The notes below the pieces were generated by a model. That model did not search any database. It had not been told where the DNA came from and saw only the letters and a program-made list of their open reading frames with translations. From positions 16,858,410-16,922,409 of the forward strand of contig NC_089724.1 of NCBI RefSeq assembly GCF_035083965.1: a stretch of 64,000 bases of DNA, in the 5' to 3' direction. A program made the translations under genes and the position numbers. Of this stretch, positions 1-64,000 are shown one piece after another. Source of the stretch: Branchiostoma lanceolatum. Its lineage: Eukaryota; Chordata; Leptocardii; Amphioxiformes; Branchiostomatidae. Numbering within the stretch: position 1 is the first letter of the stretch; every line of letters begins with the position of its first letter.

Positions 1-980
1 TTAATTACCTTTTTGTCCCCCTCCTCCTGCAACCCCCTCCCCCTGAAACACTCTCCCCCTGAAACCCTCCTCCCTGCAACCTTGCCGTTTTGGAACAGAC
101 TAATTTTACACAGCAGCATTCAAAATCAAACTCTCATTTCTTTCAATTCCAAGGCAGTAAATTTCTCTAAAACTGTTTTTCCTGTCCCCCTTTCTACATG
201 CGTAAGCGGCAGGATAAACAGTAAATTACATAATACACTTGTTAACAGTTGATCGTCAGTCTCCGCTAAACGCCAAAACCTTCATAAAGTTCGGTCAGTT
301 TAACACATTTTTAAGTACCGATGTCACAAAGATAAATTGCGATAGCAAACAGATTATTACATGTACAAGCGGTAGTTTCCGTATCGGCTACGCGACTTCG
401 CGCTTTTTTTTCTTTCGCCATTTTTCTTTGCCCCTCCTTCTTGCTTCGTCTTGCCTTACAAAGCTATAATAAGTCGTACATGAGCTTTTACGTACAATGG
501 ATTAACAAAACATGTCACTCATCCAGGTACACTATAGTGTCCGTCTAGTTTTATAGAAAACAGTGCCTAAATCACCTGAAAAGACCGCGTTCTTCGGTGA
601 AACAGGCGCCGTCCTCACTGGCGAACGTCCACCATTTTGACAACAAAGGAAACCTCGAGCAGAATATAGTATCCGAATGCTGATTCGTCGATTGCATCAC
701 ATGGCTTTCATAAACTTTTACTTGATTGGTCGATTGAAAATTTGTAATTATCGTTTCATCATTTTTAGTCAGAAGTTCTAATTATGTAACACTAAATTAT
801 CCGACTACAATATATACTCACATTTTATCATCTATTCTAGAAATTTGGGGGGAAATATAGAAAAGTAAAGGTCAGAGGTAAAATGTAGCTGGAGCATAGG
901 TCAAAGGTAAAAAGAGTCCAGAGGTCGGAGAGACCGTCGGAGAGCCTGGGTCAGTAATTTTGTATACGTGCAAGTTTACG
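1..980. other. Upstream intergenic region, no gene seen
   Basis: No reading frame here resembles a protein family and no splice-compatible coding segment was found on either strand. It ends at the FAHD1 start codon, so the last few hundred bases should hold the FAHD1 promoter and 5' UTR. No TATA box or other defined element stands out. The start is C-rich, with a run of CTCCCCCTG-like repeats near 20-80. Confidence 0.5.
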
Positions 981-3607
981 ATGACAGCGCCCTTAAAACT
1001 TTCCAGATTCTACGAATGGGGCAGAAAGATTGTTGGAGTGGGCAGGAATTACAGGTCAAGTGTAATGTACTTCTTCTTATCCATATGATTTGCCGGCATA
1101 TACTTACTTCCTGTATTCAGATTTGTAAAAATTGAAGTTCTTGAACTTTGTACTCAAGTTACACTCTTGAAAAGTCACCTTTGTAACGACGATGATTACA
1201 AAATTGCCAAAATCAAAAGAAGACTTCCTACCAGGCCAAAGAATTCAGCTCTGCTCTGCTCTGCTCTTCGCTGCTCTGCTCTACTCTGCTCCCCTGCTCT
1301 GCTCTATGCACTACAAGTTACACTACACTACACAGTACACTACACTAGTCACTACACTAGCTCTACGCTACACTACACTAGCTACACTACACTATGATAC
1401 AGCATTTTGATATTGTTAAATTGAGATCATGCACTTATTGCATATAATTTATAACCACTATAAATGTTAGATTATTGTTAACACAATAGACTATCGGCTT
1501 GTCATTATCAATTCTAATACGAATTCATTGATTAACATCTAATTTACATATGCTGATGATCTCTCTAATTGCAGAGCTCACTGTGCAGAGCTGGGTAATC
1601 CTGTACCAAAAGAACCCGTCCTATTCTTGAAGCCAACAACTGCTTACCTGCCAGAGGGGAAAGGGCCTACCAGGGTATGATATCACTTGTAGTGTAATCT
1701 CCGGAGGTGCTTGCAATAAACTGATAAGAGCGAATCACCACAAATCACAGCCTTGCCGACTCTTGGATGGAGGGCATACTTTGCCTGTAGCCCTATACAC
1801 ACATTAATGGGTTAATGTACAAGCAGAATACGCCCTCCCAAAATCATCATGGCTAACTTAAAATTGTGACACAAGGGCTTGGACCTTCATATCCCTGATT
1901 ATTTTCTTGGTGTTATATATCAGAAGTCAATGTGAGGAGATAGGCATGCCCATTCCAGACGAACCAGCTATTGTGTTCCTCAAGCCACCATCTTGTGTCT
2001 TACTAGAAGGAACTGAGCCCATGCGGGTAGGCTTGACTCATTGCCTACTTATAAGTTACTTTGGAGTCGCACTTTAAACTTTGAGTTTGATTATTCAGAT
2101 TACATGAACCTTGTGGTGACTTTGGGTCAAAAGCAATAGACTGAGCAAAGGGCATTGATTTTAACTTTTAGTCTTCGTACTAGTAATCTATAGCCAATGA
2201 TGGGTTGCTAGTACACAGTCTAGTTTAGTCATGTGTAAATTTTTTTAACGTTCTAAACAGAGTTAAGGAGGTTATAACTATATATATATATATATATATA
2301 TATAAGTTCAAATTGAACTCCTTTTTACGACTACTGTATAACTGTACAGACTGTTCTCATTTGTATTGTTAGTTTAACCCTCAAAGTGCTGATTAAAGTG
2401 ACAGATGTATGTTGTCAAGATGCCATCTAACATGTAGAGCATTAGATATCTCATTTTCCCATGTGTCCACAGGGCCCTCCTGGGTGTACAGAGCTTCACC
2501 ATGAGATCGAGCTGGGCGTTGTGATATCAGGTGGCGGCACCAACATTCCCGAGGAAAGTGCCATGGACCACGTGGGGGGGTACGTCCTCGCCCTGGACAT
2601 GACGGCCAGGGACTACCAGAACATAGCCAAGCAGAAGGGCATTCCATGGACATGGGCTAAGTGTAAGTGTGTAGGTCTACCATTCTTCAATAATCTTGTA
2701 GTGCCTGAGCAGCAAAAAGAGTAATTTAAATAGCCAAAAGGATTGGAACACTTTCTCAACAGAACTGATTGATAGCCTGGTATCCAGCTTCTGTTGTTGG
2801 CTGACCCAAAAACTTGAAAGTTGAACAGGGCTGGATACCATGATAGCTAGCTGATGCATTAGGAAAGAAACTTACAAGATCAAACATTTCTTAGACATGG
2901 CCTTTTTTTAAATAACAGAGCAAGGAAAACATGTGTAGCCCAATGTAAAATAATCTATCAAATCAACTCTGGTAAGTTTGAGAAGCAACACTTCTTATCA
3001 TTGGTAAACATTTAACCTCTCTTATAAAAAAATCAATGTGCATAACAAGATTTTGTTTTCCTAGCAACTGAAAACACTTTCTGTTAACTTTTGTTGTGAA
3101 GAAATCTTATGACAGCAAAAGGAAGACATTTTCTCCCCGTTCTTTCCAGGCTTTGACACTGCATGTCCGATCAGCGAGTTTGTCCCAAAAGAAAAGGTTC
3201 ACGACCCTCAAGACCTGGACATGTGGTTGAAGGTCAACGGTGAGGTGCGGCAGAAGACAAACACCAACGACATGATCTTCACAGTACCTTACATCATCAG
3301 CTATATCAGCAAGATCATGACCCTGGAACGAGGTGAGATACTGTTCTCTTTCTTGAACTTCACGAACACAATTGATTCCTGGTAAAATGGTATTCATTTC
3401 AAAGAGCTGCTTTCACAAGTGCTTTTGTTCTCCTGAAATATTTTTGAACTAGCGTGTCTATAGGTAAAGATGTTTTTCTGTGTTTCAGGTGACCTGATCC
3501 TGACAGGTACACCCATGGGTGTATCAGGTGTTCAGCCGAATGACCAGCTGGAGGCTGAGATAGAGGGGGTGGTGGCCATGAAGTTCACTGTGGGGGACAA
3601 ACTGTGA
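981..3607 (+). CDS. FAHD1: Acylpyruvase / oxaloacetate decarboxylase FAHD1, with two alternative second exons
   Basis: FAHD1 is a mitochondrial FAH-fold enzyme that hydrolyses acylpyruvates and decarboxylates oxaloacetate. Exons are 981-1054, 1575-1674 (2A) or 1924-2026 (2B), 2473-2662, 3150-3332 and 3489-3607. With 2A the coding sequence is 666 nt (221 residues), close to the human protein (about 224). The start gives MTAPLKLSRFYEWGRK, matching the family N-terminus (RFWEWGK). Exon 2A supplies His27 and Glu30, equivalent to the human H30-E33 catalytic pair. Exon 3 supplies the metal ligands in HHEIELG (two Glu) and LDMTARD (Asp), and the active-site Lys in WTWAK. The C-terminal part contains LTGTPMGV, typical of the family. 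It is convergent with BIN3. Identification is by family motifs and exon phase; alternative exon use is inferred. Confidence 0.95.
1248..1396. repeat. Simple repeats in FAHD1 intron 1
   Basis: A CTCTG/GCTCT-type pentamer run (about 1248-1307) is followed directly by an ACACT-type pentamer run (about 1310-1396). Both are slightly degenerate. Open frames crossing them are low-complexity and not genes. Confidence 0.85.
1575..1674 (+). other. FAHD1: FAHD1 alternative exon 2A (catalytic His present)
   Basis: This exon is flanked by a pyrimidine-rich acceptor (ctctctaattgcag) and a gtatga donor. It enters needing two bases from exon 1 and leaves in phase 0. It encodes Arg25 (split codon), then AHCAELG and EPVLFLKPTTAY, keeping the H-x-x-E lid dyad and the FLKP segment seen in vertebrate FAHD1. 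It should give the canonical enzyme. Confidence 0.9.
1924..2026 (+). other. FAHD1: FAHD1 alternative exon 2B (His replaced by Gln)
   Basis: This exon lies 249 nt downstream of exon 2A, with its own acceptor (tatatatcag) and gtaggc donor and the same entry and exit phases. It encodes SQCEEIGMPIPDEP then VFLKPPS, alignable along its length with exon 2A (34 versus 33 full codons). Gln sits where exon 2A has the catalytic His; the Glu is kept. Neither joining both exons nor skipping both keeps the reading frame. It could be an aged, unused copy, but the open frame and intact splice sites argue against decay. Confidence 0.75.
2279..2304. repeat. (TA)n microsatellite in an FAHD1 intron
   Basis: Uninterrupted TA dinucleotides, about 13 copies, between exon 2B and exon 3. 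Confidence 0.9.
2773..2850. mobile_element. Small foldback element, TAGCCTGG-type end, FAHD1 intron
   Basis: The left end TAGCCTGGTATCCAGC pairs with GCTGGATACCA near 2830-2840, about 40 bases apart. The same terminal motif occurs in the foldbacks at 17187 and 54430, so this is probably a degraded member of that family. Confidence 0.5.
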
Positions 3608-3845
3608 TCAACTTTTTAAGATTCAACAATTCAAAGAAATGTAGTTGTTACTCATTCTTTATTATAAGAATTACTTTTAGTATGTTTTCTCCTATTCTGA
3701 AACAGGTGGTCAAAAAACATGGTAGGAGATTAAAGTGTTTATTCCAAATATTTGTCAAAAATATGATGCCATTACATTAATATAAAATATGTTGAATATC
3801 ATATGATCATAGACCACAAAGTGCAATTACACGAATGTAATCAGT

Positions 3846-3851
3846 AATAAA
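3846..3851 (+). terminator. Probable FAHD1 polyadenylation signal
   Basis: AATAAA lies 239 bases after the FAHD1 stop codon and is the first canonical hexamer on this strand. It implies a 3' UTR of roughly 260 bases. Confidence 0.6.
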
Positions 3852-3993
3852 GAGCAACTAATTTCTAAAAACTGAAATAGTTTCATTGTTAATAATATTC
3901 TCTTTGGTCAGAGATGTGGATGCCTATGATGAATGATGTTGTTAATTACTGTTCTATATTTATCTATAGTCACCAGAAGTTTTCGCTTGTACT

Positions 3994-3999
3994 TTTAAT
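3994..3999 (-). terminator. Possible BIN3 polyadenylation signal (ATTAAA)
   Basis: The minus strand reads ATTAAA here, 332 bases past the BIN3 stop codon. No AATAAA was noticed on the minus strand between this point and the stop. It is a common variant hexamer, and placement is the only support. Confidence 0.35.
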
Positions 4000-4330
4000 C
4001 AATACAAAAACCTATACAATATTTACATACATCTTTGTAATGGTAACTGTCAGTAAAACTAACTGACAATTCACAAAAATAGGGAACAAGATTAAAAGGA
4101 TGGAAAGTTTCATCTCTCACCCATTTTCCTAATCTGTACCTCTTTGCTCCAAGATTTTTCTCACATTTCAGTTTCTGCACAGAGCGTTCTGACACCCATT
4201 ATTCAATTACAAGTCTATGAATGTATCCTCTTTTCTCTGCTGCAATTCTGATGCAATTCTAATGCAATTGAACTTGTTTCTGGACTATACCGTTACTGAA
4301 AGCAAGTTTTAAAGCCTTGATTTTATCAGC

Positions 4331-7300
4331 CTAATCCTCTAAGACTATACTAAGCGCCTTCATGTCAGAGAGCTGTTTCTGAAGGTCAGCGTTGTACTGG
4401 TGGTCGGGAGGGGGGTCAGCATCAGCTCCGAGGTCGGACGCCAGCTCACACAGCACCTTGTACACATTACTGTGGTACGCCACCTGGAACAGACGCCAAG
4501 CAAAGAGGGTAACGGGAACGTTACATCTGTAATCTAATTATGTATTATCTGGACCTGATGTCATTGAAATATCAGCCTCTTGGTACTGAAGATCCCTTGA
4601 ATATAATGTGTATAATTTAAGATTACTGATATGACCAGGTTTCAAAGTCAAAAAAGCAAAGAGAGGATCAAATATTGGAGTCCCATGTACAAATGTCAGC
4701 ATAGCCAATGAAATGAAAATATACATGTAATTGGTATACACTAACACAACAGTAATAGACACAGTAATGAGGGGAAGGTACATGTACCATTTTGCCAATT
4801 TCTGACCAGCCCAAAAGTCTTGTTCCCTTCAGTAGACAAGTATTCACAAAACTAGCCAAGGACCATATCCATTTGTGTTGGCAGAATTCTGTAGTTTTAA
4901 CATGATAGCTGCTCTACCTGAGATTTAAGTAGTGCCTCAAAGCATGGTTGGAAATAGTCGATCCTCCCGTCGTAGAACTGTGGCATCTCCTCCATCAGAG
5001 TGGAGTTCTGCACCTCGAAGTCGTCCTTGGCTGCCGACAGGGCCTTCTTACCCTGGGGGAGGGAGAAAAAGTGGCTCTTGTAACTAAAGCTCTGTGCCTG
5101 AGTACAAAACTTAGTTTATATCTTTTACAATAATGTGGTTAGGTCATGTTATCTGCCTGAATGCAAGAGAACCTGAAAAGTTATTGACAAATGATATTTT
5201 TTGTGGGTAGGCTTTTGACAATAAAGCAAGACACTAAACTTCAAGTGACATTTAGATCCAGAACTTCTTTTAACCATTCCCTTGGCAGCTAACATTCAGA
5301 CCGCTAATCACAATCTTGTTATCATTGTTCAGCAATGATGACAAAGTACTAATGTTCTAATGAGTAAGGTATGGGACAAAATATAGTGCTCTCAGTGTGC
5401 TATCTAGTTTGGGAATGTACCATTTTATAAAAGGTAGTACCTACCTGCTCCAGTTTGACAATATTTGGTCCCGTTCTCTCCTTCTCTTGCAGTTTCTCTA
5501 CCTTCAGTTGCTGTCGGCTGTACTCCTGGGGATGGGAATTGCACAGGAATGGTACATAATATAGACTACGTACTAATAGTACGTAGTATGCAAGAAGAGT
5601 ACAGAGGCAGAAATGATACTATTGGGATGCACAGAGCAATTACACTCAAAATCTGCAATCCACTGCAAATATTAACAAATTAGTTTCATAAAATACAAAA
5701 CAATGAGGTCTGACTTGCACGACTACCTGCAATACTATCACTGTTACTTAGGGGGCGTTATTGCACTGTCAATAGAGTTTGACCTGGCCATTAATTTCCA
5801 GACATCCACTAACCTGAAGACTCTGTTCCCTTTTTCTGATGGCACTGTTAGCCTGGGGGAAGATGTTGGTAAACCTAAAACAACAACAGCAAAAACACTA
5901 TAAAATTTACTGAGATGTTAGTATAGAAAATACCATTTTCAACCAATCTACCAGTTCCTATTTCTTGTAGTGGGGGTAAAAATATCACAACTGTAAAATA
6001 GGTAGATTGGTTGACAATGGCATTTTCTTTGGCTTTAGCCATAGAAGTTAAAACAACCCAGTTTTTCAAAACATAGGTTACACTTAATGTCAAGTATGAA
6101 TAGATGATTGGGACACGATAATCATTTTTTCATTCTCACAACACTAGTGCATGTATTTCATGTATCTTACTCCTTAACTGAATACCATCACTAACGTTAA
6201 CTGTAAACAAAGATGTTTGTGGACACAGCAGTCCCTGACCTGGTCCTGCAGAGACACCAGTAGAAGGTGTGTAACAGTGGGGGTTCAAGCGCCTCCAACT
6301 GACCAGTCTAAACTGTAGAAGGTGTAGTGTATGGAGGTGTGTGTGCAATTCTTTGATTTGTTATAACCCCACCAAAGGGGGGCCAAGAAAAATTAGCCTA
6401 TAGACTCATTGATTGTTCCCCTCCACGGAAATCTTTAGTAAAAGGCGAAAGATTTATGCGTATTTTCTGAAGGGAAACCAGAGTACAGTTTGTGATGGAA
6501 GCAAAAATTGACGGGGTCTCATAAATGAAAATAGTTTTAGTGGCAATTCAGGGACCAAACTTTCTCTCAGAATGTTTCACATGAAAATTGCATTAGAATA
6601 ACTCTCCTTCAACCTTTGAAATAATCATCAAAGAAATTTTTACGTATCCTTAAATGTTTTTACTTTTTTCTGCTTCTGCATCTAATCTACTGGATAAACA
6701 TGTTCACCACCAAGAGTCACTATGCCTGCTGGGATATTATAATTAGGTGGTCACATGACCGACCACAGTCATGTGACCTGTAATGGCGGCGCACCTGTTT
6801 GCACTCCTATTTATAGCAAACCGGCTGAATGACTGAAAGTATACATAAGTTGTGGCTTCCTACAAAAAACAAACCAATCCTACAAAAAAACATTTAACCA
6901 ATCCAAAAATCAGGAAATCACCCAAAAAAATTCCAGGTAACAGGAATGGAATCATCATATCATACCATAATTATCCACACATTTAGTGCATTACTAGATG
7001 CATCTGAAGGAATTTTAAAATATGTACAGTACTAAGAAACTTTTTGGTTTTAGAAAGGCATCATGAACGCAATGATCTGAATCTCAGTTTTTTTAAATGA
7101 AACTTTTAGTGAAAGGAGAAGTAGGATGATAAGAAAAGAACTCATTCCCAGGCCAAGTTTTGGGTCACACTAAGCCATCAGTGATGACATTGCTGTCAGA
7201 TTTTTCTGGGTCAGGAATAATGAACTTTTGTTGTTGTTGTTATTCTTTTTCATAAATGATAAATCAACTTTTTTTTTTTATCATTCCACAAGGGGAGAGA

Positions 7301-10300
7301 GTCTATATTTTTGCAATTGCACCTAGTCCCACTACTACATTTCAGAAACTTGAATACATGCCCATGGAAATTCCCACATAATATTACAGCATACCGGCAT
7401 ACATGCCCCAAATCAAGAGACTGTGAGTCCTCCGTAAAAGAAAAGAAGAAGAAGAAACAAAGTGTCTTCTGTGTTACACATGAAGCCCTCTGAAGGTCTC
7501 TTGTCTCTTACACTAAAGAGTAAAACAATAAAATTACCTTTCCAAATTATGAAGGAAAACATAATAACGTATATCTCTAATTCATTACAGTATTTCATAA
7601 CTTTTCTTACCTTTTCATTGGTTCAATGACAGTCTTTTGACTATTGGTGTTCTGAAACAGACACAACAGGTCAGATCAAATGCCACAAACTTCAGTGAAG
7701 TTTTATTTTTCTCTGTGGATGAATGACTTCTAGAGGAAAAACCTTATCTGAATGACCAAAATTGACACAAAGTAGCAAATGTAAATATTTCCCCTGGCAG
7801 ATGCAAGTAATTTTTGAAACTCACCAATTCCTGAGAAAACCCCTCCAACTTAGCTGTTGTGGCTCCCACTGCCTCTGCCTGGAGAGACAAAAAATCAAAC
7901 TTTTCTATAGAACTATAGAATGTTTCGCTGGTTGAAATCTCTATTCAAACAAGTGTAGAAGCTGTATGTGAATAATTGGAAGGTTTTATTTTTGGCACAC
8001 CTCGTTCCTCAGCATGTCTTCTCCCTGACACGTGGACACGAGATCCTGACCCAGCTTTGACTCACACTTCGACAGCGCTACAGATGAAAACAGAAACAAC
8101 AGGCCTCAGTAATCAATAAACCGTTCTAATCCTTGTCGTTGCGGACAGAGACAATTATCTGTACACAAATGAGAACAACAGCTAGACATGATTGCTGTGT
8201 CCTCAAGGTTAAAAAAACAACTCTTCCATAATAAGGCCATAAGACAGTTACAACAGATGGTACATAACTATTTCTGCAGTTTCAGTAGAATGAAATACTT
8301 TTTGTACGTCAGTACTATACAAATGTGTTTGCATTGAGTAAAATGTCAAAAGAGAGTCACTATATATCACGTTGCAACAGCATACAGAACATTATGATTG
8401 GCTGCAAGCGTTAATCATAGAAAACACATGTATGATGTAGCAAAAACATTTCTATGGTTTCAGCAAATGACTAAACAAAGTACGCTTTGTAAACACGATG
8501 AGCCTTTGGCACCATACTCGCACTCCATAGGACGGGACTGTAACGACTAAGTGTAGTAACAATCTATGTAAACCAGCTATAGGACTAAATAACAGAACCG
8601 CTACATCCTTTCATCAAAAGCACAGAAAACACAACAGTTTACAGATCTGTACAAACCGTGTACACAGACACAATGGCTTCTTGTCATCTTTTCAGGACAG
8701 ATTAGGAGTTTAGAACTCCCACATATCTGCTCATTACTGCTACACTGTGTACATAGAACAGTTCTGTGTACACGGCATGCAGACTGTGGGAACTATGGAC
8801 TAATCCTGTTGGATGATGAACACAACCCCTACATCTGTCTCTAAAGATACAATAATAGCAGTCTGCAGTCGCCATTTCTATGAAACTCTTATATAACCGA
8901 TCTAATATTAGTGCTATTATAGCATGAAGGAATAGTAGTATGCAGTTTTGTGTAATGTGTAGGTAAGATTCTAATTTTGCGTAACGTGTAGTCAGCCCTC
9001 TCTGAACCCCCCATGAAGATCCTCAAAGATATATGATACACTTGTGACCACAGAAAAATGAGCAAGCTTTTTTGTATTGTTACAACATAAGATTTAAGTC
9101 TCTGTCGTTACCTGCGACTGCCTCTGTACATTTCCTCATGTCTTTGTATAATTTTTTAGTGGATTCATCCAGCCTGCAAAACAGGAGCAAATCCAGTTAC
9201 ATGTATAAAACATCAGAATAAAAGCTCACATAGATAGATCATAGCAACAATACATCAGACAAGTCTGACCCAAGACCTGATCTTTTAAGCTTGGTTACTG
9301 CCATTCAATATGGATATTATTATCACAAAAGACTTTCAACCTTCTTTGAAGAAGAAATATCATAAAACCAAATCAAAAAGAAAAAAACTACAGGACACCT
9401 GGTAACATCTTCATATTGAAAACTCTTATATCTACATAAACACAGTCTGGAAAACTCTTACTAAAAGTAGGCTTGTTTCGTCGACTTATCAAAACTAGGG
9501 AAGGTATGACTTTGAGTTTTCCAGTTTAAATTTGTGTTTGGCAAGGATGCATTTTAAACCCCACCTTAATTATTTAACCTGTACATTAGTGACTCATAGA
9601 TGAACTCAATCAATGCAAAACACCTAGATGCCCCTCTATTCCAATTTCAAAAGTAAAATAGCCTGTTTTATGCCAATGATATTGTTTTACTATTTACAAT
9701 TTCAAGAGTGGACAGGATCTGCAGAATGCCATTTACACTCTTGGTCAATATTGCTGACAATGGACACTAACCATCAACCTTGTGAAAACCAAAATAATAA
9801 CTCAAACAGGACAGGCCATTTATTCTCTTTTAGGCCACAGCAAGTAAATTTGATGAATGACATCAGCGCAAGCATTGATTTTTGCCTGATTTTAAAATAA
9901 AAAAACAACAATTTTTTCACCGTTTGACAATGGTCAATATACCGAAAACGGGGCAATGTGTTTCAAACGTCTGTCAGGTGACCTGGTCCATTGCAAAAAC
10001 GTTCTAGATGCCGTAAAAGGCATTCGCACATGTAGGACTGGTGAAAAGTTGGTACAAATGTGTTGCACAAATAAGATTGCTCCTCGTCACCAACTTACAG
10101 GAGGAAACAGTGCAGCCCTCATGCCAAATTTGTAATTGGAATTAGTCTGTAATTGCTACAGCCATTATTATCAACAAGTGCAATCCAATGTGTTTTCTTG
10201 AATGAAGTGAAGTACTAACAAAACCCATTACAGGGTCAGATGAAATAAGTAATGTTATGCGGTTTGAGTATACCATTGTCTAGCTGTCTGTCTGTCTATT

Positions 10301-13300
10301 GAAGACAGAATAAAATGACGGGGGGTTTCTGAGGCACGGAAATTCAAGCAGACAGTCAGGACAGCAATAGCGGACAGAATTTCAGTTTAGATTGAGTGAG
10401 CAAAGCCAGCATAATTTAGTCACAGTTAGTCTGCCGCATGACTCGGGAGACTCCAGTGCCCAGTGTAGGGGAAACCTTGTCCCTGTGTTCTTGATGTTCT
10501 ATACTAACCCGGATCTAAATTTATAATGATTTTTATGTTGACATCATTGTTAGTTACTGTTTTATTGAATACAGGTATAAAAGACTTGTTGGTTGTTATA
10601 CCATGTTTTATCACTTCAATTCTTGTTACAATATGCAAGTTTGAAAATGTGGATATCTTGTTTTTTTTGCCCGCCTTGTTTTTTTTTGCCAAAGCACACT
10701 AAATTTGGAGTCTGCAGAGGTTGTTATCCATAAGATTTACCTGCTGTGGCCTTATAATAGTAATGCAATATCTTTATAAGCAAATGAGAATCTCCCTACT
10801 GTGCCAGTTTGGTACACTCCCGCTCGAAGTCCTTCTCAACTGTCTTGGAGATAACCGTTCTCTTGGGGGACGCAGAAAGACGGTTGAACGGATTCCTGAT
10901 CGTGTAGATAAAGACATGCATAAAAGTTACATGGCCTGTGTGTACCAGGATTTATTTTCCCTACATAGATATGTGACATTATATTATATCATACACCGCT
11001 CAATGAAAATCTGAGGGGGCTATAAAATAGTACATTTGGTGTTGGGGATTAAGAAACGGTCATGTGAAATTTCTACACAATAGGCAGGGTCCATCTATTC
11101 TGTTTGTTCACACTTCCTGTGCCTCTCTTTCCTGAGGTTAACATTCCATTAACTTCCATTAACCTACTACAATCTATAGGTGCAACTAATGTCTATCAGA
11201 CTCTATGTGCCAAAAAATTGGTGCTGGTGTGCATGTGATAAGGTCGCAGAACACAGTATTAATGGGCGACCCCCGTGGACAATAGTAGTTCGGGTATGAA
11301 GTAGTGCGTCACATTACTTGAAAAGGCCATAGTTTTTCTTCTGTGCACGTTAGCGAGGCTGAAACTGTGGTGAATGGTAGAGGAATACGTCAGTTTTGAG
11401 ACAGTACGAGTTTGATTACGATGTTTGTTCGGTCGGGTTGGATTCGCGCCTGGATATTGTTACCGCCCGACTACTGTAAGTCGCCTGCAGTACGGTGACC
11501 TCCGCCGGGGGGCATATCAAAGTGGCTTTTAAAAGAGAACGAGCCGGCAAATTCAACCTCATTTTGCAGATATTTTGTAGATTGAACCTTGAAGTCAAGC
11601 ATATAAAAATCTGGTACCCTAATTCTGCACCTTTCTATAAATTTTCAAGCGTCGAAGCATCTCACCTTGGGATCCTTAACTATATAAATCCCTATAGGAG
11701 AAATACTGTGGTCTGCAACCTTAACCCCCAGCGGAGATTGGCCATAAACGTTGCATTCGGTCAAATTTTACTGGTGTATCAGTAATTGACGTCGACTCAC
11801 TTGAAATCGGTCGTTTTTGTTGCCGCCAGACCCGCCGTTGCCATGGCAACGGCCTCTAAGACCGCCCCCTATCCTTAACTATAGGACTTGGTGTGGACCC
11901 GGACACCGCTTCTCCCCCCCCCCCCTGCGTCGTAACTAACCATGAACCTGACCTAAAATCACTTAGAACTTAAGAATATACACTAATGATACCTTCCACG
12001 AAAAAAAACCCCATCAGAATAGTAATTTTGTCTAGATAATGAGAGCGCTAAATGGCCCGTCATACAGGCCTTGCCCTGGGTCTTCCCCTATGCCGGGTCC
12101 TGAAGTGCAAAGCTGGCGATATCTCGGCAACCGTTCGGATGTTTGCAAAAAGCTTTGGTACACTTCTTCAACTAAACCTGTTACATTGCATGAACAAAAG
12201 AAAACCAAGGTCAAGGTCGTCTTAACCCCCAGCGGAGATTGGCCATAAACGTTGCATTCGGTCAAATTTTACTGGTGTATCAGTAATTGACGTCGACTCA
12301 CTTGAAATCGGTCGTTTTTGTTGCCGCCAGACCCGCCGTTGCCATGGCAACGGCCTCTAAGACCGCCCCCTATCCTTAACTATAGGACTTGGTGTGGACC
12401 AGGACACCGCTTCTCCCCCCCCCCCCCCCCCTGCGTCGTAACTAACCATGAACCTGACCTAAAATCACTTAGAACTTAAGAATATACACTAATGATACCT
12501 TCCACGAAAAAAAAACCCATCAGAATAGTAATTTTGTCTAGATAATGAGAGCGCTAAATGGCCCGTCATACAGGCCTTGCCCTGGGTCTTCCCCTATGCC
12601 GGGTCCTGAAGTGCAAAGCTGGCGATATCTCGGCAACCGTTCGGATGTTTGCAAAAAGCTTTGGTACACTTCTTCAACTAAACCTGTTACATTGCATGAA
12701 CAAAAGAAAACCAAGGTCAAGGTCGTCTTAAGGTCGCAGAACACAGTATTAATGGGCGACCCCCGTGGACAATAGTAGTTCGGGTATGAAGTAGTGCGTC
12801 ACATTACTTGAAAAGGCCATAGTTTTTCTTCTGTGCACGTTAGCGAGGCTGAAACTGTGGTGAATGGTAGAGGAATACGTCAGTTTTGAGACAGTACGAG
12901 TTTGATTACGATGTTTGTTCGGTCGGGTTGGATTCGCGCCTGGATATTGTTACCGCCCGACTACTGTAAGTCGCCTGCAGTACGGTGACCTCCGCCGGGG
13001 GGCATATCAAAGTGGCTTTTAAAAGAGAACGAGCCGGCAAATTCAACCTCATTTTGCAGATATTTTGTAGATTGAACCTTGAAGTCAAGCATATAAAAAT
13101 CTGGTACCCTAATTCTGCACCTTTCTATAAATTTTCAAGCGTCGAAGCATCTCACCTTGGGATCCTTAACTATATAAATCCCTATAGGAGAAATACTGTG
13201 GTCTGCAACCATAAGCTAAATAGGAGTAGTGGTCAAATGGTTCAAATTCAGTTTAGGCTGGTATTCGTCTAATCTTGGCGACTTAAAACCTTGCTGATTG

Positions 13301-13502
13301 TGAAAATGAAAAAAAAAGAGATTAATTCCAGATTTCGTAAAATTCTTCTGCCATAAATTTGAAGAAGTTAATGATTAACCAGAACTAAAAGGGAATGTTT
13401 GTTTTGCAAGTTTGACAAATCGCCACGCCCAAAAACCACCTCCTGACTGTCCTTACACAGAACACAACACAACTTAACTGCCAAGGATTCTTACCAACTC
13501 AT
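4331..13502 (-). CDS. BIN3: Bridging integrator 3, BAR-domain membrane-curvature protein
   Basis: Ten coding exons on the minus strand: 13495-13502, 10800-10895, 9112-9173, 8001-8077, 7825-7878, 7611-7651, 5814-5874, 5445-5525, 4918-5052 and 4331-4483. They total 768 nt (255 residues; human BIN3 is about 253). Every junction is GT-AG and in phase. The protein starts MSWNPFNR and continues KTVEKDFERE. It has the BAR segments EKLQEKERTGPN and MEEMPQFYDGRIDYFQPCFE, and ends ALSIVLED, all matching the family along its length. The BAR domain covers nearly the whole protein and forms a curved dimer on membranes; BIN3 is linked to actin organisation. Intron 1 contains a 2-kb repeat composite and intron 2 a Harbinger-like element. 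It is head to head with ADO, 331 bp apart. Confidence 0.95.
9833..10751 (+). mobile_element. Harbinger-like non-autonomous DNA transposon, copy 1 (BIN3 intron 2)
   Basis: The left end reads GGCCACAGCAAGTAAATTT. The right end is its inverted counterpart (AGATTTACCTGCTGTGGCC), with TTA on both sides as target duplication. GGCC ends with a 3-bp TWA duplication are the hallmark of PIF/Harbinger elements. The 919-bp interior encodes nothing recognisable. It ends 48 bases from a BIN3 exon. Related copies lie at 20546-21729 and, inverted, at 38322-39077. Confidence 0.8.
11242..13210. repeat. A-B-B-A repeat composite in BIN3 intron 1
   Basis: Unit A (479 bp) occurs at 11242-11720 and 12732-13210, same orientation and length, with no difference noticed. 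Between them unit B occurs twice, at 11725-12221 and 12226-12727 (497 and 502 bp, differing mainly in homopolymer length). TTAA sits at all three inner junctions (11721, 12222, 12728). ATAA flanks both outer ends (11238-11241 and 13211-13214). Unit A has 19-bp terminal inverted repeats, GGTCGCAGAACACAGTATT against GGTTGCAGACCACAGTATT. Unit B has no obvious inverted ends. A diverged end of unit A recurs at 58325-58406, so A is a dispersed family. The near identity implies a recent origin. Confidence 0.85.
11834..11853. promoter_or_regulatory. Perfect palindromic X-box (RFX-type site) inside repeat B, copy 1
   Basis: GCCGTTGCCATGGCAACGGC is a 20-bp perfect palindrome. Its core GTTGCCATGGCAAC matches the RFX X-box consensus on both half-sites. 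The second copy is at 12335-12354. Binding and function are inferred from the motif only. Confidence 0.5.
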
Positions 13503-13833
13503 GGTGTTGACTGTTTGCCGATCAAGGTTGTATTATTGGCCACAAAACAACTCAAAATACGACATTTTTCTGCAACGGAAACACCTCCTGACAGTACGAC
13601 CTCTGACCCATTAGATGGAATATTCCACTGGTGGTTAATATTTCCTGACTGAATTCGAGCCGTTTGGATATCTTTTACTGAAAATTTTGTACCCATTAGC
13701 TAATCAATATTTACAGTAAAAATCATGTTGGTAATATTTAGTTACGATTAGACTTTTCTGTTATCATTTGATTGTTTTCACTTTCTGATTACCCTTTCTG
13801 GATAATGTGATCGTCGTGACGTCAAATTCCATC
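13503..13833. promoter_or_regulatory. Divergent BIN3/ADO promoter region
   Basis: These 331 bases separate the BIN3 start codon (minus) from the ADO start codon (plus), so the two genes probably share a bidirectional promoter. A perfect CRE palindrome, TGACGTCA, lies at 13817-13824, nine bases before the ADO ATG. No TATA box is obvious for either direction. An open frame running back from BIN3 here is not coding. Confidence 0.65.
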
Positions 13834-14583
13834 ATGGCGGCCTTGGTGGAAAAAATCGCCAAGCAGGCACTTCAAACGTTTGACTTCGCGTCTCCGCATT
13901 GGGAGCGGTCTCTGAAAGACAACTTCATCAGGCTGACGTCCCTCATGAACCAGCTGACCTACCGGGACGTCAGCATCCAGCCCAGAACGGCGGAAACGCC
14001 GCTGAGAAGGTCTCTCCGCGGACGGCCAGCGTCGAACGATGACCCCGCCCCGGTCACGTACATGCCCATCTGTAACCACGACTTCTTCACCATGGGGATC
14101 TTCCTTCTGAAGGGCGGGGAAAGGATCCCTCTACACGACCATCCGGAGATGCATGGCGTCTGTAGAGTCCTGTACGGCACTGTGTTGATCCGATCGTACA
14201 ACAGGCTCGACCCCTCCACCACAACACAACCCCCTCTCCCCGAGTTCGACACCCCCCTCTCGCCATGGCAACGCAACTATCTCTTACCCTGCACGGCAAA
14301 TGGAGAGATTCAGCTGACCGAGAAGAGCGACGCGTGCATCTTGGAGCCTCTGAGAGGGAACCTGCACGAGATCGTGGCCGTGGACGGACCGGCCGCGTTC
14401 TTAGACGTCCTCGCCCCTCCTTACGACCACGACGGCTCCACGGACAGAGACTGTCACTACTACCGCCCGCTCGTCCCTCAGGACCCCGTGCAGACAGACG
14501 TGCACTGGCTAATGAGAATATCTCAGCCGAGAGACTTCTGGTGCGACGCAGAGCCATACCCCGGACCGTCTGTGTCAGTTTGA
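13834..14583 (+). CDS. ADO: Cysteamine (2-aminoethanethiol) / N-terminal-cysteine dioxygenase
   Basis: A single exon encodes 249 residues of the PCO/ADO cupin family. The enzyme uses non-haem iron to add O2 to cysteamine (giving hypotaurine) and to N-terminal cysteines of target proteins, making it an oxygen-sensing degradation switch. LHDHPEMHG supplies two iron ligands, His101 and His103; NLHEIVA supplies the third, His178. Cys207-x-Tyr209 in DCHYYRPL matches the Cys-x-Tyr pair that is cross-linked in human ADO. The chosen ATG is in good context (atcATGG) and begins MAALVEKIAKQALQTF; an in-frame ATG at 13807 would add nine residues and overlap the CRE. Absence of introns is shared with the vertebrate gene. 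GC content is well above the surrounding DNA, as for the other coding exons. Confidence 0.97.
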   Translation: MAALVEKIAKQALQTFDFASPHWERSLKDNFIRLTSLMNQLTYRDVSIQPRTAETPLRRSLRGRPASNDDPAPVTYMPICNHDFFTMGIFLLKGGERIPLHDHPEMHGVCRVLYGTVLIRSYNRLDPSTTTQPPLPEFDTPLSPWQRNYLLPCTANGEIQLTEKSDACILEPLRGNLHEIVAVDGPAAFLDVLAPPYDHDGSTDRDCHYYRPLVPQDPVQTDVHWLMRISQPRDFWCDAEPYPGPSVSV

Positions 14584-15440
14584 CTGTCATAAGATGTGGC
14601 ACAATAGTACTGCCCATGCCGAGTACTAGTATTCTCTATATACAATAGCCACAGAAGAACGTTTTACCGAGTTGCAAATATAAGATATATAAAGACCGAC
14701 TTCCAAATGGAATACAAGATGCTGTTATTCTATGACTGAGATTATGTAATCTCCTCAATTAACATGACCTCTCAAAATGGTAACTGCCTGTGCTTTTGCT
14801 AGCATGTATATACTATATACATAAGGTAGAGGCAAAACTGACAGGTCGTAACTACAGCATTTTCTTGTATAATGACAGGATATTTAAAGGAACAGGACTA
14901 AGACTTTTCAAAGGATCTTAAGAACATACAAAGTACTTTACAAGAAATGCTTAAATCCTTAGTATATAACCAACTACAAACTCCTTATCCATACACGTAA
15001 GGCCAAAAAAAAAAACATGGCAGAAACTAAAGAATTGCTGACTTTGTTCATTTACCTCATTAACAAGAACTTTACCGGGTTACAAGTACAAGTATAAGCA
15101 GTGCACTACAAGCAGTATCTGCCTGCACAGTCTGCATTAGGTTTTGTCAAATGTATTTTTCCTTCTAAGTTCTATGTTGTGGCTTGTGGGTCACATCCTG
15201 CAGTACTTGTTTTGGATACCAGAGAAAGCCAGTAATGTAAACAGCGGCGGACGGCCAATTACGTCATCAGGGAGTTACGTCATTGGAGTACGTAATTTGA
15301 ATATATCGTTGAAGACGTGTGATATGTGATCACTGCCATAATGCATATATCAATATGTATACAAGATGATGTTACTGAGACCACTGAAGTTGTGAATCTA
15401 TTTCATGTAGTCCAGTAAAATAAACAATCAACTAAGTTGA
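14584..15440 (+). other. ADO 3' UTR with polyadenylation signal
   Basis: After the stop codon there is no further coding sequence. AATAAA at 15419-15424 is followed by a GT-rich stretch (gatgtgcagtgtgtag), a typical cleavage environment. The 3' UTR is therefore probably about 850 bases. Confidence 0.6.
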
Positions 15441-16905
15441 TGTGCAGTGTGTAGTTTCCTTATTTCTTTTTTTTTACAATGAAAAGCGTTGCCTTTTGTT
15501 ATCTAAATGGCGTATTGATCTCCAAGCAAAATACTAGTTCCAGTTCCATATGGTGTCATATTAAAATGCGGGAACATTGCCAGTTGTCAATCTTACCCTA
15601 AACAATTTACAGATGCCTTTTGTGCGTAGCTATATCGCTGTTTAAAAACGTGGAATGCAGACCATTCATTAGCATTGTCTCCTTGCTATAGCGCTATTTG
15701 GGTTGCCAGCGATCTAACATACACCCCATTTGGTACTCCTATCACGTACTGCTACCACCGATGACGATGTTGAAGACTGACCACTGACCAGACCTTACAT
15801 TAGCCATCGTCAGTTCCAATTCTATAGAATTTATACAGTTCAAAAATCTACAATACCTAAAGAGATCTTACAATCCATTCATAAGTTGATGACTCATTAC
15901 TTTTCATAAACGAACCAGGCTAGTCAACGGTATTCCAGGCATAATACCCGCGTAGGGATATTATTATCCCAATCACGTACTTCTACGGTCTGTGCATGTT
16001 CTATGGAGTGTTGAGCCGCGTCTTTCTCCCCAGACGGTGTAAAACCGAGATCGATAAACACCAAATGACGCAAAGCTGAAGCTGCAGTCATTTAGATTGG
16101 CGGCATAAATGGATATCTGTGGGGTGTGTGGTGACGTAAAGACGGGAAATGTTCCGTATCGAGATATGCGCTGCACACCGGAGACGTTATTGTTGGATTC
16201 TGACCAGGAATTTGTCTTGTGTTATGGTGGGACGATATGGATTCATAAGGGAGAATGTAGGGACTATTTATCCTGTAACAACGTGATTAAAAGGGTGAAA
16301 CCGATGCTGTGAACATTTTTTGTGCCGGAGGAGGGGCGTTTGATTTAAAGAACAATTGAAATTCTTGTATGTTTAAGTATTATTGTTTCTTTTTAAACAA
16401 AAAAAAGAGACTCCAAATATTCATAAAGATAAATCCAACTACTACTTCATTCAATATCCCATGCAGAAGGCGGCTCTTCGCCTTCTCTCTGTAATCAATC
16501 AAGTATCAATAAAGTATCTGATTTGGTTAATCCACTCAATATCATAAAGAATGGCATGGCGGCTTGGCAACGTTCTTCAGAGACCAAACTCCACTGAGCG
16601 GCAAGCTTCATCATTAATTAGACGGCCGCTGGAGACCATAGCCTTTCCACCCAGCTATTTCATAAACCTGGGTCCTATTAGCAAATTCCTCACGAGTACA
16701 TCGTTTCCTTATTTTGACAAAATTTGCAATCATCATGTATAGGCGGAATCATATCATATTCAGTAGGTAGGGGTACACAGTAGATGATAGGACAGAGGTG
16801 GTTGCCATGCCGCGGACAGCTCACCAAAATCTTATTTTTTTGTCTGGAAAATACTAGTACGTTTCTGGGTTTCTCCGAGTTCTCTTCAATCGCATTCGTG
16901 AAGAC

Positions 16906-17064
16906 CCGAAACCGCAAGAGTCCCTGAGAAGACCCCCACCTCACACAGTAAGAGTCCCTGAGAAGACCCCCACCCCAAACCGCAAGAGTCCCTGAGAAGA
17001 CCCCCACCTCACACTGTGAGAGTCCCTGAGAAGGGCCACACCAAACCGCGAGAGTCCCTGACCC
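16906..17064. repeat. Minisatellite, about 37-bp unit
   Basis: About four degenerate tandem copies are anchored by GAGTCCCTGAGAAGACCCCC, separated by CACCTCACAC or CACCCCAAAC blocks. The 154-residue minus-strand frame across it is a by-product of the repeat (recurring SGTLAVWGG-like peptides), not a gene. Confidence 0.85.
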
Positions 17065-17186
17065 AATTTCTGCTTCCCTCTCGGCGGCTCCCTCCGCAGC
17101 AAGTGTCTTACATGTAACCTTGAATGATACGTGAAGGCAATCCACAAGTACCAATTATTCTACAACGTGGAGTGGATTCACTATTC

Positions 17187-17286
17187 TAGCCTGGTATCCA
17201 AACCTATATAGCTGCCGAATCTCTTCGTCCTGTTATGGCTCGGGAACGAAGAGACTCGGCAGCTATTTTGGTTTGGATCCAGGCTA
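17187..17286. mobile_element. 100-bp foldback element with TAGCCTGG ends
   Basis: TAGCCTGGTATCCAAACC on the left pairs with GGTTTGGATCCAGGCTA on the right, apart from a 2-base insertion. Inner segments (GCTGCCGAATCTCTTCGT with its complement) extend the hairpin almost to the centre. It is related to copies at 2773 and 54430. No clear target duplication was seen. Confidence 0.75.
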
Positions 17287-18399
17287 CCAAGACTAGATAT
17301 GCACCGCGTGTATGGCATTCATCAGCAATATATGTTTCGTGCTAAAACATGTAATATCATGAAAGAGGACCGTGCTAGGCATGCAATATCGCACTTATAA
17401 ATGCTCACATGAACTGCCATTGACGTACGTGCCATCCTCATGATTTATACACACCGGTGTATGCAATATCATAACACCGAATAAATGCATACCATGAGAG
17501 AGCCAGAGAAGTTAGCAGTACCGAGCTCTCATCACGTACGTCTTGTGATTCGCTTCCTTAATTATACCCGTGGCGGTTCCATGCTTTTTCTTAATCAAAG
17601 TATCTCTCATGACGTCTGGTGCGTATACTTAAGATATCAGTTTTGTATTTCAAAGAGTTTCTTGGTAGTTTCAATGCGGTAGCGTTAACTTGTATTGATA
17701 AATTAATCACTCGATTTGGAAAAAAATGTTGTGATGTTTGCCACGCTGTTGTCTGCGATCATTTCATCATTTTGTTGGTTTGTTTCTTTGTTTGTGTGTT
17801 TGTTTGTGTGTTTGTTTGTTTTGTAGTGGTTCGTATTCTTTTCTTGGTGCCATTTGTGTAATTTTTGAATCTGTATCTTTGAATACTGAACAAACTTAAT
17901 TCTTTTTTTGGTCGGTTTTGGTCTTATAAAAGATGCAGAGCATGCGCATGTCATATGCGACTTTCATGCAGAAGAGCAATTTTTGTCAGACATATTCTCA
18001 GCATAGACCATTGAAAAAAACGCGCATATGAGACTTAATTTCTCTCAACTGATATGTAGTGCACTACAGTCAATCTGCAACCTACTATATACCTTTGTTT
18101 CAAAACACATTACGGCAACGTAGTGAGCTTGCATAACGTGTGTTTGTCTTCTCGGAAAATTGAAAACGAGGAAGTCCCGTACTTTCCGCTCCGTGTGTGA
18201 CATATGTGTGCGTACATAACAGGTGGAGCCGGTGAGCTGGGAGGATGTGTTAAGTCCTGCATGACGCCTGTTCGGAGGAAATGTTCAGCGCTGCGCACGC
18301 GGCGTATCTGACGCTGACGCCACGGCACACTTGCAAAAGACAACTGAAGGAGAAAAAAAAGAAAGCATCATAGCTCCCGGACGGATAAGAAAAAAATAA

Positions 18400-19060
18400 G
18401 CAGGTTGTATTTTCCTCCTTTCGCCGTCGCTTCCTCTGAAAACGCTCCTGTTATGGACACGGCCCGTCAGGAACGCCGCACATCAAAGGCTCCGCCCGCC
18501 GCTGACGCACGCGTGACGTTTTCTCCGCCAGCGTGATCCCCCGGGTCGGCGCTACGCCGGCTCACAGATGCTGCGGAGCATCTACCGACGCGCGCCTGAC
18601 GTCAGAGCGGAGCCGCAAATTGCTGAGGAGAGCGGCGGGCGGTAATAACATCGATCGCGCTGCGTCACGTGATCAACACGCCCGTGCGACAAATCCGGAA
18701 ACAGAACGGACTGAGCGACGGAAGGAAATAGTGTTGCGATATATCCACCTGATCTCCGGCGAGTTAAATACTGAAAACCTTCCTTAAGTGGTCACGTCTC
18801 GCCGTGAGCGCCAGCTCTATCGGATTTAAGTGGCCGGCGGTAATCACCTGTGCTTACGGTGCCCGGCAGCGTATGCGCGCGGAAATATCAGTTTTTGAAC
18901 GCTTTTGTTATTACAAAACATGATGAACGGGGTGAACGTCCTTAGGTGCCGCGGCAAGCAGGGCCTGACGCACGCACAAACCTCACAGCTTCAGAAATAG
19001 GCTACCGCGCCGGAAATGACGTCCGTACGTCAGCCACAGCTCTCACGTGTGCTCATCGAA
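18400..19060. promoter_or_regulatory. CpG-rich block with CRE-like sites
   Basis: This block stands out as GC- and CpG-rich in AT-rich surroundings. It contains a perfect TGACGTCA (18597-18604), further TGACG half-sites and a CACGTG core (near 18665), but no plausible coding exon. It is a candidate distal regulatory element or unannotated promoter; no transcript is visible. Confidence 0.3.
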
Positions 19061-20545
19061 CGTTTCCGGCACCTCCGGTGTTAACGACGTCGCCCCACCT
19101 TTGATGCCATAACCACGAGTTAATGCACGATTATTATAAAATGAACGCCATATAAGTCTCTGTCTCCCTGCTGGACTGAACGTATACGTACATAAAGACG
19201 TCACAATCTCTGATCTGAATTTCCTGTTATTCTGATTATACAAAAGCGGCGATGGAGTAGATTGCGTGAAATCGCGTCAATGCTGATTACTTCATCTACG
19301 TACAAACCAGGCGCGGGAAAAACGCGTCTTCCTGTAACCGCTTACAAATACAATGTGCTTTCTTTTTCTTCATTCTTTGTCCTTAGAAGTATTCGACACA
19401 GGCAAAGTATTTCTCCTCTCGTCCTCGTTAATGCGCTCGTTTTTTGTTTTGTTTTTAAACTAAATCAACGGACATCTTTACATAAATTCGGTGCACTAAA
19501 GTTTGAAATTGATCGGAACAGCTCTACACACAAGCCTAAACAAAATACCCCGGACCCGGGTATCTTGTCTTGATTGTGCACTACGAATCCCATTCACAGA
19601 TAAAACGTGTTCCACTAGATCTTCGTTTAGATTTGTGATTCTTAGAATACGCCTTGTAGCAACAATGAATTTCTTCATACTGTTCAAATCAACATTAAGA
19701 CATATTTGTCATGATACGCTTTTGAATGTTAAAAAAACAGCGTCATGCACATTAGTTATGGCTTAAAATAAAATAAAATGAAACAAAATCAGTCCTCTAG
19801 CCGTCCACGTGATCCCGGATTTGCTGCCTATAGATTGCGCACGTATACAACATGTTGGTGGGGTTAAACTGTTTGCACGTTGTCAAGGTAACAAAGCGTA
19901 CTGCTCATAGGTCCCTCACGATTTTCCAGGAAGCTGCGTGTCACCTCCAGAAGCATATGGATTGAGCAGATGAAAACTAAACGAAAGTAATAATACTGAG
20001 ACTCACAATCAATGTCAGTTACCATAAGTAGAAGTACTAGTATGTGCATTGCAAACATTTCTGGATCTATAAAATTGTGAAGTCTTGGGATGGCATCTAG
20101 ATTATTTTCCTGTGCTGTCTATATCCCATTTATGACCTGAAATGAAGCAGTTGGGACGATCGGCCAACATCGTCCATTGATCCAATTTCTAACACACACA
20201 CACACACAGCGCTTTCTCTTCATGGTCATGGTCAGGATCACGATGACGTCAGACATGACGTCATGTCGCAAACTGTACTGTCTGGCAAACTCTATCATCA
20301 GTATAACTTCGCAGATTTTGTAGAAACACTTTCTTTTGTTTGCTTCTTGTTTTCAAGAAGGCAAGAAGGCCAGAAAATAAAAAGGCAATGAAAAGAAATG
20401 CATATGTAGGTGTACATAAAATGTGCGGAGGACAACAGCTGAATACTACGCGTATACGTCACAGTACGTGAATATCTTTGTTATGACTTTACGCCAAATG
20501 AAACTTAGCAACCTTTTTCTACCAAATTTGTGTACGTTGATTTTA

Positions 20546-21729
20546 GGCCACAGCAAGTAATTTTTATCGATGACATCAGCGCGCTCATTAATTTTCGCTT
20601 GATTTGAAAAAAAAGAAAAGAAATTTCTTTGCCCTCCGACAGTGGTCCACATGCCAAAAATTGGCAAATATGTCGTGAACGTTAACAATCTAAGGTGTTT
20701 CATTGCATATGAATAACCAGTGTAGTTCCTGCCCATGATGGTATGACAATTAAGCTGCTTTCTGCATTTGTTCTAGTTAATTGAGCTGTATACACATCTT
20801 CAAGGAAAGTTTAATGTTGACAGTCTAAGGTGTTTCATTGCGTATGAATATCTAGTGTAGTTCCTGCCCATGATGGTATAACAAGCTGTTTTCTGCATTT
20901 ATTCTAGCAAGGACATTATATAAATAATGAGGGGTCTAGTTAATTGAGCTGTATACACAAGGTGTTTCATCGCATATGAATACCCAGTGTAGTTGCCTCA
21001 GATGATGGTACAACAAGCTCTTTTCTGCATTTGTTGTAGTTAGTCTATTGAGATGTATACACATCTACAAGGACACAGCAAGTAATTTTTATGGATGACA
21101 TCAGCGCGCTCATTAATTTTCGCCTGATTTTGAAATAAAAAACAAGAAATTTCATTGCCCTCCGACGGTGGTCAACATGCCAAAAAATTGTCAAATATGT
21201 CGTAAACGTTGACAGTCTAAGGTATTTCATTGCATATGAATACCCAGTGTAGTTCCTGCCCATGATGGTATAATAACAAGCTGTTTTCTGCATTTGTTCT
21301 AGCAAGGACATTATACAAATAATGGGGGGGGGGGGGTCTAGTTAATTGAGCTGTATACACAAGGTGTTTCATCGCATATGAAAACCCAGTGTAGTTGCTT
21401 CAGACTATGGTACAACAATATCTTTTCTGCATTTGTTGTAGTTAGTCTATTGAGATGTATACACATCTACAAGGACATGTTTACTGTTGAATCAAGGAGG
21501 TTTTATATTATATATGAATGAATACAGGACTAATACATTGGTTGAATACAGGACTAAAAGACCTGTTGGTCATGATATCATATTTCGTCGCCTCTAGTCT
21601 TTTATGATCTCAAAATGTGAAAATATAGGAAGCTTGTTTTTTTTGGCCCGCCTTGTTTTTTTTTCGCCCTATCTCATTAATTTTGGAGTCTGCAGAGGAT
21701 GTCATCCATAAAATTTACTTGCTGTGGCC
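20546..21729 (+). mobile_element. Harbinger-like non-autonomous element, copy 2, internally duplicated
   Basis: The ends are GGCCACAGCAAGTAATTTTT and its inverted counterpart ending TTGCTGTGGCC, flanked by TTA on both sides. The interior is expanded: the 5' portion from CACAGCAAGTAATTTTTAT to the GTGTAGTTCCTGCCCATGATGG motif recurs from about 21074. Shorter modules (AGCTGTATACACA, AAGGTGTTTCAT, TTCTGCATTTGTT) recur several times. No coding capacity was found. Confidence 0.8.
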
Positions 21730-24490
21730 TTATGTGTAAAAACAAGAATATCTCTTGGCGTAGTCTGCAATAAAGGTGAGCATGATTTGAGTGCTTCTTT
21801 CCGTAGCATTTTTTTAATGTTTCTCAAAGACTGAAAGAGATGCCCATTAAGAAAAAGAAGAAAAAAGTTCCAGGCTATTTCCTTGCGCCCTGAGGATGAG
21901 CCGAAGACGTGCGTCAGGTGGTCTATCACGGGATTCCGTGGGACACCTGTGTGCGCAAGTCGGGGAGGTTCCTTTCGCGATCGATGGAGTTTCCTGCGTA
22001 CAAGCCTGCGGTCAGCTGCGGTCAGCTAACCGTTATTACGTCACACACGGACGTTACAGGAAGCACCGTTTCGTCCAAACGTGGCCGGCATGACGGAGAC
22101 CGGATTTCTTGTAAAGCCCGGAGCGATATTCTGGTCAGGCGCCGGAGTAGATACATACTAGATACTGGACCTTCTCTTGTCGTCGTTGCTACCATACCTG
22201 ATTTTCGTGGATTACGTCATCTATATGCAAACAGACACACACACGCACTCGCGCGTGCACACCGTCGGAGAAAGAACGAGAGCCACAGAATAAGAGAAAG
22301 AGAGAGAGCGAGAGAAACAATGAAAAAACAGACATTGAGAAAGTTGTCTTCTTCACGCGGTTTCAAATCTATCAGTAGTTCACCGACTCCCTCCCTCTCT
22401 CTTTAACGCTTCGCTCCATGTTACAGAGCCTCCTAGGTCTCAGCCAAACTTTTTGGTGTCTATTTGGTGATATTGTCGTATTCCCATTTCTGTCTCTTCT
22501 TCCCTACCCGTCAACTGTGGCTTGCAGGATACTACATTTGTATTTCTAAACGTTTGAAAGCTGTAGGTATATTGGTATTGGAATTGTCTTTCCCGAGTTC
22601 TGTGACGGTCTCCCAAATTTGTGTGGCTATATGAGCCACCCCTCTGCAGTGTCAGGGTGGTCATCTTCTCTTAGACGGGTCAAGTTCACGGAGAAGCACG
22701 TCAGTGGGCTGGAGAAAGGATGTAATCACCGGGGATTTAATGAATGGGAAAAAAATACTCGACGCATTAGAGAATGGAGCCTGTGGCAGCAACACGAACG
22801 ATGATTTGGCCCGATTTGTTTTGTCTGGGGTTGTGTCGTTAATGGTCAGCCCAGGCCCAGGTTCCACTTCATCCAGCTGAGTCCGGATAATCCGATTAAG
22901 GGATTAGTCATCGCACCCGGACAGCGCAAACTCCGCCATGGACCAAGTCAGAACAGGTTCCATAAGCCCTTAGTATTTACATATGATCACTAGTGTACGG
23001 TCAAAACTGCCGAAGAAGACCACTCACACCGATAACATCTGTGTGGACAGGTGGTCACTATAGACAAGATTCTTAATGCTTGTGACAATTGAAAAAGTTA
23101 TCTTACTATTCTTAGGGACCACCAAGAAGTGATGACATTGGTCTGGTGGTCCGTGCAGAGATGGTCACTTGTACAGGTTTGACTGTCGTTTGGAAAGACG
23201 CATTTTTCAGTTAATTTGAACGGAGCCTTCTATGGGTGTCCGATGTTATGGCAATGGGGAGCAGCTCTCGTGACCAGAGCGGCGTGTCATATCGCATGAG
23301 ATACTGAGTACATTGTACCGGTATGATATATGTATCCCATACATCTAGAAAGTGCCATTGAAAATGGCAAAGGTGATCCAGCTAGCATTTTTGACTCATT
23401 TACGTAGAGAAACCGAAAAGGAAAAGTCTCCTAACTGCCGAATAGTCCTAAATCGGCCAACGATTCGACTTTTTGCACATCTATCTTAATCACGACACCA
23501 CGAAATGAGACCCCAAACGAGATTGTTTTCACAACCGAAGACCAAGTGTTTGATTCTGTTTCTGCCGCCGGTGTCATGGTGTTGTTTTGAGACGATAAGG
23601 ATCTGCTACGCGGAAGTGATCAGAGAGTGATCCGGGAAACCCAAACCGTGAAAGTGACGATGTGTACATAGTCTGTCACCTGAAGTTTAATATCACCACT
23701 CCCTGCTGATTGGGATAGTCCACTACAGATGAAATACAGGGTGGGCCTAACTGAACCGTATTGAAATTGAACAATCAAAAAAAGATCTCAACAAAAGGCA
23801 ACAGGTTTGGGGTGACAAAATAAGGGCAGGTAGAGAGGGGCGTGGTCTGTGCGCAGGTGAAATGAGAGGAGAACACCTTATTCAGGAAAGGGGAACACCT
23901 CATGCATGACGCACGGTCATTGGTGTGATGTTATAAGATGGAAATAGCAGTAGCACAGGGGGCCATCGTTGTTGTTATAGCGCGAGGACAGTACAATTAT
24001 AGTACGTAGTCTTTGTTAAAGTTTCCCCCAAGTCAAATCTGATCAATATTTGTAGATATGTGAATCAATTCATCAGCTCACACGGGCTAACCTATGTGTA
24101 TTCTGGCTCTTTTCTTTTCGAAGTTGGAAAAAAAGACATATATGTTTAGTTCAAAAATACATTCTTGTGTGCATTGAAAGTTTATTCGCTGGAAAGCAAA
24201 CATCTAATAATATTATAACATTAACTTCAACATGACTGGACACACAAATATGGAAGGTTCACTTCCAGCTTTCCATATGCACAAAGCGTTTCGATGGACT
24301 CGTTTCACTGTATGAATAAGAACGAAAATCAGCACTGAAGAATAACATTTGCTGTTATGTACGACAACATTTTCCTTCACAAGACGGCTGAATTTCGTAC
24401 AATACATTCACGACTGTCACAAAAATGCGTTCAACTTGCTATGGACTATGGTAACCCTATCGCGTACGACGACTGTGGCGGGCCCGTATG
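21730..24490. other. Intergenic, no gene seen
   Basis: Several short open frames exist but none has family resemblance or exon structure. A purine-rich GAGA-type tract lies near 22270-22320, with CpG-rich DNA just upstream (about 21890-22140). Confidence 0.5.
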
Positions 24491-24627
24491 ACTCTCCAAG
24501 CAGAGGTTGGAGGCGAAGATTGTGGCCTTTTTACCGTGTGTCCCGTTTTCTGTCGGCTCTACCCACAGAAAACGGGGCACAGAATAAAAAGGTCACAATC
24601 TTCCCCACCAACCTCTGCTTCGAGAGT
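24491..24627. mobile_element. Foldback element, CTCTCCAAGCAGAGG family
   Basis: CTCTCCAAGCAGAGGTTGG on the left pairs with CCAACCTCTGCTTCGAGAG on the right. The inner arms (AGATTGTGGCCTTTTTA and TAAAAAGGTCACAATCT; CCCGTTTTCTGT and its complement) extend the hairpin almost to the centre. It is closely related to 37214-37374, sharing the same inner arms. Confidence 0.85.
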
Positions 24628-24697
24628 ACCCGTATATAGCCTCCTGTGCAGGCCTCCTATAACGCGCGGCATATATATTGGGGGGGGGGGGGGGGGG

Positions 24698-25026
24698 GGG
24701 GAGCTCTTATGCCGGCAAGGGAGTTGTGCAGCCGAGGGAGTTGCATAGCCGAGGGGTCGCGCTCCCTCGGCTGCACAACTCCCTTGCCGGCATAAGAGCT
24801 CCCCCCCCCCCAATATATAGTAAGTAAGTAAGTAAAGTTTATTGCACAACAAATGTAAGCTCTATGGGAGCTCTTATGCCGGCAAGGGAGTTGTGCAGCC
24901 GAGGGAGTTGCATAGCCGAGGGGTCGCGCTCCCTCGGCTGCACAACTCCCTTGCCGGCATAAGAGCTCCCCCCCCCCCCAATATATAGTAAGTAAGTAAG
25001 TAAAGTTTATTGCACAACAAATGTAA
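24698..25026. repeat. Tandemly duplicated hairpin with poly-G/poly-C flanks
   Basis: A hairpin with about 41-bp near-perfect arms (GAGCTCTTATGCCGGCAAGG and its complement) occurs at 24698-24803 and 24866-24970. Each copy is followed by a poly-C run, AATATATA and GTAAGTAAGTAAGTAAAG. The first copy is preceded by about 22 G residues. The duplication period is roughly 163-168 bp. Confidence 0.85.
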
Positions 25027-25200
25027 CAGGTACAATGTATGGCAAGTTCGTAGGCGGTACAATATGTCAATACATATATGTCTTTGCTCATTAACAATGG
25101 CTAAAGAATTCTACAAAACTTAAGTCTAAACACTACGGTATACAATAAGAGTAACACAAAATACATATGTGGAACTAAGTTACATGATACACAGGAAACA

Positions 25201-25671
25201 TCAATTGTTTGCTTCAGAGATCAATCTATTTCTTTTTAGAAAAGAGGTAGATATGTATTGGCCTATGTACAAGGAAATTGCGTCAGGACATGACATAAGT
25301 AAATTGAACGTTTCTGGGCTGGTCTTAGATGGTAAGGTTATGTTTGCATTGCGGGTGATAATATTCATAAGTGTCTGTCTCTCTTCAATGTACGTGGGGC
25401 ATGTTAAAAGAAAGTGGAATTCATCTTCAACAGTATGTTTGCAGGTAGGACATCGTCTCTGAGTGGCTGGTACATTATTATGACGACCTTTTTCTATTTC
25501 TAAACAGTGTGCGCTAATTCGCAGTTTGGTTATGTTCGCAACAAATGATTTATTTTGGATTGAGGAAAGGTACTTCTCAAATGTGAAGTCAGTTTTGAAT
25601 TTAGAATAGGTTTGCAGCTTGCTGTAACTTCTAATCTCTTGCCTATGCCGCGTGTTATAGGAGGCCTGCAC
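25201..25671 (-). pseudogene. 3' fragment of a non-LTR retrotransposon (LINE) ORF2
   Basis: This open frame of 156 codons is 5'-truncated exactly at the right inverted repeat of the host element, so its first codons derive from that repeat. It contains the segment after the reverse-transcriptase domain typical of invertebrate LINEs: RISAHCLEIEKGRHNN, then CPTCKHTVEDEFHFLLTC, a Cys-x2-Cys...His...Cys zinc-binding motif. The reverse transcriptase and endonuclease are missing. Downstream on the same strand an AATAAA and a CTTA-repeat tail (near 24985-25012) mark the LINE 3' end. Confidence 0.75.
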
Positions 25672-25689
25672 AGGAGGCTAACCCGTATA

Positions 25690-28600
25690 GCCCAACAACA
25701 GCAAGCTGATACCGCCCGTTGATGTATGAACCATCTGATAATGAGAGGTAATTAAGGGCCGTGCTAATCCTGTACAACCTGTAATCTGTTCTAATCCGTA
25801 ATCCCCACGGAACCATCTGGCACGTGGCGCGAAACGTTTCCCATGGCTTTGCTAATCTCCAACCTCGCCGGTATGTGTTAAAACAAGGTGCCCGGCCGGG
25901 AAATGCTACGGTTTCCCTAGCCTCCGTTGAAAACTGCATTGGTGATTTTTCTTTTCAATTACGCGCAGGTTTATGATAGCTACCGGGTTCTGATTTCTTA
26001 CTGCGGCAGAGGCAAAAAAACATCCGGGGCAGTCTACCAAGGGGGCTGCAATTTCACCCTCACCATATCTGCTTGGAGGTTGAGTTTTAGCCGCAGAAAA
26101 CACTTAATCACCAGAACGAACTATTTTTCTCGCAGCTCTAGCGATAGTACGGAGAATATTCCACTCAGAAAAAGATATATAAATAAACAACAAGCGTACT
26201 GGTTTGGCTTTGTATACATGATTGTGTCCAGTCGGACACCTACTTCAAACCCTCTTCTGGTCTATTTTCGATGCTGCGATTTAAAACAAGATTTTTCCTG
26301 GCATTAAATGCCTTTTCCTTTGATTTCTGTGTGAAGATTGATTTAGCCCAAAGAGTCCCACGATACACATGCTATACCTGCTATTTTGCCCCTGGGTCCC
26401 GGTTTCATGTCATTGATATATGTAGAATCGTATGCGTAGATGCTTAGATGTCTAGGTAAGGCCAGCCGACAAACGACACGAAAGAAATATATATTTATAG
26501 ACGATGTAATAATAATATTGCAACACTAGAAGCGCATTGATGCTGTTGTTGAATGCTTCTAGAAACACGCATCACTTTGATACATCACACCTCTTACCAG
26601 ATGTGGCGGAGAAAATTAGTCTGCTCAATTTCGCATGGTGTATTTGGTTCATCTCTTATTCTATCTTTATTTTTCTTAAACAGATTACAAATGGGCTGTT
26701 TGTGTAGGTTTTGGTACGAGGGAATAAAACAATTCTGTCGACTAAATTGATTTTATCTGCGGTCATTTCGCCAGTTCAAATTGTACATTAGCATGAGCAT
26801 ATTGACGGACAGAAATAATGTACCGGGAAAATCGTCTCGAAAACAATCTCTCACGTGATGCGACGCGAGCTTGTTTTTGTGCGTCCGCCCGGTGAGGCTT
26901 AGGGGCTTCGTTTTCCATATGCGGACTAAAAGGGGAATACGTAACAACACCGGGGCTACACACACGCGTATCGACGTCACAGCGTCACCGGAAGAACGTC
27001 AGACGTCAACGAGATCATGCCCGATATATTGACGCTTCTTCCCGGACGTAACATGCGTGACGTCGGTGCGCCATTAAGCGCGCGGCGTGCGTAGCTTAAA
27101 GAGGAGCCGTCCCGGAAGTGGGGTTGATGATGTGTTTATAGCGGTGTTGCTGGCCTGAATAGCGGCGCGCGGCTTACCGCCGGGAACACTCGTGTACAGG
27201 TGGACGATGTTTTACCAAACATTTCTCTGTGATTCAAAACTAACAGAGTGTGAGAAAAACGCATCGCGTGGGTGCAGCGGCGGAGATGATCATTACAGTT
27301 AATACTGACACATGGGTGTAGCGGGGGATCATGATCATTTAACTGAACGTCAGTATAGAACGGGACCTCAGTTCCCGATGTGGACGGTTCTTGTCACGGA
27401 AGATATCTGTTTGGTTATGTGTGAGCGCACCGGCGGAGAAATCTCTGCATTAACCCCTCGCCCACGTACATTCGGCCGGCTCATTGCATATCAGTTCGCC
27501 GGCAGGCCTGCCCACGTGCATATACTGTACAGCCGGCACACGGAATAAAGGTGCTGAAATGTATGATTCATGAACACACTCTGGGACGTCCTTTGTGTGT
27601 CCGTTACCCCGTATTTGTGATAGTATAAACCACATCGCGTTCTTGACACATTTTATCTGAATTCATCATCCCCGTCCCAGTAAAACGGCTCTCCCCCTAG
27701 CTCTGGTTCCCCGAACCCCCTTCCCCCGCACCTCCCCCGCCCTAGGCCTTTCCATGCTATGATCAGTAAGAAAAGCGTAGGTATAGCTCAACAGAAAAAA
27801 ATACAAGTCGGAGACAGATGTCAAGAAAATATCCGTAACATGTCTTCTTTTTAATTGTTTTTCTTTTGTCGATATAGTAATTCAGAATAAATTCCCTTGA
27901 GTTGAGATACATGCCTATTTTTGATATCATGCTTACATTTGGTGCGCATGAAAGATGAGTAAAATAGTATGGCAGCTGTGGATACATTACACTATAGTCA
28001 AACATTTATCTGCGGAAATATCCCGCCGCCTCGGAGGAGCCACAAGTCCTGCTCCAAGCACTTCTCCGGAGCGTCTACGTTCAAACGACTTGACACAAAG
28101 TGTAGAAAACCTAACATCACTGCACGGGCACACTGATACTGAGGAGGGCTGGCGTACTAGAACACTACACGATGTATCAAAACAGAGAAAACACCGCCCC
28201 CTCTCGCGTACATACATGGCACAGCAATACAAGCGTATTCATCTTGAGTTTTAGTTAAAGCCAGTCTTTTCGACACTACCTGAAGCTACATAATTCTCTA
28301 CGCAATAACGTACTTAGTACTGCGTCTAGGGCGAGCGACGACATAGTTTGCAACACACCTTAATACCGACTAGTACAGTGTTTACAACGTTATGAAGGCC
28401 CGGCACCTGTCCGGACCGGTAGTCTAATCGTGCCTCACGGTACAACAGAAAATACAAGATTCAAAAACCGAAAGAATAAGCAAGCTATAGCTTTGTCGAG
28501 AAACTTGGCATAGTTGCGTTTCTTACCGACTGTCCTTCTTTGGCAACACGGGTCTTCAGGTCTGTGGCTTACAGGTGTCAATCTCTAGTTATCAATCCGA

Positions 28601-28790
28601 CATGTCTGGAGAAAACATTACCACTTGGAAACGTAAAACGAACCGTGAACCCAAAAGACGTTACAGGTTAGGAGAACTAGCCCTTCGGAACACAGAGACA
28701 AGAGTTCAGACACAGCGCGGATGAGATGAGAGCAGTTTTTAGTTCTTCAGTCTGTAGCGAAGTTTTCGGTTTGTTGTTTTCTGTAAGAGT
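25690..28790. other. Intergenic next to EGR 3' end; includes a CpG-rich stretch
   Basis: No gene is recognised. A CpG-rich stretch at about 26990-27200 carries several ACGTCA/TGACGT half-sites. The last several hundred bases before 28790 must include the EGR 3' UTR (minus strand), but no canonical minus-strand AATAAA was noticed within about 700 bases of the stop. Confidence 0.4.
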
Positions 28791-30660
<1,870 letters not shown>

Positions 30661-30850
30661 CTGTTCTGCAAGTACTAGGAGTTCGCTTGTGAGCGGAGCT
30701 TGGTCCGGCTGTTTTCGGTCGTCCCCAAGCCGAAGCGGTAGAACTCGGGGTGCGCTCGTGAGTGATCGGTGCGGTTTGCGGAGATACACGAGTAATGTTC
30801 GGCTTCGTTCGGAGAGGCGACTGAGTGCAGCCGAGGAGGTAGGCGTTTTC

Positions 30851-31299
30851 CTTATATTCTGGATTCGTGTGACGTCGGGAAAATTCGGTGGCCAATCAGA
30901 GGCCGTCGGTTCCGTGTTGTCCTAGTGACGTCAGATGACGTCTGTATAAATAAAAGATTACAAATTGGCTCAATGAAAATTGATAGCGCTCGCCGTATAT
31001 GACGATGACGCTTCAATGCGAGCTTCCGATGCGGAAGAACAAAAATAAAACAAGTGCTTGAGACCAGAAGCCATTTTTTGTGTGAAAAAATCTAGTTTTA
31101 AAGCATTTTCTTTTGATATTTGGTCACCTGATTCGCAGACCACCCTACAATTATTTATTGACTTTAGGCGGGCCACTTTGACAGGCCCCTTTGTCTCTTG
31201 GGGTCGGCACCGGAACCTAGCCATACCAAATATGGGCATAGAGCTGGGAGAGGCTGCAACGTCACAAATCGTCGGGGCTCAGCGACGCACCATATTTGG
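30851..31299 (-). promoter_or_regulatory. EGR: EGR promoter: TATA, CCAAT, CRE and two CArG boxes
   Basis: Reading away from the gene: TATA-like AATATAAG (minus, 30851-30858), a TGACGTC half-site near 30868-30875, a CCAAT box (30892-30896), a perfect CRE TGACGTCA (30926-30933) followed by TGACGTCT (30936-30943), CArG box CCAAATATGG (31226-31235) with an ETS core CCGGAA 10 bp away (31210-31215), and a second CArG box CCATATTTGG (31290-31299). Both CArG boxes fit CC(A/T)6GG exactly. Vertebrate Egr1 is induced through the same site classes (SRF with ETS-type ternary complex factors, and CREB). The 5' UTR should be about 165 bases if the TATA-like element is used. Confidence 0.7.
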
Positions 31300-34200
31300 T
31301 GATGCTGCCGCCGAAGAATTTCGGATCAATTCGGCTGTCGCGGGAATGCCCTTATACGGAGAAACGCGGAATAATGCAAAGCATCGATTTTTACCGAAGG
31401 GTGCCCGGAACTGACCCGAGGACCCCACGAAGGGGTTTCGGCAGCCGAATGCAGAACAGTGCTATTTACTCGTATTTTGTGGTGCGTGGTAACATTTTCC
31501 ATGCGACGGGAGTAAACCTAGGACGATTTTATTTCACGGGGACGTTTTCAGGCTTAACGTGGCGCCCTGCAGGCAATAGTTTTGTGCTGGGGAGTTGGGA
31601 TTTCGAGACTGAAGCTGTTGTATATGCTTTTAGCAGCCCGTGCCGACTTACGTATGTATGTGTACTATTGTACGTATGGACTTACTTCAGACGTTGTAAC
31701 CGTCCTCGATGTATTAAGCCCTGTAACTTTTGTTTCGTTACATGTACATGTTTATTCTGATTAAAACGTTCGCTAGCATGCATAGAACGGCTTCTGCTTT
31801 ACTTTTTTCAATGTGTTGGTACCTAGTGGTGTATACAGTTACAGTAAGGAGCTAAAACGTTTGGTGGTAGGGTGTATAACTTGTCCGTCGCGCGTGCACC
31901 GTTTAATACAGTACTAGAATACTGTACTTCCACCGCTTCTAATGAACATATTGCTATCACAATCTTTAAGTATCAGACTTTGAATTCTCCTCAAAGTGAT
32001 GCTGTTATTTAAACGATATTGTGTAGAACATGCAATTGAATGATGTGGTCTGTCTTCAGTGCTAGTGACGAGCGTTCTTGTTCAACCATTGAAAATGCGG
32101 TTGTAATCACCCTGGTTCCGTTTTTCTGTCATTTCCCCACACTGTCTCTGTGGTTCGCAATGTTCGATACAACACGTTTCAAAATGACTTTGTTTGGTGT
32201 TTGTGGTGATGGGGAGGGGAGGGGGGTCTTTGTTGACAAACAAACGTGGGAAAAGGTCGGAACTCTGGGTCAACAGTTGGGCAAATCATATTTTGTAACC
32301 TGTCCGACTACTCATCACCGGTGCACCCCCCTCCCTCCCCACTTCTTCCTGATTACACACAGTACATGGGTATGGGGTGCATTTGTATTATCAATATGCA
32401 GCGAGGTGTATATACATTTTTCAGCCACAAAACCAAAGTCCATGCGCCATGATAATGATTTGCGGTGTCTCGGGACGAGGCCTCGTGGCGAGGCCTCGTG
32501 GCGGTTCAGACGGGGCGTTGTCTGGGGCGGTTAGCCGCATTCCCGCCGACTGAGGTTAGCAGGCGGTGCGCTGACTGGGACGCGTGCCAAGATGTCAGCA
32601 CACACTGACGTTCATACATGCCTGTAGGCGCTTCTCGCCTGTCTTTCCGCTTGGTTTTTTGTCCGAAGACCGCAGTCATAATGCCAGAGATAGAAAATCT
32701 ACCTCACGGGATAAAAGATAATTAGGAACGGTCACCGCACCACAACACTGTCTTGTTATGTCAGAACAGATAAGCCCTTCAGACTGGTTTCCGAGTGCGG
32801 AAGTTCATCATTCGGCGGGGAGAACTTGGGCCGCACTTCCTTTGTGTTTACGTAGGGGAAGTGGAGACCCATGCCTCTCCAATAACGTAAATGACTTCGT
32901 CTCCAACCGCAACTGCTCCAAATAATGTGAAATGACTCAGCGTCTAACCACAATTGCCTATGACATAACGGTACCACGGGCACACGTTTTCCCAGTACAA
33001 GCAGTACACAGTAGTAGTAGTAGTAGTAGACTGGTTTTTATTCAGAAACGAACTAGTATGATACTACGAATTCATGTATATGTATGGGATATGTATATAT
33101 GTATAATGAAATATTGTGTCGTGTCCCCGATTCTAGGCCATGTCGAGCCATGCCATCCATATTCCATACAGTCAAGTAATTCTTAGAAAATCGTATTGAA
33201 CATGTCTGGAAGAAACACGACGCTGTCAGTGTTTCGTACTGGAGGGTTGATAAACAGTTCGTCAAGGCTGACATGTAACTGAACCCCGACTGGCAGAATG
33301 TCTGTTGGTTAGGCCAGTCTCGACTCAAGGGGCACGTGTTGGGGGTTTCTCTCACAGAAATGCCTGCTAGCCATAACAAATGGGATGCGCGAGCTCGTAT
33401 TCAGAAGACGATTGATCTGTCGTTTCAGAATCTTCTACTTCTTGTACCAACTGTGATGTTTTTCTTTATCACGCTTTTTGAGGAACATATTAAGTGGAGG
33501 AGAGCACCCTCCCCCTCCCAAAATATACTAGATTATACTAGAATGACTCTACTAGTCTCTAGTGCGTGGTACCGTAGTTTTCAGCTCGAGTTCGTGGTTA
33601 CGATTTACATGGAAGACGAACATGGAGTATCTTATAATAGTACATAGTATTGGGTCGATTAACATAATATTGAACGTTCCATTGGCAAAAATCTCTATTA
33701 GTGTAAAAGCTACTGACACGGGTACCTAAGTAATGTCTTGTACCATAGATTTTATGATAACATATGAAAGATATATACCTTCTTTCTTCTACCAAGTGCC
33801 AAATCTATTTGTATTACGGAAGTCGACCTGCTGTGTCTTAGTTAACCAAGGATAAAAACCAAACCTCCTTGGTCTAGCTTGGTATACTGAATAATGTAGC
33901 CCCTACACGGTGACCCTCAGACAGTTTTATATATATTTAGTTAACCTTTTGAGGTGTGTCCAACGTTCAGTTTGTTCGGAACAAACAAGTCGGGGCAATT
34001 CTTTATAGGGCCCAGAAAATAACATAACATCCCACAGGATGAGGAGGACAACATTTGAAAATTGGAATATACGCGTTGTACGTACTAAGTTTCGAAGCAT
34101 CGACATCCCAACATGCATTCTCTCTACACTTGCGAAATTAGGTATTTATAGTAGGCATTAGATTGCTTCAGTATGATCAACATGCCCCCCACCCTCTTTC

Positions 34201-34993
34201 CCGATCACTACTCTCACTCTGGTAATCTTGAATCAACATATGCAGCAGGCCTATAATCCCCCGATACAATCATGGGGGTGGGTGGCATGTTTATATGGTT
34301 TGGACAGGCGACTCTTCGGTTTTTCTCCACCAAAATGCGTTCTTCATTCCACCGTTGGCCAGAAAACCCGACCTGTTTTCTAGGCGCGGCATTCTGCTGT
34401 CGACCTTTGGACGATTTCGGTCACGGGATCGGTTTGTTCGGAACAAACAAACAGATTGACTCTGAACTGTGGCAAGAGTCAACTCGGCCATGGCGGGAAA
34501 ACTGGGGATAAAGGGGCCAAACAATCAATCTAAGACCTCTCGTTTTCACCTTTCTGTCCCACTGGATCAAGTGTAGGTCACCGTAACAGCAAATTAAGAT
34601 TTAAATTAAGATTCATTTAAGAACATAAACCGGCATCTTTGAACCCTGACATTGTCACTGCACGATTGTACGGATGCGTCCTCAAGTTCAGGCTTTCTGG
34701 GGGACCCTGCCTCCGAGTGGTTAAAGATGGCGGCCCTCCCGCTCATATGCGGGAGTTTGTGTACGTACACAGGCATAAGGCAAATCGGATTGTTTGATTC
34801 CCTCTGAGAACTAGCTCACTAAAGCACAGCCCATGGCCAGAGGTTGTTCACACAGCCATAAAGGTCTTGATAAAGACTCCCTGATAACAACTCGATGTTC
34901 AGCAGTCCGGGCCATACAATATAGCGTCTGGTTCGTTCGTTCGTTTCAAGGTGAAGCATGGTGCTTTTTCTAGCTAGTGGTAGTGCAATGCTA

Positions 34994-35104
34994 ATCTCCA
35001 AGCAGATCTATAGGTTGCATAAAGACCGTATCAAACTGGCAGAGGAAGCTCCTTCTTCCAGTTGGATACGGTCTTTGCAATCCATTGGGTCTGGTTGGAG
35101 ACTA
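34994..35104. mobile_element. Foldback element, TCTCCAAGCAGA family
   Basis: ATCTCCAAGCAGATC begins the left arm. The inner arms AAAGACCGTATCAAACTGG and CCAGTTGGATACGGTCTTT pair, and the right end TTGGAGA is degenerate. It shares its left half with the copy at 35885. Confidence 0.7.
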
Positions 35105-35148
35105 GTGCAATGCGGCTTCGCTACAGCTCGCGTTTTTTGGCCAAGCAC

Positions 35149-35180
35149 ACCGGGTCACCCCTACTCTTCTCGATAAGTGT
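35149..35180 (+). repeat. Dispersed repeat fragment (also at 47645)
   Basis: ACCGGGTCACCCCTACTCTT then CTCGATAAG also occurs at about 47645-47671 with one substitution noticed. It is a fragment of a dispersed family whose full extent is not visible here. Confidence 0.5.
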
Positions 35181-35884
35181 GTTGGGTTCTTTTACGTGTG
35201 GGAGTAAATACGCTGACATGGCAGACCAAAATACAGCCAGAGTACCGGCGCCTAACAATCAAAACGTGAAATGGCCATTGACTAGCCCCTCCCACCTCAC
35301 ACAAAACAAACTCATCGCCTAAAGTAACATTTCTCACGACGGCACAGTTAGTTATCATTGCAGATGTTGGACCGAGTAAGAAACCGAACAGTAGAGTTAA
35401 CAATGAATAATCCATCTGCGACTCACGTTACCGTTTTTAGGGTTAGTCTAGTACAGTTGTTGTCTATCCAATAACAGGATACAATACTCAGTAACACTTG
35501 ATACCTTGCATACATTTAATGTTGTGCCAAGGAGATTGTAAACCTATTTTGTTTGGCTAAACAACTTACAAGGTTATTTTTTCGTTCGTTCTATGAAAAC
35601 TAACTTGTTAGCTCGCCAAGTAACAGTTATCATACGTCACTTGATGCCTTTAACACAGAATACGTCACTTCAAGTTCACACAAAACCCATTGTTTTGTAC
35701 CTTCAGCAGCTCATAGACAACGAAGTAGATAATTCCTAAACAAATCCGTTTAGGTCTATAAAGTCGTCACACGGATCTGTCCATATGCCATGTGCGTGAA
35801 GGCACCAAGTTACGGAACTACACAGATTGTGATGTTCACAAATCTTGTTTTGTAACGAGTTTCCTGACACGCAACTCGAATTCA

Positions 35885-35959
35885 AATCTCCAAGCAGATC
35901 TAATGTTTGCGAAGACCGTATCCAACTGGCAGATTTACATTACAGCATCTGCTTGGATA
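35885..35959. mobile_element. Foldback element, TCTCCAAGCAGA family (short)
   Basis: AATCTCCAAGCAGAT on the left and ATCTGCTTGGAT on the right are inverted repeats. The GAAGACCGTATCCAACTGGC segment is shared with the copy at 34994. Confidence 0.65.
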
Positions 35960-36255
35960 TTTTGTCCGACCCCATCGGGACAAAGAGGAACAGCTTTGTC
36001 CATGACGTTATCAACTGTTTCCTTTACAGGACAGAAAATAGCTCGTGATTCAGCGGGCTCGGGGACAGGCGGCAAAGTGCTATTTCCTTCCTTGTGTTGT
36101 TTCCACGTTACCATGGCTACTACCATGAGATTTGTCGTCTGCCAAGTTGGATGAAGTTGGAAGTGGAACAGATGTGCTGCATTATGGGGGTGGGGTGTGT
36201 GTTGATATCCGCTAAATCTACTATTGTGGGGATGGTCGATCTGAATCTCAGCTAG

Positions 36256-36381
36256 CATTCCAAGCAGATATTGATCACACCCGGGATCGAGAGGGATGGT
36301 TCTGACATAATTTTTTTTCAGAAGAACGAGGCAGCCAAAAAAGGTTACAATCTTTCCTCCTAACATCTGCTTGGAGATTGA
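36256..36381. mobile_element. Foldback element, TCTCCAAGCAGA family
   Basis: The left end (ATTCCAAGCAGATATTG) and right end (ACATCTGCTTGGAGATT) are inverted repeats. The interior holds a purine-rich stretch and GGTTACAATCTTTCCTCC, which resembles the inner parts of other members. Confidence 0.65.
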
Positions 36382-37060
36382 TCGTCAGCTACAGGTGTCA
36401 TGGGTGCGTGTAGTGTTCCACATAACAGTGTTTGTTCGGCGTTTTATCATTGTAACATTTGTCGTACGATTAGTTTGTCGTACTTTCGGGGAGACTCTAA
36501 CAGAACCGAAAAATGACAACAGTTTAGGAGCCTTTTCTGTCACAGTTGCTGACATGACATGAACCTAGCTGTCGTGCGGCGAAGGTGACAGGGCCAACGT
36601 GACATCTTTTCTTAATCTCTCTGATCATTTGCGGCCACGGAACGGGCACTTAGCTTAAAATCGCCGTATCTAATTAAAGCACAAGGAGCTTAGAAATGCC
36701 TAATCATATCAGCAAAAAGGCAATTATGACTAGCTGACAGCAAGGGACTGCCATGAAGTGGTCTTGTAGTGCTAATCCAGTACTTGCCTGCTCTAAACGG
36801 ACGGATTAACTTTAATACCATTCCGTGTAACTACCCTCTTTCCGCCGTTTCCTATTTCTTCTTTCTATTGTCTTTTCTTTATCCGTCAGGCCTTTTTCAT
36901 TGTCTTTTCATATCGATTTCTGTCCCGTGTGTGCCTTATGATACCTAGGCCTTGAATAATGACTAAACTCGAGTAAGCGCCCCCCCCCCCCCACACACAC
37001 ACAGACACACACTTCCATATGAGTTCGAATGAATCACATTTCTGATCAAGATTGATGGAT

Positions 37061-37173
37061 AATCTCCAAGCAGATTTTCAGGGGCAAAATCGTGGCGGTT
37101 TCGACCTGCCTCCAAAATGTAAGAAAGAGAAGAAGGTCAAAATATCCTCCTACCCAACCTCTGCTTGGAGAGT
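37061..37173. mobile_element. Foldback element, TCTCCAAGCAGA family
   Basis: AATCTCCAAGCAGATTTTC on the left and AACCTCTGCTTGGAGAGT on the right are inverted ends. The inner arms are diverged. Only about 40 bp separate it from the next member. Confidence 0.7.
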
Positions 37174-37213
37174 ATTGTTGGAGACTGGGTCAGGCAACAT
37201 ACACGCCCCCTTT

Positions 37214-37374
37214 TCTCTCCAAGCCGAGGTTGGTGGGGAAGATTGTGACCTTTTTATCGTATACCCCGTTTTTTGTCCGCTCTCCCCACCAAGTTGCATT
37301 GGTTAGAACGGACAAAAAACGGGGCATATGATAAAAAGGTCACAGTCTTCCCCACCAACCTCTATTTGGAGAGT
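37214..37374. mobile_element. Foldback element with long near-perfect hairpin
   Basis: The arms of about 65 bp begin TCTCCAAGCCGAGGTTGGTG and include AAGATTGTGACCTTTTTAT and CCCCGTTTTTTGTCCG, paired with their complements on the right (CGGACAAAAAACGGGG and so on). It is the sister of 24491-24627. The well-matched arms suggest fairly recent activity. Confidence 0.85.
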
Positions 37375-37896
37375 ATTTGCAGGTCTTTATCCTCCGCTCC
37401 CCCTTGAGTTGAGGGGAACGCCATCGTGACGTGCGGTGTCCAACCCACTCTGACCGGACATGCCTAAAAACTACACAATAGCTAGCACCCGAGGCTGTCG
37501 TATTTCTAATTCAGTGGTCGATTGTTTGAGTACTGGCCTTAGGGCAGAACGGAAGGCCTGACAGATAGGTACTGTCCTATGTGAGCCGTCCTACCTTTAT
37601 AGAAGCGAAAATAAACTGCACTGTGGCGGTGTAATATGAATTCTTTTTAGTTATGTTTTTGTTCACACTCCTTAGTACTAATACTAAGCAAAGCAACAGT
37701 AATATGATCCGTTGAGTAGTGACGTGACATTGAAGAACTAATCGACTACAAATGCGTGTCAAGTCCGACATAGGGCTTCTTCGTCCAGCTCGGACGATGG
37801 ATATACTACTAGCATACCTCAAGTGCCTACTCAACACCCTCCCTCCCCGACACACACAGTTCGGTTTGAAAATAATCTCGACGTACAGCAGTTTTC

Positions 37897-38008
37897 AGCC
37901 GTGGCAACCGTTGTAGGGCTTAACTTTACTTGCTGTCTTATATATATATATATATACTGGGCTAGAAGACAGCAAGTAAAAGTAAGCCCTGCAACAGTCG
38001 CCACGGCT
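37897..38008. mobile_element. 112-bp hairpin with a (TA)n loop
   Basis: AGCCGTGGCAACCGTTGTAG and TTTACTTGCTGTCT on the left pair with AGACAGCAAGTAAA and CGCCACGGCT on the right, around a TATATA loop. The inner arm ACTTGCTGTC resembles, but is not the same as, the Harbinger-like end TTACTTGCTGTGG. Classified as a MITE-like hairpin. Confidence 0.7.
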
Positions 38009-38321
38009 ATCAGCTTTATGATTTATGTACAACATAAATAACGTTATCTCCCCTCCCTCTGTTAAGGAAAATGTTGTTCTTTCTCAAACCTTCCTTGACC
38101 TTGACAGTGTTGGTGATCACCTGGCTTGCATCAGTCCGTGAGGTGAAGGGCGGGCGTGGTTAGTTGTGCCCAATGTTTCATGGTAATTTGATTACTTACT
38201 AGCATTTAAAGCAAGCTAACTGCTCACCCTCTATTTCACTGAACGTGTTTTTATTGCCAACTGAGCTGTAAAAACACAACAGAACGACGTTATAGACTTT
38301 TGTCTAAGTTTTCTATAGTAA

Positions 38322-39077
38322 GGCCACAGCAAGTAAATTTTGTGGATGACATCCTCCGCAGACTCCAAAAGTAATGAGATAGGGCAAGAAAAAACAAGGC
38401 GGGCAAAAAAAACAAGATTCCTATATTTTCAGATTTTAAGATCATAAATCTTGTTAAACAAAAAATGAGGCGACGAAATATGATATCAAGACCAACAGGT
38501 CTTTTATTCCTGTATTCAACCAATGAGGTTTCATATATAATATAAAACCTCCTTCATTCGACCGTTAACATGTCCTTGTAGATGTGTATACATCTCAATA
38601 GACTAACTACAACAGATGCAGAAAAGAGCTTGTTGTACCATCATCTGAAGCAACTACACTAGGTATTCATATGCGATGAAACACCTTGTGTATACAGCTC
38701 AATTAACTAGAACCCCCCACCCCCCCATTATTTATATAATGTCCTTGCTAGAACAAATGCAGAAAACAGCTTGTTATCATACCATCATGGGCAGGAACCA
38801 CACGGTATTAATATGCAACGAAACACCTTAGACTGTCAACATTAAACTTTCCTTAAAGATGTGTATACAGCTCGATCAACTAGAACAAGCGCAGAAAACA
38901 TCTTGTCATACCATCATGGGCAGGAACTACACTGGGTATTCATATGCAATGAAACACCTTAGACTGTCAACGTTTACGACATATTTGCCAATTTTTGGCA
39001 TGTTGACCACCGTTTCGAAATCAGGCGAAAAGTAATGAGCGCGCTGATGTCATCGATAAAAATTACTTGCTGTGGCC
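38322..39077 (-). mobile_element. Harbinger-like non-autonomous element, copy 3 (inverted)
   Basis: The ends GGCCACAGCAAGTAAATTTT and AATTACTTGCTGTGGCC are inverted repeats flanked by TAA on both sides. Its internal order (CTCCGCAGACTCC first, GCGCTGATGTCATCGAT last) is the reverse complement of copy 2, so it is inserted in the opposite direction. It is non-coding. Confidence 0.8.
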
Positions 39078-39281
39078 TAACAATACAACGGCAGCCAGGT
39101 ACGTGCAGTACCATCCCCCCCCCCCCATACATTCTCGTAAAAGTGTCGAAGAAAATGCCATCACACAAAGAGATAGGTGCAGATATGTTTCCACTTGCCG
39201 GACAAGAAAGTTGACCTTCGTTTCCTTTTTGTATCAAGAAAAAAAACTGTTGTAAGAGGTTTTGATAATGACCTTGGGCAG

Positions 39282-39487
39282 TAGCCTCCGTTGCAGACTC
39301 TGAAGCGGCTTTTTGGGGGGCTAAATAATACACTTTTTGCAGCCACCCCGTAACTATCAGCCATCCTGTAACCAGCAGCCGCCTAGGCGGCTGCTGGTTA
39401 CAGGATGGCTGATAGTTACGGGGTGGCTGCAAAAAGTGTATTATTTAGCCCCCCAAGAAGCCGCTTCAGAGTCTGCAACGGAGGCTA
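39282..39487. mobile_element. Near-perfect palindromic Mutator-like element
   Basis: The 208 bases 39281-39488 form two 104-bp arms with no spacer, centred on CCGCCTAGGCGG (39379-39390). I see one arm mismatch (CTTTTTGG against CCAAGAAG). The ends are TAGCCTCCGTTGCAGACTC. Perfect 9-bp direct repeats CTTGGGCAG flank it (39273-39281 and 39488-39496). The 9-bp duplication and TAGCCTCC ends match the element at 24637. Identical peptides read from both strands are palindrome artefacts. Confidence 0.85.
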
Positions 39488-39791
39488 CTTGGGCAGTGCT
39501 GTTTGCAAGCATTCCTCATATGATCTTCTAAGAACTCATTACTGAACCTTTTACAGTGTCCGTGGCCTGTTCCTGCAGTCGTGCTTTATATGTATAACGT
39601 GTTAATGTTTTATCAAGGAGGTTTAATCTAGAGTTGTATAAGGTCTGCGTGCACGACTGATCCGGTGGCTCTTTTTTTTCTTGACAAGTCCTCGTTTGAT
39701 GTTGTCCCAAACTGGTGGCCGTACCAGACTGTCGATTCACATTTATACGGTGATACTGCGTGTACTAATCTTTCTGGGTCATATACTCAGA

Positions 39792-40020
39792 TGTTGAGTA
39801 TATAACCGCACTAGCTAGGGAGAGCAAGGAATGAGGTCTTGACTCAGTGCTTGCCTGTGAGAAGTGATCTAGACAGACGGGTGTCTGCCTGCTTTATTGA
39901 TATCAATCAGTTACAGATGTCCGGCTGGGGTCTCTGTGGAGACCCCCAGCGGATAGATCTTCCTGTGGTTATAACTAACATCTTGCACAGTAAATGTCTA
40001 CTACAATACTCCCCCGTACA
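39792..40020 (-). repeat. 3' LTR of a short minus-strand LTR element
   Basis: This is a direct repeat of 41441-41675, which carries a 6-bp duplication (CCTAGG) near its start. On the minus strand it runs from TGTACGGGGG to TATACTCAACA, has a polyadenylation signal AATAAA (plus 39893-39898), and is preceded by a purine-rich AAAGAAGTGGGGA tract that fits a polypurine tract. These features orient the element. Confidence 0.7.
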
Positions 40021-41440
40021 CTTAGAAGTGGTCCCCACTTCTTTAAAATAACTATTGATGTATGCTCTAAGTATGACAAGTAAAACAGTTGAAAACAGAG
40101 AGGGCGGACACAATAATATAAGCAGAGATGGTAAGATAAACATTGCAAGGCCATAAACGGGCGCGGGTGTGACAAATAATGGACTTCTTCCTGTCATTAC
40201 AGCTAAACAATGATGATATGGTGGAAAAACAGCGGGTCACTATTTTTACATGTGTTTGCCATTGCTGCTCTAGCGACAAGCTGGTGGGAATATATTTGAC
40301 AGACCACTGCATAGAAAACCGTCGGGAGCACAAACAGATGGAGAACAATTGTATTTTTACACGTTACATAGCACAGTAACATTTCCCAAGCAGGGCAGAT
40401 TGATCCGAGGCCATGTAGCTACAACATGAACGTCTCAAGGCATCAAAGAATTTGTACTTCCAGCAAAAATAGGGTAGGCCCGTAGGCAATCGTTCTATTT
40501 AGTTAGGCAAGCACATACAAGTTCAACATCAACATACAAAACAAAAAGGTTTGATAAGGCGTAATCGTTACCCGTAGGCGTACGAAAATGGACCAGGTCA
40601 ACACCTAACTGTTACATACAATTCGTGTACCGTACCTTACTCAGAACCACAAAAGTTCGTAGGTCTTATCTTACGCGGCAAAAGTTCAGTGGTCTTCCTG
40701 GAGCAAGGGAGAATTTCTTTAAAAGTTCGCAGTGAGGATCGCACGGGTCACGTCAGGTCGCAAAGTTCAGATGTTGTGAACAGCAGAGTCTTAGCGGCAA
40801 GCTTCGGTGATATGGCGTAGCGGGGTTCTCATGCCGGGGTCGGCAGTCGACGATCGGCGGCGCGAGGCTCAGCGAGGCTTCCACGGTCCGGGGTCTGTGA
40901 CGGGTCGGCGAGGCTGCAGCGTGGCCGGCTGACGGTCGCAGGCAGGCAGGGTGACCGTGGAAGGTTGCAGGCAGTTGCGGCACGGGGTGGCATCGTCGAT
41001 GGCTCCTCAGTCGGGGCGGGTGGGTTGACTGCAGGGAGACGGCAGCGTGGTCTGCACACGTGGCGGCCGGCGGCTCTGGCTTTAGCGACGGCAGGCAGAG
41101 ATGGCTGGGAACATGGCAGGCGTGGACGGCTGGCCAGCTGGTTTAGAGGACAGCATGCGGGCGTGTTGTACGGTCTAGCTGGGTCTGTTGGCGGTGCGAG
41201 ACGGCGGTAGGCAGGCAGACTACATCTAAACGGACGGCCGGGCGAGGCGGCAGGCTGGGGTCGGCGGTCGACGTGGCACGGCTGCAGGCGTACCATCACA
41301 GCACGGGCGGTGATCGCTCGGGGAGCCGATGGTCTCATCACCGGGCGATACAGGAGGCATGGTAGCGGGCCAAGGCTTTAAGATGGCGTCTTAGCGCAGG
41401 TTCGGCCGCTCGGAAGCGGCAACACACCGCTTGCCACCAG

Positions 41441-41675
41441 TGTTGAGTATATAACCGCACTAGCTAGGCCTAGGGAGAGCAAGGAATGAGGTCTTGACTC
41501 AGTGCTTGCCTGTGAGAAGTGATCTAGACAGACGGGTGTCTGCCTGCTTTATTGATATCAATCAGTTACAGATGTCCGGCTGGGGTCTCTGTGGAGACCC
41601 CCAGCGGATAGATCTTCCTGTGGTTATAACTAACATCTTGCACAGTAAATGTCTACTACAATACTCCCCCGTACT
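41441..41675 (-). repeat. 5' LTR of the short LTR element
   Basis: Matches 39792-40020 apart from a CCTAGG insertion and the last base. Its outer edge runs directly into an open Gag frame on the opposite strand. That frame continues through the LTR, but only by chance, giving an artificially long reading frame. Confidence 0.7.
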
Positions 41676-42462
41676 GGACGACCCAGCGAAGCTGCGCCAC
41701 CTCCCCACCTACCTCACCGGCGCAGCGTTCGGCTACTACACCGAACTTCCGGATGTGACCAAGGCCAACCTTGACCTCCTGCGAGCGGCCATGGTCGGGC
41801 CCTTCGGCCGCCCACAGTTGCTGGAAGAGTTCCGTCGGGCGGCCAACGCAAGGCCAAGGCGCCCGGCGGAAAGCCTCTCGGTCTACGCCGCCGAGATCAA
41901 GCGGCTAGTAAGGCTGGCCTACGACGATTTCAACGACGCCGGGCGGGCCCACATGTCCCTCGACAGGTTCCTGGCCGGCCTCGACCAAGACTTGAAAATC
42001 CGGGTGATGGAGTTCGGCCCCGCCGACATTGACGCAGCCACCCGCCAAGCCGCCATCTGCGAGCAAGCCCGCCACACCGCTGCTCGTGACGTCCAATACG
42101 CCGTGCCCGACCACACCGCGGCCAGGGTGACCTCCACCAGGGCGCCGACACCGGACCTGACAGCCACCGTCGCCACGCTGGCGTCGAAACTGTCAGAAGT
42201 CGTCGACCTTCTCCAGTCCCAGGCCGGCAGCCAGCGACAGTCCGACCGTCACGCCCGTGACCGCCAAGATGACCCTGGACCACCACCCGCCCGACGAGAC
42301 AGCGGCCGTCGCAACGACGACCCTCCCCGCTCGGAGAACCGACGCCGTACGCCACGACGTCCTCGTCGCCCCGTCCGACCAGACGAGCAATGCCATAACT
42401 GCGGAGGGTTCGGCCATTACGCCTTCGACTGCCCGTCCCCACCCCAGGGAAACGGACAGTAG
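41674..42462 (+). pseudogene. Gypsy-type Gag fragment with CCHC zinc knuckle
   Basis: About 262 in-frame codons begin abruptly at the LTR junction (LDDPAKLRHLPTYL) and end after a zinc knuckle. The first part matches the retrotransposon Gag core (AGRAHMSLDRFLAGL, then RQAAICEQAR). A basic, Arg/Pro-rich linker follows, then C-x2-C-x4-H-x4-C at 42391-42432, which binds nucleic acid. The N-terminal portion of Gag is missing. No protease or reverse transcriptase follows; the next coding-like segment, in another frame, resembles the extreme C-terminal tail of pol. It is a broken, deletion-derived copy. GC content is far above its flanks. Confidence 0.8.
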
Positions 42463-42626
42463 CTGACTGCGCGCGCCAGCAGCCAGCTTTTCCCCAGCCC
42501 GACCCCCCTCCACCTCCCGCTCCCGTTCCTGTCCAGCTGCCAGCCGTTCCCGCACCAGCCGTCAGAACGCGATCCGGCCGCATCAGCAGACCCCCTACCC
42601 TCTTTATGGACTTGGACTATAATTAA
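42456..42626 (+). pseudogene. Probable C-terminal tail of the lost pol polyprotein
   Basis: In a frame different from Gag this stretch reads TVADCARQQPAFPQP, a proline-rich run, then VRTRSGRISRPPTLFMDLD and a stop. The TRSGRxSxPP motif is common at the extreme C-terminus of gypsy integrases. It directly overlaps the end of Gag, implying a large internal deletion of pol. The identification rests on a short motif. Confidence 0.5.
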
Positions 42627-43103
42627 TGAACTCAATTCCGCCAAAAGACACTAGATTTCTCAAAGCACTCTCAATGATCAGACGACACATGAATTGTATG
42701 GCCATTTGTACCCTACCATTTTCTTTTATTATTTGTATTTTTGTTGCTTCCATGTAAGAAACTTGTAATATTGAGCTTGTACCGCCGTTGCCATGTTGTG
42801 TTCATGAAGGACACTACTTCTGTATACATGTGTTAGTGTATGGAATGTACGATATTGTAGTTTTGTACTACCGCTCTTGTAATAGCGACCTTATTCTTTT
42901 GCATTGTTTGTTAAGATGCCTATTGTTTATTTTCCATGTATTTTGTGCCCACGTGTGACCTCCCATTGCGTACTACGTTAGCCTTGCCCGGTTGTTATTG
43001 TTATTGTTGCTCTTTCGTTCAGCCAACCCGTGGCTATCGCCTCCGCCGGCTCCCTGTAATTAAACTGTGGAGTCGGGACGCCTCCAGATTAGGGGAGGGC
43101 CAG

Positions 43104-43268
43104 TGTAGTATTCACCAAATATGGGGGGATGACACAATTGACATCTGGGACGAGTTAGGGCACAGTCCCTGTCTAATAAACCTCCGGCCATGTGGTCCGG
43201 AGTCAGTCTGAAGTCCATCTCCGTGTGTGCGGCTATGCCTCTCTTAGCCTAGTTATCGCTACATAACA
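43104..43268 (+). repeat. Putative 3' LTR of the Gag-bearing element
   Basis: The sequence starts TGTAGTATTCACC and ends GCTACATAACA, so it has TG...CA ends. It contains AATAAA (43175-43180) and is preceded by the purine-rich ATTAGGGGAGGGCCAG (43088-43103), a polypurine-tract candidate. No matching 5' LTR is in the window, so this rests on structure alone. Confidence 0.5.
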
Positions 43269-43320
43269 CAGATACTGTAATGTGATATACGCCAGCATCA
43301 ACCGCCCACACCTGTTACCT

Positions 43321-43470
43321 GCTCCAAGCAGATGTTAGGGTAGAAAATCGTAACATTTCCTGATCTGCAGTTTTTTTGCTGACATCGACACTATTCAGTA
43401 GCCAGTACGTCAGTCAAAAACAGCAGCTAAGAAGACGTTACGATTTTCTACTCCAACACCTGCTGAAAGA
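43321..43470. mobile_element. Foldback element, CTCCAAGCAGATGTT family
   Basis: GCTCCAAGCAGATGTTAGGG on the left and CTCCAACACCTGCTGAAAG on the right are inverted ends. The inner arms TAGAAAATCGTAAC and GTTACGATTTTCTA pair perfectly. The right end is partly degraded. Confidence 0.75.
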
Positions 43471-46400
43471 TTAACGTACGCTGCCAACTACTGCCTGATG
43501 CTGCCCAACTACCGATTACTCTGTTAATGAACAGAGCCTATAGGAAGAACAACAAAACTCACCTTGAACAGACTAGGCTGATTTTCATAATGTGTAAACA
43601 AGGCGGTGCGTAAAGTGAGGTTTTGTCGATTGATTACTGCTTTTTTCTGTCTTCGACTTCACTCTCCGAATGAGATGGGGCAAACGTCATACTATGAAAA
43701 GTATATATGGATTTGTATCAGTACCATTTCGCAGAAAATTTCCCAAGATTTGCTTTTTGAAAGTCTGAGAGGATCAAAATGGCGGCTGTCTCCTATCACT
43801 TTCCTTACCACAGCCTACACCCCTCAGGCACACGGCCGAGAAACAAGTCACGTGATGTTGTCAAGGTCAGTCAGGCGGCAATATAAATCATGAGACGCCA
43901 TCTTGCCGCTAGCAAAGGGCAGCGTTTCAACAGGATCTACTAGCGTTCAGAACAGAAATCACTTCGTCTGGAATTCGAAACACCGTAATTCGTTTGGAAA
44001 CAAGGTTCAGATTTGTGCGCACACCAGCTAAGTATTGAGTTTGGCATGAAAGCGTCTCGATCAAAATGTAGAGCTGTATAAAATACTCTGCCAGTCTCTC
44101 TAAATAGTACAGATTTGCCAAAGTAGGGAGAATAATTTTCCATGGGAGTTGGTCGGTCAAAGAAGATTCAGCTATCCTTCTTTGTTTGCCAATTTTTATC
44201 GTTTATTTCAGCCATAACGTTATACACCCACGTGAAGCTAGTTGTGCATGCACAACTTGATAGCGGTTCTAGGGACCTGGCATATATTGTAGGGGACGGA
44301 CCAATAATGGTGACGGGGTGGACTACGTTGAAGGGATAAATCTGCAATCTGTAAGTCGTGCAATAACACATAAGATATATTCTACCAACTTTCCGACTTC
44401 TGGGGAAAACAAAGCAAATTCATGTTCAGGTTAAGTTTCAATGGCTACACAATGGTAAGATATTGTGTACGAGAACTGTTGTTGTTGTTCGTCCGTCGTA
44501 GTCGAGAACTACGTACTGCATATACATGTATATATCAGAGTAAAGATGGCGATCTGTCAGACACTCCGATTTTACCGGTGGAGATCCGATCGGAGTCTCT
44601 GTCGACACACTCCGATCAGGATGCCAGGATGTCTCCTATTTATAAATCCTAAATTTCAAGTCAATCCATTGATCTAAAGTAACATCGAGGTTGAAAAGTT
44701 CTGCCTTTATGGGAATATCTTACAGATTCCAATTATTGTTACTTTTAGCCCATCTGTTTTTAAAGAGAAGCAGATACATGTATACCATATTCAATAAAGT
44801 TCACTCCAGAAACGTCAGTACAACGTGATTCAGTTATTTTAGTCTATCGTGCGATTTAATGATGGTACACAGTACTAGTGCGATTTGATTGGGACTATTA
44901 TTAATATTTCTAAAACATGCCTAGATAGACAAATACGTAAAGACATGGCGTTTCGAGTGATTATTGATTCTGATCGTCAACAGGAGACAAGGAAGACAAG
45001 GAAGACACTTACTACCATGATAGAAGTTATGTATATGTCAGGGTAGATATTGCAATCTGGCAGAATCGGAGAATAGAGATCCTGATAGAGATTATGAAGA
45101 TGTAATACAACATTATTTTTAAGGAAAATCAATTAGCTCAATGACTAAACATTTAAGAAAAATCAATAAGCTCAATGATTAAACATGTAATAGCACAAAA
45201 CAACACTATACATCAACAGGGAAGCAATGATATGAATAATACTGGCGTCATCGCACATTACCTTTGTTAATCTAAAATTGATTAGATAAAGCTAATCCAT
45301 TCATAATACAACAAGATATAGAGCATTGATAAGAAACACATATTGGTAGGTGACAAAAATAAAGGATGACAGAAAAATTGAAATATCATTATGGCTTCCC
45401 ATAGTTTGATTTGATCATTATGAACAGTAAAAAAATTGTCTGTCACCGTGTCACGTTTAGACTTTTGATTTTTTTTCCCTCGAAGCAAGGACATTATATA
45501 GTGCACAGTCTGCCCTTGCTGGACTCCCTATAGCCTTATTTGTTTTTATCTCCAGCACATGATCATGACACATCAGTAGAAATCATAGATATTAGCTACA
45601 AACAGACAATAACCACACGGTCTGTTATACAATGATCCTTTTTGGGGCTAGCCGGCTATTAGGACATAGGCCGGACAAACATTAGATGACAATCGTCAGA
45701 ACGAAAGACAGCAACAATTGCTCACAAAGCGCATGATTGTTGTCGCACTTTGACATTTCTATTTGTGTCATGATTTGACGATCCTGTTGTCATTACTGAA
45801 CACTCTAAATGGCACAGCAGTCATCTTCAACTGAGGTAAAACTCATGTACACATATGGGCGGATGGTAGTATCGGTTTGATAAGACAAGCTTGACTGTCG
45901 GTACCTCGGTTGTGGACTCCCTCCGGCTGTTTTGTTTCAGTTACCGTTTTATCATTACATTATCATTTCTTATTACGAGCCTTTAAGAAATGATAAAGTC
46001 TACAACGGAGCCCAAATCTGTAACGTCGGGAGAGATGACTTCCGATAACCCGAACACCTGTTGGGTCGACACCATAGCCGCGGGTCTATCCGGGCAGACA
46101 CAATGAGCTTCGTAGAAAATTGTCGCCTTCGATTACTTCGAATCCTCATTAATTACATGCAGCACGTTTCCTGGTGTCGTCATAATGGGGAGTGTAGATC
46201 AAGAGTAATATTTTTTTACTTGTCCTGAATTAACGCCCATTTCCCTCTGCGGAGGCCTATGAGACAAATAAATGATTTTCATGGAAGTCTAGGATTCAAA
46301 GATATAACTTTCCACAAAGTCCATTGTGCCCAATGCCTGTTTGGTGCGTTTCTCTCTTCTTGGCTATAGTTATTCCTCTCAGAGTTCTCTCTCTCTCTGG

Positions 46401-46655
46401 TCAAACACTAGTTTCGTGTGAAACCACATTTTCTAAACCTCCAGACTCGCTGACGAAAAGGAGAAAGCATGTAGGAATCTCGTATCACCATGGTTACCGG
46501 CTAAACAAACAAGGCTAATGACCTGCGCCTTGGGCCGACCGTGGGAGGGGGAATGTCGAGTCCACTAGACTCCAGCCTGGACACGCGCGCGGCCGAAACG
46601 CTTCAAATTCAACGGAAAACGTCGTAAGTCAGGGAATTGTAAGTAGTTTGTCAGT

Positions 46656-46791
46656 AATCACCAAGCAGATGTTGGGGGGGGGGGGGCAAAATCGTTACAT
46701 TTTCCTAGCTTTGACGAGGCAAGTTGTGACAGAAACTGGCAGCTAGGAAAATGTACTGATGATCTTGCCTCCCAACATCTGCTGGGGATTT
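46656..46791. mobile_element. Foldback element, CCAAGCAGATGTTGGG family
   Basis: ACCAAGCAGATGTTGGG on the left and CCCAACATCTGCTGGGGAT on the right are inverted ends. The inner arms contain ACATTTTCCTAGC and GCTAGGAAAATGT. A run of about 13 G follows the left end. Confidence 0.75.
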
Positions 46792-47107
46792 CTAATATTT
46801 TGTTTGTTTGTCAATGGATCTTAGAGAAGATGTGTGGCGAAGGTGGTAAGACAAATATGCACCACCGGAGAGACATAGGAAATGCTGCACAATAAGGCGT
46901 AGCCAAACGTCTGCTTGTATGAGCTTACTATAGTCTATTTCGCAGAAATGCACGGTTGATCCTGGACTGACGACAACCTGATCTACTGCCCTGGGAACGA
47001 CACCACACTGACCACTGCCCCGGGTAGGGAACGGGTTTTCTCTGAGTGAAAAACTTGCACCGAAAGTCACTGACATATGTCAGAAAATATATAGTACCTG
47101 AATGTTT

Positions 47108-47532
47108 TGTTTGAAAAACTCATGATTTTAGGTTCCTCGGGAATAGATTGATTTGCATATCTTCAAGTGAAAAAGCTTTCAAACTTTTTTGCGCGTGAAA
47201 ATCACTTGAATTTGTCAGAAATACATGGAAAATTTACTCGTATACTATAGGTAGTTTATTGTAAAATGTTACAACATGGACCTTTTCTCCATTCTAACTT
47301 ATAAGCTATCTCTACTATTTTCTCAAGCAGATTCAATTTTTTGTGCGTGAAAGCTTGACCGTAGAAACCTAAAACACTAAAAATGGACCATGTTTTGTCA
47401 AACAGACTCAAAGGCAACAATACCTCTTTATCCCATTTCAAGTAATTTTTCCAACTTTTGAGTTTAAAACAGCAATATACACTTGCAATCGGCTAGTTTG
47501 CATATTCCAGGCCTTTTCACGCGCAGAAAATC
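47108..47532. repeat. Dispersed repeat with GCGTGAAA motifs, copy 1
   Basis: It contains TTTTTTGCGCGTGAAAATCA on one side and CTTTTCACGCGCAGAAAATC on the other. Its segment ATTGTAAAATGTTACAAC...CTCAAGCAGATTC reappears reverse-complemented at about 61415-61500, so it is homologous to the larger copy at 61012-61795. Confidence 0.6.
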
Positions 47533-47739
47533 ACTACCCTCGGGTCTATCCGGACAGACACAAAAGACTTCCTAGAAAATTGACCATCGAGTGACAGGAG
47601 AGAAAGCACGCGCCTGTGGTGTCCTCAATTTGTCCAAGTAAACCGGGTCACCCGTACTCTTCTCGATAAGGCACAATAGGCTTCCAGGAAAATTTTATCT
47701 TCACCTTCTGGGCTTCACTAGTCGACAAAAATGGGCGGA

Positions 47740-47790
47740 TTAGATTAAGGTCACAGGTTCAAACCCCGGTCGGGTCATGCAAAAACCCAC
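47740..47790 (+). repeat. tRNA-like SINE fragment
   Basis: GGTTCAAACCCC (47756-47767) fits an RNA polymerase III B box and is followed by GGTCGGGTCATGC. No complete A box or cloverleaf could be drawn, so it is not called as a tRNA gene. Confidence 0.3.
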
Positions 47791-48238
47791 TTTATATATC
47801 AGAAAGAGGAACACCCCCCTCCGAATGAAACGCTATTGGTGGCCAAACTCACCTGACTAATACTAGTATTCTCCGTATAGCCATCGTAGATAGAGACAAG
47901 GCTGCACGCCTATATACAGAAAGTTGTGGAAATGATTTTAACTTTCAACTCAAGATTACCTTGTGTCGTCATAGTTGAAAGTGTAGCATGTTAGCAACTC
48001 TTCCCCCTGGGATTTTTTGCCTCTGTGCTTTTACATCTACTTACATTTGTATTTTAACAAGCGGTTTGTCACTAGATTGAAGAGTGTGTTTACCGTAACA
48101 GTAGATCCAAACCAAACACATTTTCCTCCGATGAATCATTCGGCGCAGTAACAAGACTGACCTAAGATCATCCGGATAATTTTTGGCGAGATCTAGAAAG
48201 TCAATATGAACTTTTTCCAGGAAGGAGGGAGCTAGTGT

Positions 48239-48428
48239 AATCTCCAAGCAGATGTTCGGACAGAATATCGTGACGTTGTCTACCTTTCCCATGCAACGTG
48301 TGTTAGAAAATTACCAAGGCTATTGACAGGAGGTTCCCCAATCCTAACCTAAAGTTGACAATTCAAAATCCACAAATCTGGCAGCCGCAAACCCGTTCGC
48401 TCTTCGTTCCCAATATCTGCTTGGAGAT
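48239..48428. mobile_element. Foldback element, TCTCCAAGCAGATGTT family
   Basis: AATCTCCAAGCAGATGTTCG on the left and CCAATATCTGCTTGGAGAT on the right are inverted ends 190 bp apart. The interior is mostly diverged. Confidence 0.7.
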
Positions 48429-51225
48429 GCGCTCGGTATTTTCCGTAACCGTCCTTGACATGACAGAACACTTTCTCGTCTGAAGCATGACCTCAAGCAT
48501 TTCTTTTTGGACTACCGTGACCCTCTCCGTCCTGACATTTCTAGTTAGCTCACAGTGCCCCCTGACATTTAATGTTGGCCCACCTATGTTTTGGTCAGCC
48601 CACGTTTCATGAGTCACCAACAAACCAAAAGAACTTGCAGTCCAACGTAAAACTAGTAGCTGTTTAGGGACCGTGCGATATTCCCTCTAGGGGAGGGCTG
48701 GTTGTCAGTGTCAATCAGACTATCAATTTTCCCTGGTCCTCACTCAGGCAGATAAAAGACTCATTGGCTCTCCACCAAAGGCCAAAACATCTTCCGTTGC
48801 CATTCCCCTGCCCTTTTCTGCATCTCTCACCTCTGATCACAAGCTCCAGCCTCCAAACATCGTATACTCTATAGTCTGTTTTGTTGGTTGCAGACAATGC
48901 CAATAGAAATATAATGAAGATAATCTATTTGTTAATACATGTATGATGTATGTCTTGTCACAAGTATTGAAAAATCATTGTTATACTTTGGGTCAAACAA
49001 TGACACCTATTCTACTCACCCCTTCCACCCACAAGTAATCTTTACGATTTTGTCTACCCTCCCACAGAATATTATCATCAGCAACTGCAGACACTTCCTT
49101 GAGCAATACTCTCAAACTTTTCCAGACCAAAATAAAGTCTGGCATTGCAATTTTCTCTTGTTATGTCGTTGGTATGTGATCATGACCTTCAAGGCTGGAG
49201 TGTCTTACTCATATGTCATGACATTTGTCTTGTAACACAGCAGACCCTTCAAAAATTCTTCAGTCAACTATGTCCCACCTCTTTATGTCTGTTCTAATGA
49301 CTCAGTGTGCGACTGTTGTAGGTCAAGTGTAACATTACTGTGTTTTGTCACTCATAGACAACAGATGTGCCAATTATGAGTCAACCTAGGATCTGTGTTA
49401 AAGTCTTAAGTCATGGCTGTAGGGAGGACGACTTACCCCACCCACTTCAAGAGGACGTCTGGCTTTCTTACAGTGACAAATGCTCTACATTATCAAACAG
49501 TGGTGAACAGTTTTATGCATTTACTGCAACCTTTTTTGTCATGAGACATGTACAGCCAAATTTGGACAGTTTACTTAGTGGTGGTTGAGAAGTGAACAAA
49601 GCTAGTATTAAGATAACTAGAGATTATAAGTAATCACAATGACTACTAGTATACAATGGAGGCTAAAATTTATTTTCTAACCTCCTTGATTATACAGTTT
49701 GCTTCCCAAATAACTTTTTTTAAAGTTGTGGTGCCAGTTCCGAGATGGCTACAATGTTCACTGCAATGCCTTTGGCTGAATTCAACTTAATTACCAAGTG
49801 GTAGGAATCAAGAACTGGAAGTATGATTTGTAAGGTCTGATGTCCACTAACATCAGAAGGGTGCATATATTTTGTACAAACATCTTTCTTTATCAAAAGA
49901 ATAATACTTATCATGGTTGAATGTTATCAGGAACTCTTTCATCGGTGTCATTGGTAACAAAAGCACTTACATAGAGGGTCACAAAAATACAACAGGGCAT
50001 GGCTGAGTCTTCCTTTTATTGCACATAGCTGACCACCAGTCTTACTGGACACTCTTATCATAGCAAATATTGAGCATCTAAGGTAAAAGCAGTCATACAT
50101 CAGAATTGGTGGGTGGGTAAAACTCAGGAGGAGCAAAGTACCCCAAGTTACCACCTTAAAAGCAACAGGTGGGTATCTAGCTTAGATTCTTTGTCAGTGT
50201 ATGTATGTACATGTATGTATATATTAGTTATTATAAAGATATAGTTTCTTGCATAAAGATCACCAGCTAGAGTGAGTCTATACATACGTGCAGAACTCCA
50301 AAATATGAATAGAACACTTTGGTCATTTTCTATAGATATATGAATATACACAACTTCTTTGATTAGAGCCAGAATATAATATTGAAAAGCGAAATGCCAT
50401 GTATCATTTCTGTTTTCAAAGTCTGGATTTCCATTTCTCAGATAGTATACCCGCCTAAATAACAACTAAGTGCAATGGGCACACAATCAATACTAAGATT
50501 CAAAAGACGTCTGACCAAAGTTCTGACCATTCCTAAATCTTGGACTGACAAAAATCTGGACATTCCAACGCCAATCAAATGAAACCATGCAAGAAAAGTG
50601 TTCCCAGTAGAATTTTCCCAAAATTTGGGATGTCAGAAAAACATGAAAGTCGGCACAAGTCCTCATCAGTACCAGCATTAATGATACTATTTTAGGCAGA
50701 AGTGGGCCCAGCAACATACATTAGAGACAGGCAAATCAAATTACCAGCACAACTGACGTCATCCCGGCCAGGTTCACTGTCTAATAATGTCCGCTGGGCC
50801 CAAATCTAATGACGCAGAAAACAACACAGACCGGCTAACGATTTTCCAGCCATTTTTGCTGCACATCAAAGTGGTAATTAGATTGGCCTGCCTTTCGGCG
50901 TTGTCCTTTGGGAATGGAAGAAACCAATATGAGAATACATGAATGACTTTGTTTTGTATCCATGTCTAACCTGTCTGGAATTCAGAAAAACAACCTCCAA
51001 ATTTGCCCAAATCACCTGCAAATTTGTCAATATTTCACCAGTTTTGGAAGGAACCTGTTTTTAGCTCAAAAAGCTGATGTTGGAAATTGGAATAAAACAA
51101 CTACTATTTCTAATGCTTAGTGTCGGATAAAAGCTTACAGTTTCAACCATAACTTTTGGAATTTTTAATGCGTTTGTTTTAACACATTTCCAGCTAGGGC
51201 TATCTTTGGGCCTTTTTGCAAAATT

Positions 51226-51416
51226 TTACTCTTTGTTTTCTGCTGTAAATTCTGTAGCAGCCACAGGGCCTTCAAGGTCAGCTGCAAACGCTGGAAGGTC
51301 AAACTGCCCGCGACCATTGCTGTTCAAGGTCTTGTCCTGGCCTGGTTGCAGGCGGTAGAGGAAGAACTGGTAGCGATGTGGACCAGATCGTCCAGGTGGT
51401 GTTGGATCTGCGTAAC
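51226..51416 (-). other. PEBP4: PEBP4-like alternative terminal exon 4B (no ER tail)
   Basis: It follows a strong pyrimidine-rich acceptor (cctcctctccgttgctag) and begins with two bases completing a Ser codon, in the same phase as 4A. It reads YADPTPPGRSGPHRYQF, ends TEFTAENKE and stops. No retention signal is present, so this isoform should be secreted. A minus-strand ATTAAA (51164-51169) lies 57 bases past the stop. Confidence 0.8.
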
Positions 51417-54400
51417 CTAGCAACGGAGAGGAGGAAGACCATCACTTGTGGCTGAGGCTACAAGTATGACATAAGGCTACGGATATCGTTCTGACGTGGC
51501 CGATGTATGTTGTGCTCTTCCACGAATCTGAGAAATATACCTTTATCATCCCACTAATTTGGTTGATTACAGAAGTCTGTTGCATCTCCTTTTTCAGCTC
51601 AAAGATCATTCTGTTTGCTGAATGGGGATATCAAGATATGTGGTGTTTGTGCAGAAGTCGTTGCATCTTTGTTCCTGGTTTTGGCACTGAATTTTCGCTA
51701 ACAATCTTAATCGTACATGTAGGGTACTGGCATTTGTTCAGTCTTCAAACTTTGAATGACTGCAGAAGTTAAAAATAATCAAAGAATAAGTAACGAATGA
51801 AGTGGTTCAGGTGAGGACAAAGGCATTTATTACTTCAAAGCACAGAATGTACACTAGCTTCAAGCTGTAGCAAGTTACACTTTTCACTTTTACTAGTTTT
51901 AGCTAATCTGCTACAGAACAAATCTGTAGAGCACCCTCCAGAAAAATGACAGATGATGAAATATTAACTGTTGCTAATATGCAATATTTTGAATCCAGTG
52001 ACTTGGTGACTCTTGCTGAAGTGGCAAAAGGCACCATTACTACTTGACCTTGCACTATGACCTTTGCACCACAACCTTGTTGCACCACGAAATTTGCACA
52101 ATGACCTTGCCCCTGAGTCTGCTTACTACAATGAGAGGGAAAGAACAACGCAGCCTTGTTCCATTTCTCCTCATTAGAAACCTGCGAAGACATCTATGGA
52201 GGGAGAAAGATTGTGATCAGAAGGAACATATTCCGCCCCATCACCAGCGCTCCGTGGAGGTACCCAGACTGACCCTGCAGCAGGTGTAAAAGCATGCAAA
52301 ACACAAAAGACAATGCATAATGGCAGTTATGTAGTGTATGAAGACAGACTGAAATGCTACAAGTTTCTATTCAGTAGTAGTCCCTTATTTATGAGGCTGA
52401 AAAAGACCATGACAACAATAAAGAAAGCATTCAACAGGAAAGATAGAGCAGTATTCATAGTTCCTTTAGATTCTTTGAACTGTACTTAGAATACTGTCAC
52501 CAGGCATCAGAAACAACTGATTTTATCATGCATGAATATTCTCTTATATTTTTAAAAGTAATCAATACAAAACCAACACATTAAAAATTTCATGACCACA
52601 GTATCATTCTGTTGCATCATAACTAAAAATGTAGCTTTTCCCCACAACAAAGACAGTATTTCACTAAGCTTAATAATAAGATTTCTTGGTTCAGCAGGCC
52701 ATTGTTATACTAGTACATTCCGTCAGGAATGAATGTTATTCTTGTTACAAAAAATCTAAGGTTAGAGTTCATCTCGATCTCCAGCATTCTCTGTTACAAA
52801 CTCAGTAGCGGCTATCGGGGTCTCGAATTTCATCTCCTGCAGGAAAGCCTGTAGGTCAAACTTGCCGCGGTGTTTCTGCTGTTCCTGAGTGAGTATTATG
52901 GGATGTGTGGGTGGCTCCAGAAAGAGGAGAAACTGGTAGCGATGGCGGCCCGAGCCTGGGGGCGGGGTGGGGGGTTCATAGGCTGCAGTGTCGAGCCAGG
53001 TGGGAAAAAATGTCAGAAATCACAGACATTCACAGACAATTCACAGACAAGGTTTAGCCTTACAGTCAAGATTTCATAAAAATACATGTAGTAGGTACAA
53101 AACATGTTATGTAATGATGAACCTTGATAAAATCAGGCACTTTATGATCATGATGGATGAAAGTCTTGAATTAAAGCACTCAAGGTGGCACTGAAAAAGA
53201 ATTGAGTGATCACCACCTACACACTAAAGCTGGAGACTGTAAAGATCACAACCTTGACCCCATATGTTGCTAACATGTTCACATTGTATCTATTCAAGTC
53301 TGAACAACACAGCAGGAGAACCATCTGAATAAAGAAGAGGCCATGTATATGTGAGTTTTGGTTTGAAAACAGACTTAGTCCAACTTTCAGGCAGAGACTG
53401 GCCAGCTTCAAACATCCAAACTTTTCTCCTTACCTTTTTTTAAAATTTGATTAAATCTTGTTTCTTAAAAAAGGCTTTTAATTAAAAAGGTAAAGCCTAA
53501 CGGTAGTCCCATGGCCATTTTGAGGCCATAGGGGCAGTGGGATATTATCCACTGTGTGGCATGTCAGAGGATTTGAACCCAGCACCTCTGGGCTCTGGGC
53601 CAAACACCCTAACCATTACACCAACACAATGCTGCTTGTTTTCTTCAGCAGACCTTGATTCTTGAATTTGAGTTTCTTGACAATGTCATCCATGAAATTA
53701 TGTTCAAGTTGCCTTATTTGTTAACAACATTCACTATCAGATTTCCCATCCAAGTAATTTGAATGCTACCACAAATACACATACTTGTCAAGATGTTTCC
53801 AAATCCAGTGGAACCCCAGTCCTTACTCTGTATACCTTTCTGCAAATCATCACCCTGTGGAAGAGACAACAGTGTTGTTACCTCTCCAAGGTAACAAAAG
53901 AAGAAATGTATGAAACAAATCTCCAAGCAGATGTAAGGATCCAGCTCAGTCTTTGTGCCTTACATCTGTTTCTGTAACATTCAATAAAATTATTCTTTTC
54001 TAGGACTAGTTTTTAACAGTTGTGTCTTTGTGCCTTATATCTGTTTCTGTAACATTCAATAAAATTATTCTTTTCTAGAACTAGTTTTTAACAGTTCGCC
54101 GTCTCCTAAATGTTCCAAAAACCAGGCGCAAAACACTGAGAATGAGCTGGGTCCTTACATATGATTGGAAATAAATAAGAAACTTCATGACTGTTCCTTG
54201 ATCTCTTCTAGCAGCTTGTATATCATGCACACCATACACAGTTTGGGTATTTTTATTCTCTTTTCCACTGACATCCACAGTTGCACAATGTTTGTCTGTT
54301 TAATTTTAGTGATACATACTGACAATCTGTACATATTTCTTAAAAACATAACAGAAGTATAAAGGTAGGATCAGTGTCACCCACACAGCCAAAATTGCGC

Positions 54401-55972
54401 AGAACTCAGTATCATGATGCCTTTATCCCATAGCCTGGAGTCCAGCCTTTTTACTTTTGGTCCAGATCTGCTCCCATGGCAACATCGCTACCACGCCAAA
54501 AAGACGTTGGAAGCAGACCAAAGCTAAGAATGCTGGACTCCAGGCTATCTACATGTATCCCAATCCCTAAAAGTTAAACAGTACAAAAATTCACATTTTT
54601 AAAAAAAAGTCTTACCGAGATGAAAGTGACCAGCCAGTGTCGCCAGTACTTCATTTGAGGGTTTTTAGCTGAGGGGGCATCAGGGTCAACCATTGCAAGC
54701 AGGTAGCGGGAGCCCTGCAGGGACAAATAAACAAATTAGTACACAACAAAACACCACCATGACGAGCATAATGATCAGTCAGGGTCTTTTGTTACATTTT
54801 GCAAATCAATCAATAATTTGGATTATAAAGAATTAGACTGATCCATTTACTGAATTTTGTAAATTGGTTTGTATAAATACAATCTTTATTCAATCATTGA
54901 CACAACAAAATTACAGCAACTTTCGTAAGTTCTACTACATCTAAATAATTCTATACATACCTACATACAAACAGATACAAGTGGATACAAATTAAGTAAC
55001 GTACATACAAGTACAGTATACAGTGTGAAAAAACGTTAATCTCATGTTGAGATTAACGTTTTTTCACACTACTGATTCTTTATTAGCTATTACGTGATTT
55101 ATACGTCTAAACAATCTTAGATGTATCTACCTTTTTGTACACAGTAAGGGTTATCTCCTCCTAAAGTGTACTTAGTTACGTTAGTATTGCATTTATTCAT
55201 AGAATGGAATATACTAAACTGTACAAGCATTAAATAGAATCCTAAAAACTTTTTATATGAAGTATCTATCATGTGATGCCACTGACATATTTCACATTTT
55301 GTCAATAGACTTCATGGTAAATCAGCTAAAAAGCACCAAAAATTTGAAGAAAAAAAATAGTTTATACAATTTGGTGATGTGCAGACACAATTATAGACGT
55401 ACTAGTACACTACACTACTACTAGTAGTATGTACAGTCCGAAGTTTTAAATGAACAACTTGTTTCAACTACCAACCCGGATACACCTGTTTACCCACCAA
55501 ACACCTGGCGTGACGTCAGGCAACTTTCACTGCTGCGTTATATAACTATAGTATAGGCAACAAAAACAAATTATGGCCGCGCCACGTCACAATTTTTTTT
55601 TTTTTACTTTCCCTTTTTCAACAATATCAAACTTTGGTCATGGTGTGACGGGAGAGAGTGCATTGTTAGTCTTTGTACAAGATATGTTTTATAATACCAA
55701 GGAGGTTTAATTAATACCTTCTCTGCGTGTTCGTACTTGACGGAGGGGGGCCGACTGTGGAACAACCCCAGTGGGACGTCCTGGCCGCAGAGAACCGGGC
55801 CGTTCATAAAGTCATACTGGACGGTTAGAATTTTGTCTTCTCCTTGGCTGCATACCGCCTGGTCTATCCCTCTCTGATCTTTCAACACGTCTTCTCCTGG
55901 GGTAACGAAGTAAAGCAATGTGACAAAAGTGACAAAACACACGCCCACCGTCAACTTCAACTTCGACGCCAT
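51226..55972 (-). CDS. PEBP4: Secretory PEBP-family protein (PEBP4-like) with two alternative terminal exons
   Basis: Exons on the minus strand are 55718-55972, 54616-54714, 53785-53854, then either 52762-52982 (4A) or 51226-51416 (4B). Totals are 645 nt (214 residues) or 615 nt (204 residues). All junctions are GT-AG and in phase. The N-terminus MASKLKLTVGVCFVTFVTLLYF is a signal peptide or anchor. Exon 2 gives DPDAPS (residues 95-100) and WRHWLV, and exon 4 gives SG-x-HRYQF, the core PEBP ligand-site motifs. Exon 3 gives GDDLQKGIQ, matching the GADLKKG-type segment of vertebrate PEBP4. PEBP4 fits best by its signal peptide, the YQF motif and synteny. PEBP proteins bind phosphatidylethanolamine-like anions; the exact ligand here is unknown. 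It is head to head with NRBF2. Confidence 0.9.
51826..51831 (-). terminator. Candidate polyadenylation signal for the exon 4A transcript
   Basis: The minus strand reads AATAAA here, 930 bases beyond the exon 4A stop codon and 410 bases before exon 4B. Its position fits use of 4A as a true last exon. Confidence 0.45.
52762..52982 (-). other. PEBP4: PEBP4-like alternative terminal exon 4A (ends RDEL)
   Basis: It follows a good acceptor (ctcgacactgcag) and begins with two bases completing a Thr codon. It reads YEPPTPPPGSGRHRYQF, ends TENAGDRDEL and stops. RDEL is a KDEL-type ER-retrieval tail; with the signal peptide it predicts an ER-resident isoform. A minus-strand AATAAA at 51826-51831 lies between this exon and 4B and could end this transcript. 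Confidence 0.8.
53499..53634 (-). repeat. tRNA-derived SINE
   Basis: On the minus strand, TTGGTGTAATGGTTAGGGTG resembles a polymerase III A box region. It is followed about 35 bases later by GGGTTCAAATCC, a B box. Non-tRNA sequence and a short T-rich end (CTTTACCTTTTT) follow. The spacing is that of a tRNA, but the arms do not form a full cloverleaf. It lies in PEBP4-like intron 3. Confidence 0.7.
53641..53720. repeat. Degraded Harbinger-like end
   Basis: AATGTCATCCATGAAATTATGTT then AAGTTGCCTTATTTG resembles the right end of the Harbinger-like copies (GTCATCCATAAAATTTACTTG then CTGTGGCCTTAT), with several mismatches. Only one end is present. Confidence 0.35.
53917..54097. repeat. Short foldback followed by a 75-bp tandem duplication
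   Basis: AATCTCCAAGCAGATGTAAGG pairs with CCTTACATCTG, a minimal member of the foldback family. A 75-bp unit starting GTCTTTGTGCCTTACATCTG is then repeated once (53949-54023 and 54024-54097) with a few substitutions. It is intronic in PEBP4-like. Confidence 0.7.
54430..54548. mobile_element. 119-bp foldback element with TAGCCTGGAGTCC ends
   Basis: ATAGCCTGGAGTCCAGC and GCTGGACTCCAGGCTAT are perfect 17-bp inverted ends. Inner segments (CTTTTTACTTTTGGTC and similar) pair partially. It shares the TAGCCTGG terminus with 2773 and 17187 and is intronic in PEBP4-like. Confidence 0.8.
55022..55070. repeat. Perfect 23-bp inverted repeat with 3-base loop
   Basis: The arms 55022-55044 and 55048-55070 (beginning AGTGTGAAAAAACGTTAATC) are exact reverse complements around TGT. 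It lies in PEBP4-like intron 1. It would be a strong cruciform or RNA hairpin and could be a decayed MITE core. Confidence 0.85.
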
Positions 55973-56483
55973 TTTTACAGCAGTTTTTTCATTCTACTTG
56001 TTCGGTGGGAACAGTCCATAACAAAGTATGGGGATACCATGTTTGATTTGAATTCACAGTGCGTATGAAATTAAAAGTACAAACAATTATATTATAGACC
56101 ATATTAATAAAAACAATAGTAACTAATAATTTCTGGCAAATTTGTGAGATATGATTGACATACAAGAGAAGAAAAGGACGATATAAGATTTGCATTCCCC
56201 CATTAGTAAGTGAACTGTGCTGACGAACAACCTTATGTTCGAGGCTTTTTATATTTAGCGCCTGTTCATTTTCACCATATATATTCAATACTTAACATAT
56301 TTTTTGACATTTATCACATCAAAATAATAATCTAATGAAAAGCTATGGAAAATTCTTGGTCTCATTTCTTATTTTCTTCATATATCATAGAAAGTACGCA
56401 CAACAGAATCAAAGGCACTGACCAAAAGAGCAATGGCCGAACAAAGATGTTATGATGTTACTGTCAACATTTTGTAAAAAGAA
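55973..56483. promoter_or_regulatory. Divergent PEBP4-like/NRBF2 promoter region
   Basis: These 511 bases separate the two oppositely oriented start codons. No gene lies between them. The DNA is AT-rich with no obvious TATA or CpG cluster, so the shared-promoter idea rests on spacing. Confidence 0.45.
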
Positions 56484-59400
56484 ATGTCTGTCGAAGATTC
56501 TTCTCCGTTGAATCTGGTAGGTATACGTTATACTCAAACATTTAGCATATCATCAGGATTGAATACAGTTCAACGTATCATAATTTGTTTGAATTGGTGA
56601 GGAAGAATTACACCCACAACAGTGTAAAAACAGGTGCTTGTGTGGGTGGGTGGGTGGGTGGGTGTAGACTAGTTATAACAAGGGGGAGGGGGAAATCTAT
56701 TCTTGTTTTCTCGTATCGCAATCAGAAGAATTAGCTGACATCAAGTAATTAGAACACATTGGGTTGACTTCACGCTAACATTTAAGACGAACAATCAATC
56801 TTACTTGCCAGACGTTGGTCAAAATTTGTGTATGCGCGATATAGATGAAGGGTGAAAATCGACATGTTCGTATGTTACTATGAGATGACAGCATGTCTAC
56901 ACTTTTCATCTTCATATGTCTACACGACATTTCATGCTATTGTGTGCTTCCATGCTGTCACATTTCTGTGTGTTTTACTTCTCGCAAGTTTTTTCTGACA
57001 TGTTAGACTGTCAGAGATCAGTTGACATTACTTTATTAATAAGAAATTATGTACCTCATGTCACCTGTCACCTGAATGCGATGTAAACCCACTATTGCAT
57101 TATGTCACTGTATAAATGATTTTTGACAGGCTAGCCTGTCAATAGCGGGGTAAGAATCCTTATTGACAGGCTAGCCTGTCAACAGCCTCTGTCATAACTG
57201 AATACCGTCTTCGGGAAGGAATTAATTAAGGCACCAGGCCTGTAGAACCCTGGTCTTCACTCCTGCAGTTCTCACATGTTGTACTATTCTCACTTTCTTG
57301 GTAACCATACCATTGGAAGCTGCTCGGCACAGCTACGCTATGGTGTTAGGCATTAGCTTCTACTGGACAGCATTAATCAGAAAGGGTGGCTGGAAAGATA
57401 GGCAGTCACAAAAAGCCTGGATGCTCAGCAGCCTGGGGCCAGCCCATAGGAATGGTTACCAGGCTATACTACCACCTACTGACTGATAATGTCCCCCAGT
57501 GTGGGATGATACCACCCACGGTTAGATAGATGCCACCCACTCTTGGAAATGATATTACACCCACTGTAGGATGAATGACACCCACCTGTAAGTTGTAAAT
57601 ACAATGTATGTAATGTAAACCGCTGTCAGTCATGATGAAACACACTTTGAACTAGGATAATCATGCCAGTGGTGTTTAGATAGATTTAACCCTCCATGGG
57701 TTAATGTCACTCACTGTTAGATACCATAAATCATGAGACTTGGTGGTTTTATTTTTGCATTTCTTGCAGTGACCTCTCTACTGCAAATTCATGACACTGG
57801 AATGTGTCTAATCATTGCATGACTACTAGCAGTGACTAGTAATGTACTACAGAAGTGTTTCAACCACAAATGTAAAATACAGCAAAATTTCCGTTCCCTC
57901 CTACCGCGAAATGAAACCACCATGAAACTAAGTGAATCTACAGTAGATATAACACAATGTCAGATGAATGTGACCTATTTTTTGATCATCAACATCATGC
58001 CATGGTGTCATCACTCCTGAGGATCTCTAGATCTCCATGACTGACTCCAGTTTTTCCTTGTCTTGCCAATCTTAGCCATATGGGGCCCATGCAGGTGTCT
58101 GATACTGTCACCCGATGTTGGATAAATTGCTAACAACATGTATTTGATACATCATGTTACCCACTGTGAAATAATGTTACCCACTGTATAAGGGTTAACT
58201 TTAATTTTAAGGTATACCAGGGCAGTTAGATGTGGATGACTTTGATTGATTCATTCATTCGTTACTATTATAGTATAGGTTGTACTTAAGATTCTTGTAC
58301 TTTCCTTGTGCACCCAGAGTGCTACGTTGAGGCGTTGAACCTTCTCACTTTGGGGTCCTACACCATATAAAACCCTATAGGCGAAATACTGTGTTCCAGC
58401 TGCTACCTTGACATTCACTAACATGTTGTGCTCCCCCCCCCGCCACCCCCCATAGGCTCACCAGCAGGGTCGCCATGCCGACCGGCTGCTGACTGCCGGC
58501 AGGTACCATGATGCAATAGTCTGTCACGAGAAGGCTGCAGGTAAACTCACCTGTTCTCGTCTTTTATTTGCCTCCCAAGTTATGAGTAAGCATTATCTTC
58601 ACATTGTTTCATGTACTTATTATAACTGGTTCTTCCTCATGTTGTATCAAAGAGGAATGAAATGTTGTTGTATGTATTTCCAGATCACCTGCTGAGAGCG
58701 ATGAAGATGACGTCTGTACCGCAGGTGTGCGCTTCCATTGTGGGAATATGTTCATAGATCGGGATAATTTGATGATTTGTCCTTTTTCATACATCTTGCT
58801 TTTGTCACTCTCTGACAGAAAAAGAATAATAGGGTATGACATTTGACATGTACTGTAAAATTCAATGATATTGGTTGGCCAGGATGTTGGCACTCCTTTT
58901 TCACACATCTTGCCCCATGGATTCTCTGTGACCAGAGGAATACTGTAATAGAATGACAAATACATGGATTTCAATTGTTTGATGTACCTGTTGTCAGGAT
59001 GGTGACATTTGCATACTAGTATGCAGCAAAATCTGTAATTTGTCAACGTGACTCGTTACTTTTGTTGTCAGTCAGTCCTATGCCTTTGATCTATACTGCA
59101 TGACAAACAGTTTGTTTAGGTCGTCCCAAAGAAACATAACTTCTCACTGTAAACATCCTGATTTCTTTGGCTCACAGACGTGACTGTTTGTATGCCACTA
59201 AGTTATTGGAACAGATCACCCTGTAGCCTATAAGCACCGCTGTATTTAAGAATCCTATTTATAAACTTAAGATCATACAGTGTTAGTCAGCGGAACACAT
59301 TACCTTGTAGTCTGTAAACACTAACGTACTTACAAGTCTCACTTGTATATACTGAAGAGGCAGCAAGACAAGTAATGGCATTAATCCTAAGACAGTGGAA

Positions 59401-62400
59401 TACTTAAGGGTCTCGTTGTAAGACTTGAGGAGTGTAAGAAGATGAAAAACTTCCTGGTGCAGGGTGGGCTTACAGGGGAAGAAGAGGCTATACCAACTGG
59501 AAGTGAAGTGGGGAGGGACAGGGCTGTTTATTTGGCACTAATCTGTGAAGCTTTGTTCTATAATCCCTGTTGTTATTTTGGGCTGGGAAATAAATAAATT
59601 ACAGGATCTGCTGTATGCACTAGTGCATGTATCTAAACTTTGTTGCTACCTTAAATATCACATTTGGTTATGATACAATATATTGAAATTCGAATTAAGG
59701 CAACACACTGAAGCCTATCTTATTAATATTACATAGTATAAACAATGTTTTAAAAACTATCTGATGAGGAAACTCCTGCCACAATCACTATATTTCACTG
59801 GCCCCCACAGAATCAATAAGATAGTTATCACAGTGCAGAATTAAGTTTTTTTGTCATCCCACATGTATTCTTTGCTTTACAAACCTGTGTCCACCCACAA
59901 GTCTACAGTGAAGTGCACTCCTGTCGTCGCCTGTCAACACTCGCAGAGGAAGTCCTTCATCATTATCTGTTTACTTACAAGATAATTACATGTGATATCA
60001 ATTAATTATTTCTGCCCATCATTATGTCTAGTCCTGTGGTAACATCCTGTTATTATCCCACATAATATGGCTGGGAACACAACAGACATGACTGTCAATC
60101 AACAGTCTGTCAGATGACTAATTAACAAGAATCATTTGTTGACATGACCTCTGTGAGAGACTGTGTGAATCCCTGTTAAAGCATATTCAAGGCTCTAAAT
60201 TGTGCACCCAAAATAGGAGCTGTGCACCTACATGTTATATCTAGGTAGACCCTCTGGCAGTCAATGTAACTGTTGACTGCCAGAGGGTCTACCTAGATAT
60301 TTGTATAGGGTTTAATACACTATTATACACTATTATACAGCATATTCTTGACATTTAGATGTCAGAAGAAATAACATGTTAGCTGTATGTAGAAGCTACA
60401 TGATTAGCTATAGAATTTCAGATTCGAGCTCTGGAGGTTTGCAACTTAAATCTATGCTGTGCACCAAATTTTTCTGGAAAATTAAATTTTTAGGCTAGGT
60501 GCACCAGTGCCCATAATCCCCAAAATTGATTTCAAGCCCTGATATTTTTTGGTTATCTCTTTGGCTGTTCAGTTAACCGACCATTTATTATTTTCCAAAT
60601 GATGGGGACAGCAAGCAGCAGAACACTTGCACAGATTCTTGAACCTTGTTTGCTCTACCAATAATCCCTTTTCTTAATCCTCACCAGCAGATTATGATCT
60701 ATCTCTTATCTGTCAGAGATACTAGCCTTGTCTCAACTGTTTGTTATGAAACTTGTGGGAAAATGATTTGTGATAACCTTCATCCTGACAGACAAGCAGA
60801 TAATGATCTAATCCAAGTTAATGGTTCTAATGAAGTGCCACAAGTCGACATCATCCATGGGGTGATGGCAAGTCAGGATAAACAGGTTGTTTCCCACTAT
60901 GATCAATACTGATCCACAATTACTGTCAATACAGTGAGCTTGTTTATATACCAGACATGCTCTTCACTGATACTTAATTGTCTCTTCAGTGATACCAGAC
61001 TACATGCGGGTTGGGGTTTTGTGCGCGTGAGAAATTTGCGCGTGAAAAACTTGTGCGTGAAAAACTTGTGCGTGAAAAATTTGCGCGTGAAAAAATAAAG
61101 TTCAAGAAATGTGTCAGAAAATGTGCGCCACAAAATTCTTAGTCAGAAAAATGTTACCCCATGATATGATTTTGCATCTGTTTCCTGAATCTTGGGTTTG
61201 AATTTCAGGTCCCTTGGGAATATCTAAGCTGACTCTCAAGGGATTTAAAACCTTTTTGGAGGTTTTAAGCTTCAAACTTGAAATAAGATGACCCACAATG
61301 GAATTAAGTATCTTAATGTTGCATTCTAAAGTTCAAAATGTTGTTCTTTCAATCTTCAAGTGATTTTTAAGTGATTTTCAAATGTCAAGTTTTCACACAC
61401 AAAAAAGTTTGAAATTTGCGTGTGAAAGAATCTGTTTGAGAAGAGATGAAATTAGGCTAATAGAATGGGGAAAAGCTTCAAATAGTTACATTTTACAATA
61501 CAAAACCTTATATAAGTAAGTTGACTGTATTTCTTAAAGATTTAAGTGATTTTCAAATGTTTAGGTTTCAAGCCCCAAAAAGTTTAACTATTCCCAAGGG
61601 ACCTATTCCCAAAGGACTTAAAAATCAAAACTTTTCAAACCATAATTTCAGGTGTCTGATGAAGTGTATCACGAGATCACATTTTCCTGTCCAAGAAAAT
61701 TATACTGCACATTTTCTGACACATTTTTAAAAAGTTATTTTTTCACGCTCAAATTTTCACGCGCAACTTTTTCACGCGCTGAAAACCTGTTCCCCTACAA
61801 GCCATCCAGTTAGGCAAACTGGGATGTTGACAATGTTGCCACTGGCAAGGGACATAAAATTTTTGATCTGACAAAATCTGACTCTGAATAGTGTCTTTCA
61901 AATTGTCTCAAAGACTGTTCTTCACACTCTGTTATAAGAGATTAAGGCTTTGTACAAGTGATGATGATGATGTATTTCGGAAACAAAACTAAATCATCCT
62001 AGACTTCAGGAAAATATTAACCCAGCAAGTTTCATGTTCCAAAAGAATATAATTGTATTTAGCAGTTAAGTGTGAGAGTTACAAATTTGTCTCCCAAACT
62101 TTTCCGTTCCCTTTCCTCCCCAGGCCCTGACGTCCCTCCAGTTACAGCACAAGTTCCACTTCAAGCAGCGGGACATTATCAGGGAGAAGCACCGGAGGGC
62201 AGAGAGTTACAAGAAGTACCTGGAGCAGCGGGAGAAGGAGGCCCAGAAGAAAGCGCAGGCTGCAAAGGAGCTCAAGGAGCTCCGCGATGCCGAGGAGCAG
62301 TTACAGAAGAATCTCGCATCCAACGCAGAGAGAGACAGCGAAGTCGAATCAGAGCCAGATGAAGAAGAAAATGAAACGAACAGCGACGACGAAACTGATC

Positions 62401-62864
62401 AGGGTAGAAGTAACGAAAAAAGCGTCATACATGACGGCGAGCCAGATTCGCTACTTCAGTTTTTAAACAAGGATGGCCGCCGTGACAAATTCAGCAGCAG
62501 CGTCCACGCGGCGACAAAAGCGCCAAAAAACGCCGAGGAGAAAATGGAAGAACTGAAAACAAGTAACCATCAGCTCCAGGACCATGTCTCCTCGCTCCTG
62601 CAGGAACTAGAGAAGACTAAACATGAACTCCACTCTGTCAAGTCCGAAAATAAACAGTTGAGACGTACTGTAGACATCCTCACCACTCAGATAGAGCGAT
62701 ACGTCGCAGAGGATAGGAAGAGGGCGGGGCAGGACCTGTCCGTCAGCATCCGTCCAGCTTTTTCCACAAGCGACTCATTCGATGAGCAGATAAGCCCTCC
62801 GTCTGAGATCCCACCATTGGCCCCGCTTGAGATACCAGACTTTGACTTTGATTCTTTTAAGTGA
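56484..62864 (+). CDS. NRBF2: Nuclear receptor-binding factor 2, autophagy PI3K-complex subunit
   Basis: Four coding exons, 56484-56516, 58456-58540, 58684-58724 and 62124-62864, give 900 nt (299 residues; human about 287). All splice sites are GT-AG and in phase. Exon 1 is MSVEDSSPLNL, parallel to the vertebrate first exon ending GPLNL. Exon 2 starts AHQQGRHADRLL and continues GRYHDAIVCHEKAA, the MIT-like N-terminal domain. Exon 4 has a charged helix (RDIIREKHRRAESYKKYLE), an acidic linker (SEPDEEENETNSDDE), a coiled coil at about residues 194-230 (LQELEKTKHELHSVK) and an acidic Pro-rich end (PPLAPLEIPDFDFDSF). In vertebrates NRBF2 binds ATG14 and VPS15 in the class III PI3K complex and promotes autophagosome formation. 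The tiny first exon is inferred from phase and resemblance. Confidence 0.93.
56640..56665. repeat. (GGTG)n microsatellite in NRBF2 intron 1
   Basis: About six tandem GGTG tetranucleotides, 120 bases downstream of exon 1. Confidence 0.85.
57123..57182. promoter_or_regulatory. Two identical 20-bp palindromes 40 bp apart
   Basis: TTGACAGGCTAGCCTGTCAA is a perfect palindrome. It occurs at 57123-57142 and 57163-57182, exactly 40 bp apart (about four helical turns), in NRBF2 intron 1. This resembles a paired homodimer-binding site, or the two ends of a very short element. No factor is assigned. Confidence 0.45.
58325..58406 (+). repeat. Diverged end of the unit-A repeat family
   Basis: AACCTTCTCACTTTGGGGTC, ATATAAAACCCTATAGGCGA and AATACTGTGTTCCAGCTGC align with the right end of repeat A at 11650-11720 with many substitutions. 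It ends about 50 bases before the NRBF2 exon 2 acceptor. Confidence 0.6.
60237..60300. repeat. Perfect 28-bp inverted repeat with 8-base loop
   Basis: The arms 60237-60264 and 60273-60300 (beginning ATATCTAGGTAGACCCTCTG) are exact complements around TGTAACTG. GTGCACC motifs flank it at 60200-60230 and near 60456 and 60500, so it may be the core of a larger degraded element. NRBF2 intron 3. Confidence 0.85.
61012..61795. repeat. Inverted-repeat element with GCGCGTGAAA ends, copy 2
   Basis: The left side has about five 15-bp units of CGTGAAAAACTTGTG type (61026-61095). The right side has the complementary TTTTCACGCGCAACTTTTTC (61741-61779). Inner inverted segments (TCCCTTGGGAAT against ATTCCCAAGGGA) continue the symmetry. 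It is homologous to 47108-47532 in the opposite orientation and lies in NRBF2 intron 3. The source family is not recognised. Confidence 0.65.
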
Positions 62865-63150
62865 CTAAATGAGAATTGGTTACCGTCAGGTAGAAAAAAA
62901 TTGTTAACTGTAGGTCTCTAGGACCTCTTCCAAGATCTGGCCCACTATTTTAAATCTGTATATTAGCTGTTGTGTCCTTGCCCGAGTGTCATCCTGTTTC
63001 AGTTCCAGGCTCTACCTTCATTTGGTGCTGTTTTGTCCTGCATGTACATGTTTGCATGTATGTTCCCAGGGCCTTCCTGAAAAGTATTGCTAAACTCTAA
63101 GGAAGCCACCCTGGTGAAATAAGACTGAATGAATAAAAGAATGAATATAT
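62865..63150 (+). other. NRBF2 3' UTR with polyadenylation signal
   Basis: AATAAA at 63132-63137 lies 268 bases after the stop codon. It is followed by a moderately GT/T-rich stretch (tcagtgactgtctctttcc). Confidence 0.55.
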
Positions 63151-64000
63151 CATTATCAGTGACTGTCTCTTTCCATGGCCCAAATGTAGACATATGTGAA
63201 TTGACCAAATACTTAATGGATCATACAGCAAAAACATACCAAAAGTCAACCCCTTCTTAAATTAGCCCCTGCAGTTCCATAAAAGCTGATAGGGGGCAGA
63301 AACCTACACCATTTCTTCACAAGCCCAAGAACTATCTCCAAAAATCAGGACCATGCATTGTCCAGAAAATGAAAACTGGAAGTCCTGTTTCAGTACCATG
63401 GAAAGCTGCCAAGGGGTCCATTGTGTAATTATTTTGCCAACACCTACCATCAAACCAAATGTCATAAAGATCCATCCACAACTTCTTGAGTTGTGCTGTT
63501 CACGAACAAGTCAACACACAGCCCTGAAAACATAGCCTTGGCAAAGATGATAAAGCTGTCAAGTCTGATTTATGTTATTAAACAGCCTGCACTCTTTGCT
63601 TTTGATACAGCACTAAGATCTCTCTGTATGCAATACGTATCTTATCAAAATACAGTTCCATGTATCTAATTTTCAACGCATCTTCGATGTATGGGACCAC
63701 TTTAACTTTTAACTTAATGTATCTAATTTTCCAAATCAAAAATGCAAGAAATAAGCTTTTAAGCAGCACATACAAATGTAATCCTATTTCTTGCAGAACA
63801 TGCAAATGTTATCTTATTTCTTCCAGTCTTACGCAGCTTGCATCTACCCATAAAACTACATTACTGAGTCCAAGTCATGACAATTTGGCTGACTTTGTTC
63901 TTTATTTTGAGTGGGAGAAATCACATGAAGACAGACTATTTCTGACTCTTTGATGTTGGTGATGAAACCAGAGGGCATCATCATGACGTTCGTTCCCTTT
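63151..64000. other. Downstream intergenic region, no gene seen
   Basis: Only short unremarkable open frames occur. A short duplication (ATGTATCTAATTTTC near 63660 and 63718) and two ATTTCTTGCAGAA/ATTTCTTCCAG-like words were noted. No gene is supported. Confidence 0.45.

Follow-up and report, generated by a model that had tools for sequence, protein, structure and literature searches.

The window, by which we mean the whole stretch of 64,000 nucleotides that was analysed, contains five complete gene models at positions 4331-62864, namely BIN3(-), ADO(+), EGR(-), PEBP4-like(-) and NRBF2(+). This order and these strands had been proposed in a sequence-only reading and were borne out by splice models and domain searches. 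The proposed ends are exact as well, as the stop codon of BIN3 ends at 4331 and that of NRBF2 at 62864. In all splice models of the block the introns are of the GT...AG type and no internal stops occur. Two head-to-head pairs, BIN3/ADO and PEBP/NRBF2, lie on either side of a lone EGR gene; these pairs and a FAHD1-like gene are additions to the first list of genes. Identity is firm for four of the five genes, while PEBP4 is a best match and the weakest of the labels. The features are as follows:

1862..3382, plus strand: FAHD1-like gene (fumarylacetoacetate hydrolase family), partial model, left of BIN3 and convergent with it
4331..13502, minus strand: BIN3, splice model with ten coding exons, 255 aa
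13502-13495, 10895-10800, 9173-9112, 8077-8001, 7878-7825, minus strand: BIN3 exons 1-5
7651-7611, 5874-5814, 5525-5445, 5052-4918, 4483-4331, minus strand: BIN3 exons 6-10
13503..13833, no strand: BIN3/ADO head-to-head interval, candidate bidirectional promoter, start codons 331 bp apart
13834..14583, plus strand: ADO (2-aminoethanethiol dioxygenase), intronless, 249 aa
28791..30660, minus strand: EGR, coding exons 30660-30408 and 29917-28791, 459 aa, three C2H2 fingers
30926..31299, no strand: EGR upstream region with a CRE (30926-30933) and two CArG boxes (31226-31235, 31290-31299)
51226..51416, minus strand: second copy of the last PEBP4-like exon, unchanged in intron phase, which may serve as an alternative terminal exon
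52762..55972, minus strand: PEBP4-like gene, exons 55972-55718, 54714-54616, 53854-53827 and 52982-52762, 200 aa
55973..56483, no strand: PEBP/NRBF2 head-to-head interval, candidate bidirectional promoter, start codons 511 bp apart
56484..62864, plus strand: NRBF2, exons 56484-56516, 58456-58540, 58684-58724 and 62124-62864, 299 aa

Over the whole window the median CpG observed/expected ratio was 0.71. A U5 snRNA was the single Rfam match at gathering thresholds, and a tRNA scan of the window found none.

The BIN3 gene encodes a BAR-only protein of the BIN3/Rvs161 clade which begins with MSW. Its BAR domain was recognized by Pfam (1.8e-25), and its closest solved relative is amphiphysin (1.8e-14). 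The first exon, MSW followed by a GTRAG donor, is the sole such site on both strands of the window. Compared with human BIN3 and yeast Rvs161, the protein shares 116 of 251 aligned residues with the human one and groups with both in the tree, apart from amphiphysin/BIN1 (support 98/99 and 100/100). A forced alternative tree had a p-AU of 0.022. For the left edge of the window, Pfam was run on three of the 28 listed ORFs, chosen as protein-like, and FAA_hydrolase was matched at 2446-2721 (2e-16) and 3113-3382 (1.2e-20); the ORF at 1862-2074 gave no Pfam match and was assigned by eye. We take this left neighbour of BIN3 to be FAHD1-like.

ADO carries a PCO_ADO domain (1.9e-50) and is nearer to animal ADO, since mouse ADO is the closest solved relative (1.4e-56, versus 2.6e-21 for a plant PCO). 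Identical residues in the alignment with mouse ADO number 118 of 234 (human-mouse, 201 of 221). In a bidirectional promoter pair, transcription of the two genes starts in opposite directions from sites no more than about 1 kb apart. In the interval between BIN3 and ADO lie a single CRE (13817-13824) and a single CCAAT, with ATGGCGGC at the start of ADO. The corresponding interval between the PEBP4-like gene and NRBF2 is AT-rich (GC 0.31, CpG o/e 0.66); here AAAATGGCG occurs at the start of the PEBP gene, along with AT-rich words that resemble TATA boxes. The motif scan found no ETS, SP or NRF1 sites in either interval; so few motifs lend little support to bidirectional promoters.

The PEBP4-like protein has a hydrophobic N-terminus and a PBP domain (1.4e-15, Pfam), and PEBP1 is its closest solved relative (1.6e-20). 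In a small comparison set it scored 100.3 bits to PEBP4 and 76.9 bits to PEBP1, with reverse scores of 100.7 and 69.0 bits, and the tree grouped it with PEBP4 and left PEBP1 outside (support 80/78). However, a tree joining it to PEBP1/PEBP2 is not rejected (p-AU 0.088), and its N-terminal half is poorly aligned. PEBP4 orthology, as initially proposed, is the assignment that fits best without being decisive, with moderate support from these sequence comparisons. A spliced form b with the duplicate last exon retains the PBP match (3.4e-14); no convincing second set of upstream PEBP exons was found to fit this exon. NRBF2 was identified by its NRBF2_MIT domain (PF17169, 1.1e-25) and by a human NRBF2 chain as closest solved relative (1.5e-21); the coiled-coil part (PF08961, 3.6e-06) reached 27.1 bits, under the cut-off of 36.8. 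At the right edge of the window, Pfam was run on eight of the ten ORFs of at least 50 aa and found no JmjC domain; both matches that it gave were weak and below the cut-off (E 0.04 and 0.063).

Three EGR-type C2H2 fingers, an RKYPNR linker and one intron characterize the central gene, the linker and the single intron being features of the EGR family. In the search with this protein, EGR1 gave the highest single aligned stretch among the matches listed (188.3 bits, three alignments), and two multi-finger ZNF568 chains ranked above it solely through summed stretches. The fingers were further compared over 82 positions with human sequences, of which those of EGR1 were confirmed by the search: 78 positions are identical to EGR1, 76 to EGR2, 71 to EGR3 and 65 to EGR4. 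At four of the 82 positions (4, 5, 58 and 61) the residue occurs in none of the four human EGRs. The state found in EGR2 only (Y61) and those found in EGR3 only (S37, E60, F61, A76) are absent from the window EGR, and Q26 is common to it and EGR1 alone. This residue may represent the ancestral state; together with the closest match to EGR1 it may also indicate an affinity to the EGR1 side. Upstream of the gene, at least two CArG boxes occurred in two of 5000 Markov shuffles of 30661-31310; the whole window contains seven CArG and seven CRE sites. The distance from EGR to ADO is 14.2 kb, and the PEBP exon closest to EGR lies 20.6 kb away. In these gene deserts 77 ORFs of 80 aa or more passed low-complexity filtering; Pfam, run on 24 of them, yielded nothing beyond a weak zf-RVT match and one gag-like ORF of the CCHC type, and small or split exons may be present.

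In human, ADO and NRBF2 lie on the plus strand and BIN3, EGR2, EGR3 and PEBP4 on the minus strand. ADO and NRBF2 are not known to occur in the EGR3 block at 8p21.3, nor BIN3 and PEBP4 in the EGR2 block at 10q21, nor FAHD1 in either. Human 8p21.3 contains BIN3, EGR3, PEBP4 and RHOBTB2 (PMC4346930), chicken chromosome 22 has the same four genes inside one 1-Mb window (PMC6678660), and a sheep list gives the order RHOBTB2, PEBP4, EGR3, BIN3 (PMC9179888). The window shares BIN3, EGR and PEBP4 with this block, in the order of the sheep list and on the same strands, but differs in RHOBTB2, for which pieces of the sequence used as query yielded no significant match in the window (best E 2.0). For 10q21, SNP labels give the order ADO-EGR2-LOC107984012-NRBF2, which agrees with ADO, EGR and NRBF2 in the window, and ZNF365 belongs to the same block (PMC5915097). 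Interleaving ADO-EGR2-NRBF2 of chromosome 10 with BIN3-EGR3-PEBP4 of chromosome 8 reproduces the window order, as had been claimed, the human order coming partly from the papers. Given linkage, all four neighbours lie on the same side and strand as the human EGR neighbours, which by arithmetic amounts to 1 in 256 before counting that just these four genes adjoin EGR.

Neighbours that are split between two human paralogous regions thus sit together in the window, with order and strand kept. The gene content, order, strands, intron structure and head-to-head spacing observed are best explained by an unduplicated, pre-2R-like EGR neighbourhood of a non-vertebrate, perhaps an invertebrate chordate such as amphioxus, and reciprocal loss after 2R. 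We consider this explanation probable, and infer its polarity (by parsimony), the loss history and a regulatory cause of the linkage. In the ancestral block, the head-to-head pairs BIN3/ADO and PEBP4/NRBF2 would have stood around one EGR. After the vertebrate genome duplications the EGR3 copy would have retained BIN3 and PEBP4 and the EGR2 copy ADO and NRBF2, and both pairs would thereby have been split. Control elements of EGR in or beyond the neighbours would keep these bystanders near EGR, and the short shared intervals would further constrain the two genes of each pair. A strand-biased loss, in which the EGR3 copy retained both minus-strand genes, is not significant with two pairs.

The Hsa8 block of EGR3, BIN3, PEBP4 and RHOBTB2 has been described as conserved and of 2R origin; it belongs to chromosome group C (Hsa8/10/5/4/2), with paralogues on Hsa10, Hsa5 and Hsa4 (PMC3890633). 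Linkage of EGR3, BIN3 and PEBP4 is common to this description and the window, whereas ADO, NRBF2 and the unsplit order are unnamed in the available part of that paper, and its Hsa10 locus is 10q25, not 10q21. The proposal of a pre-duplication state stands in part: the gene identities, the interleaved order, the BIN3 clade, the lack of EGR2- or EGR3-private finger states and the 2R assignment of the Hsa8 block support it, while the moderate PEBP4 placement, the closeness of EGR to EGR1, including Q26, the lack of a significant RHOBTB2 match and a FAHD1-like neighbour foreign to both human blocks count against it. An unsplit pre-duplication block is a kind of thing already known; among the papers listed in the literature searches, titles and abstract beginnings contained no report of the BIN3-ADO-EGR-PEBP4-NRBF2 block.

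Linkage through EGR regulation is plausible, and the two head-to-head pairs are a second possible reason. In a genomic regulatory block, conserved noncoding elements that serve a single target gene extend across bystanders. The window resembles such blocks as described with Synorth in that a regulator and unrelated neighbours are linked across genome duplication (PMC2745767); the available text of that paper, like that of a paper on gene loss after duplication (PMC7269912), has no word beginning with egr. It is quite possible, at a little under an even chance, that the shared promoter intervals of the two pairs, together with slow rearrangement, kept the same ancestral block linked in place of distant control by EGR. 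The outer pairs are indeed head-to-head within 331 and 511 bp, and in amphioxus 25% of neighbouring protein-coding genes are in bidirectional promoters, with the pairs enriched for housekeeping functions (PMC6292497). Of 372 putatively ancestral bidirectional promoters, 54.5% were lost in stem vertebrates (PMC6292497); the human split of both window pairs, which are defined here by the spacing of start codons, fits this disentanglement. Shared promoters, however, tie neither pair to EGR over the distances given above, and vertebrate neighbours remain near EGR with their partners gone (PMC5915097, PMC4346930, PMC6678660, PMC9179888). Moreover, SNPs of the human ADO-EGR2 interval are tabulated as associated with ADO (PMC5915097), which is taken to concern ADO expression.

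The remaining alternatives concern the origin of the block. It is unlikely that the block is pre-duplication with another secreted PEBP paralogue, so that BIN3, ADO, EGR and NRBF2 only would be truly shared. The p-AU of the PEBP1/PEBP2 tree, the poorly aligned N-terminal half and the duplicated last exon would agree with this, but PEBP4 scored best in both directions in the tested set, and the gene has a hydrophobic N-terminus and adjoins EGR as in the sheep list (PMC9179888). Still less probable is a vertebrate origin of the window, with one EGR copy that kept all five genes: the EGR1-like fingers with Q26 would fit, while the median CpG ratio and the ADO identity to mouse, low beside the human-mouse value, argue against a vertebrate source, as does the BIN3 identity to human BIN3. 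Assembly of the five genes by chance or secondary rearrangement in the lineage can scarcely be credited when all four neighbours correspond to those of the human EGR genes by identity, side and strand.

Returning to the unduplicated EGR neighbourhood, we tentatively suggest, with more doubt than confidence, that before 2R the EGR locus formed a regulatory block with a bidirectional promoter at each boundary, both split when the EGR2 and EGR3 copies reciprocally lost one partner per pair. The orphaned partners still lie near EGR, which would mean that EGR control and not shared promoters fixed the linkage. A block divided in this way between two human regions would allow two causes of linkage to be told apart, namely shared promoters, which were lost in vertebrates, and the distant enhancers of a regulator, which were possibly kept. 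It also bears on the true target of human regulatory variants near ADO, NRBF2, BIN3 and PEBP4, since with respect to EGR control these four may have only a bystander role.

For the determination of the splice models, human proteins were used as probes, missing exons were supplied by a splice-site search and the boundaries were then fixed. The five models obtained are as follows:

13502-4331, minus strand: BIN3, ten coding exons
13834-14583, plus strand: ADO, one coding exon
30660-28791, minus strand: EGR, two coding exons and one intron
55972-52762, minus strand: PEBP4-like gene, four coding exons
56484-62864, plus strand: NRBF2, four coding exons

Every intron has GT...AG ends and none of the models contains an internal stop; the coordinates and strands proposed by the sequence-only reading were correct. 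The start codons of BIN3 and ADO diverge head-to-head 331 bp apart, those of the PEBP gene and NRBF2 likewise at 511 bp, and EGR is solitary (14.2 kb to ADO, 20.6 kb to the closest PEBP exon), so that the block is laid out as pair, EGR, pair. Both head-to-head intervals are short and scarce in promoter motifs, the PEBP/NRBF2 interval being AT-rich (GC 0.31); judged by their spacing, they are candidate bidirectional promoters.

The ADO product carries a PCO_ADO domain (1.9e-50) and matches mouse ADO (1.4e-56) far better than a plant cysteine oxidase (2.6e-21); 118/234 residues are identical to mouse, and human and mouse ADO share 201/221. For NRBF2 an MIT domain (1.1e-25) and the human NRBF2 chain (1.5e-21) were matched, while a second NRBF2 domain model stayed under the cut-off (27.1 bits). 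BIN3 contains a BAR domain (1.8e-25) and scored 228.8 bits against human BIN3, the best amphiphysin stretch reaching 56.3. A tree of seven rows bore out this label: the window gene paired with human BIN3 at 98/99 support, and yeast Rvs161 joined the two next at 100/100; its forced placement in the amphiphysin group was rejected (p-AU 0.022). Exon 1 encodes MSW alone, at the sole site on both window strands that combines MSW with a GTRAG donor, and human BIN3 and yeast Rvs161 also start with MSW. Within a BIN3 intron and on its strand lies a U5 spliceosomal RNA match (6364-6486, minus strand, 94.1 bits). Intron 1 harbors three direct-repeat pairs of 206-300 nt (11239-13028), the two copies within each pair being identical; they stem either from misassembly or from rearrangement in the recent past.

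The weakest label among the five genes is PEBP4, which is likely, not proven. The gene scored 100.3 bits against PEBP4 and 76.9 against PEBP1, and the reverse search showed the same preference (100.7 vs 69.0); its product opens with a hydrophobic stretch, as that of PEBP4 does. The best scores in both directions agree with the label, whereas a six-row tree, with the outgroup FT flagged as a long branch, gave support of 80/78 and did not reject a grouping with PEBP1/PEBP2 (p-AU 0.088). A second terminal exon with identical intron phase is found at 51226-51416 (minus strand), and the gene may have two alternative C-terminal halves.

The window EGR has three fingers, one intron and an RKYPNR linker visible in the alignment. 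Its fingers share 78/82 residues with human EGR1, whose finger sequence was confirmed by a database match, and 76/82, 71/82 and 65/82 with human EGR2, EGR3 and EGR4. The variable finger sites hold neither EGR2-only nor EGR3-only states, and four residues are unique to the window EGR, which fits a gene predating the EGR1-4 split. It may alternatively have an affinity to EGR1, since Q26 is common to these two alone among the human EGR1-4 fingers. Upstream, at most 640 bp from the start codon, are two CArG boxes (within 31226-31299) and a palindromic CRE (30926-30933), with seven CArG boxes and seven CRE sites in the whole window; at least two CArG boxes occurred in 2/5000 Markov shuffles of 30661-31310. 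This region resembles the immediate-early promoters of vertebrate EGR genes.

In the gene deserts, the long gene-poor stretches either side of EGR, 24/77 listed ORFs were scanned. A 145-nt element has direct copies at 20931-21075 and 21333-21477 (96% alike), an inverted copy at 38571-38715 (97% complementary to the first) and another match at 20664-20808 (63% alike). A 167-bp unit occurs in two copies (24699-25026, 99%), and a zf-RVT match under the cut-off (25201-25677, minus strand, 0.0036) is probably a retrotransposon fragment. A near-perfect palindrome (39280-39489) has 105-nt arms, 99% complementary, with no spacer. Within 39815-42462, a gag-like ORF with a CCHC knuckle (41464-42462) lies in GC-rich sequence, and an exact 205-nt repeat is present at 39815-40019 and 41470-41674.

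Given the human strands of the block genes, BIN3 or ADO lies 3' and PEBP4 or NRBF2 5' of EGR in each of the two human regions, as in the window. SNP labels on human chromosome 10 run ZNF365, ADO, EGR2, LOC107984012, NRBF2 (PMC5915097), human 8p21.3 contains BIN3, EGR3, PEBP4 and RHOBTB2 in an alphabetical list (PMC4346930), chicken chromosome 22 holds the same four inside one 1-Mb window (PMC6678660) and a sheep list runs RHOBTB2, PEBP4, EGR3, BIN3 (PMC9179888). The window gene models and the orders in PMC5915097 and PMC9179888, with the human strands, show that the claimed interleaving of 8p21 and 10q21 is real. The Hsa8 block of EGR3, BIN3, PEBP4 and RHOBTB2 has been assigned to a chromosome group of the vertebrate genome duplications (2R) including parts of Hsa10, 5 and 4 (PMC3890633); the Hsa10 locus named there is 10q25, and the tie to 10q21 is our own.

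The interleaving is most simply accounted for by reciprocal loss after 2R, through which one unsplit block would have given rise to the two human regions, and the pre-duplication interpretation is likely. The gene content marks the window as animal DNA. Its median CpG observed/expected ratio is 0.71 (500-bp windows), against about 0.2-0.3 in vertebrates; by this and the 118/234 ADO identity with mouse, the window looks non-vertebrate in character. Toward the left, BIN3 is adjoined by a partial FAHD1-like gene absent from the earlier gene list (1862-3382, plus strand; FAA_hydrolase 2e-16 and 1.2e-20). As human FAHD1 is on chromosome 16, the conserved part stops or is rearranged there. Past NRBF2, a scan of 8/10 listed ORFs in the remaining 1.1 kb brought up no additional gene, and RHOBTB2 pieces had no significant match anywhere in the window.

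Provided that reciprocal loss did break up both pairs, shared promoters cannot be what ties BIN3, PEBP4, ADO and NRBF2 to vertebrate EGR genes today. In that case EGR control elements would be favoured as the linkage cause; they would hold the neighbors in the style of a genomic regulatory block (PMC2745767). Slow rearrangement could instead keep the neighbors near EGR. Variants in the human ADO-EGR2 interval have a tabulated association with ADO (PMC5915097), taken to be ADO expression, which is compatible with shared control and not decisive.

Ancestral linkage split by 2R, with head-to-head pairs separated, is of a kind already known; for this block no report was found among the matches listed from open-licence literature. 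According to PMC6292497, 25% of neighboring protein-coding genes in amphioxus are in bidirectional promoters, and of the 372 such promoters that are putatively ancestral, stem vertebrates lost 54.5%. The two head-to-head pairs would be additional cases beside these 372, or members of them.
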